In this document: piece after piece, positions 1 through 31,212 of the stretch
Numbering within the stretch: the first letter of the stretch is position 1
How the letters are laid out: each line of letters opens with the position of its first letter
Source of the DNA: a virus
Virus record (IMG/VR): IMGVR_UViG_3300048835_000147
Location: 1-31,212 of that record
Strand: one strand, 5' to 3'
DNA length: 31,212 nt
Notes under the pieces: model-generated
Database searches by the model: none
What the model was told of the DNA's origin: nothing
The model's input: the letters and a program-made list of their open reading frames with translations, nothing else
Translations under genes and position numbers: made by a program

Positions 1-515
1 CACGTCGTCGGCGTTGCCTGCCATACGTCGCCGCCGCCGTCCCGGTGGAACGGACGCGCTCGCGCCAGTGCATTGAGCCGGTTGCGAGCGGCATAGAACT
101 CGATGATCCGCTCGTTCGACCGTTCGGACGGGTAGGGCAGGGAGTCCACGCCCGGGTCGCGGTCCCAGAATCCGGTCCCGTGGCCGGCCGACGTGAGTCG
201 AAGGTCGTGCCCGACGCACTCCCAACGGTCGTGCCCGTGAAGCTCGCGAAGCTCGCGAAGCGCCGCGAACGTGTCCAGGTCGGCACCGGCGGCAGTCGCG
301 AACTCGCGGCAAAGGTGCAGCACGAAGAAGTAGTCTTCGGCTCGCACGTCCAGGTGCTCCAAACCTCCCGACTCCTGCGCGCGGCAGTCGCCGGCATGGT
401 CGCACTCGTCGACCGAGTCGTGTGCCCCGCAAGTGCACAACGGCATAGCGTCGGACCATAGCGCGGCCGTTATGTAGCCGGTCGCTATTCGATACAGTTC
501 TTCATTCGTCGGCAT
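1..515 (-). CDS. Partial conserved phage protein (C terminus beyond the left edge)
   Basis: Reading leftward, an open frame starts at ATG 515 and runs off the window without a stop, giving at least 171 residues. A GGAG lies about 10 nt upstream, and the preceding gene's TGA is only 3 nt away, so translation is probably coupled. The protein is acidic and Cys/His-containing at its start (residues about 27-44). It carries the block GHGTGFWDRDPG followed by DSLPYPSERS. The GHGxGFWDR motif is known from small uncharacterised actinophage proteins, whose function I do not know. A DSL-YPSER string also occurs in the neighbouring gene at 519-1346, hinting at a shared motif. It is the last visible member of the leftward accessory operon. 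Confidence 0.7.
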   Translation of the reverse strand, partial: MPTNEELYRIATGYITAALWSDAMPLCTCGAHDSVDECDHAGDCRAQESGGLEHLDVRAEDYFFVLHLCREFATAAGADLDTFAALRELRELHGHDRWECVGHDLRLTSAGHGTGFWDRDPGVDSLPYPSERSNERIIEFYAARNRLNALARARPFHRDGGGDVWQATPTT

Positions 516-518
516 TGG

Positions 519-1346
519 TCAGCGCTCCAGGTTCGATCGGTTGGCAAAGTCGGACTCCATGCGAGTCACCACGGCGTCGGCGTAGGTGTCCCAATCGCCG
601 GCCGGCTCGACGTCTTCGTGCCACCATGCGAGCACGTTCCGCATGGCGTCGTGATAGCCGCTCGCGTCTTCGTCGTCGGGATCCTCGCCCGATACGCGAC
701 GCGCGAGCGCTTCGAGCAGGTCGCGAGCCCACCTAGCGACGCCGGCCGTGCTCGTGTCTTCGATGCCCGCTTCGACCAGGCATTCGGCCGTGACTTCGAG
801 CAGGTAGGAACCGTCCGACTCGGGATGATCGTAGTCGACTCCCCATAGCGAGTCGGTGCCGATCTCTTCGTGCCCGTCCAGGATCGACACGACGACTCCG
901 ACGTGTCCCCAATCGCCCGCGAGCCACTGCCGAACCGTCTTCTCGAGCTTCGCTAGGTCGTCGTCGGCGACGTCGGCTGGAGGTTGCCACCATACGGACC
1001 CGTCGATACGCTCGCATCCCTGCCCGTAGCCGGTGAAGACGCGAGCCCGTCCGTCGAAGTCGCGTGGACGTTCGGACGGGTAGCCGTACAGGGAGTCCTT
1101 CCCGCGCCACTGGAACACACCGAAAACGTCGTCGGCGTGCGACTCGCGCTTGCCGTCACGGTCGCGCCATTCCCCGATCACGCAGTCGTCGGCGACGAGT
1201 CGCAACGTCGCTACCCGTCCGTCGGGCAGGTCGAGTCGTCGTGTCAGCCGGTCCCGGTCGCCGGGGTATCCGTAGGCAACCTCGCAACCGTCCAGTAGCT
1301 CGCGAGCCACTGCCCGCGCGTCGATATAGCTTCGAGTCGCCGTCAT
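519..1346 (-). CDS. Conserved phage protein of unknown function (275 aa)
   Basis: The start at ATG 1346 is chosen because a clear GGAGG sits 7-8 nt upstream and the ATG overlaps the preceding stop in an ATGA junction; a longer frame to 1412 lacks such support. The protein is very acidic and rich in Trp and Tyr. It contains GEWRDRDGKRESHADDVFG, then DSLYGYPSERP, WWQPPADV and a DSLWGVDYDHP block. This arrangement resembles large uncharacterised proteins in actinophage early/accessory regions. No catalytic motif, signal peptide or membrane segment is visible. It belongs to the leftward operon that starts at 2255. Confidence 0.8.
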   Translation of the reverse strand: MTATRSYIDARAVARELLDGCEVAYGYPGDRDRLTRRLDLPDGRVATLRLVADDCVIGEWRDRDGKRESHADDVFGVFQWRGKDSLYGYPSERPRDFDGRARVFTGYGQGCERIDGSVWWQPPADVADDDLAKLEKTVRQWLAGDWGHVGVVVSILDGHEEIGTDSLWGVDYDHPESDGSYLLEVTAECLVEAGIEDTSTAGVARWARDLLEALARRVSGEDPDDEDASGYHDAMRNVLAWWHEDVEPAGDWDTYADAVVTRMESDFANRSNLER

Positions 1347-1606
1347 GCTGAAACCTCCGGGTAGTCTTCTTCGTGCACGTCGATTAGGTCGCCGTCGTCG
1401 GTGATGATCCACTGCCGGCCGCTATCGTCCAGGAGGAGCGCCGACTCGTCGTCGAACGCGAGAGTCCCATCCCCCCCGCCGACGTTCTCGTGGTGATTCC
1501 AACAACGGTTCAGCCGGTAGCCGGTCGCGAAGTCGTGGATACGCTCGCGGCAACGCGGGCAACAAACGTGCAACGTGATGCCGTCCATTGTGAAGGGACT
1601 CTTCAT
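1343..1606 (-). CDS. Small unknown protein with CPRC motif (87 aa)
   Basis: ATG 1606 overlaps the upstream gene's TGA (ATGA), and a GGGGA lies about 6 nt before it. The N-terminal half has CCPRCRERIHDF and then CWNHH at about residues 14-40, a spacing that could bind zinc. The C-terminal half is acidic and β-rich by eye (LAFDDESALLLDDSGRQW). I do not recognise the family. Coupling on both sides by 4-nt overlaps indicates it is translated with its neighbours. A much longer upstream extension is possible but would lie over the neighbouring gene. Confidence 0.7.
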   Translation of the reverse strand: MKSPFTMDGITLHVCCPRCRERIHDFATGYRLNRCWNHHENVGGGDGTLAFDDESALLLDDSGRQWIITDDGDLIDVHEEDYPEVSA

Positions 1607-1971
1607 GCCGTCCCCGCGTTCTCGCGCACCACGCGAGCGAAGCACGCGCGAGCGGCTTGCAGCGTCTCGACGCGCTCGACTCCATAGGTGAGTCCGTCGA
1701 TCGTCAGCGTGACGCTGCCGGCGCGATTCGTGGCGCGCTCCAGTTGCCCGGTCAGCGCGTCGAAGATAGTTCCGGTGTAGTCGGGATCCGTCGCCGTCTT
1801 CTCGGCGCGCTTGAGAATCTTCCGGGTAGGTCCGGGGACCATGCCGCGACCGTTGCATAGCGCGCGCCATGCGCGGTTAGCTGCAAGCTCGCAAGCGGCC
1901 GATAGCGACTCGAGCGTCTCTTCGGTGCGCTCGACGTTCGGGTAGTGGTAGTGCACGAGATAGCGAGTCAT
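1603..1971 (-). CDS. Small unknown protein (122 aa)
   Basis: ATG 1971 overlaps the preceding TGA (ATGA), which decides the start; the ribosome site is weak (AGG about 9 nt upstream). The protein begins MTRYLVHYHYPNVERTEETL and has an Ala-rich probable helix around residues 20-38. A basic stretch follows (PTRKILKRAEK, about 48-58). I recognise no domain. Its size and setting suit the small accessory or regulatory proteins common in phage non-structural operons. Confidence 0.7.
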   Translation of the reverse strand: MTRYLVHYHYPNVERTEETLESLSAACELAANRAWRALCNGRGMVPGPTRKILKRAEKTATDPDYTGTIFDALTGQLERATNRAGSVTLTIDGLTYGVERVETLQAARACFARVVRENAGTA

Positions 1972-2255
1972 GCGTGCACCTGCTCGCATAGCGTCTCGGC
2001 GTCGATCGACAAAAACGCGCGACGTCCGTCGACCACGACGTACAGGCTTGCAGCGTTTCCGTACCGCATCGCCCATACCCGGCGACGCCTACCGTCGGCA
2101 CACTGCAAAACGTACCCGGTGCGCAGCTTGCGCCCATACTGACGATAGTCGTGCGAACCGTCGTGCGCTGCCGATACTGCAAACCCTTCCCGGAGATACT
2201 CCAGGCCGTTCGCACCGGCGGCGACCTTCACTATCTCGTGGCTACCGTGCTGCAT
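1968..2255 (-). CDS. First gene of the leftward operon, unknown (95 aa)
   Basis: ATG 2255 is preceded by a GGAG with about 6-nt spacing, a good ribosome-binding site. The protein, MQHGSHEIVKVAAGANGLEYL and onward, is small and mixed in charge. Its strands (KLRTGYVLQCADGRRRRVWAMRYGNAASLYVVVDGRRAF) suggest a compact β-rich fold. It is the first of five overlapping leftward genes, so the operon promoter should lie in the repeat-rich region 2256-2760. No function can be assigned. Confidence 0.75.
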   Translation of the reverse strand: MQHGSHEIVKVAAGANGLEYLREGFAVSAAHDGSHDYRQYGRKLRTGYVLQCADGRRRRVWAMRYGNAASLYVVVDGRRAFLSIDAETLCEQVHA

Positions 2256-2350
2256 TGTATCTCCGCTCGTTTCGCGTTTCGTGGTCGGCGTGAACTTCCC
2301 TCATGCCGTCCGGTTATCTTCCACTGTAGCGGTGTATCGACTACCGCGCA

Positions 2351-2371
2351 AGTGTGAGTTTCGTTCACACT
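2351..2371. promoter_or_regulatory. Inverted repeat, possible operator
   Basis: AGTGTGA (2351-2357) and TCACACT (2365-2371) form perfect 7-bp arms around a 7-bp centre, typical of a dimeric repressor site. It lies 96 bp upstream of the first leftward gene. One such repeat could occur by chance in 500 bp. Confidence 0.35.
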
Positions 2372-2399
2372 GCCAAACCTGCCGAAAACTACCGTTGCA

Positions 2400-2469
2400 G
2401 CATTGCTGCATTGCCGCCGGGAATCCTCACGGAGTCGGGCAATGCGGCATTGCGGCAATGCCGCAATGC
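2400..2469. repeat. Cluster of GCAWTGC heptamers in 8-bp steps
   Basis: GCATTGC starts at 2400, 2408 and 2447; its reverse complement GCAATGC starts at 2439, 2455 and 2463. Within each subcluster (2400-2414 and 2439-2469) the units step by exactly 8 bp. Positions 2443-2465 form a palindrome with 11-bp arms (TGCGGCATTGC and its complement) around one base. The two subclusters can also pair as a larger imperfect hairpin. A seventh copy is at 2644. The pattern resembles a multimeric protein-binding site such as iterons or operators, or a structured-DNA element. Confidence 0.65.
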
Positions 2470-2548
2470 GCGAGTAATGGAAAGCGCGCGCGCGCGTCAG
2501 AGAAGAGGGGCACCGACGCCCTCATGCGGTGCGCTCAACGTCCCGGTG

Positions 2549-2596
2549 TAAAAGGGTCTGTGTCAGTCACCCGCTAAAAGGGTTTGTGTCATTGAC
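2549..2596. repeat. Two 22-bp near-identical direct repeats
   Basis: The units at 2549-2570 and 2575-2596 share TAAAAGGGT-Y-TGTGTCA and differ at three positions, 26 bp apart. The second ends in the palindrome TGTCATTGACA (2587-2597). Another GACTGACA at 2603-2610 is the reverse complement of TGTCAGTC at 2561-2568. Repeated TGTCA half-sites suggest a regulator binding site near the rightward start at 2761. Confidence 0.55.
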
Positions 2597-2743
2597 ATCT
2601 GCGACTGACATCGCCTCGCGTGTACGCGCGCGCGGGCCACGCGGCATTGCTGCCCTGCTGCGTTGCATATGGCGGGCCGGCGGCGTTGCAATCTGCGGAT
2701 TCGGGCTCGGTGCGCGATCGTGCACGCGGCGTTTGTGTCGCTG

Positions 2744-2760
2744 CCGCTACGCTGCTCGGC
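2744..2760 (+). promoter_or_regulatory. Leaderless-type promoter (TACGCT, 7 nt before ATG)
   Basis: GCCGCTACGCT is followed by 7 nt and then ATG 2761. The same element with the same spacing occurs at 15790-15806, and a variant at 12132-12148. With a TANNNT -10 box, transcription would start at or next to the A of ATG. No ribosome site is present. No -35 box is visible. Confidence 0.55.
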
Positions 2761-3204
2761 ATGAATCCGAGCATCGAGAGCGACCACCGCACAGAGGACG
2801 GCAAGCCGGCCGGAGGGACGACCACCGCGCCGGGCGTGACGATCGAGTGGCAGAACGGGCCGCTGGCGACCTGGTTGCAGCCGGGGCCGGGCCTGTGTCC
2901 TTGCGGCGCTGCTGCGACGTGGACCTACGATCCGGAGACGATGGCGCCCTCGCCCGTTCCGGACGTGACGGAGTTCTGCGAGCTCCACGGGCCGAACTCG
3001 CTGCCGCGCCTGGAGCGCACGGGAGCGTTCGTGGAGGACGTGATCGCGGCGGCGCTCGACCGGATCGAGCACTACCAGACGTCCGAGTTCCGCTGCCGCG
3101 AGAATGCGCTGGCGATCACGAAGCTGGAAGAGGCGCTGCACTGGCTGGCGCACCGCACGGCCGATCGCGAGCGTCGCGGCGTCGAGGGCACCCACGCCCG
3201 GTGA
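2761..3204 (+). CDS. Protein with Acb2/Tad1-like C-terminal helical hairpin (148 aa)
   Basis: The start at ATG 2761 is set by the abutting TACGCT element; the frame is open upstream but unsupported. Residues about 46-85 include LCPCG and CELHG, four Cys/His that could bind zinc. The last 45 residues read as two helices with ENALAITKLEEALHWLAHR at about residues 114-132, then a basic tail RERRGVEGTH. This ITKLEEAxxWL pattern matches, from memory, the Acb2/Tad1 hairpin family of phage proteins. Known members bind cyclic oligonucleotides or Thoeris signals and so blunt CBASS or Thoeris defence. That function is inferred, not shown; it could be an unrelated hairpin protein. The gene couples to the next through a GTGA overlap. 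Confidence 0.6.
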   Translation: MNPSIESDHRTEDGKPAGGTTTAPGVTIEWQNGPLATWLQPGPGLCPCGAAATWTYDPETMAPSPVPDVTEFCELHGPNSLPRLERTGAFVEDVIAAALDRIEHYQTSEFRCRENALAITKLEEALHWLAHRTADRERRGVEGTHAR

Positions 3205-3449
3205 CGGATGACGCGAAGACGAGCCCGACCGGGCCAATGTCAGCCATCGCCGCGCTGTCGGGGCGGTCGCTGACGGACCTGTACCGGCTCTTCCGCATGG
3301 AAGGGTCGCCGAGCCCGGTCGCGCACGTCGCGGGCGTGCCTGTGTACGACCTGGACCGCGCGATGACGTGGCTGCACCCGGAATCCGGGGCTGATGCGGG
3401 GCTGCTGGCGCGCGATGCGGTCGTGAAGCTCCAACCGCCGTCCGTATAA
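3201..3449 (+). CDS. Small unknown protein upstream of portal (82 aa)
   Basis: GTG 3201 overlaps the previous stop (GTGA), so it is the favoured start; ATG 3238 is the alternative. The protein reads SGRSLTDLYRLFRMEGSPSP and ends KLQPPSV, with a possible small helical core that might bind DNA or protein (LTDLYRLF, then VYDLDRAMTWL). I cannot place it in a family. Its TAA stop (3447-3449) lies inside the TATAAC of the portal promoter element, so gene end and promoter are superimposed. The terminase genes that usually precede portal are not here. Confidence 0.65.
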   Translation: MTDDAKTSPTGPMSAIAALSGRSLTDLYRLFRMEGSPSPVAHVAGVPVYDLDRAMTWLHPESGADAGLLARDAVVKLQPPSV

Positions 3450-3457
3450 CGGGTCCG
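3443..3457 (+). promoter_or_regulatory. CGTATAAC promoter element, copy 1 (portal)
   Basis: CGTATAACGGGTCCG differs from the consensus by one base. It lies 11 nt upstream of portal ATG 3469, with a GGGAGG ribosome site between. The TAA of the upstream gene lies within it. No -35 box is evident at the expected distance. Confidence 0.6.
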
Positions 3458-3468
3458 AGGGAGGATCG

Positions 3469-4899
3469 ATGGTCGTGCACGCGGAAAATCGGGGGATTCG
3501 AGGGCGCCTGCGCGCCTGGACCCCTTTGCGGGCGCTGACAGCAGCAGGTTCTCCTCTCGTCGAGGCCCGGCTGACTCCCGGTGGACCGATTCGGTCGCAG
3601 CCCGACTACATGGGCACTGCTGCGGAGCCGGCACGTCCGGATTCGATCCGCGCACGTTCGGAGGAGTGGCAGACGAAGGCTCTGCTCTACGCCGAGGCCG
3701 TTCCGGAGCTCGCGGGCGCCGCTGCGCTCGTTCGGGCGACGATGGAGGGCGTGACGTGGGTCGTCGAGGGCGGAAACGACGCGACTCGCAAGCGGATCCA
3801 GGCCCGCGTCGATGCGTTCGACAAGGAACGCGCTGCGGAGCTCATCTTCCTCACCGGCGACGCCTACATCGCGGTCCCGAACGATCCTGGCAGCGGAACG
3901 CCGGTCGAGGACGTCGAGGCGCCGTATTCGCTGTCCGTGGCCGAGATCAAGGTCGCGACTGACATCGGCCAGAAGGATCAGGTCAAGGGGCCGAACGGCG
4001 AGTGGGTCGACCTGGTCGAAGAGGGCTCCGACCGCCCGATTCCCTTCATGCGCGTCTGGCGCAAGTCGAAGTCGAACCGCTGGAAGGGCGCGAGCCCCGT
4101 CAAGGCGGCAATGGACCTGCTGGACGCGATGTACGTCGCGCAGATGGTCGATACGGCCACGCAGAACTCCCGGCTCGTGCACGCGGGCATCGTCTTCTGG
4201 CCGACGAACGCTCCGGACATTCCGGTGAAGGCCGGCGAGGATCCGACGCCCGGATCGCGCCAGGCCATGCTCGCGGAGTTCGTCAACGCGACGGACAAGA
4301 AGATCGACCTCATCAACAAGGGATTCGACGCCTCAAAGCCGTTCATCGTCATGTACGACCCCGGCAAGGGCGGCGAGGCGACGAAGTACCACCCGGAGAT
4401 GTTCCGCGTCGAGCGGGAGGATCTCGCCGAGCAGCGAGCGACCCGCGTGCAGACCGATCAGCTTCGGCTCGCCACCGCGCTCGAACTGCCCGTCGAGGCA
4501 GTGACATCGCAGGGCACGAGCGGCGCCAACCGCTTCTCGGTGCATCAGATCGACGTCGACAAGTGGAAGACGTGGGGATCGGCGTTCGACAAGCTGATCC
4601 GCGTCGAGTTCGAGAAGCGCATGGTCAAGCAGTACGGCAAGGAATACTCGCTCAAGACCGACTCCTCGAACCTCGTGAAGAAGCCCGACCAGACCGACGT
4701 GATCGTGAAGCTCGCGCAGATGGAGCAGGTCACGCCGGAGTCGGCGGTCCAGGCGCTCAAGGACGCCTCGATCGACGGGCTCGTGGCGCAGAAGCCGCCG
4801 GAGACGGGGCCGAAGCTCAACCGAGCTCCAGGTCAGCCGTCGGACTTCGGTCGCGGCGAAACCGATCGCGGTGGGGGCCGCTTCCGTGACACGCCATGA
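3469..4899 (+). CDS. Portal protein
   Basis: This 476-residue protein would form the dodecameric ring at the capsid vertex through which DNA enters and leaves. The start ATG 3469 has GGGAGG 4 nt upstream. Phage-portal features include a central IPFMRVWRKSKSNRWKGASPVKAAMDLL stretch (split here by position, about residues 192-219), which resembles the wing/stem region of siphovirus portals. A late segment LATALELPVEAVTSQG then SGANRFSVHQID (about 331-360) also fits. The C terminus is Gly/Arg/Pro-rich and probably disordered. The length is normal for actinophage portals. It overlaps the next gene by ATGA. Position ahead of protease and capsid supports the call. Confidence 0.85.
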   Translation: MVVHAENRGIRGRLRAWTPLRALTAAGSPLVEARLTPGGPIRSQPDYMGTAAEPARPDSIRARSEEWQTKALLYAEAVPELAGAAALVRATMEGVTWVVEGGNDATRKRIQARVDAFDKERAAELIFLTGDAYIAVPNDPGSGTPVEDVEAPYSLSVAEIKVATDIGQKDQVKGPNGEWVDLVEEGSDRPIPFMRVWRKSKSNRWKGASPVKAAMDLLDAMYVAQMVDTATQNSRLVHAGIVFWPTNAPDIPVKAGEDPTPGSRQAMLAEFVNATDKKIDLINKGFDASKPFIVMYDPGKGGEATKYHPEMFRVEREDLAEQRATRVQTDQLRLATALELPVEAVTSQGTSGANRFSVHQIDVDKWKTWGSAFDKLIRVEFEKRMVKQYGKEYSLKTDSSNLVKKPDQTDVIVKLAQMEQVTPESAVQALKDASIDGLVAQKPPETGPKLNRAPGQPSDFGRGETDRGGGRFRDTP

Positions 4900-5249
4900 C
4901 CGACTACGACGCACTCTCCCAGCGCCAGCGCGAGTTCGAGAAGGACGCCAACGCGCGCTTCCACGACCACGGCAAGCACATCTCTCGGATCGAGGGCATC
5001 TTCGAGGAGCGCACGCGCGCGCTCTCGGAGGCTGACCACGAGCAGCGCGCGCAGATCGCGGCGATGGGGAAGCGCATGGACAAGGTGGAAGAGCGGCTGA
5101 CCGCGAAGATCGACGGCGTGGGCAACAAGGTCGACGAGCTCGGCAAGGACGTCATCAAGCAGGGCGCGAGGCTCGCCATGTACGTCACGGCCGGCGGCAC
5201 GATCGGTGTCGTCGCGCTCAACACGGTCGCGCGCCAGCTATTCGGCTGA
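4896..5249 (+). CDS. Coiled-coil protein with C-terminal membrane segment (117 aa)
   Basis: ATG 4896 overlaps the portal stop. Residues 1-90 are charged and heptad-like (SQRQREFEKDANARFHDH, later MDKVEERLTAKIDGVGNKVDE), a predicted long coiled coil. Residues about 92-115 (LAMYVTAGGTIGVVALNTVA) form one hydrophobic segment. This layout recalls XhlA-type membrane-associated lysis accessories, but such proteins normally sit by the endolysin, while this one follows portal. It could alternatively anchor portal or prohead assembly at the membrane. A second, more holin-like gene lies at 28901-29194. Function uncertain. Confidence 0.7.
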   Translation: MTDYDALSQRQREFEKDANARFHDHGKHISRIEGIFEERTRALSEADHEQRAQIAAMGKRMDKVEERLTAKIDGVGNKVDELGKDVIKQGARLAMYVTAGGTIGVVALNTVARQLFG

Positions 5250-5253
5250 CCCG

Positions 5254-5268
5254 CGTATAACGGGGCCG
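5254..5268 (+). promoter_or_regulatory. CGTATAACGGGGCCG promoter element, copy 2
   Basis: Exact consensus copy, 26 nt upstream of ATG 5295. An AGGAG ribosome site at 5284-5288 lies between them, so this transcript should have a leader of roughly 28 nt. Confidence 0.65.
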
Positions 5269-5294
5269 ACACCGAACCTTCGCAGGAGATCTCA

Positions 5295-5672
5295 ATGCCC
5301 GTCGCACATGGAGCCACCGTCACCGTCGCAGCCGAGGCCGCCAACGCCCGCGCCGTCAGCATCCAGTTGACCGGCTCGATGCGCCAGGCGCTCACCGGCC
5401 GCGCGACCGTCCGTGGATTCGTCACGTCCGACGCCGCCGGCCTGGAGGCCGTCGAGTTCGTCGGCGACGACACCGTGCCCACCGTCGGCGCGAAGGGCGA
5501 CCTGCTCTCCGCTTCCGGCGCCGTGTTCGAGGCGCTCTCGAACGCGACTGGCGAGGTCGATCTGGTCCTCACGAACGCGAGCGACCAGGCGAAGACGCGC
5601 TACCTCACGCTCGACGCAGGCGGTCGCCTGCTCGATCCCGTCGCGATCGTCTTCGCCGACGACACGCCCTGA
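5295..5672 (+). CDS. Small β-rich head protein, possible decoration protein (125 aa)
   Basis: ATG 5295 has AGGAG 6 nt upstream and its own TATAAC promoter element. The protein is Ala/Val/Thr-rich with alternating strands: ATVTVAAEAANARAVSIQLT, then GDLLSASGAVFEALSN and a terminal GGRLLDPVAIVFADDTP. It has no Cys and no membrane segment. It fits a compact β-sandwich, and its place between portal and protease next to the capsid gene suggests a capsid decoration or minor head protein. No motif proves this, and an adaptor role is possible. Confidence 0.6.
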   Translation: MPVAHGATVTVAAEAANARAVSIQLTGSMRQALTGRATVRGFVTSDAAGLEAVEFVGDDTVPTVGAKGDLLSASGAVFEALSNATGEVDLVLTNASDQAKTRYLTLDAGGRLLDPVAIVFADDTP

Positions 5673-5691
5673 TCGGGGCGGCTCGGCCGGG

Positions 5692-5706
5692 CGTATAACG
5701 GGGCCG
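5692..5706 (+). promoter_or_regulatory. CGTATAACGGGGCCG promoter element, copy 3 (protease, leaderless)
   Basis: Exact consensus copy whose last G is the first base of the GTG start codon at 5706. TATAAC ends 6 nt before the start, so initiation at the start codon (a leaderless mRNA) is predicted. No ribosome site is present. Confidence 0.65.
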
Positions 5707-6656
5707 TGAAGCGCATCCCGACACTCCTGGACTTCCAGCCGAACCTCGATCTCGAGGGCCGGCGAGTCTCCGTCGATCGCGACAGTGGTCGGATCGCGGT
5801 TCGCGTCGCCAACTACGGCGAAGTCCACTCCGGGTTCGGCCCGGAGGTCAAGGTGCCGCGCAACGCGAACCTCGATGCCGCGCACGTCGGTACCGCCGAC
5901 CTGCCGGACGGATCGAGCCTGCGCGTGGCGGTGCTGCCGATGCACACGGCACACGCGCCGGCCAACCTCCAGGCGCTCCACGCGGCCGCATGGTACGAGA
6001 ACTCCGGCCTGGGCGTCGCCCGTGGTCGGTACTCGACCGACGAGAGTGGCGTGCGCTTCGACGGCCTGCTCTTCGACGACATCACCGACGCGCAGATCGA
6101 CCGGCTGACCGCCGGCTCCGCGTCGGGCGACTGGCGATCGGCAATCGCCCTCAAGTCGTTCGGTGACTTCGAGCACGCCCCAGCCGATTTCGTCGGAAGC
6201 TGCCTCGTCAACATCGGCGGCTACTCCGACACCTACCGCCAGGCGCCCGCCGAGCGGTTCGCCCTCGTTGCATCCGCAGCGGGGGACTTCATCTCGATCG
6301 AGGACGCGACAATGACCGGCACGCTCACCGCAGGCGCAGGCGACTCCAACGGCGACGGCGCAGCCGCGCTGCCCGACGGCTGCAACGGTGCGTGCACCGG
6401 CTGCGACTGCCAGACCGGGACGACCGACGTCAACACCGGCGCCGACGGAGCGGGCGACGTCGTGACGATCACGGCCTCCGCGCTCCTGGAGCTCGTGGAG
6501 GCGTCGGGCGACCAGTTGCTCGGCACGCCGGTTCTCGAAGAGGCGAAGACCGTGCTGGTCGCGGGCGGCTTCATGGAGGCTCCGAACCCGGACGCCGAGC
6601 GGCTCGCACGCCTGGAGCAGCACTACATCGACTCGGTGTTCAACGCCGCCGACTGA
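5706..6656 (+). CDS. Prohead (capsid maturation) serine protease
   Basis: The 316-residue protein should cleave the scaffold-like part of the capsid protein during prohead maturation. Residues 79-85 (MHTAHAP) supply the candidate catalytic His. Residues 138-143 (SASGDW) match the serine motif S-x-SGDWR of actinophage prohead proteases. Between them FDGLLFDDITDAQ is the usual linker of that family. The C-terminal third (about 200-316) is a low-complexity Gly/Asp stretch with a Cys cluster (CNGACTGCDC, about 227-236) and a terminal helix that may guide it into the prohead. The GTG start sits on the end of a promoter element with no ribosome site, implying leaderless and perhaps modest expression. 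Placement right before the capsid gene supports the call. Confidence 0.8.
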   Translation: MKRIPTLLDFQPNLDLEGRRVSVDRDSGRIAVRVANYGEVHSGFGPEVKVPRNANLDAAHVGTADLPDGSSLRVAVLPMHTAHAPANLQALHAAAWYENSGLGVARGRYSTDESGVRFDGLLFDDITDAQIDRLTAGSASGDWRSAIALKSFGDFEHAPADFVGSCLVNIGGYSDTYRQAPAERFALVASAAGDFISIEDATMTGTLTAGAGDSNGDGAAALPDGCNGACTGCDCQTGTTDVNTGADGAGDVVTITASALLELVEASGDQLLGTPVLEEAKTVLVAGGFMEAPNPDAERLARLEQHYIDSVFNAAD

Positions 6657-6668
6657 CCTGGCGACGGC

Positions 6669-6704
6669 CGTGCGTATAACGGGGCCGAAGCGACTTTCAA
6701 CACC
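6669..6704 (+). promoter_or_regulatory. Promoter element copy 4 with conserved 5' UTR (capsid)
   Basis: CGTGCGTATAACGGGGCCGA (6669-6688) is identical to the tail-tube copy at 13288-13307. TTTCAACAC then follows at the same distance in both (6695-6703 here). The shared block extends beyond the promoter into the transcribed leader. A GAGGGG ribosome site follows at 6710-6715. Confidence 0.7.
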
Positions 6705-6721
6705 GCCATGAGGGGCAAGCC

Positions 6722-8467
6722 GTGAACGTCAAGGAACTGCAGGACAAGCTCGAGGCGCTCCGCGCCGAGCTCGCCGAGATCAAGTCCGGAGATCGCACGC
6801 CGGAGACGGCCGAGAAGCTCACCGCGAAGCGCGCCGAGATCGCCGAGGCGCAGACTGAGCTCACGGCAGCGGAGGCCCAGGCCGCCGAGGTCGAGGCCGC
6901 GTTCGCGGATGCCGACGGTGACGAGGCTCCGGCCGCGCCTGCCGACGGTGACGGCGACGGCACCGGCGACGCGGCTCCCGCCGCTCCCGCTGCTCCTGCA
7001 ACCCCGGCGACTCCCGCTGCTCCCGATGCTCCGGCTGACGGCGACGCGGGCGGCGCTGGCGACGGCGCTGCGACGGGCGGCCCCGTGGCCCTGGCAGCTT
7101 CCGGTGCGGGCGACCGCGCTGGCGGCGACGCCGGCAACGACGCCGACGCGATGCAGCCGATGGTCCTCACTGCCTCCGGCAGCGCAGGCCAGGCCGGGCT
7201 CACGCCGGGCATGAAGCTCGACCGCGACTCGCTCGGCTCGATCCTCACCGCTGCGGGCGCCGCAGCGGGCGTGATCTCGCCCCGCACGCGCGTCGTGTCG
7301 ATCGACCGCTTCGGCGAGGGCGTCGAGCCCCTGTCGAACAACCTCTCCACGATGGAGAACACGCGGCTGCTCGCGAAGGCGCGCGGCGACTTCGCGAAGT
7401 CGAAGATCGGCAACAACCGCCCCGTGGCGCTCACCGCCGCCGGCTGCTTCTGTGGCCCGGACGAGCTCATCCGCACGACCGGCGTGGTCGGTCGGCGCGG
7501 CCGCCCGTTCGCGGCGATGTTCCCGACCATCCCGATCTCCGGCGGCTTCCGAGCCATGCCGGACCTCGCGTTCAACGTGGACACCGGGCTCCGCTCCGGC
7601 GTCTCGCAGTGGACGTGCACCGACCAGGGCGACGTGGACCCGGACGCTCCGGGCACCTGGAAGCCCTGCGCGGAGATCGAGTGCTTCACGGAGGCGACCT
7701 ACGAGCCCTACGCGGTCGTGGCCTGCGTGACGGTCGAGCGGTTCCACCGCTGGGCGCACCCGGAGCAGGTCGATGCCTGGATCAACCTGCTCGGCATCGA
7801 GTACGACTCGCTCGCCGAGACGCTCCTGATCGACCAGATCGAGGCCGAGGCCGGCACGCCGCTCACCGTGGGCGACACCGGCGACCTCATGGCCGACCAC
7901 TCGCTCGTGGCGAAGATCATCTACGCCCTGTCCAGCATGGCGTACCCGCTCGGGTACCAGTTCCGCGAGGGTGCCGGCGTCCTGGAGGGCTACACGCTCT
8001 CCGTGCCCGTCGGCATGGCCGAGGCGCTGTACGCCGACGAGAAGCTGCGAGGCTTCCCGTCGGGGATCAACTCGAAGGAAGCGATCGTCGCGGCCATCGA
8101 GAGCGGCACCGGCGTCCGGATGGTCGAGCGACTCGACGAGAGCACGTCGCGCAAGGCGGCGGCTGCGGCCACCGTCGCGGCGATGAACGCGGGTGGCGCG
8201 ATCGACGACGCCACCACGCCGCTGCTCCCGCCCACGTTCCGGATGTACCTCATTCCGCTCGAGGGCTACGTCCACGGCGAGGGCACGATCGTCTCGGCCG
8301 ACTGGCATGTGGACGACCCGCTCCTGCGCCAGAACAAGCTGCGCTACTTCCTGGAGAACGCCGAGATCCTGGCGAACCTCTCGGTGCGCAAGCCGCACAT
8401 CATCGACGTTCCCGGCGAGATCAAGGGCTCCTACACGGACCTCGTGCTCGCACCCGGCAACGTCTGA
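6722..8467 (+). CDS. Major capsid protein with fused scaffold-like N terminus (581 aa)
   Basis: This protein forms the icosahedral shell. GTG 6722 has GGGG 6 nt upstream. Residues 1-60 are a coiled coil (KELQDKLEALRAELAEIKSG), the expected delta/scaffold domain. Residues about 60-150 are an Ala/Pro/Gly/Asp-rich linker, probably disordered and removed by the protease at 5706. The HK97-like body follows. Its end, FRMYLIPLEGYVHGEG then DDPLLRQNKLRYFLENAE, matches the C-terminal pattern of actinophage capsid proteins. No separate scaffold gene is visible. The shared promoter/UTR block with the tail tube fits high expression. An intergenic hairpin follows at 8497-8536. A five-codon frame (ATG 6708) overlapping the GTG is probably accidental. 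Confidence 0.85.
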   Translation: MNVKELQDKLEALRAELAEIKSGDRTPETAEKLTAKRAEIAEAQTELTAAEAQAAEVEAAFADADGDEAPAAPADGDGDGTGDAAPAAPAAPATPATPAAPDAPADGDAGGAGDGAATGGPVALAASGAGDRAGGDAGNDADAMQPMVLTASGSAGQAGLTPGMKLDRDSLGSILTAAGAAAGVISPRTRVVSIDRFGEGVEPLSNNLSTMENTRLLAKARGDFAKSKIGNNRPVALTAAGCFCGPDELIRTTGVVGRRGRPFAAMFPTIPISGGFRAMPDLAFNVDTGLRSGVSQWTCTDQGDVDPDAPGTWKPCAEIECFTEATYEPYAVVACVTVERFHRWAHPEQVDAWINLLGIEYDSLAETLLIDQIEAEAGTPLTVGDTGDLMADHSLVAKIIYALSSMAYPLGYQFREGAGVLEGYTLSVPVGMAEALYADEKLRGFPSGINSKEAIVAAIESGTGVRMVERLDESTSRKAAAAATVAAMNAGGAIDDATTPLLPPTFRMYLIPLEGYVHGEGTIVSADWHVDDPLLRQNKLRYFLENAEILANLSVRKPHIIDVPGEIKGSYTDLVLAPGNV

Positions 8468-8496
8468 TCCACAGGCGAGTAGGCAAGGTGACACCG

Positions 8497-8536
8497 CGCC
8501 CCCGGCAGGAGCCCAACCAGGCGCCCGCCGGGGGCG
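8497..8536 (+). terminator. Intergenic hairpin after the capsid gene
   Basis: CGCCCCCGGC (8497-8506) pairs perfectly with GCCGGGGGCG (8527-8536) across a 20-nt loop. There is no U-run after it, so it may attenuate or stabilise the 3' end of the capsid message rather than fully terminate. It would lower expression of 8560-9420 relative to the capsid protein. Confidence 0.5.
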
Positions 8537-8559
8537 TCGGTATGAACGGAGACTGACAA

Positions 8560-9420
8560 GTGAGCGCAATCCTTCCACTTCCACGACCGCCCCGCATTCG
8601 CGGCGGCCTCGAGACGGTCGCGCAGGCGCTCGTCGGGCTCGACGGCGAGCCTCTGACCGAGGGCGAGTGGAACAAGGGCGTGATCCACACGAACGCCGCC
8701 CAGGGCGAGACGTTCGTCTCCGGCTACGGCGGCGGGTCGTATGGCACCGACCCCGACTCGGTGAAGCCGACCGTGGACAACCCGGACGCCGAGCTCTTCA
8801 TGCCGGTCACGCTGGGCGCGATCTTCGAGTGCCAGATGAACGCCCCCGGCGGCGTGCTGGGCGACGTCTCGCAGCAGCGGGCCGTGTCGCTCCTGGAGCG
8901 CCGTTCGTTCTCCGATCTCGCCGAGATCCTGCTGACCGGCGAGAACTACCGCTGCGACTCCGGGGACCAGAACCCCGGCTTCATCGCGAACGGTGAGCTC
9001 GCGGGCAACGGCGACGCTGGCGGCTCGCCGCGCGGCGTGCTGCACGGACTCATGGACGGCGTGTGCGGCGGCTGGGAATCCGACCCGGTGTTCCACATCC
9101 CGCGCGCGTTCATGGCGCACTTCATCGGCGAGCTCGTGCAGTGGGACGAGGCCAACGAGGTCTTCCGCTTCGGCCCGCACCGCGTCTCGTTCGACTGCTA
9201 CCCGAACGAGGGTCCGACCGGCAGCACACCGGCCAACCCGGACGGGTCCGAGGTTTGGGTCTGGGCGTCGCTGCCGCCGAAGCTCGCCGTGTCCGAGGAG
9301 ATCTCCACGACGCTCGTGCGCACGGAGCTCCAGAACCGCTACCAGGCACGCGCCGAGCGGGAGGCGATCATCGCCTTCGACACCGGCCTCGTGCTCGCGG
9401 CGAAGGCGATCGTCTCGTGA
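8560..9420 (+). CDS. Second capsid-like protein (possible pentamer subunit), 286 aa
   Basis: GTG 8560 has GGAG 8 nt upstream. The pattern follows an actinophage head-protein family encoded right after the capsid gene. It has an entry segment LFMPVTLGAIFECQ, then QQRAVSLLERRSFSDLAEILLTGE with NPGF, then a VFHIPRAFMAHFIG segment. It ends SEVWVWASLPPKLAV and RAEREAIIAFDTGLVLAAKA. Some annotators call such proteins capsid pentamer proteins; others leave them as coat-like. It is separated from the main capsid gene by a hairpin, which suits lower stoichiometry. An alternative is a minor head-tail protein. The next gene overlaps by GTGA. Confidence 0.6.
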   Translation: MSAILPLPRPPRIRGGLETVAQALVGLDGEPLTEGEWNKGVIHTNAAQGETFVSGYGGGSYGTDPDSVKPTVDNPDAELFMPVTLGAIFECQMNAPGGVLGDVSQQRAVSLLERRSFSDLAEILLTGENYRCDSGDQNPGFIANGELAGNGDAGGSPRGVLHGLMDGVCGGWESDPVFHIPRAFMAHFIGELVQWDEANEVFRFGPHRVSFDCYPNEGPTGSTPANPDGSEVWVWASLPPKLAVSEEISTTLVRTELQNRYQARAEREAIIAFDTGLVLAAKAIVS

Positions 9421-10280
9421 GCCCGGTCCCGCCCTACACTCCTGGCGGCGGCTACGTCCCGTACCCGCCTGGCGGCGACCCGCTGCAGTTTCTCGGCCTG
9501 GACCCGATGGGCGACCCGGCCTGGCTGACGGCTCCCTACGCGAACTACCTCTTCAACTCGTCGGGCGCGCAGGCGGGCAACCGCTTCAACGACTGGTCCG
9601 ACCTCATGGCGGCCGTCGCTCTCGTCGAGGGTCCGAAGACGATCACGTTCGAGCAGGACGACTCGATCCCGGCAGGCGCCTACGACCTGTCCAACATCGT
9701 CTTCCGTGGCAACTTCCTGCCGCTCGGCGTGGGCGGGCTCTTCATCGAGCTCGAAGAGGGTGTCACGTTCACCGACGTCACGCAGTTCCGTCTCGACGGA
9801 GGCGTGGGGCTCATCAACACGAGCTCGGCCCCGAACCTCGTGATCGAGAATGGCGACTTCGTGATCGTGACCGCCAGCGGCAACTCCGGCTTCGGATCGA
9901 CAGGCGCTCCCATGTTCGTGATCGAGGCGGGCGGCCAGTTCGTGATCGCGCTCGCCGACGGCGGCGTGCTCGCAGACGTGGGGCAGCCCGTGATCGAGGT
10001 CCAGTCCGGCGCCGGCCTTGCGGCCGTGGCGCTCAACGGCGTGGCCTCCGGGATGCAGGACAACACGATCACCGGCGACGGCGGCGCGTTCATCCGGCTC
10101 ATCCAGGGGATCGCCGTGGACGGATTCTCCGGAGCCACGCAGCCCTCGTTCTCCGGCGTGATCGTGGACCAGTTGTTCACCGACTCGCGCCTGCTCGGAT
10201 ACGACCCGTCGGGCACGGGCGGCACCCTGACCGCCGGCAACGTGCAGGCGGCGATCGACGAACTGGCTGGCCTGGTATGA
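9417..10280 (+). CDS. Appendage-like structural protein with VQAAIDEL C terminus (287 aa)
   Basis: GTG 9417 overlaps the previous stop (GTGA), which sets the start; the frame extends further upstream but only as a shadow of the capsid-like gene. The N terminus is Pro/Gly/Tyr-rich (YTPGGGYVPYPPGGDPLQ). The middle alternates short strands with Asn and Gly turns (APNLVIENGDFVIVTASG), like a β-helix or β-solenoid. The last 25 residues contain LTAGNVQAAIDELAGLV, a motif common at junctions of phage fibres and other virion appendages. It is probably a virion surface protein such as a head fibre, but the exact role is unknown. Confidence 0.7.
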   Translation: MSPVPPYTPGGGYVPYPPGGDPLQFLGLDPMGDPAWLTAPYANYLFNSSGAQAGNRFNDWSDLMAAVALVEGPKTITFEQDDSIPAGAYDLSNIVFRGNFLPLGVGGLFIELEEGVTFTDVTQFRLDGGVGLINTSSAPNLVIENGDFVIVTASGNSGFGSTGAPMFVIEAGGQFVIALADGGVLADVGQPVIEVQSGAGLAAVALNGVASGMQDNTITGDGGAFIRLIQGIAVDGFSGATQPSFSGVIVDQLFTDSRLLGYDPSGTGGTLTAGNVQAAIDELAGLV

Positions 10281-10471
10281 GAAACGCACTGCCCACCATT
10301 CTCGGCTACGACGTCGTGTGCACGACCTCTGCGCGGATCATCGCGCCGATGGTCGATGCGCGCGGGACGGCAGAAGGCATTGCCGCCGAGCACGGCGGCG
10401 TCGTCGTGCCCGTGCTCTCGACCACCACGCGGCGCATCGGGTACGCGCTGCCGCAGGCGCCGCCGGCATGA
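10277..10471 (+). CDS. Small unknown protein (64 aa)
   Basis: ATG 10277 overlaps the previous stop by ATGA, and the gene's own TGA overlaps the next ATG, so it is wedged between two coupled genes. The sequence MRNALPTILGYDVVCTTSARI followed by a VVVPVLSTTTRRIGYALP tail shows no membrane segment or known motif. Overlap on both sides is the main evidence that it is real. Confidence 0.6.
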   Translation: MRNALPTILGYDVVCTTSARIIAPMVDARGTAEGIAAEHGGVVVPVLSTTTRRIGYALPQAPPA

Positions 10472-11049
10472 CGCTGATCCAGATACCCCTCGGTGGACTG
10501 CGCTCGACCGAGCAGGTCATTGACCTGCGCTACTTCGACTCGGTGGCGTTCGGCGACACGTCGCCACCGGCGGTGGGACTGCTGTTCGATGGGCCGCTGT
10601 CGGAGTCGATAGCCAACCCGTTCGAGGGCTCTGACATCGTGGTTTCGGCCTCGATCATGCTGCCGCCGTTTCGCATCTTCACGGAGGCGATCGACCAGAA
10701 CTCGCCCGTCGGACGCCAGGCTCTCATCGATCTCGCGGTCGGCGCGGAGGCCAGCGGCCAGACCTCGTGGCCGTTCGACTACTACACCGTGAACACTCCC
10801 GACCGCGACCCATACATGCCCGACCCGCTCACAGCGAACGTGACGAACGGGACAGGCGGGTACACCGTGAGCGAGACGCTCCAGGTCGCCGCCAGCGGTC
10901 CTACGATCGACGTCAGCTTCCAGGACTACCTCAATACCGACCCGTCAATCCCCTGGCCCCTCTTCGGATACCGCGTCCCGGTATTCGGCGAAGAGCCGCT
11001 GTCGCACGCACGAATCAACATCCGCATCGAGGAGATCGCAGCACCATGA
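10468..11049 (+). CDS. Unknown structural protein (193 aa)
   Basis: ATG 10468 overlaps the previous TGA (ATGA). The protein has a hydrophobic, β-rich, Cys-free sequence starting MTLIQIPLGGLRSTEQVIDL. It has Pro/Asp-rich turns (NTPDRDPYMPDPL, around residues 110-122) and a closing FGYRVPVFGEEPLSHARINI segment. Composition suggests an extracellular or virion protein. It belongs to the 9417-12107 set of overlapping genes and is likely co-assembled with its neighbours. No family recognised. Confidence 0.65.
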   Translation: MTLIQIPLGGLRSTEQVIDLRYFDSVAFGDTSPPAVGLLFDGPLSESIANPFEGSDIVVSASIMLPPFRIFTEAIDQNSPVGRQALIDLAVGAEASGQTSWPFDYYTVNTPDRDPYMPDPLTANVTNGTGGYTVSETLQVAASGPTIDVSFQDYLNTDPSIPWPLFGYRVPVFGEEPLSHARINIRIEEIAAP

Positions 11050-12107
11050 GTGACACCTGGGAACGACGAGCAATCCCCTACGTTGACGGGTGGAACAAGG
11101 CGCCCAACGACGGCCCGCAGTTCACGGTCGTCTTCGACCAGAACGCCGACACGCTGACGATCACCGCCGATCAGCCGGTCTTCGGCGCGCTCGACGAGTT
11201 CACCGGCGAGGGCGAGAACCCGGACGGCTCGCCCGGCTGGACGTTCTCGGTGCCCAACGGCAACTTCACGATCGACTCCGCGACGCAGATCACGCTCGCG
11301 GGCGCGTGGAACTACCTCGTCGCCAGCCCCGGCGTCAACGCCACGATCACGCAACTCGACTTCTTCAACGCCGGCCCGACGCTGATCGGCACCTGGACCG
11401 GCACGGCCGCGATCACCGAGCCCGTCTCCGGCGACCCGCTGATCGAGAACTACTCCTACATCGACTTCTACGACACGGCGACGTCGCCACCGTCGTTTAT
11501 GTCGCCGGGCTGCGGCACGGTCGCAACCGCGAACGCGGCTCCGTCGATCTTCTTCTACTCGCAGAACATGCTCTCCGGCGGCGCCGACGGCGTGCGCCTG
11601 GTCGTGGACGGAAGCCCCGTCGACTACATCGCCTCGGTCGATCCGCAGTTCTTCGGCGACGGGGTGATCGCCGACGACGGATACTTCCTGCTCTCCGACC
11701 CCGCGCTCGCGGGCACGCAGGTCACTTCGGCGCAGCCGATCGACAGCGGCGGCAACCCCGTCGGCGTGGCGACCCCGCTGCAGTTGAACTACAACACCGT
11801 CCTGGACGCCGGCATCCAGTCCGGCGACCCCGACGTGCTCGAGATCGCGTGGGACGTCTGCCACGAGCAGCCGACGCAGATCAACGTCACGCGCTGCACG
11901 CCCAACAACGGCCAGCAGTATTACGACCCGCTCGGCCCGCAGGCCGGATTCAACCCGGTCGGCGCGACGTTCGTGCAGTGGGACACGACGGCGATCATCA
12001 TCGATCACCCGGCGTTCATCGGCGTTGGTCCGATCCACCGGATCGACACGCGCGACGCCGAGGGCCGCACGTTCGCGATCACCGGGGACACGCTGCCGTC
12101 GATCTGA
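11046..12107 (+). CDS. Unknown β-rich structural protein (353 aa)
   Basis: ATG 11046 overlaps the previous stop (ATGA). The protein is dominated by Thr/Val/Ile/Gly strands with Asp/Asn turns (FTVVFDQNADTLTITADQPV near the start). It has four Cys (SPGCG, WDVCHE, TRCTP region) and ends FAITGDTLPSI. It looks like a secreted or virion-surface β-sandwich protein. Last member of the coupled set that begins at 9417. No enzyme motif is visible, and the function is not known. Confidence 0.65.
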   Translation: MSDTWERRAIPYVDGWNKAPNDGPQFTVVFDQNADTLTITADQPVFGALDEFTGEGENPDGSPGWTFSVPNGNFTIDSATQITLAGAWNYLVASPGVNATITQLDFFNAGPTLIGTWTGTAAITEPVSGDPLIENYSYIDFYDTATSPPSFMSPGCGTVATANAAPSIFFYSQNMLSGGADGVRLVVDGSPVDYIASVDPQFFGDGVIADDGYFLLSDPALAGTQVTSAQPIDSGGNPVGVATPLQLNYNTVLDAGIQSGDPDVLEIAWDVCHEQPTQINVTRCTPNNGQQYYDPLGPQAGFNPVGATFVQWDTTAIIIDHPAFIGVGPIHRIDTRDAEGRTFAITGDTLPSI

Positions 12108-12131
12108 TCTGACGCGCAGCTTGCAGGGCCG

Positions 12132-12148
12132 CCGCTAGGATAGCGGGC
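12132..12148 (+). promoter_or_regulatory. Leaderless-type promoter inside a small palindrome
   Basis: CCGCTA (12132-12137), GGA, TAGCGG (12141-12146) is a perfect inverted repeat. The -10-like TAGGAT (12136-12141) spans its centre, exactly 7 nt before ATG 12149, the same geometry as at 2748 and 15794. The palindrome could serve as an operator. Confidence 0.5.
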
Positions 12149-13207
12149 ATGGCTCGCATCCCGAAGATCAGCATCCAGGGCTGGACCGAAGACGGTCCCG
12201 CGTACACGATCCACCGCACGCTCGCCGGCTGGCGGCACCGCAAGCACCGTCGCCAGGGCAACGCGCTCAACGCGAACGAGCTCGTCGGGCCGCACCCGGA
12301 CCTGCCGGATGCCGAGCTCCCGGAAGACGTGGGCGCCTCGTTCATGGTCTTCGCCGTGGGCGAGGTCGAGGTCCAGGCGTTCCGTCGCGGCCATGTGTAC
12401 GAGGCCACGCTGCTCGTTGACGGCGACGCCGTGAACGTGCTCGTGGATGCTCGCGGCGATCACGAGGTCCAGGAGTATGCCACCGGCATCACGCTCCTGT
12501 CGTGGCGCGTGCTCGAAGGCGAGGAGCTCGAATCCGCGATCGAGCACGGCCCGGCGCTCGCGTCGAACGTCAGCGACGGCGCCGAGTCGCAGGAGCCGCA
12601 GGGCGACCACCTGCACGAGACGCTCGTGGCCGACGCCGACAACGCCGACGATCCGATCGTCACGCTCACCGGCGCCCAGGTCGAGGAGATCTCCGAGACG
12701 GCCGCGCTGCTCGACGCGGCGCTCACGCCCGGCACGCCGGAGCACGAGCAGGTCGTCGCCAACATCGGCGAGATCGCCACCGAGATCGCAGCGGGCGGCA
12801 TGGTCCCGTCCGAGGCTGTGGCCTACCAGGTCGAGGACTCCACGGCGGCGCCCGATCCTATCGCCGAGCCCGCGCCCGACCTGGAGATCTCCGACGAGGC
12901 CGTGGGCAACATGGCTGCGATCGTGGAAGCCCTCGCCGACGAGAGTCTCACCGATGAGACTCCCACCGAAGAGACTCCCACCGAAGAGACTCCCGCTCCG
13001 GAGCTCACCGTCGAGGACGTGATGGTGCAGCGCCAGCGCTGGGAAGAGCTCGAAGCGAAGTTCGCCGCCGACCAGATCACCGACGAGGAGCTCGACGAGC
13101 TCCAGTCCTTCCAGGACGCCGCGCGCGCTGTGGCCGAAGGCTCGATCGGAGACGACGAGGACGCGGTGGGGGGCGCCGACGACCTCGCCTCCGACGAGGA
13201 GGAGTAG
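12149..13207 (+). CDS. Highly acidic unknown protein (352 aa)
   Basis: ATG 12149 lies 7 nt after a TAGGAT -10 and has no ribosome site, implying leaderless expression. Residues 1-50 are basic (RHRKHRRQ near residue 31), then the chain becomes strongly acidic. A middle compact region (about 60-130, FMVFAVGEVEVQAFRRGHVYE) may be folded. The rest is low-complexity with ETPTE repeats at about 270-282 and an Asp/Glu-rich end (DEDAVGGADDLASDEEE). Helical segments (EELEAKFAADQITDEELDEL) suggest partial coiled coil. It could be an assembly or scaffolding-type factor or a nucleic-acid mimic, but no domain supports either. A strong terminator follows. Confidence 0.7.
   Translation: MARIPKISIQGWTEDGPAYTIHRTLAGWRHRKHRRQGNALNANELVGPHPDLPDAELPEDVGASFMVFAVGEVEVQAFRRGHVYEATLLVDGDAVNVLVDARGDHEVQEYATGITLLSWRVLEGEELESAIEHGPALASNVSDGAESQEPQGDHLHETLVADADNADDPIVTLTGAQVEEISETAALLDAALTPGTPEHEQVVANIGEIATEIAAGGMVPSEAVAYQVEDSTAAPDPIAEPAPDLEISDEAVGNMAAIVEALADESLTDETPTEETPTEETPAPELTVEDVMVQRQRWEELEAKFAADQITDEELDELQSFQDAARAVAEGSIGDDEDAVGGADDLASDEEE
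12956..12994 (+). repeat. 15-bp tandem repeat within the acidic gene
   Basis: GAGACTCCCACCGAA occurs twice in perfect tandem (12956-12970 and 12971-12985), with a third partial copy to 12994. It encodes ETPTE units in the low-complexity region and may vary in copy number between relatives. Confidence 0.8.
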
Positions 13208-13234
13208 GCCGAGCGCGCCGGCCTGTGATCTCCA

Positions 13235-13262
13235 GAGGGGGGCTGCTTCGGCGGCCCCCCTC
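13235..13262 (+). terminator. Strong rho-independent-type terminator
   Basis: GAGGGGGGCTGC (13235-13246) pairs with GCGGCCCCCCTC (13251-13262) around a TTCG tetraloop, 12 bp with one G-U wobble. A modest pyrimidine tract (CCCTTTCCT) follows. It closes the unit ending at 13207, just ahead of the tail-tube promoter. Confidence 0.85.
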
Positions 13263-13287
13263 GCCCTTTCCTGTGCCTCACGAACCC

Positions 13288-13323
13288 CGTGCGTATAACG
13301 GGGCCGAGAGCGATTTCAACACA
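13288..13323 (+). promoter_or_regulatory. Promoter element copy 5 with conserved 5' UTR (tail tube)
   Basis: The 20 bp CGTGCGTATAACGGGGCCGA (13288-13307) matches the capsid-gene copy exactly, and TTTCAACAC (13314-13322) lies at the identical offset. An AGGAG ribosome site follows, 6 nt before GTG 13334. Confidence 0.7.
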
Positions 13324-13333
13324 GGAGTTCGTC

Positions 13334-14068
13334 GTGGCAGAGAAGTGTGTCAACCTCGGTTGCCCGGAAGTCATCCGTCTGGCCCTGGCCGATGCGTGCT
13401 CCGGCGCGCCGGTCCCCGGTCCAGCGAACGGCATGGCCCTGCGCTGCCAGCGCAACGTCACGATCGAGGCCCGCATCCGCGAGGCTGACACGTCCGAGTT
13501 CGTCTCGGACTGCGGCCAGGTCGACGAGTACGTCCAGGATGCCTACGTCCAGGGCTACACCGTCAGCTTCGAGAGCGCGCGCATCTCGCCCGAGCTCCAC
13601 GCGCTGCTCCTGGGCTACGACCTGCTCGCGATCGGCGGCGAGAACGTCGGCTTCATCGAGGAGGCGTCCGTCGGCTGCACCACGCAGACCGTGCGCCCGT
13701 CCTTCATCGTGGAGGCGTTCTACCGCGTTCGCCAGTGCGACCCCGGCGGTGGCTCCAACTACCTCCGGCGCGTGCTCCAGGGCGTCAAGTTCAACCCGGT
13801 CGAGCAGGACAAGGAAGGCCAGATCGTCTTCGAGCGCTACACGGGCACTTCGGTCCCGGCGCTCACGGCCGGCCTGGTCAACCCGGTCAGCGACACGGGC
13901 GGTCCCTACCAGGACTTCCCGGCTGACATCGTGACGGAGATCGGCGCGCTTCCGGCCGGCCACCTGAACGTCGGCCTCCGCTGGGTGGACCCGATCGCGT
14001 CGCCGACCAACGGCGTCACGCTCGAGGCCGGCACCTGCTACACCGCCGAGGTTCCGGTCGACGCCTGA
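13334..14068 (+). CDS. Major tail tube protein
   Basis: GTG 13334 has AGGAG 6 nt upstream. The N-terminal pattern KCVNLGCPEVIRLALADACS then GAPVPGPANGMALRC is characteristic of actinophage tail tube proteins. EEAS-type strands and the segment CGQVDEYVQDAYVQGYTVSF, then SPELHALLLGYDLL, are also characteristic. It has 244 residues, near the family norm. It would polymerise into rings around the tape measure. Its promoter and leader match those of the capsid gene, which fits very high expression. The position is odd: it precedes the head-tail adaptor and neck genes instead of following them. Confidence 0.75.
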   Translation: MAEKCVNLGCPEVIRLALADACSGAPVPGPANGMALRCQRNVTIEARIREADTSEFVSDCGQVDEYVQDAYVQGYTVSFESARISPELHALLLGYDLLAIGGENVGFIEEASVGCTTQTVRPSFIVEAFYRVRQCDPGGGSNYLRRVLQGVKFNPVEQDKEGQIVFERYTGTSVPALTAGLVNPVSDTGGPYQDFPADIVTEIGALPAGHLNVGLRWVDPIASPTNGVTLEAGTCYTAEVPVDA

Positions 14069-14088
14069 TCGGAAGGGAGGGCTCGACC

Positions 14089-14829
14089 ATGAGCCGTGAA
14101 GTCTGCGCTCCGTGGACGACTCCCGACAAGCTCTGCAACGAGGGGGGCGGGACCACGACCGATTGCGTCGATGGTTCCGTCCCCCTCGTCTTCAAGTGGA
14201 GCGACGAGGAGCTCATCCTGGCCGCCTCGAACATCCTGTACGCCCGGACGTGCTTCATGTACCCCGGCGTGTGCGGCCCGTTCGACGTGTGGCCCTGCAT
14301 CGACAGCCGGTGCTACTCGCCGAAGCACCCGTGCGCGCCGTGCGTCAGCTACAACGTCATCATGCTGCCGAGCGACCTGCCCGTGCTGGGCATCGACTCG
14401 ATCACCGAGAACGGCGTGGCGCTCGACCCCGGCGCGTACCGGCTCGATCGCGGCAACCGCGTCGTGCGCCTGGACGGTCTGCGCTGGCAGCGCAACAACT
14501 TCGGGCTGACGTCCGAGGGCGTCGAGACGATCGTGACGTACACGGTCGGCGTGCTGCCGCCGGTGGAGCTCCAGATGGCTGCGGCCGCGCTCGCTGACGA
14601 GCTCAAGAAGTCGTGCAACGGCCAGTCGTGCGCGCTCGATCCCCGCGTGGCGAGCTTCCAGCGTCGCGGCGTCGCCGTCGAGCTCACCGATCTCGCCGAG
14701 ATGCTCAAGTCCGGCGCCACGGGCATTCCGATCGTCGATCACGCGCTCAAGGTCCACGGTCAGTGCGCGCAGGGCACCGCTACTATGGTGGACCCAGCAG
14801 CACCGTACCGAGGGCAGCGTGTGACCTGA
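14089..14829 (+). CDS. Head-to-tail adaptor protein
   Basis: ATG 14089 has GGGAGG 8 nt upstream. The protein matches the actinophage head-tail adaptor pattern. It has a helix-rich start (WSDEELILAASNILYARTC) and then a Cys-rich insert (about 59-84). The core follows, with LPSDLPVLGIDSITENGVAL, YRLDRGNRVVRLDGLRWQ and ELQMAAAALADELKKSC. It ends with SFQRRGVAVEL and GIPIVDHAL. It would dock on the portal ring and receive the neck. The gene overlaps the next by TGATG. A TACTAT sequence near its end might drive the downstream genes. Confidence 0.75.
   Translation: MSREVCAPWTTPDKLCNEGGGTTTDCVDGSVPLVFKWSDEELILAASNILYARTCFMYPGVCGPFDVWPCIDSRCYSPKHPCAPCVSYNVIMLPSDLPVLGIDSITENGVALDPGAYRLDRGNRVVRLDGLRWQRNNFGLTSEGVETIVTYTVGVLPPVELQMAAAALADELKKSCNGQSCALDPRVASFQRRGVAVELTDLAEMLKSGATGIPIVDHALKVHGQCAQGTATMVDPAAPYRGQRVT
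14775..14784 (+). promoter_or_regulatory. Possible internal promoter (CCGCTACTAT)
   Basis: CCGCTACTAT fits the CCGCTA-nn-T family seen before leaderless genes. Here it lies 44 nt upstream of ATG 14829, inside the adaptor gene. The context is weak and it may be chance. Confidence 0.3.
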
Positions 14830-15320
14830 TGCGTCGAAGCCATGTAGCGAAGGACATTCTGGACGCGCTCTATGCGTGCATGATCTCCCAGGTGGGTCAG
14901 CGCTGCGACGAGTACGTTTGGTCGCGCACGCGCGGCGTCCCGCCGGCCGACTGCAACTCGATCACCGCCTCGTGGATGGACCGCGAGCAGAGCACGTTCG
15001 GCGACTGCGAGCAGATGGGCGAATGCCGCGAGTGGGACGCCGTGTTCGGTCTGCGCATCGTGCTGACGCGCGTGTGCATGGGTCCGGACCAGGCGGTGAA
15101 CTTCGACTGGTCACTCGAGGACGCGGCGGCCGCGTGCTTCGACGACGACCTGGACCTGATCGAAGAGTGCCTCAACTGCATGGACTGGACGACGATTCGC
15201 CAGACCCACGGCATCGACACGATCTACGCCGGCACGACGAATGACATCGAGAGCGAGGGTGGTGGCTACTCGGCATACGTCGAGCTCATCATCAAGGCCC
15301 GCGAGTGCTGCTCGGTCTGA
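14829..15320 (+). CDS. Neck or tail-terminator-like protein (163 aa)
   Basis: ATG 14829 shares one base with the previous TGA (TGATG). The sequence is Cys-rich (12 Cys) and acidic, with LDALYACMISQVGQRCDEYV at the start, a WDAVFGLRIVLTRVCMGPDQ strand-turn block, and a YSAYVELIIKARECC end. Order and pattern match the connector genes that follow the adaptor in actinophages, most likely the tail terminator that caps the tube. Exact identity (stopper versus terminator) cannot be settled from sequence by eye. Confidence 0.6.
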   Translation: MRRSHVAKDILDALYACMISQVGQRCDEYVWSRTRGVPPADCNSITASWMDREQSTFGDCEQMGECREWDAVFGLRIVLTRVCMGPDQAVNFDWSLEDAAAACFDDDLDLIEECLNCMDWTTIRQTHGIDTIYAGTTNDIESEGGGYSAYVELIIKARECCSV

Positions 15321-15784
15321 TGGCTCGCGTCTATGTTGACTTCGACGGGATCGACCGGGCAATCCGTCCGGAGTTGCGCCTGCGCGCGCGACGCGCCCTG
15401 CAGACGTACCGGCGCGCGCGGCTCAAGCGTGACGCCGCCGGCTACCCGTTCGCGCAGCGCCCCGAAGACGGCTCGATCCGCGATCCGGCCAACTCGTCGG
15501 TGCGGCCGATCCCTGGCGGCATTCGGATCAAGGTCAAGTCGCGCGGCGCCCGGTTCATCGAGCGCGGCAACGACGAGGGCGGCGACACGATCCAGGGCAA
15601 CCTCGCGCTGCCACTGCGCGGTGGCGGCAAGCGCGGCAAGCGCCGGTTCGGTGCCGGCAAGGTCATCATCGGCGAGGACGGCCGGCCGTACCTCATGGTC
15701 CAGCGCGTGCGCACCTACCGTGGTCGCCGCCTCCTGGAGCGCTCCGTGCGGCGCGAGTTCACCGGCTACCGAGGCCGCGTGTAG
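15320..15784 (+). CDS. Basic neck/tail-completion protein (154 aa)
   Basis: ATG 15320 overlaps the previous TGA (TGATG). The protein is strongly basic, with Arg-rich helices near the start (RARRALQTYRRARLKRD). A middle region GGIRIKVKSRGARFIERGN resembles the IE-G strand of HK97 gp10-like neck proteins, and basic loops (GGGKRGKRRFG) follow. The role would be joining tail to head or finishing the tail end. No gp10 family signature is complete, so the call rests on position, size and charge. Confidence 0.55.
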   Translation: MARVYVDFDGIDRAIRPELRLRARRALQTYRRARLKRDAAGYPFAQRPEDGSIRDPANSSVRPIPGGIRIKVKSRGARFIERGNDEGGDTIQGNLALPLRGGGKRGKRRFGAGKVIIGEDGRPYLMVQRVRTYRGRRLLERSVRREFTGYRGRV

Positions 15785-15789
15785 GGGTG

Positions 15790-15806
15790 CCGCTACGCTG
15801 TCTGGC
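15790..15806 (+). promoter_or_regulatory. Leaderless-type promoter (TACGCT, 7 nt before ATG)
   Basis: GCCGCTACGCT followed by 7 nt and ATG 15807 repeats the arrangement at 2744-2760, including GGC right before the ATG. No ribosome site precedes the start, so a leaderless chaperone mRNA is predicted. Confidence 0.6.
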
Positions 15807-16313
15807 ATGACACAGACTCCGGCAGCACCCGCAGCACCCATGCCCGTCGCCCCGGCCGCTCCCGCAGCGCCGCTGGGCCAGACCCCGGCCGCCCCGCACG
15901 CAGTCGTGCAGGCAGCCGCCGCGCCGCCCGCGCCCCCCGCGAGCAACTCGCTCTCGCTCAAGCCGGGCACCACGCCGTCGCCCGTGCAGGGCGCAGCGAT
16001 GGAGGCCGTGCAGTGGACGGGTCAGCTTCTCGTCGGCCCCGCCGAGCATCCCGATCGCAAGGTCGCCTACGAGCTCGTTCCGAGCCTGTCGGCGCTCGAT
16101 ATGGTGCTGATGCAGGAGGCCCAGGACTCCGGCAAGTTCCGCGAGCTCATCGCCGCGATCAAGCACCTGGTCCCGTTCCATCAGCGCGACGCGATCGTGG
16201 CGCAGATGCTCACGGAGCCCGAGGACTTCCGCGACCGCATGACGCTCGACGACTGCATGGAAGTGCTGGCGTCGGGCCTGGAGCAGATCGCAGCACGCCC
16301 TACGAGCAAGTAG
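15807..16313 (+). CDS. Tail assembly chaperone, short form (168 aa)
   Basis: ATG 15807 directly follows a TACGCT promoter element. Residues 1-70 are an Ala/Pro-rich, low-complexity leader (APAAPMPVAPAAPAAP). Residues about 80-168 are a compact helical domain (ELVPSLSALDMVLMQEAQDS, then EPEDFRDRMTLDDCMEVLAS), as expected for lambda gpG-type chaperones that bind the tape measure. It lies between the neck genes and the tape measure, the canonical position. The stop is TAG 16311-16313, near which a -1 frameshift produces a longer form ending at 16654. Confidence 0.75.
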   Translation: MTQTPAAPAAPMPVAPAAPAAPLGQTPAAPHAVVQAAAAPPAPPASNSLSLKPGTTPSPVQGAAMEAVQWTGQLLVGPAEHPDRKVAYELVPSLSALDMVLMQEAQDSGKFRELIAAIKHLVPFHQRDAIVAQMLTEPEDFRDRMTLDDCMEVLASGLEQIAARPTSK

Positions 16314-16654
16314 CCCTCCTGTGGGGGACGTTCTGCGCGAACTTCGCGCGGATCGAGGGGAGCTACTACCAGATCGAGCTCGCTACTTGCTCACTCCGCA
16401 AGGTGCTCAATCTGACGTACACCTGGCTGTTCGATCTGATCGGCGGGACGGACGACTGGAAGAAGAACTACGAGCACGTCTTCGATCCGGAGGCGCACTC
16501 GGACTTCGACTATGTCGACCTCGGACCCACCACGTCGGCGGCCCCCACGAGCTCGTTCACGAATCCCCGCGCGGCCGGCAAGGACGCCGCCGGCAACACG
16601 ATGGTCGACGTCGGGAACGCACCTGTCGCGAAGCTGCTCTTCAAGGGCTACTAG
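15807..16654 (+). CDS. Tail assembly chaperone, frameshifted long form
   Basis: An open -1 frame overlaps the short form and continues to TAG 16652-16654. It adds about 118 residues beginning near YEQVALLWGTFCANFARIEG, then helices (LRKVLNLTYTWLFDLIGG) and a flexible Ala/Thr-rich tail. No ATG, GTG or TTG start exists in that frame after 16013 until near its end, and no ribosome site is seen, so independent translation is unlikely. This matches the gpG-gpGT programmed frameshift conserved in long-tailed phages. The exact slip point is inferred, and the fusion would be about 280 residues. Confidence 0.7.
16298..16327 (+). other. Candidate -1 frameshift site and downstream hairpin
   Basis: No canonical X-XXY-YYZ heptamer is visible. 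The best candidate is the Pro codon CCT (16299-16301), which one tRNA could re-pair on CCC (16298-16300) after slipping back one base. A small stem (CCCTC with GGGGG, loop CTGT) follows at about 16314-16327 and might stimulate slippage. This is inference. Confidence 0.35.
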
Positions 16655-16670
16655 GCGACACAAACCGAGG

Positions 16671-16685
16671 CGTATAACGGCTGCG
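16671..16685 (+). promoter_or_regulatory. CGTATAAC promoter element, copy 6 (tape measure, leaderless)
   Basis: CGTATAACGGCTGCG differs from consensus at two places in the GGGGCC part. TATAAC ends 8 nt before ATG 16687 and no ribosome site is present, so a leaderless or near-leaderless tape measure mRNA is predicted. Confidence 0.6.
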
Positions 16686-16686
16686 A

Positions 16687-19600
16687 ATGGCGGGCAATCG
16701 CGACATCCACGGGTCCGTCGTCCTCGACGTCAAGGTCGACGGCGAGCAGACCGCGAAGCAGCGACTCGAGAGCGCATTCGCGACCCTCGAAGCGAACGTC
16801 AACGTCAACGCTGACTTCAACAAGGCCCAGGTCCAGGCCGCGCTCACCGCCGCCTCGAAGGGGCTCTTCGTCAAGGTCGGCGTGGTCTTCGACGACGGCG
16901 ACGCGAAGCGCAGTTTCCGCGATATGGAGCGGCGCCTGGACGCACTCACGCTCGCGCGCGAGAAGGCCGCGCTCGACGGCGCGAAGGCCGAGAAGAAGGC
17001 CAACGAGTCGATCCGCGTGGACAACGCGAAGACCGGCAACGCCCGCAAGCGCGTCAACGACCAGATTCGCCTCTCGACCGAGAAGACGGCGAACTCCTGG
17101 GTGGCTGCCGAGAAGAAGGCCAACGAGTCGATTCGCCTCGACTACACCCGCACCGCGAACCATAAGGTGCGCCTCGACAACGCGAACCGAGCATTCCACG
17201 AGCGCATCGAAACCGGCCTGACCGCGTTCGAGCTCCGCGAGCTCGAGAAGCGCGAGACGGCCCGCGTGACGTCTGCCACCCGGTCCAACGACAAGGTGCG
17301 CACGCAGCAGTCGAAGGGCGAGCAGGACCGCGCGACCGCCCGCGAGCGCGGCCTGGTTCGCCTCGACGTGCTCGAAGACCAGCACTTGAAGCGACTCGAG
17401 CAGTACGAGGCCGCAGCCGCCCAGCGGCGTGCCGTCATCAACTCGCAGCTACAGGCGCGGATCGCGGCGCAGAACAACCTCTTCGAGCAGCGCCAGGAGA
17501 TCGCGCGCCAGCGCGTGCAGGACCGGCTCAACGCGAAGCCGCTGATCCAGCGCATCCTCATCAACTCGAACCAGATCAACCAGTCGCTCGCGGAGTTCGA
17601 CCGCACCGTGTCGCGCGTGCTGCGCACGTCGCTCACCGCGTTCACCGTCTGGTCGGCCGGCGTCGCGCTCGCGTTCGGAGCCGCCGCTACTGCCGGCGTC
17701 GTTGCGTTCGCGCGCCTGGAAACGTCTGCCACGCGAGCGGCTGCGATCGTCGCCTCCGACGCCTTCAACGAGTCGCTGCTCAAGAACGGGCGCGGCATCA
17801 CGAACTTCGCCGAGGTCAGCGAGAATGCGCAGAAGCGGATCACGGAGGCGTCGTCGAAGATCGCGCTGACCACGCTGTTCTCGCCGACCGAAGTCACCGA
17901 GGGCGTCCGGTCGCTCCTGCAGGCAGGCCAGGATCTCGAGACTGCTCTGCTCAACATTGGACCCGCTGCCGAGTTCGCGCAGATCAACGAAATCGAGCTC
18001 AAGGAAGCGACCGACGGGCTCGCAGCCGGCCTCGACTCCGCTGGCCTCCAGGCGAAGGACTCGGGCGCGCTGCTCGACAAGTTCGCGTTCGTCGCGCAGA
18101 ACGCGCTCGGCGAGGCCAGCGACTACATGACGGCGTTCGCCAACAAGTCGGCCGCCGCCGCCCGCGCGTTCGGCTTCTCCAACGACGAGGCGCTGACGCT
18201 GCTCGCGCTGCTCGGAAAGACCGGCACGCTCGGCGAAGAGGCCGGCACCCAGGCCAACATCGTCTTCCGCGAGCTCTCGCGCGGCGCCGGTCGTGCTGGC
18301 AAGGCGTGGCAGGACGCGGGCATTGACATCAACGGCCCCTTGAACGAGATGATCTTGAAGATCGGCACGCTCGCCGCCGAGGTCAAGCGCACGCAGGGCC
18401 GCGCGGGTGTCGCGCAACTCGCGGAAGAGCTCGGCCTGACGTTCCGATCCGTGTCGTCGATCCTGCAGATTCTCCCGAAGGCGCAGGAGCTCGGACTCGA
18501 CGGGCTCAACCAACTCACCGAGGGCATCTCGAAGTCGCAGGGCGCCGTCGCTCGCCAGTCGGAGGAGCTCAAGAAGACGATCGGGTTCCAGTTCGACAAC
18601 CTGCTCGACTCCTTCTACGTCGCCTTCGCGAAGTTCGGCGAGGCGGCGTCGGACAACGTGACCAGCCTCTTCGACAAGCTCGCGGGCTCGGGCGGCCTGA
18701 TCGACCAGGCGACGCCTCGCGTGATCGAGTTCGGCGAGCGCTTCGGCGCGCTGATCGGCCGCATCGCAAACTTCCTTGACACCGACAGCTTCAAGAACGG
18801 CGTAGCCACTCTCGTCGAGTCTATCGAGGTCACGATCCGAGGAGTCAGCGAGGCGTTCGCGGCGTTCTCCGCTGCGTTCGACAACGCCGAGAAGGGCGCA
18901 TCCACGTTCGAGAACGTGGCGACCGCGATCCTGGCATTCGCACGGGTGTCGGCAACGGTCCTGCCCGCCTTCGCTCGCATCCTGGGAACGGTCTTCGACT
19001 TCCTGATCGACAACGCAGATGCCTTCGAGACGTTCGCGAAGCTCACGCTGGGCGTGTACGCGCTACGCAAGGCGTACTCGCTGCTGATCCTCCCGCTGCT
19101 CACCGCCGCCGACGGCATCCGGAAGATTCGCGCCGCGCTGATCGCCGCGACCGGAGCCGAGGCTGCGAACACCGTCGTCGGCGGGATCGCGCGCGTCGCC
19201 GATGCCTACGGCCTGCTCGGGAAGCAGGCGGCGTCGGCCGCCGCGAGCATCGAGCTCGTGCAGGTTGCCAACTCCACGGCGTTCCCGACCCTGGGTCGTG
19301 GCGCGGCTGGCGGCGTTGCGGCGAAGGGTGCGACAGGCAACGGCGCCACGACCGCTGCGGTCGCCGGCAACGCGGCCCTGCTCGCGCCGGAGCTCTCCCG
19401 TGTCTTCAAGGGCGGCGCCGGTGGAGCGAACGCCGCTCGCGCCGCCACCGCCTTCGAGACGATCACGCCGGCTGTGGCGAAGGGCGCAGGCCCGATCGGT
19501 CGGATCACCGCCCTCTTCGTCAAGCTGGGCGACGTGTTCGCGAAGCTCGTGCCGGGCTTCATCAAGGGGCTGCCGCTGATCGGACGCCTGGCGACCGGGT

Positions 19601-22600
19601 TCGCGAAGTTCGCCGGGCCGGTCGGTATCGTCATCGCGCTCATCGACGGCGCCATTGGAATCTTCAAGGGCTTCTTCGAGGAGATCTCGAAGACAAAGGA
19701 CGAGAGCTCGGAGGTCGGGCGCACGTTCGCGGAGCTCAAGCCGATCTTCGACGCCGTGTTCGCCAGCGCGAAGGTCGCGTTCGCAATCCTCTTCGACGTG
19801 CTCGCTGTCGTCGGCCGAGTCGGTCAGTCGATCGGACGGCTCTTCGGCGGCCTGTTCAACGACATTCTCATCAACTTCGGCGACGTCATTCGCGGGATCA
19901 AGGCGCTCTTCAATGGAGAGTTCACCGTCTTCCTCAAGGCGTTCGGCGACGTCATCATCAACTCGATCACCGCCCCGTTCCGTCTCGCGATCGGCTTCGT
20001 CATCGATCTCGTCGCCGACCTGCTCGGCAACCTCGAGAGCGTCCCCGTGATCGGCGGCAAGATCGAGGGCGTGGCCGACGGACTGCGTGGCGCTGCCAGC
20101 GCGACGCGCGACCTGCGCGTGAACATGAGCGCCGCCGAGGTCGAGGCCGACAAGGTGGCGACGTCCACCGGCGAGATCGACCTGGCAACGCAGCGCGCCG
20201 CGCTCTCCGCGAAGGATCTCGCCTACCAGAACCAGACGGTCGCCCGCGTCGCCTCGCTCTCCGCGCAGGTGTTCGAGCGCGCCGCCGCTCGCTCCGTCGT
20301 GCAGATCGACCGCACGAAGGCCGCCACGGTCGGCGCTGACGGCGCGGCGCGCAACCTACTCGGAACCGTCGGCGGGATCACGCCCACCTTTCAGGGCATG
20401 GCCGATGCCGGCGTGGTCGGGCTCTCCCGCATCGAGTCGGCGGCGAGCGCCACGACCGCCGAGCTCCTCGCGATGCAGGCGGCTCTCCAGGCGGGGCTCG
20501 GCCAGGCCGCCAACGCGCAGAACTCGATCATCGACTCGGCGCAGCAGTTCGCGCTCTCGGAGGCCCAGGCCGGTCGCGGCGCGCTGTCCGTCGAGCAGGT
20601 CCAGGCCAACATCGCAGCGCAGGCAGAGCAGCGCCGACGCGACCGCCTCGTTGCGGCAGCGCGCAAGTCGCGCCGCGACCAGAAGATCATCGAAGACGCG
20701 CTGGGCACCGACGAGCTCGGCAGCCTGGACGCGACCGACACCGGCGCGGCGGCGAAGCCGATCCAGCGCGAGTTCATCGATCCGGACGACGCGGTGCAGG
20801 CGGCGATCGACCGACTCAAGCCCGCGCGGAAGATCGCCGAGACGAACGCGCTGATCTCGAAGGTCGTCGGCGACGCCGGCAAGTCCTACCAGTTGACGCG
20901 CCGCGACACGATCCTTCTCGCCGAGACGATGCCGCGCATTGACAAGGCGATCGAGGTCCAGAAGAAGAAGGTCGAAGAGCTCACGACCGCGCTGGACACG
21001 CTCCGCAACGTGCAGATCAAGGGCACCCAGGCGTTCTCCGACGCGGCGTTCGAGAACGAGCAGGCGATCAAGCGACTCCAGTTGCAGCGTCTCGACACGC
21101 TCGCCGTCCCCGGCACCACCGAGGAGTCGGCGGCAGTCAAGGCGATCGACGACCAGATCAAGGCGCTGCAGACGACCGCCGAGCGCGCGTCGCTCGTCGA
21201 GTCACTCGAGCTCGACCCGCTCCGTCGCAAGCTCGAAGAGACGTTCAACCCGGTCAAGGAAGACACGTTCGCCAACATCATCAAGAGCTTCAACGAGCTC
21301 TCGGCGGCGCAGGAGACGCAGACCGCGAAGCTGACGAGCCAGGAGGCAATCCAGGCGAAGCTCAACGAGCGGCTGACCGGCGCGCAGGAGCGCTACACGA
21401 AGATCGACGAGGCCGCGCAGAAGTCGGTCGAGGCGTTCAACAAGGCACAGAGCGCCGCAGCCGAAACCGCCACGTCGCTGTCGTCGGTTGGCACGTCGGC
21501 GTCGGCCGGCGCGCGCAGCGTCAACCGCTACTCCGATGCCGTCGAGAACGTCCCGACCGGCAAGGGCGTCGTGGACAAGTCGCTCAAGGGGATCAACGAT
21601 CGCGTCACCGAGCTCGCCTCGCAGTTCACCGGCGCCGGTGCCCGCGTCGTCACGCTCTACACGCGCGGAATCAACCAGGCGCTCGTGGACGTTCTACAGC
21701 CGGCCCTCGCCACTGTCGTCGAGCGCACGCTGATCTACCTCCGCACTCCGATCGCTCCGGCGGCGAAGGCTGGCGAGGCGATCATGGGCGGGTTCCTGGC
21801 CGGCATGAAGGAAGGGTTCGGATCGCCGGAGAAGATCGGCTCCGTCGCCTGGTACCTCAACGTCTTCATCCCGAAGTGGATCCGCGAGAACAAGGGTCCG
21901 GTCGCCTATGACGCGACGATCCTCGTGCCCGCAGGCCAGGCCGTCATGGAGGGCTTCGGCAAGGGTCTTCGCGGCGGGTTCGCCCAGATCCAGTCGTTCG
22001 TGAAGGACGTTGGCCCGTCGCTCAAGGAGTTCATCAGCGCCGATGCGTTCTCCGGGCGCACGGCGACGATCATGGCTGACATCGCGCTCGGCAAGTCGCC
22101 CGACGTCAACGCCGCCTTCGAGGACATCAAGGCGGCGATGGTCGTCACCGCCGGCAGCTTCCCCGGCGACGCCGATCCGAGCCTGTCGTTCCTGCACCCG
22201 ACGCTCTCGCTGGCCGACACGATCCAGCAGGCGTTCGGCATCATCAAGGCGCTCGGCGGCGGGCTCAACACCGGCGGCCCAGGACAGATCTCGCGGCCCG
22301 ACGGCTCGACCTCCAACAACTCGCGCCACGAGGACGGCGTGGCGGCTGACATCGGCACGGGAACCTCGCAGCCGACGGCCGCCTCCCTCAAGCTCTTCGA
22401 GCAGGCGAAGAAGCTCCTCGGCTCCGTCTTCCGGCAGGTCATCCACAACGGCGTCGGCCTCACCGCTGGCGGCGGCTCGTTCCCGGACAGCCAGCACTTC
22501 GATCACGTCCACCTGGAGTGGTTGCAGGGGCTCGGCTTCAACGAGAACTCCGGGAAGATCGGCAAGCCGCCCGTCGTGGACATCCCCGGCGCGCCGCCGC

Positions 22601-23250
22601 AGATCGACGCGGCGCTCAACGCGGCCTCGAAGAAGTACGGCGTCGAGCTCGCGCTGGTTGCGGCTGTCGCGAAGCAGGAGTCGGGCTTCCGTCCGAACGT
22701 CACGTCGCCCGCTGGCGCCGGTGGCCTCATGCAGCTTATGCCCGCCACGGCGCGTAGCCTCGGCGTGTCCAACGTGTTCGATCCGTTCCAGAACGCCGAC
22801 GGCGGCACGAAGTACCTCAAGCAGCTTCTTCAGCGCTTCGGCGGCCGCTACAACCTCGCGATGGGCGGCTACAACGCCGGCCCGAACGCGCCCGGTCTGG
22901 ACGAGGGACAGCTTCCCCCGTACTCCGAGACGCGCAACTACGTCCGGCTGGTCACGAGCTACCTCGAGGACTTCCGTCGCAAGTTCGGCGGCTTCCGCGA
23001 AATGGGCGGCGGCGTGCAGGCGGGCAAGGCATACGTCGTGGGCGAGAAGCGCCCGGAGATCTTCGTGCCCAACCGCGCCGGCACGATCCTCCCGGACGCC
23101 GCCGCTAGTCTGTCCAGCGCCGGATCGACCTACCAGGACAACCGCACCATCAACAACACGATCAACACGCAGGCGAGTGACCCGGAGGCTGTCGCCGACG
23201 TCTTCGACGCCCGCACGCGGTCCAGCATGACCGGAGTGATCTTCCGATGA
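16687..23250 (+). CDS. Tail tape measure protein with M15-type and SLT cell-wall domains (2187 aa)
   Basis: It sets tail length and should help DNA enter through the cell wall. Residues about 25-300 are coiled coil with a 40-residue repeat (EKKANESIR units). Hydrophobic stretches lie near residues 319-342 and 978-998, and long charged helices run to about 1750. A peptidase M15-like domain shows SRHEDGVAAD (1879-1888, the SxHxxGxAxD zinc motif) and DHVHLEW (1939-1945). A lytic transglycosylase (SLT) domain follows, with KQESGF (catalytic Glu 1998), GLMQLMP (2013-2019) and YNAGP (2062-2066). The C-terminal GEKRPEIFVPNRAGTILP is typical of tape measures. It begins without a ribosome site right after a TATAAC element and overlaps the next gene by ATGA. 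Confidence 0.95.
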   Translation: MAGNRDIHGSVVLDVKVDGEQTAKQRLESAFATLEANVNVNADFNKAQVQAALTAASKGLFVKVGVVFDDGDAKRSFRDMERRLDALTLAREKAALDGAKAEKKANESIRVDNAKTGNARKRVNDQIRLSTEKTANSWVAAEKKANESIRLDYTRTANHKVRLDNANRAFHERIETGLTAFELRELEKRETARVTSATRSNDKVRTQQSKGEQDRATARERGLVRLDVLEDQHLKRLEQYEAAAAQRRAVINSQLQARIAAQNNLFEQRQEIARQRVQDRLNAKPLIQRILINSNQINQSLAEFDRTVSRVLRTSLTAFTVWSAGVALAFGAAATAGVVAFARLETSATRAAAIVASDAFNESLLKNGRGITNFAEVSENAQKRITEASSKIALTTLFSPTEVTEGVRSLLQAGQDLETALLNIGPAAEFAQINEIELKEATDGLAAGLDSAGLQAKDSGALLDKFAFVAQNALGEASDYMTAFANKSAAAARAFGFSNDEALTLLALLGKTGTLGEEAGTQANIVFRELSRGAGRAGKAWQDAGIDINGPLNEMILKIGTLAAEVKRTQGRAGVAQLAEELGLTFRSVSSILQILPKAQELGLDGLNQLTEGISKSQGAVARQSEELKKTIGFQFDNLLDSFYVAFAKFGEAASDNVTSLFDKLAGSGGLIDQATPRVIEFGERFGALIGRIANFLDTDSFKNGVATLVESIEVTIRGVSEAFAAFSAAFDNAEKGASTFENVATAILAFARVSATVLPAFARILGTVFDFLIDNADAFETFAKLTLGVYALRKAYSLLILPLLTAADGIRKIRAALIAATGAEAANTVVGGIARVADAYGLLGKQAASAAASIELVQVANSTAFPTLGRGAAGGVAAKGATGNGATTAAVAGNAALLAPELSRVFKGGAGGANAARAATAFETITPAVAKGAGPIGRITALFVKLGDVFAKLVPGFIKGLPLIGRLATGFAKFAGPVGIVIALIDGAIGIFKGFFEEISKTKDESSEVGRTFAELKPIFDAVFASAKVAFAILFDVLAVVGRVGQSIGRLFGGLFNDILINFGDVIRGIKALFNGEFTVFLKAFGDVIINSITAPFRLAIGFVIDLVADLLGNLESVPVIGGKIEGVADGLRGAASATRDLRVNMSAAEVEADKVATSTGEIDLATQRAALSAKDLAYQNQTVARVASLSAQVFERAAARSVVQIDRTKAATVGADGAARNLLGTVGGITPTFQGMADAGVVGLSRIESAASATTAELLAMQAALQAGLGQAANAQNSIIDSAQQFALSEAQAGRGALSVEQVQANIAAQAEQRRRDRLVAAARKSRRDQKIIEDALGTDELGSLDATDTGAAAKPIQREFIDPDDAVQAAIDRLKPARKIAETNALISKVVGDAGKSYQLTRRDTILLAETMPRIDKAIEVQKKKVEELTTALDTLRNVQIKGTQAFSDAAFENEQAIKRLQLQRLDTLAVPGTTEESAAVKAIDDQIKALQTTAERASLVESLELDPLRRKLEETFNPVKEDTFANIIKSFNELSAAQETQTAKLTSQEAIQAKLNERLTGAQERYTKIDEAAQKSVEAFNKAQSAAAETATSLSSVGTSASAGARSVNRYSDAVENVPTGKGVVDKSLKGINDRVTELASQFTGAGARVVTLYTRGINQALVDVLQPALATVVERTLIYLRTPIAPAAKAGEAIMGGFLAGMKEGFGSPEKIGSVAWYLNVFIPKWIRENKGPVAYDATILVPAGQAVMEGFGKGLRGGFAQIQSFVKDVGPSLKEFISADAFSGRTATIMADIALGKSPDVNAAFEDIKAAMVVTAGSFPGDADPSLSFLHPTLSLADTIQQAFGIIKALGGGLNTGGPGQISRPDGSTSNNSRHEDGVAADIGTGTSQPTAASLKLFEQAKKLLGSVFRQVIHNGVGLTAGGGSFPDSQHFDHVHLEWLQGLGFNENSGKIGKPPVVDIPGAPPQIDAALNAASKKYGVELALVAAVAKQESGFRPNVTSPAGAGGLMQLMPATARSLGVSNVFDPFQNADGGTKYLKQLLQRFGGRYNLAMGGYNAGPNAPGLDEGQLPPYSETRNYVRLVTSYLEDFRRKFGGFREMGGGVQAGKAYVVGEKRPEIFVPNRAGTILPDAAASLSSAGSTYQDNRTINNTINTQASDPEAVADVFDARTRSSMTGVIFR
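16987..17136 (+). repeat. 120-bp-spaced direct repeat in the tape measure coiled coil
   Basis: A 30-bp segment starting GCCGAGAAGAAGGCCAACGA at 16987 recurs at 17107 with one mismatch. It encodes AEKKANESIR at a 40-residue period, suggesting internal duplication in the length-determining region. Confidence 0.75.
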
Positions 23251-24668
23251 CGCTCGCTCCCTCCTACGCCTGCTTCGGCTGCCAGTCGTTCGCCAACAAC
23301 GCACGGACGCAGGCGTACATCGCCTGGGCCTGCATGAACGGGCGCTTCAAGGGCGACCCGTCCGGGATCCTGCGGATGTCGCGCTCGTGGTGCACCTGCC
23401 CGGACGACCTGGAGGAGTGGACCAACCCGATCGACGACCAGGCGTGCTGGTACGACCCGCTGATCCCGGAGTCGGCTGACTTCCTGGGCGTCGTGATCGA
23501 GGGCATCGGCGGGCTGCGCACGAGCACCTTCAAGCGCGAACTGCTGACCGCGCTCGGTCGCGGCTCGATCCTCGGGCAGCCGACGGTCGAGGGCAAGCAG
23601 ATGGTCCTCGAAGTGCTGATCGTGGCGACGTCGATCGCCGGGCAGAACTACGGCATCCAGTGGCTCCTCCGGCAGTTCGAGGACGACCAGCGCTGTCCGG
23701 CCGACGGCGCCTCGTGCGCGTCGTGCCAGGGCCAACTCTTCACGGTGCGCACGCACTGCCCGGACGACGACGACCTCGACCGTGGTCTTCACTCGTGGGG
23801 CGCCGCCGGCACCATCGACGGCTTCGTTCCGGACGACGACCGCTTCCCGCTCGGCCGCAACAACTGCGAGAAGGTGCTGGCCGGATCGCTGACGATCGCG
23901 ACCGAGCAGGCCGACAGCTACTCGACCGAGCCGATCTCCACCACGACCGTCGACATCAGCAGCAGCTTCCAGGCGCTCGGCAACTGCCTGATCGGTGGCG
24001 GCGGCCCGACGCTGGACGACGTGTGCTGCCCGATCTGCGCCACCGGCTGCGACCCGTGCACCACCGATCCGGGCTGCGACTGCATCCCGCCCTTCCTGCT
24101 CGAACCGGAGATCTTGACCAACGTCGCCCCGTGCCTCACGGAGCCGGTCTGCCGGTGCATCTCGTCGGCCCAGATCATCAACCTGCCGTCCGGCTACGAC
24201 ACGGCCCTGCGGCTGACATTCCACGCCGGATCGAACCCGGAGCCGACTCCGCAGGGCATCGCGTTCCAGCGCTTCGGGATGCGCAACGCCGTCTTCCGCG
24301 TGTTCGAGCGACCCGCGATCGAGGAGCTCGAGAACGGGATCGTCATGCCGACCACGGTCGAGCAGTACGACGCGCTCGTGGAGCGCATCACGCCCTGCGT
24401 CGAGGTCGGCGTGTCGTGGATCCCCGCCGGCTCCGAGCTCGTCGTTGACGGCCTCTCGGGTCGCTCCTGGCTCAAGTGCCAGGGTCGCTGCGTGGATCAC
24501 TCCAACCGGGTCGAGGTCATCAGCGGAGAGATCTTCCCGCTCAAGGCCCGCTGCACGGATCTCATCATCACGGTCGAGTGGGACTGCCTCAACTCGCAGG
24601 GAGTCGTCGGCCCGTCCACGATCCTGTCGAGCTTCGACGTCGAGGCGTTCCTGGGATTCAAGCTGTGA
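23247..24668 (+). CDS. Minor tail protein, probably distal-tail-like (473 aa)
   Basis: ATG 23247 overlaps the tape measure stop (ATGA). The protein immediately after the tape measure is usually the distal tail protein that joins the tube to the tip. It is strikingly Cys-rich (about 29 Cys), with clusters ADGASCASC, DDVCCPICATGCDPC and PGCDCIPP at about residues 150-280. These suggest a disulfide- or metal-stabilised insert between two β-rich halves (WGAAGTIDGFVPDDDR; later TALRLTFHAGSN). The identity is based on position and architecture, not on a clear motif. Confidence 0.65.
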   Translation: MTLAPSYACFGCQSFANNARTQAYIAWACMNGRFKGDPSGILRMSRSWCTCPDDLEEWTNPIDDQACWYDPLIPESADFLGVVIEGIGGLRTSTFKRELLTALGRGSILGQPTVEGKQMVLEVLIVATSIAGQNYGIQWLLRQFEDDQRCPADGASCASCQGQLFTVRTHCPDDDDLDRGLHSWGAAGTIDGFVPDDDRFPLGRNNCEKVLAGSLTIATEQADSYSTEPISTTTVDISSSFQALGNCLIGGGGPTLDDVCCPICATGCDPCTTDPGCDCIPPFLLEPEILTNVAPCLTEPVCRCISSAQIINLPSGYDTALRLTFHAGSNPEPTPQGIAFQRFGMRNAVFRVFERPAIEELENGIVMPTTVEQYDALVERITPCVEVGVSWIPAGSELVVDGLSGRSWLKCQGRCVDHSNRVEVISGEIFPLKARCTDLIITVEWDCLNSQGVVGPSTILSSFDVEAFLGFKL

Positions 24669-25753
24669 CAACTCCCACCTGCATGATGCGAGGCTACGGG
24701 ATCGCGCTCGTGAAGAACGGCGTGAAGCTCGGCACGGCCGGCGCGCAGATCCAGCGCATCGAGTATGACCGCGTGGTGGACGGGATCTCGAAGGCGAAGA
24801 TCGACCTCGTGACCGCTGGCGACAACTGCTGCGGTCAACTCGCTGCAGTGGATCACTGGAACACCGACCTGCTCATCACGACGTACAACTCGCAAACCGG
24901 CCTGGACGAAGTGCTGTGGCGCGGCCCGGTGCGCAAGCCGACGTTCCGGCGCGGCTCGGTCACGATCGAGGCGACTGACGTCCTGTCGTGGCTCCAGGTG
25001 CGAATGCTCGAACAAGCCTTCGACTTCGTGAACGAGGACGTGTCCGACATCTTCATCGACCTCGCGACCTACGCGCTGTCGAAGGATCCGAACCATCAGC
25101 CGGTGTACGAGTTCGTGCGCTACCTCTCCGGCACCACCGAGTCGCGCAAGGTCGAGACGGCCGCGCTGCGCATGACGTGGAACGTCGTCACCGAGATGCT
25201 CAACGCCGGCCTGGACGTCACCACGTTCGGGTCGCGGATCGTCGTCGGCGTCCCCGCGTTCACGGCCATCGAGCTCAAGGATACGGACGTGCAGGGCACG
25301 AACCCGGCCGAGATCGCGAAGGACGGCGACGAATACATCAACCGGGTGCTCGCCAGCGCCAGCCGCGACGTCGTGGGCATCTGGCCGCCCGGCCCCGCCA
25401 CCGGATCCGACGGGTTCCCTCTCGTCGAGGGCTCGCTGTCGGACTCTCAGCTTCCCGACGTCGATTCGGCCACCGCTGCTGCGAAGGCTCGCTACGAGTT
25501 CGCCGCCGGTGGCGTTCGCCGAGTCCGGGCCTCCGGCGGGCTGATCCTGCTGCCGACGTCGGGCATCGACCACCGCAAGCTGATCGCCGGCCAGATCTTC
25601 AACTACCAGGCCACCGAGACGTGCTACGCGGCGAAGGAGTCGCTGCGCCTGGGTCGGCTCGCCAACGTCGTCGAGAAGGGCGGCGAGCGCGTCACGATCG
25701 ACCTGCAGCCGGTCGGTTCCTTGCAGGGCGACGCTACGCTGTCCAGCGTATAA
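24665..25753 (+). CDS. Minor tail protein, probable tail-tip hub (362 aa)
   Basis: GTG 24665 overlaps the previous stop (GTGA). The start CMMRGYGIALVKNGVKLGTA, the segment YDRVVDGISKAKIDLVTAGD, and LWRGPVRKPTFRRGSVTIEA followed by DVLSWLQVR match the hub domain pattern of second tail-tip proteins in actinophages. That pattern has a W-G-P-V strand and a D-x-L-x-W-L motif. It likely forms the ring under the distal tail protein that bridges to the fibres. Its TAA (25751-25753) lies in the TATAAC of the next promoter element, as for the gene before portal. No enzymatic domain is visible. Confidence 0.65.
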   Translation: MTTPTCMMRGYGIALVKNGVKLGTAGAQIQRIEYDRVVDGISKAKIDLVTAGDNCCGQLAAVDHWNTDLLITTYNSQTGLDEVLWRGPVRKPTFRRGSVTIEATDVLSWLQVRMLEQAFDFVNEDVSDIFIDLATYALSKDPNHQPVYEFVRYLSGTTESRKVETAALRMTWNVVTEMLNAGLDVTTFGSRIVVGVPAFTAIELKDTDVQGTNPAEIAKDGDEYINRVLASASRDVVGIWPPGPATGSDGFPLVEGSLSDSQLPDVDSATAAAKARYEFAAGGVRRVRASGGLILLPTSGIDHRKLIAGQIFNYQATETCYAAKESLRLGRLANVVEKGGERVTIDLQPVGSLQGDATLSSV

Positions 25754-25761
25754 CGGGGCCG
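25747..25761 (+). promoter_or_regulatory. CGTATAACGGGGCCG promoter element, copy 7
   Basis: Exact consensus copy 7 nt before ATG 25769, with GGAGG in between. A TACGCT element of the other family (GACGCTACGCT, 25731-25741) lies just upstream, so two promoter types sit in tandem. The upstream gene's TAA is inside the motif. Confidence 0.65.
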
Positions 25762-25768
25762 GAGGACC

Positions 25769-25960
25769 ATGCCGAAGCGAGCGCAACCGATCGACAACCC
25801 GACAGCCGGCTTCCAGCACATCCTGGAGCGGCTCGACGTGATCGACGCATCGCTGCGCGACCGCCTGCTGCCTCCCGGATACGTCGTTCGGCTCGGGCCG
25901 GGCAACGACCTCACGATTTCCAGTCCTTCCGGCACAACCTCGACCCTGGTATTCACATGA
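25769..25960 (+). CDS. Small tail-region protein (63 aa)
   Basis: ATG 25769 follows GGAGG by 3 nt and sits just after promoter copy 7. The sequence has one amphipathic helix (NPTAGFQHILERLDVIDASL) and a short strand-rich tail (PGYVVRLGPGNDLTIS). This composition is common in small tail-tip or fibre-attachment proteins. It overlaps the next gene by ATGA. Function unknown. Confidence 0.65.
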   Translation: MPKRAQPIDNPTAGFQHILERLDVIDASLRDRLLPPGYVVRLGPGNDLTISSPSGTTSTLVFT

Positions 25961-26214
25961 CCGACGTCCTCATCCTCAAGCGCATTCCCGGCCACCGTCG
26001 CGGCGACATCACGCCGAAGACGGCGCGCATGGAGCAGCACATCAAGGCGGGCAACGCGAAGATCCTGCCGAACGCTCACGAGGCGTGGAACGGCGATCAG
26101 AGCCCGGAGCCCACGAAGCTCCAGGCGTCGCACGTCATCGGCAACGAGCCGCTCGACCACGAGCACGTCCCGGATCCCACCGACGAGCTCGGCAGCGACG
26201 AGGAGCTCGACTGA
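25957..26214 (+). CDS. Small unknown protein (85 aa)
   Basis: ATG 25957 overlaps the previous stop (ATGA). The N-terminal 45 residues are basic (LILKRIPGHRRGDITPKTAR), the rest acidic with a DELGSDEELD end. It has no Cys or hydrophobic segment, so it is soluble. It is probably a minor tail component or assembly factor because of its place among tail genes. No family recognised. The next start shares one base with its stop. Confidence 0.6.
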   Translation: MTDVLILKRIPGHRRGDITPKTARMEQHIKAGNAKILPNAHEAWNGDQSPEPTKLQASHVIGNEPLDHEHVPDPTDELGSDEELD

Positions 26215-26585
26215 TGTGCGGTAGCTGCGGTGGAGGAGGGGGCGCGCGCACGATCGCGCAGCGCAACAACCAGGCGGCGTTTCGCGCTGCCGGTTCCCCC
26301 GTTGGCTTCGACCGCGACCACCCGCTGCTGATCGGCGAGACGAGCGACGGTGAGATCTGGCGCGTGCGCGTCATGGTCCCTGTCGAGGGGCTCACGATCG
26401 GCGCCGCCGCGTTCGTGACCGGCAAGGGCGTCAAGGCGCACATCGACTCGGGTGCCCTGCACGACATCACCACGACCAGCCAGAAGAAGCGCCTCTGGCG
26501 CGTCGGCGCTTCAACGTACACGTCCGAGCAGGACGCGCGTCGGGTCGCCGCCGCCACGGGGCAAACCGCAATCGAGGTCGCATAA
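26214..26585 (+). CDS. Unknown tail-region protein with CGSCGGGGG start (123 aa)
   Basis: ATG 26214 overlaps the preceding TGA (TGATG). The N terminus CGSCGGGGGARTIAQRNNQA is a short Cys/Gly segment. The remainder is a compact β-rich domain (GEIWRVRVMVPVEGLTIGAA, then TSQKKRLWRVGASTYTS) ending in a helix (EQDARRVAAATG). Similar Cys-Gly starts occur in small phage tail proteins, and the Cys pair could pin the protein to a partner. The function is unknown. Confidence 0.6.
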   Translation: MCGSCGGGGGARTIAQRNNQAAFRAAGSPVGFDRDHPLLIGETSDGEIWRVRVMVPVEGLTIGAAAFVTGKGVKAHIDSGALHDITTTSQKKRLWRVGASTYTSEQDARRVAAATGQTAIEVA

Positions 26586-27385
26586 TGCCTGCCCGCTGTC
26601 ACAACGACACCTGCACCGTCCACTGGTCGGAGGTCAACACTCCGAGCCCGGCGTACCAGGCTGACGTCCAACTCAACCCGGCGTCGCTGGCGTGCGTGGA
26701 CGGGTCGGGCATCGGCGTGCTCCTGTCGCCGAACGCCGGCAACATGCTGTCGAACCCCGGCAACGGCATCTTCGCGAGCCTGCCCGCGTCGCTCGTCACG
26801 GACCTGTCCGGCAACCCGGACAACAAGGGCGTCTCGCCCAGCGCTGACCAGTCCTCGCCGCAGAGCTCCGACACCTACTCGTGGACGAACACGACCGGCC
26901 GCGACGTCACGCTGCTCGTGTCGGGCGAGTTCAACTTCGACTACGGCATCCTCGGCCCGGAGCACGCATACTCCTACTCCGCAGGGAACGGTCAGCGAGC
27001 CGGGCGTTTCGCGTCGGCCGCCTTCGACCCCCTCGGAGTAGGCGACCCTGCCAACCCGATCTCGCCCTTCAACGCGCAGATCGCCATGCGGCTGCTCGCG
27101 AACATCGGAGCGCCGCCCACGACCGCGCAGAAGGCGTGCCGCGTCGACATTGGCGGCGCGATCTTCGTGTCGGTCACGACGTCAGCCGAGCGCAAGGTGA
27201 CGCGCGTGCCGTTCTTCTGGATGGTGCGCGTCAACGCCGGCCAGACGCTCAACATGAAGTCGGATATGTTCTACCAGGGGCCGTCGCAGACCGTCAACGT
27301 GGTCGCGACGCCCGGAGCCGGCACAGGTCTGGCCGGCACCGGGCACGAGCTCTGGAACCTCCAGGTCGCGGCAATCCCGATCTGA
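26585..27385 (+). CDS. Unknown tail-tip or adhesin-like protein (266 aa)
   Basis: ATG 26585 overlaps the previous TAA (TAATG). It has a Cys/His-containing start (ARCHNDTCTVHW), a long Ser/Asn/Pro-rich region, then strands (FNFDYGILGPEHAYSYSAGN, later FFWMVRVNAGQTLNM). This reads as a β-sandwich of the kind found in phage tail-tip or host-contact proteins. It precedes the collar-type fibre gene and may be part of the same receptor-binding assembly. No recognised domain. Confidence 0.6.
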   Translation: MPARCHNDTCTVHWSEVNTPSPAYQADVQLNPASLACVDGSGIGVLLSPNAGNMLSNPGNGIFASLPASLVTDLSGNPDNKGVSPSADQSSPQSSDTYSWTNTTGRDVTLLVSGEFNFDYGILGPEHAYSYSAGNGQRAGRFASAAFDPLGVGDPANPISPFNAQIAMRLLANIGAPPTTAQKACRVDIGGAIFVSVTTSAERKVTRVPFFWMVRVNAGQTLNMKSDMFYQGPSQTVNVVATPGAGTGLAGTGHELWNLQVAAIPI

Positions 27386-28677
27386 TGCCGTGCGGCTGCA
27401 CATCTGCCTGCGGGTGCAACCTGGTTCCTGGCGAGAACGTCACGATCGACCGGCTGGGTGACACCTTCACGATCTCGGCCACGGGAGCGATCGTCGGCGT
27501 CGAGAGCACCGACTGCATCGATCTCGTCATCGACGTGGACAAGGTGCTCTCCGCGAGCCCAATCCTGTCGCCGGACCCGACGTCCGTGGACCTCGAGTGC
27601 ACGCCCAGCGGCCTTGCCGCATCGGTTGTGGTCGATCCGAGCTCCACTGCGATCGTCACCGAAGGCCCGGACGGGCTGCGCGTGGACATTCCACCGGCGC
27701 CCGGCGGCGGCGGCGAGATCCGTCCTGGAGATCTGATCTTCGTCGCCAGCGTCGGCTTCCGTCCGGAGGCGATCGACGCCGACGGCCAGGAAGTGCTCCG
27801 CGCCTCGTACCCGGCCTGCCACGACGCGCTGTCGCTGATCCACCCGGCCGGCGAGCGCATCGCGGGCGATCCCACGATCACCGGCATCAACAACACGCGC
27901 TTCGTCGAGGTTGGTATGCCGCTGGAAGCCACCGGCTTCCCCTTCGGCACGACGGTCGCCGGGAAGACCGGCACGACGATCACCGCCTCCCTGCCCGCTG
28001 ACGACTCCGGCGTGGACACCGAGGTTCGGGTGTACCCGTGGGGCAACGGCGACGGCATCGACACCTTCAACACGCCCGATATGAACCGCCGCTACCCGCG
28101 CGGCTACGACTACATCGGCGGCGACGAGCTCGGCACGCTGGACGAGGGCGGCACGACGATCGGCCTCGGCAACCTGCCCGAGCACGACCACCCGGCCACC
28201 GGCGCGACGTCGGTCACGATCGCAGGCGCGGCCACGGGGATCTCTGCCACCGGCAGCGACTCCGGCCACGTCCACGGCATCGACGCCTCCGGCAACCATC
28301 AGCACGACGGGGCCGGCGCCAACCACGATTTCATCGTCGAGAACTCCACTGTCGATTACGTCTATCTCGACGTCGTGGCGGTCAACGTGGATACGGCCAA
28401 CACGTTCCGCATGACGACCAACGGCGTCGAGGGCGGCCTGTCGCGCAAGCCGAACCGGGAGGGCAACACCTACCCGGCCGGCAACCACGACCACGGCGGC
28501 GCGACCGACTCCGGCACCGCGAACATCACCGTCGGGATCACCGACCCAGGCCACGGTCACGCCGGCTCCACGGCCGCCACGACCGTTGACGTCGAGCTCG
28601 GCGGCGGCGTGCCCGCGCCGGACCCGATCACCGTCGAGCCCCGCAACGCAACTGCTCGCTGGATGGTGGTGGTCTAA
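27385..28677 (+). CDS. Tail fibre with collar-type domain and HxH motifs (430 aa)
   Basis: ATG 27385 overlaps the previous TGA (TGATG). Residues 1-33 (MPCGCTSACGCNLVPGENV, then DRLGDTFTIS) recur in the gene at 28677 and probably form a virion-attachment module. The middle contains ALSLIHPAGERIAGD and FNTPDMNRRYPRGYDYIGGD, the pattern of the phage tail-collar domain. Downstream come five HxH motifs: EHDHP (266-270), HVH (295-297), HQH (305-307), HDH and HGH. In other phage fibre tips such motifs bind metal ions along a trimer axis. The end ITVEPRNATARWMVVV is also typical. It is likely the receptor-binding fibre. Confidence 0.8.
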   Translation: MPCGCTSACGCNLVPGENVTIDRLGDTFTISATGAIVGVESTDCIDLVIDVDKVLSASPILSPDPTSVDLECTPSGLAASVVVDPSSTAIVTEGPDGLRVDIPPAPGGGGEIRPGDLIFVASVGFRPEAIDADGQEVLRASYPACHDALSLIHPAGERIAGDPTITGINNTRFVEVGMPLEATGFPFGTTVAGKTGTTITASLPADDSGVDTEVRVYPWGNGDGIDTFNTPDMNRRYPRGYDYIGGDELGTLDEGGTTIGLGNLPEHDHPATGATSVTIAGAATGISATGSDSGHVHGIDASGNHQHDGAGANHDFIVENSTVDYVYLDVVAVNVDTANTFRMTTNGVEGGLSRKPNREGNTYPAGNHDHGGATDSGTANITVGITDPGHGHAGSTAATTVDVELGGGVPAPDPITVEPRNATARWMVVV

Positions 28678-28904
28678 TGCCCTGCGGATGTCAGTCGGCG
28701 TGCGGTTGCAACATCGTGCAGGGCGCAGGGATCAGCGTCAACCGCACGGGTGACACCTTCACGATCACGAACACTGCGCCGGCAACCGCTGGCGTGCCCA
28801 CGTTCGTCCAGCAGACCCCGCCTGTCGTCGTCGGCCCCTACGTCTGGTACGAGACGGACGGCGCTGGCGCATTCGTCGCGCTGTGGATCGAGGACGGAAC
28901 ATGA
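28677..28904 (+). CDS. Small protein sharing the fibre's N-terminal module (75 aa)
   Basis: ATG 28677 overlaps the fibre stop (TAATG). Residues 1-33 (MPCGCQSACGCNIVQGAGIS, then RTGDTFTIT) closely match the start of the fibre gene at 27385. At DNA level, 19 bp around GGTGACACCTTCACGATC are identical between the two. The C-terminal half (PPVVVGPYVWYETDGAGAF) resembles short appended tail domains. It is likely a second, short virion component using the same attachment site, or a capping or decoy unit of the fibre. It overlaps the holin-like gene by ATGA. Confidence 0.7.
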   Translation: MPCGCQSACGCNIVQGAGISVNRTGDTFTITNTAPATAGVPTFVQQTPPVVVGPYVWYETDGAGAFVALWIEDGT

Positions 28905-29194
28905 CCCAGGAGAACGCCATGCAGCCCGACCACGAGACTCCCAACATGCCGAAGGTCATCCCGAGCGTGTGGATCTCGCTCGTCATCGCCGTGCTCGGCA
29001 CCGCCACCGCGTTCGGCGTGCCGATCTCCGACGCGCAGTCGGCGGCCCTGATCGGGCTCGTCGGCGCGCTGTCGGCCGTGATCCCCGCGCTCGACGTCTG
29101 GCTGCGACGCGGCCGGCTCAAGTACCTGGCTGACACGCAGAAGCAGCCGACTACCGTCATCAACAACCACGTCCCGCAGGAGCCCAGCGAATGA
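28901..29194 (+). CDS. Holin-like membrane protein (97 aa)
   Basis: ATG 28901 overlaps the previous stop (ATGA). Two hydrophobic segments, about residues 22-40 (VWISLVIAVLGTATAFGV) and 47-66 (AALIGLVGALSAVIPALDVW), are separated by a short turn. A basic patch (LRRGRLK) and a hydrophilic tail follow. This is the size and layout of a class II holin that would open the membrane for the endolysin. The endolysin gene follows at once with an ATGA overlap, which strongly supports a lysis cassette. Confidence 0.75.
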   Translation: MTQENAMQPDHETPNMPKVIPSVWISLVIAVLGTATAFGVPISDAQSAALIGLVGALSAVIPALDVWLRRGRLKYLADTQKQPTTVINNHVPQEPSE

Positions 29195-29820
29195 CGCCGA
29201 CCGCAGCCACGCCAGCGAAGCTCAAGCCCGGACAGAAGCGACGCTACATCGCGCGCGTTCGCGATCTCGAGGGCGACCACCCGAAGCACGGCGACGACTG
29301 GTTCCGCGTCACGACTCGCTCCAACCCGGAGGGCGAGTTCGCGACTCGGGCCTGGGCGCAGGACGCGCTCGATCGAGCGAAGGCGAACTACCGCCACGGC
29401 AAGCTCGCCGGCCACGTCGATGACGTCGTGGTGACGGCCGAGCCGACGTTGGCGACCATCAAGATCGACGACTGGCTCCTGGGCGACGTCAAGCCGATCG
29501 CGAGCGTGCCGGCGAAGTACCGGGCGCAGTACCGCGACACGCTCCAGCGGGCGGCTCTCGCGGCCTACCGCTACGGCCAGCCGATCTGGGTCAACGAGAG
29601 CTTCCGCACGGAGGCAGAGCAGCAGCGCTTCTACGAGATCTACCTGGCAGGCGGCCCGCTCGCGGCGCGCCCCGGCAAGTCTCCGCACGAGCACGGCCTG
29701 GCGCTCGACATCCCCAACGTGCGCCACAACAAGCCGCTCCTGCGGGAGCTCAAGAAGCTGCAACTGATCGACGACGTGGCAAGCGAGATCTGGCACGTCA
29801 CGAATCACCATCGCGTGTGA
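29191..29820 (+). CDS. Endolysin, peptidase M15 family (209 aa)
   Basis: ATG 29191 overlaps the holin stop. The C-terminal domain carries the M15 zinc motif: SPHEHGLALD (164-173, SxHxxGxAxD with ligands His166 and Asp173) and EIWHV (199-203, catalytic-type Glu199 and ligand His202). ESFRTEAEQQRFYEIYLAGG precedes it, as in phage L-Ala-D-Glu or D-Ala-D-Ala peptidases. Residues 1-100 (DWFRVTTRSNPEGEFATRAW) form an unrecognised N-terminal region, perhaps wall-binding. It would cut peptidoglycan peptides at lysis. The tape measure carries the same motif class at 1879-1945, so two M15-type enzymes are encoded. Confidence 0.85.
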   Translation: MTPTAATPAKLKPGQKRRYIARVRDLEGDHPKHGDDWFRVTTRSNPEGEFATRAWAQDALDRAKANYRHGKLAGHVDDVVVTAEPTLATIKIDDWLLGDVKPIASVPAKYRAQYRDTLQRAALAAYRYGQPIWVNESFRTEAEQQRFYEIYLAGGPLAARPGKSPHEHGLALDIPNVRHNKPLLRELKKLQLIDDVASEIWHVTNHHRV

Positions 29821-29866
29821 CGCCGTAGCCTGACCTGGGGGGGGTCTGTGAGTGGGACGCAAAGCA

Positions 29867-29885
29867 GCCGGGCGCATTGCCCGGC
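29867..29885 (+). terminator. Hairpin between lysis and replication-type genes
   Basis: GCCGGGC (29867-29873) and GCCCGGC (29879-29885) pair perfectly around GCATT. No U-run follows, so termination strength is uncertain. It sits after the endolysin and just before the promoter element at 29894. The gap 29821-29912 also has a run of eight G at 29837-29844. Confidence 0.45.
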
Positions 29886-29893
29886 AACGTCAG

Positions 29894-29908
29894 CGTATCC
29901 TGGAGCCG
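29894..29908 (+). promoter_or_regulatory. Degenerate copy 8 of the TATAAC element
   Basis: CGTATCCTGGAGCCG matches 11 of 15 positions of the consensus and keeps CGTAT, the GG-G core and CCG. It precedes GTG 29913, and its GGAG doubles as the ribosome site. Confidence 0.45.
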
Positions 29909-29912
29909 CGAA

Positions 29913-31212
29913 GTGACGGCCCCGGTGCGCGAGCAGTCGATCCCGTTCTGGTGGCGCGACCCGGTGGAGCACTGCCGGTTGCGCGCGAAGTACGGGTCGA
30001 GCCAGAAGGCCGCGACTCGAGTCGAGCCGTCGATCTCGCCGCGCAACGCGCAGCAGTGGTGGCGCAAGCTCCGGGATGCCGGCTCTGTCGATGCCTCGGG
30101 CCGTCCGACAGGTGCCCCTGCAGCGCCGGACACGAGCAAGCAGGGTCGGCCCACCCGTAGCTCTCCGGACGGCGTGAGCCCCGGCGAGCAGGTCAAGGCG
30201 TGGAAGGACGGGTCGCGCCTCGAGATCTACACCGCCGTCAGCGAGACGGGCACGGGCGAGCTCACCGGCGAAGAAGTCCTCCGACGCAAGGGCTACGATC
30301 CGGCCGAGTGGGACTTCAACTTCGAGGCGACCGATTGGGACGCGGTGCTCGGCCGTGACCCGGTGACGGGCGAGCCGGTCGTCACGACCTTGCACCGCAC
30401 GAAGGTCGTCGCCGTGCGCCGGCCGGAGTCGTTCTTCGCGTTCGAGCTCCCGATCGGATGGAAGCCAGAGCCGGCGAAGCCCAGCGAGCGCGACTGGTCG
30501 AAGCCGCTGCTGATCCCCATTCTCGCCGACCCGCACGCGCCGAACTACCAGGTCGAGCTCATCGAAGCGTTCCTGGCGTGGTGCGAGGCATACCGACCCG
30601 AAGCCGTATGGTGCCTCGGCGACGCGGCCAACAACTCCCCCTTCGGGCGCCACGGGCACAACCGCCGCGCCGACCTCAACGTGAGCACGTCGGACGCCGT
30701 GGGCTCCACCACGGAGCTCCTGATCCGCATTGCAGCAGCGACGCCTGGAGCGAAGCGCACGCTGCTCTTCGGCAACCACGACTACTGGCTCGAACGCATG
30801 GTGCTGGCGCTCTTCCCGCGCCTGGCAGAGATGCGGCTGCACGGGGAGGAGAAGCCCCACCTGGCGATCTCGACGGTGTTGAAGCTCGATCAGATCGGAT
30901 GGGACTACCACTACACCGAGGGCGACTACCACGACGTCGACGTGGAGATCGTGCCGGGCCTCGTGGGTATGCACGGGACGCGCACCGGCAAGCACGGCGG
31001 CGCCCTCAAGGAGCTCGAACGCTGGGAGGGAGTCTCGATCATCCAGGGCCACGATCACACGCTGGGCATGACCGCTGTGCGCTACCGGCTGCCGAACCGC
31101 CGGTATCAGCAGCGGTACGGGATCTCGGCGGGCTCGGCGGCGAACGCAGACCTCGGCTACGACCCAGGCCACAACGTCGGGCAGGGCTTCCCGGTGCTGG
31201 CGCTGTGGCCCG
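29913..31212 (+). CDS. Metallophosphoesterase (MRE11-like nuclease) with N-terminal HTH-like region, partial
   Basis: GTG 29913 has GGAG 7 nt upstream; the frame continues past the right edge (433 codons seen). Calcineurin-like motifs occur in order: ADPH (Asp206, His208), LGDAANN (Asp237, Asn240 or Asn241), GNHD (287-290), GMHG (His354) and GHDH (379-382). These would bind two metal ions and hydrolyse phosphodiesters, as in phage MRE11-type exonucleases involved in DNA processing. Residues 19-50 (HCRLRAKYGSSQKAATRVEP, then NAQQWWRKLRDAG) look like a helix-turn-helix DNA-binding region. A linker and a charged domain (about 85-195) follow. It appears to start a DNA-metabolism module with its own promoter. 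Confidence 0.85.
   Translation, partial: MTAPVREQSIPFWWRDPVEHCRLRAKYGSSQKAATRVEPSISPRNAQQWWRKLRDAGSVDASGRPTGAPAAPDTSKQGRPTRSSPDGVSPGEQVKAWKDGSRLEIYTAVSETGTGELTGEEVLRRKGYDPAEWDFNFEATDWDAVLGRDPVTGEPVVTTLHRTKVVAVRRPESFFAFELPIGWKPEPAKPSERDWSKPLLIPILADPHAPNYQVELIEAFLAWCEAYRPEAVWCLGDAANNSPFGRHGHNRRADLNVSTSDAVGSTTELLIRIAAATPGAKRTLLFGNHDYWLERMVLALFPRLAEMRLHGEEKPHLAISTVLKLDQIGWDYHYTEGDYHDVDVEIVPGLVGMHGTRTGKHGGALKELERWEGVSIIQGHDHTLGMTAVRYRLPNRRYQQRYGISAGSAANADLGYDPGHNVGQGFPVLALWP

Follow-up and report, generated by a model that had tools for sequence, protein, structure and literature searches.

The window analysed here, 31,212 bases long, is the entire IMG/VR virus record IMGVR_UViG_3300048835_000147; further genes, the terminase among them, may be located beyond its ends. 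After a block of minus-strand open reading frames and a gap of about 500 bases, the first plus-strand gene is one of the tad1 type, and it heads a closely packed rightward run that continues with an 82-residue reading frame, the portal gene and head genes. The features of the locus are:

2748–2753, plus strand: TACGCT, possible −10 element of a leaderless promoter (weak; from TANNNT counts)
2761–3204, plus strand: Tad1-type protein of 147 amino acids (sequence, profile and predicted-fold matches)
2776–2850, plus strand: predicted N-terminal beta-strands, residues 6–10, 16–23 and 26–30, the short Tad1 sheet (AlphaFold2, VIA)
2866–3012, plus strand: loop insertion, about residues 36–84, with Cys46, Cys48, Cys73 and His76, a possible single zinc site (absent from relatives; low-confidence models)
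3031–3177, plus strand: predicted two-helix hairpin, residues 91–106 and 113–139 (AlphaFold2; 63–65% identity over residues 88–147)
3178–3201, plus strand: conserved C-terminal tail, GVEGTHAR (column counts)
3201–3449, plus strand: 82-residue reading frame of no assigned family, whose GTG start overlaps the end of tad1 by four nucleotides
3469–4899, plus strand: portal protein (phrog_776, 1.1e-13)

The 147-residue frame extends from the ATG at 2761 to a TGA ending at 3204, as placed by the preliminary description, and contains the stretches ENALAITKLEEALHWLAHR, LCPCG and CELHG quoted there. Its start codon is backed by the aligned amino-termini of relatives, for instance that of L003, an uncultivated-phage protein from IMG/VR. 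The third-position GC content is 0.91 in the N-terminal part, 0.88 in the insertion and 0.92 in the C-terminal part (0.86 in the portal gene); being high in all three parts, it indicates one coding frame throughout. The gene is real, and its similarity to Tad1 lies well outside chance expectation. A frameshift artefact as the source of the insertion was ruled out by the third-position composition of this segment and by both flanks lying in the same frame.

TACGCT ends seven nucleotides before the ATG, a spacing that fits the leaderless starts known in Actinobacteria, and a Shine-Dalgarno-like sequence was not seen. The motif TANNNT stands at a distance of 5–9 nucleotides from 0.6% of all window positions, 1.0% of the ATG or GTG triplets and two of the 29 candidate starts, and a search for sigma-70-type sites between 2200 and 3500 found none. 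Because the site was picked by a reader, it is only suggestive. A leaderless promoter, as proposed in the preliminary description, may thus be present at TACGCT; the independent expression derived from it is weakly supported, as the four-nucleotide overlap with the 82-residue frame and the run into the portal gene suggest co-transcription. Further upstream, the heptamers GCATTGC and GCAATGC cluster in 2400–2666, seven of their ten occurrences in the window starting between 2400 and 2644; they are partly palindromic, follow each other in steps of eight nucleotides, and are possibly operator or origin repeats. A direct repeat, TAAAAGGGTYTGTGTCANT, occurs twice in 2549–2596, the copies lying 26 nucleotides apart, and its core, GGGTYTGTGTCA, is found nowhere else in the window.

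On sequence and modelling grounds, the protein is almost certainly a Tad1 relative. Of 50,697 phage records compared by tblastn, 135 matched, and the best identities, 63–65% over residues 88–147, are with Bacillus phages. Tad1 of SBSphiJ7 (OM982674) is 63% identical over the last 60 residues, C-terminal tail included (2e-18), and its last strand, FQLGPV, resembles WQNGPL of the window; it differs from the window protein in having a longer N-terminal region and no Cys/His insertion, and in belonging to a different tree clade. The proteins of SBSphiJ7 and SPG24 (NC_030903) both carry a Tad1 annotation, and a passage of a review names the SBSphiJ7 protein as the one with which Tad1 was found (PMC12043709). 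Over strand and hairpin, the window protein and SBSphiJ7 Tad1 are 59% identical, compared with 47% for SBSphiJ7 Tad1 and CbTad1 and 40% for CmTad1 and CbTad1. PHROG 2428, listed without a function, takes both the window protein (1.4e-20) and SBSphiJ7 Tad1 (8e-47).

Relatives in viral contigs, taken from 80 of 102 loci listed, amount to 66 different proteins; the window protein and 63 of these form the family alignment of 64 rows, from which the contig-end fragments L047, L064 and L074 were left out. Using phmmer, convincing matches among PDB sequences were limited to two kinds of Tad1, represented by the solved chains 8kbb (2.4e-14) and 7uav (7.5e-9), and to phiKZ gp184 (8y6v chain I, 1.4e-5). 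The latter shares its C-terminal Tad1 domain with the window protein, but has about 130 additional residues at the N-terminus and belongs to the virion of a jumbo phage, from which it is injected. With a profile of the family alignment, the matches became 1.2e-25, 2e-21 and 1.4e-14, respectively, and the Tad1 match lengthened to take in the last strand. Profile-profile comparison of 20 insertion-free relatives with eight SBSphiJ7-type Tad1 proteins gave a probability of 99.9% (5e-37) over 89 columns. The Pfam hairpin model joining Acb2 and Tad1, PF24729, matches the window protein at 7.1e-6 and 26.6 bits, 0.4 below its gathering cut-off of 27, and matches 39 of the 64 alignment members at E-values up to 0.01; NCBIfam and PADLOC gave no match. 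The preliminary description had named a missing profile match or missing paired helices as refuting its assignment to the Acb2/Tad1 group; neither came about, even though the Pfam model stays just below its threshold, and the sequence and profile matches together with the predicted fold narrow the assignment to Tad1.

The AlphaFold2 model built on the family alignment has a mean pLDDT of 81.6 and a pTM of 0.65. Apart from the strands and the hairpin, it contains a helix at residues 69–76; pLDDT values are 84–96 for residues 1–30 and 92–99 for residues 91–140. The N-terminal strands end in Trp30-Gln31-Asn-Gly33, and three strands are assigned, compared with the four described for Tad1. In a Foldseek search the first 20 rows are all Tad1 (best 2.7e-5) and the next row stands at 2.1, with low TM-scores by query length (0.38–0.53). 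The first eight VIA rows are also Tad1, with Z-scores of 8.8–9.5 over 93–99 residues at 2.6–3.3 Å, covering model residues 1–140 to 1–146, and model residues 1–146 align with Tad1 12–124; the next row has a Z-score of 7.2 and covers the hairpin only. With helical models a Z-score below about 13 can be commonplace, so the case for the fold rests on the gap to the next VIA rows, on coverage of the whole chain and on the sequence match. The structures of CbTad1 (7uav, 7uaw, 8smd) and CmTad1 (8kbb–8kbd) resemble the model over the whole chain, with structural-alignment identities of 29–31% and 36–37%, respectively, and both lack an insertion at the loop in question. The predicted N-terminus is thus the short Tad1 beta-sheet. 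A fused new N-terminal domain, which the preliminary description had seen in the Cys/His stretch, was rejected on the basis of the alignment of relatives, the AlphaFold2 model and the whole-chain VIA match.

Seven residues, Gln31, Gly33, Gly88, Arg101, Asn115, Arg132 and Arg136, are invariant in all 64 rows of the family alignment, and position 105 is always aromatic (Tyr in 51, Phe in 13). CbTad1 and CmTad1 line up with Asn115, Arg132, Arg136 and this aromatic residue. Tyr105, Asn115 and Arg132 align with Phe82, Asn92 and Arg109 of CbTad1 if its chain has one extra leading residue; these three are the pocket residues that Leavitt and co-workers reportedly described in 2022, and the window protein has a counterpart for each. 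In the C-terminal tail, Glu142 is conserved in 60, Gly143 in 62 and Thr144 in 60 of the 64 rows; the corresponding tail of Tad1 lines the ligand pocket, according to a passage of the review (PMC12043709). Sequence homology to proven Tad1 extends over both the hairpin and the tail.

A tree of strand and hairpin (67 rows, 71 columns) places the window protein in a clade of 55 rows, with a support of 99/97 from a bootstrap that had not settled; the three Tad1 proteins in the tree whose structure or function has been determined lie outside it, SBSphiJ7 Tad1 grouping with CmTad1 (97/93) and CbTad1 being on a long branch. To our knowledge, no member of the 55-row clade has been functionally tested. 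L003, which is 51% identical to the window protein (tblastn), L004 and other IMG/VR relatives are full-length and have the same short N-terminus with G-N/K-P-A-G-G. With the window protein they mark a large group of short Tad1 relatives that occurs in uncultivated phages and stands apart from the tested ones. Outside viral records, a genome scan gave ten loci with Tad1 relatives, all on contigs titled as metagenome or isolate bins, and plasmid records gave one weak match to the window protein. The contigs of the ten (L085–L094), which may be prophage, viral or mis-binned, are labelled Amesbacteria, Omnitrophota, Phycisphaerales, Elusimicrobia, Heimdallarchaeota and others.

Judging from alignment and model, the Cys/His stretch, about 40 residues long, is inserted into the loop that joins the last strand to helix 1. 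It gives this Tad1 an unusual architecture, and to this extent the preliminary description was right. From Leu35 to the residue before Thr87 the window protein has 52 residues, while 59 of the 64 alignment rows have 14 or fewer; the others exceeding 14 are L011 (15), L040 (20), L052 (17) and L067 (28). The Tad1 relative at L067 (2355–2729) has a different insertion in the same loop, the 28 residues being counted from the Leu35 position, with three Cys residues otherwise arranged. In the full model the insertion has pLDDT values of 55–69; modelled alone, it forms a strand, a strand and a helix, with a pLDDT of 63. In both low-confidence models, strands are followed by a helix whose end carries the CxxH. 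Cys46-x-Cys48 and Cys73-x2-His76 could hold one zinc ion, a putative site suggested by the residue spacing.

No family match was found for the insertion in Pfam or PHROGs; its best match among PDB sequences has an E-value of only 0.51, and its best match in phage records one of 0.7. Searching viral contigs with it gave two loci, L084 and L083, neither of which is an insertion-bearing relative: L084 is the same contig as the insertion-free relative L068, and the match at L083, 31 residues, is too short for the insertion. The fixed Cys/His pattern occurs in 47 stretches of viral contigs, none of them a Tad1 relative with the insertion; one (L141) holds a Tad1 relative lacking it and another (L132) a weak, unrelated match. 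Among 80 of the 102 loci and with this one fixed pattern, no second relative with the Cys46/Cys48/Cys73/His76 arrangement was thus found. The literature searched for Tad1 with an actinobacteriophage or zinc-finger insertion does not report this architecture, which may be in print elsewhere. By sequence, the novelty of this Tad1-family protein is its Cys/His loop insertion, which none of the other relatives examined was seen to share. This insertion reveals a place at which Tad1 can accept additional modules, so that effects on ligand range and delivery can be tested.

The source phage looks like an actinophage, given that the tail protein at 23247–24668 matches 525 records, every organism name among the matches listed being an actinobacterial genus, and that the GC content of the record is 65–70%. 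The closest relative, L003, matches 56 annotated phage records, and not one of these bears the name of an actinophage. Relatives of the portal or the major head protein were found neither in phage records nor in viral contigs; PHROG profiles recognise these proteins (3469–8467), and their isolation suggests an isolated phage lineage.

We consider it probable that the gene encodes a Tad1-family sponge keeping immune effectors off, with the Cys/His loop most likely being a metal-stabilised flap. While family, predicted fold and conservation come from the window protein itself, its oligomer, ligands and immune target are carried over from the family. Like solved Tad1, the protein would assemble as a hexamer of three dimers. 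Each pocket would be formed between two protomers, one contributing its conserved loops and C-terminal tail and the other its helices, and would hold gcADPR isomers and cyclic dinucleotides; the trimer interfaces would hold cyclic trinucleotides. Sequestering these signals would keep Thoeris, CBASS or related effectors off during infection. The putative small metal-stabilised flap, for which the support is weak, may serve stability, ligand range or as a docking surface; the insertion could, on the other hand, hinder the ligand pocket or the hexamer. This reading points to anti-Thoeris or anti-CBASS sponges in phages of Actinobacteria.

It is unlikely that the protein is primarily a virion protein, a Tad1 fold that is packed close to the portal and leaves the particle together with the DNA, as a structural component or a delivered sponge. 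Its place at the head of the run into portal and head genes is in line with such a role, as are passages on phiKZ, one in which gp184, which contains a Tad1 domain, is injected from virions (PMC10449902) and one that speaks of injection of the phiKZ Tad1 (PMC13282480). Structural annotations are carried by the relatives in Lactococcus phage 1706 (H39) and Bacillus phages P59 (H11) and CM1 (H10), which are either wrongly annotated or sponges that, as in phiKZ, are associated with the virion. In other phages, however, the gene has no fixed link to head genes: nine of the 20 neighbouring proteins that were scanned at 11 loci have a PHROG match, namely five to DNA metabolism or antirepressor families, one to a terminase, one, weakly, to a virion protein, one to a glycosyltransferase and one to a family of unknown function. 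The 24 other window reading frames that were compared have no match at 1e-4 in 93 relative loci with flanks of up to 8 kb. This lack of a fixed neighbourhood is easier to reconcile with a mobile anti-defence gene than with a part of the head.

Distinctly unlikely is a Tad1 fold that has shifted to another ligand or role, for instance a nucleotide unrelated to immunity or a regulatory role exercised via the Cys/His module, and is no longer an anti-defence protein. The clade is distinct from the tested Tad1 proteins, and the insertion, not seen in other relatives, lies in a loop adjoining helix 1; yet both the window clade and the SBSphiJ7 type of Tad1 retain the pocket-type residues and the C-terminal tail. 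Within the sponge interpretation, it is rather improbable that a metal-binding loop docks the protein to the portal or the ejected DNA for co-entry with the genome, or that zinc or redox state gates the pocket. Were docking true, the sponge would be present before the first alarm signals; were the loop to bind metal, this would be an actinophage Tad1 with a module absent from the Tad1 literature searched.

By sequence and predicted fold the closest kinship is to Tad1, not Acb2, and an Acb2-type sponge, suggested by the shared Pfam hairpin model and by 7uq2 in the VIA list (Z-score 6.5), the structure of the Acb2 protein T4 Vs.4 bound to cGAMP, is held to be very improbable, as neither phmmer nor profile searches of PDB sequences gave an Acb2 chain and 7uq2 is a partial fold match (Foldseek E-value 6.3, residues 90–147 only, 6.5 Å), while Tad1 aligns over the whole chain. 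The beta-strands are a Tad1 feature, according to a passage of the review (PMC12043709).

At the other end of the window, a metallophosphoesterase-like reading frame (29877–31211; phrog_221, 3.1e-17) is cut by the end of the record and has weak relatives in Rhodococcus phages.

Follow-up and report, generated by a model that had tools for sequence, protein, structure and literature searches.

The question raised by this locus is what function is served by a short, near-identical element that recurs along the late region of a phage genome, each time just ahead of a gene. The window analyzed here, i.e., the whole stretch of 31,212 bases, carries leftward genes at 1-1870 and, from ~2600, a long block of rightward genes, as delineated by GC content by codon position and ORF lists, with a phosphoesterase gene at its right end; the early region of the phage lies outside it. 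No named phage matched the window at the DNA level, and the closest named phages by structural protein were almost all actinobacterial, with 24-36% identity. Because these nearest structural proteins are actinobacterial and the GC content of the window is 68%, the host was presumed to be an actinobacterium, and the phage would be an uncultivated siphovirus of the actinobacterial type. The structural genes, assigned by comparison with PHROGs, and two ORFs preceded by the element are as follows:

3469..4899, + strand: portal protein gene (phrog_776, E 1e-13)
5295-5672, + strand: ORF of 125 aa, preceded by motif copy 2
5706..6656, + strand: head maturation protease / portal-fusion-like gene
6722..8467, + strand: major head protein gene (phrog_777, E 7e-19)
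13334..14068, + strand: probable major tail protein gene (weak match to phrog_792, E 3e-4)
from 14089: head-tail adaptor gene
16687..23250, + strand: tape measure gene with a C-terminal lysozyme-like domain
23247 and 24665 (24665-25753): tail genes
25769-25960, + strand: ORF of 63 aa following the tail genes, preceded by motif copy 7

A search of the window for CGTATAACGGGGCCG that tolerated no more than 3 mismatches returned seven copies of a 15-base motif, (G)CGTATAACGGGGCCG(A), all of them on the plus strand and five of them perfect 15-mers:

Copy 1, 3443..3457, + strand: CGTATAACGGGTCCG, 1 mismatch; precedes the portal gene at 3469; predicted +1 at 3457
Copy 2, 5254..5268, + strand: perfect; precedes ORF 5295-5672; predicted +1 at 5268
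Copy 3, 5692..5706, + strand: perfect; its final G doubles as the initial base of the GTG start codon of 5706-6656; predicted +1 at 5706
Copy 4, 6673..6687, + strand: perfect; precedes the major head protein gene 6722-8467; predicted +1 at 6687
Copy 5, 13292..13306, + strand: perfect; precedes the probable major tail protein gene; predicted +1 at 13306
Copy 6, 16671..16685, + strand: CGTATAACGGCTGCG, 3 mismatches; precedes the tape measure gene 16687-23250; predicted +1 at 16685
Copy 7, 25747..25761, + strand: perfect; precedes ORF 25769-25960; predicted +1 at 25761

When 100 dinucleotide shuffles of the window were searched in the same manner, the mean number of matches was 0.95, and seven were reached in none of them (0/100). 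A weight matrix built from the seven copies scored them at 22.4-27.1, and no other site on the two strands exceeded 9.7. Over both strands of the 31 kb, the hexamer TATAAC was found seven times, always within a motif copy. Among the sites far above background, none was located within a gene or on the minus strand; the copies are thus found only ahead of genes on the plus strand, and not at the equal density within genes or on the minus strand that an earlier note on this DNA had named as the outcome speaking against a promoter role. That note had also counted an eighth, degenerate member. The site in question at 29894..29908 (+), CGTATCCTGGAGCCG, scored 7.5 and fell below or level with the chance sites at 17836, 19892, 30438 and 20054, which lie within genes and on the minus strand; moreover, it is situated within the last ORF as called in its long frame. 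Since this score is that of the background, the family was reduced to seven members, whose positions and common strand were as originally described.

With the first C of the 15-mer counted as 0, the information content was high between -1 and +15. Neither this measure nor the weight matrix revealed a common upstream sequence across the seven copies, including the -35 region, and a TTGACA-like element was not found 16-18 nt upstream of any of them, in agreement with the initial impression that a common -35 is missing. The GGGGCC discriminator is usual but not universal among the copies, and the -7 position is C in all seven, so that the ANNNT pattern is absent from the motif. In two cases, as had been pointed out, the stop codon of the upstream gene is built into the element: copy 1 includes the TAA (3447-3449) that ends the small ORF before it, and copy 7 includes that of the upstream tail gene (25751-25753).

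The placement of the copies was in good agreement with that of promoters. In line with the 0-35 nt given in the earlier note, every copy ends 0-34 nt ahead of a rightward start codon, an arrangement with a probability of about 9e-11 under random placement. Setting TATAAC at -12 to -7 leaves a 6-nt discriminator and brings +1 to the invariant G (offset 14), and the conservation ends at this predicted +1/+2. The predicted leaders for copies 1-7 are 12, 27, 0, 35, 28, 2, and 8 nt long, respectively. Shine-Dalgarno tetramers were present within the predicted leader of all five leadered genes (8-35 nt) and of neither gene with a 0-2-nt leader (5706-6656 and the tape measure gene at 16687), the corresponding figure for the whole window being 13 of 28 start calls with a tetramer in the tested range. 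Copy 3 is thus predicted to yield a leaderless transcript of 5706-6656. Upstream of copy 5, a strong intrinsic-terminator-like hairpin was found at 13235..13262 (+), with a 12-bp GC stem, -28.9 kcal/mol, and a T-containing tail after it, and a weaker form was also obtained. The leader of the major head gene (copy 4) contains the element GCGACTTTCAACAC at 6690..6703 (+), a second copy of which, GCGATTTCAACAC, is located at 13310..13322 (+) in the leader of the major tail gene (copy 5); the common part GCGA(C)TTTCAACAC occurs nowhere else in the window.

In Mycobacterium smegmatis, 79% of the mapped promoters have ANNNT, G and A are dominant at +1 and C at -1, and 24% of the transcripts whose start was mapped carry no leader; in mycobacteria, leaderless mRNAs and promoters poor in -35 sequence are common (PMC6448022). 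The window motif resembles mycobacterial SigA promoters in the proximity of its -10 to the start codon, in the C at -1 and the G at +1, and in that a -35 is unneeded (PMC6448022). In contrast, C instead of T occupies -7 in 7/7 copies, so that neither ANNNT nor TANNNT is found, and the conservation runs through the discriminator. At 12130-12151, within the late block, TAGGAT is located 7 nt ahead of the ATG at 12149, and this site is possibly a leaderless promoter of the host type (SigA).

A single relative was found, an IMG/VR contig of 36.2 kb (loci L068-L072) retrieved through the tail protein encoded at 24665-25753 (49% match). It is syntenic with the window from the C terminus of the tape measure protein to the right-end phosphoesterase, with 34-54% protein identity for most genes, and the homologous part of the window holds exactly one motif copy. 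Over both strands of all 36.2 kb, TATAA[CT] occurs only once, as TATAAC at L068 6000-6005, directly after the homologue of 24665-25753 and hence at the junction orthologous to copy 7; the distance to the next ATG is 15 nt in the relative versus 14 nt in the window. Using the base composition, we estimated the chance of finding TATAAC at the orthologous spot within a few bases as <1e-3. The discriminator of the relative reads ACTGGT and the flanks are changed, and the 15-mer was not found in the left 16 kb of the relative. The conserved block of TATAAC plus GGGGCCG noticed at the outset thus holds within the phage, but in the relative, where the comparison rests on the one site orthologous to copy 25747, only TATAAC and the spacing are kept. 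The TATAAC of the relative lies inside a perfect 6-bp dyad, CCAGTG-ATATAA-CACTGG.

Searches of IMG/VR with the major head, portal, head-tail adaptor, and tape measure proteins, and of the GTDB genomes with the head protein and one tail protein, returned no relatives. The exact 15-mer had 4 matches in IMG/VR, none with the multi-copy pre-gene pattern, and a relaxed pattern with 14 fixed bases gave 46 single matches, none of which was a family. One viral contig among the 15-mer matches (L008) carries an unrelated two-copy repeat of its own, GGTTATACGCCCCGTATAACGGGGC, an interrupted dyad, at 4434 and 969 (minus strand).

The search for a sigma or activator gene that the earlier note had recommended was negative in the window, from which the early region is missing, by Pfam, PHROGs, and tblastn, and positive in the relative. 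The rest of the contig of the relative consists mostly of leftward genes, including those for the terminase large subunit, ThyX, a dNMP kinase, methylases, and an SNF2-type helicase, and its rightward gene L069:18611-19363 encodes a sigma-70-family protein of 250 aa (phrog_351, E 1e-26). This protein scored above the TIGR02937 cut-off and matched Pfam region 2 at 1.7e-6 (above the cut-off) and region 4 at 4e-4 (below the cut-off). In an alignment with SigA, its region 2.4 reads TVATPWIHTRAQRTI versus TYATWWIRQAITRAI in SigA, the positions that read the -10 being changed from WW to PW and from RQAIT to HTRAQ, and no match to region 1.2 was found. As the pocket for T at -7 is formed in part by sigma region 1.2, its absence would fit the C at -7. 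The likely ATG of the gene is preceded by TAGCAT and then 8 nt, which may represent a promoter of the host type, as would befit an early gene. A second candidate, P0007 (L069:8117-8638, minus strand; 173 aa), is similar to T4 gp55 in size and layout, although it showed only a weak region 2 match (Pfam E 0.008). For the two sigma-like proteins, structure prediction from single sequences gave poor models, which were not used.

From these observations, we propose that the seven elements constitute a class of late promoters driving the virion genes and read by a holoenzyme with a phage sigma factor or co-activator, a reading to which, as a whole, we assign a probability of about 0.62. RNA polymerase would recognize the elements mainly via TATAAC at -12 to -7, and the 6-nt discriminator, usually GGGGCC, would be followed by initiation at the invariant G. 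The reader would be the host core polymerase together with a sigma (or a co-activator) that the phage encodes and produces early in infection, the two copies fused to start codons giving leaderless mRNAs and the other five giving short leaders with a Shine-Dalgarno site. That the copies are promoters is strongly indicated, and it seems probable that a phage sigma or co-activator reads them; such a factor is the most likely reader because the elements have neither a -35 nor the T at -7 favored by the housekeeping sigma. The placement, the strand bias, the leader and Shine-Dalgarno geometry, the terminator, the kept TATAAC, and the sigma gene of the relative support this proposal, and all of them also lend weight to the suggestion made in the earlier note, namely promoters peculiar to the phage that have a -10 box and no -35 and might be recognized by a sigma or activator of its own. 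Against the proposal stand the facts that the comparison with the relative covers a single orthologous site, that the sigma of the relative has region 4, which normally reads a -35 absent from the motif, that the discriminator, the strongest part of the motif outside TATA, is not kept in the relative, and that the window, which lacks the early region, holds no detectable sigma gene. As a more specific and still tentative version, a phage sigma without region 1.2 might read TATAAC with C at -7 as a -10-only promoter, and the protease and tape-measure mRNAs might be leaderless and late.

The elements could instead be promoters used by the SigA holoenzyme of the host in its unmodified form, or by an alternative sigma of the host; TATAAC would then be an ordinary -10, and the GC-rich discriminator would signal strength or timing. 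TATAAC agrees with TATAAT at 5 of 6 positions, and the paucity of -35 elements and the leaderless mRNAs would be nothing unusual in a mycobacterial setting (PMC6448022). We nevertheless regard this explanation as unlikely: C at -7 in 7/7 copies is set against ANNNT in 79% of M. smegmatis promoters (PMC6448022), the host-type site in the window (TAGGAT before 12149) differs from the motif, and seven near-identical 15-mers exceed the uniformity that housekeeping promoters need.

Sites for a phage repressor or regulator in the late-gene gaps, either operators or stoperator-like, with an incidental TATA core, were also considered. The stoperators of Cluster A mycobacteriophages are of a similar sort, being short asymmetric intergenic repeats in a single orientation that stop transcription, each a 13-bp asymmetric site bound by the phage repressor, and the perfect 6-bp dyad at the site of the relative would suit such a protein. 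However, the relative keeps TATAAC and not the flanks, the dyad strength in the window was not significant (p 0.056), no copy lies in an early or divergent region, and the placement is promoter-like, with copies fused to start codons or upstream of Shine-Dalgarno sites, all of which renders this explanation improbable. No repressor was identified in the window. Even less probable than such binding sites is an RNA-level hairpin or leader motif, similar to SAS, that controls the translation or stability of late mRNAs. Although the copies are always directly ahead of start codons and local hairpins can be drawn at several of them, the spacing between motif and start codon ranges from 0 to 35 nt, the Shine-Dalgarno sites lie outside the motif, and the kept part is TATAAC; no hairpin or dyad conserved across the window copies was accepted (arms of 3-6 bp, p 0.056). 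Finally, recombination or mosaic-boundary sequences common to gene modules and devoid of a regulatory role would account for the location at gene boundaries, but hardly for the overlap with stop and start codons, the fixed strand, the Shine-Dalgarno geometry, or the survival of the TATAAC core alone in a diverged relative, and this explanation carries next to no weight.

Dispersed phage promoters are known as a general kind, whereas this motif and its pairing with the sigma gene of the relative are new. The late promoters of T4, read by gp55, are about 50 in number and have a -10-only design with a sliding-clamp activator (PMC2988020). Like the window motif, they have a TATA-type -10, no -35, and many copies before virion genes, although T4 has ~50 copies against seven in the visible part of the window. 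The segment directly downstream of the TATA box is AT-rich in T4 and GGGGCC in the window motif, a T4 feature that the latter does not share. The T4 reader is a phage sigma-like factor (gp55), as is proposed for the window motif; T4 employs a region-2-only factor with gp33 and the sliding clamp, and the relative encodes a region 2 plus 4 sigma together with the weak region-2-only candidate P0007.

The nearest case in the literature comes from the Cluster EC Microbacterium phages (Quhwah, KaiHaiDragon), which are the best database match for one tail protein of the window. It is an 18-bp intergenic motif, TAGaCTATaGGTgTaAgC, in twelve copies of one orientation, 21-30 bp ahead of starts, in phages with an annotated sigma gene, and its describers call its role unclear (PMC7302621). 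The two motifs are alike in being asymmetric, in one orientation, and in many copies within small gaps just before starts. They differ in that the EC motif mostly precedes non-structural genes and stands 21-30 bp from starts with Shine-Dalgarno sites, whereas the window motif precedes only virion genes at 0-35 nt, with two leaderless cases; the window motif does not match the EC sequence TAGACTATAGGTGTAAGC. We confirmed nine EC motif copies in positions 1-50000 of KaiHaiDragon (L067), and seven of the nine were accompanied ~19 nt upstream by a second block (CTAAC...GATTAGAC), which the window motif lacks. These two-block sites (2565, 3439, 5105, 11384, 37168, 41175, and 44895) suggest a two-part promoter, and the block is not mentioned in the available portion of the description (PMC7302621). 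For the EC gene with the sigma annotation (77 aa), Pfam gave no match and PHROGs an HTH family, so that its sigma label is weak. Since neither the EC nor the T4 sequence equals the window motif, the latter would represent dispersed phage-specific promoters outside both families.

The SAS/ESAS elements of Cluster K mycobacteriophages, GGGATAGGAGCCC, lie immediately upstream of starts and are linked by those who described them to translation initiation (PMC3203893). They share with the window motif the character of short, conserved, asymmetric repeats beside start codons, but their sequence differs, and the window motif has a -10 box and a variable spacing of 0-35 nt and precedes or stands apart from the Shine-Dalgarno site, unlike SAS. 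A promoter for a single-subunit T7-like polymerase, i.e., a ~20-bp block including 5-17 nt upstream of +1, was rejected on account of the little conservation upstream of CGTATA. The Skermania phage SPI1 (L064) carries about 20 copies of a CACGGTGACCGTGCTA-like dyad repeat, which are probable operators.

Many actinobacterial phages have dispersed intergenic motifs, the role of which is called unclear by those who described them (PMC7302621). In the window motif, a clear promoter geometry is joined by a core that survives in a diverged relative and by the phage sigma gene of that relative. If confirmed, the motif-sigma pair would provide a model for the switch to virion genes in such phages, along with a case of leaderless late mRNAs for virion genes.

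The non-coding stretch between the leftward and rightward genes contains two copies of a direct repeat, TAAAAGGGT(C/T)TGTGTCA, at ~2555-2610, ahead of which lie nested GCAATGC-type inverted repeats at ~2400-2480. Beside the structural region, the product of 2596-3204 (+) matched the Acb2/Tad1 hairpin domain (PF24729, E 1e-5, just below the cut-off), and is possibly a cyclic-nucleotide sponge against CBASS/Thoeris defence.
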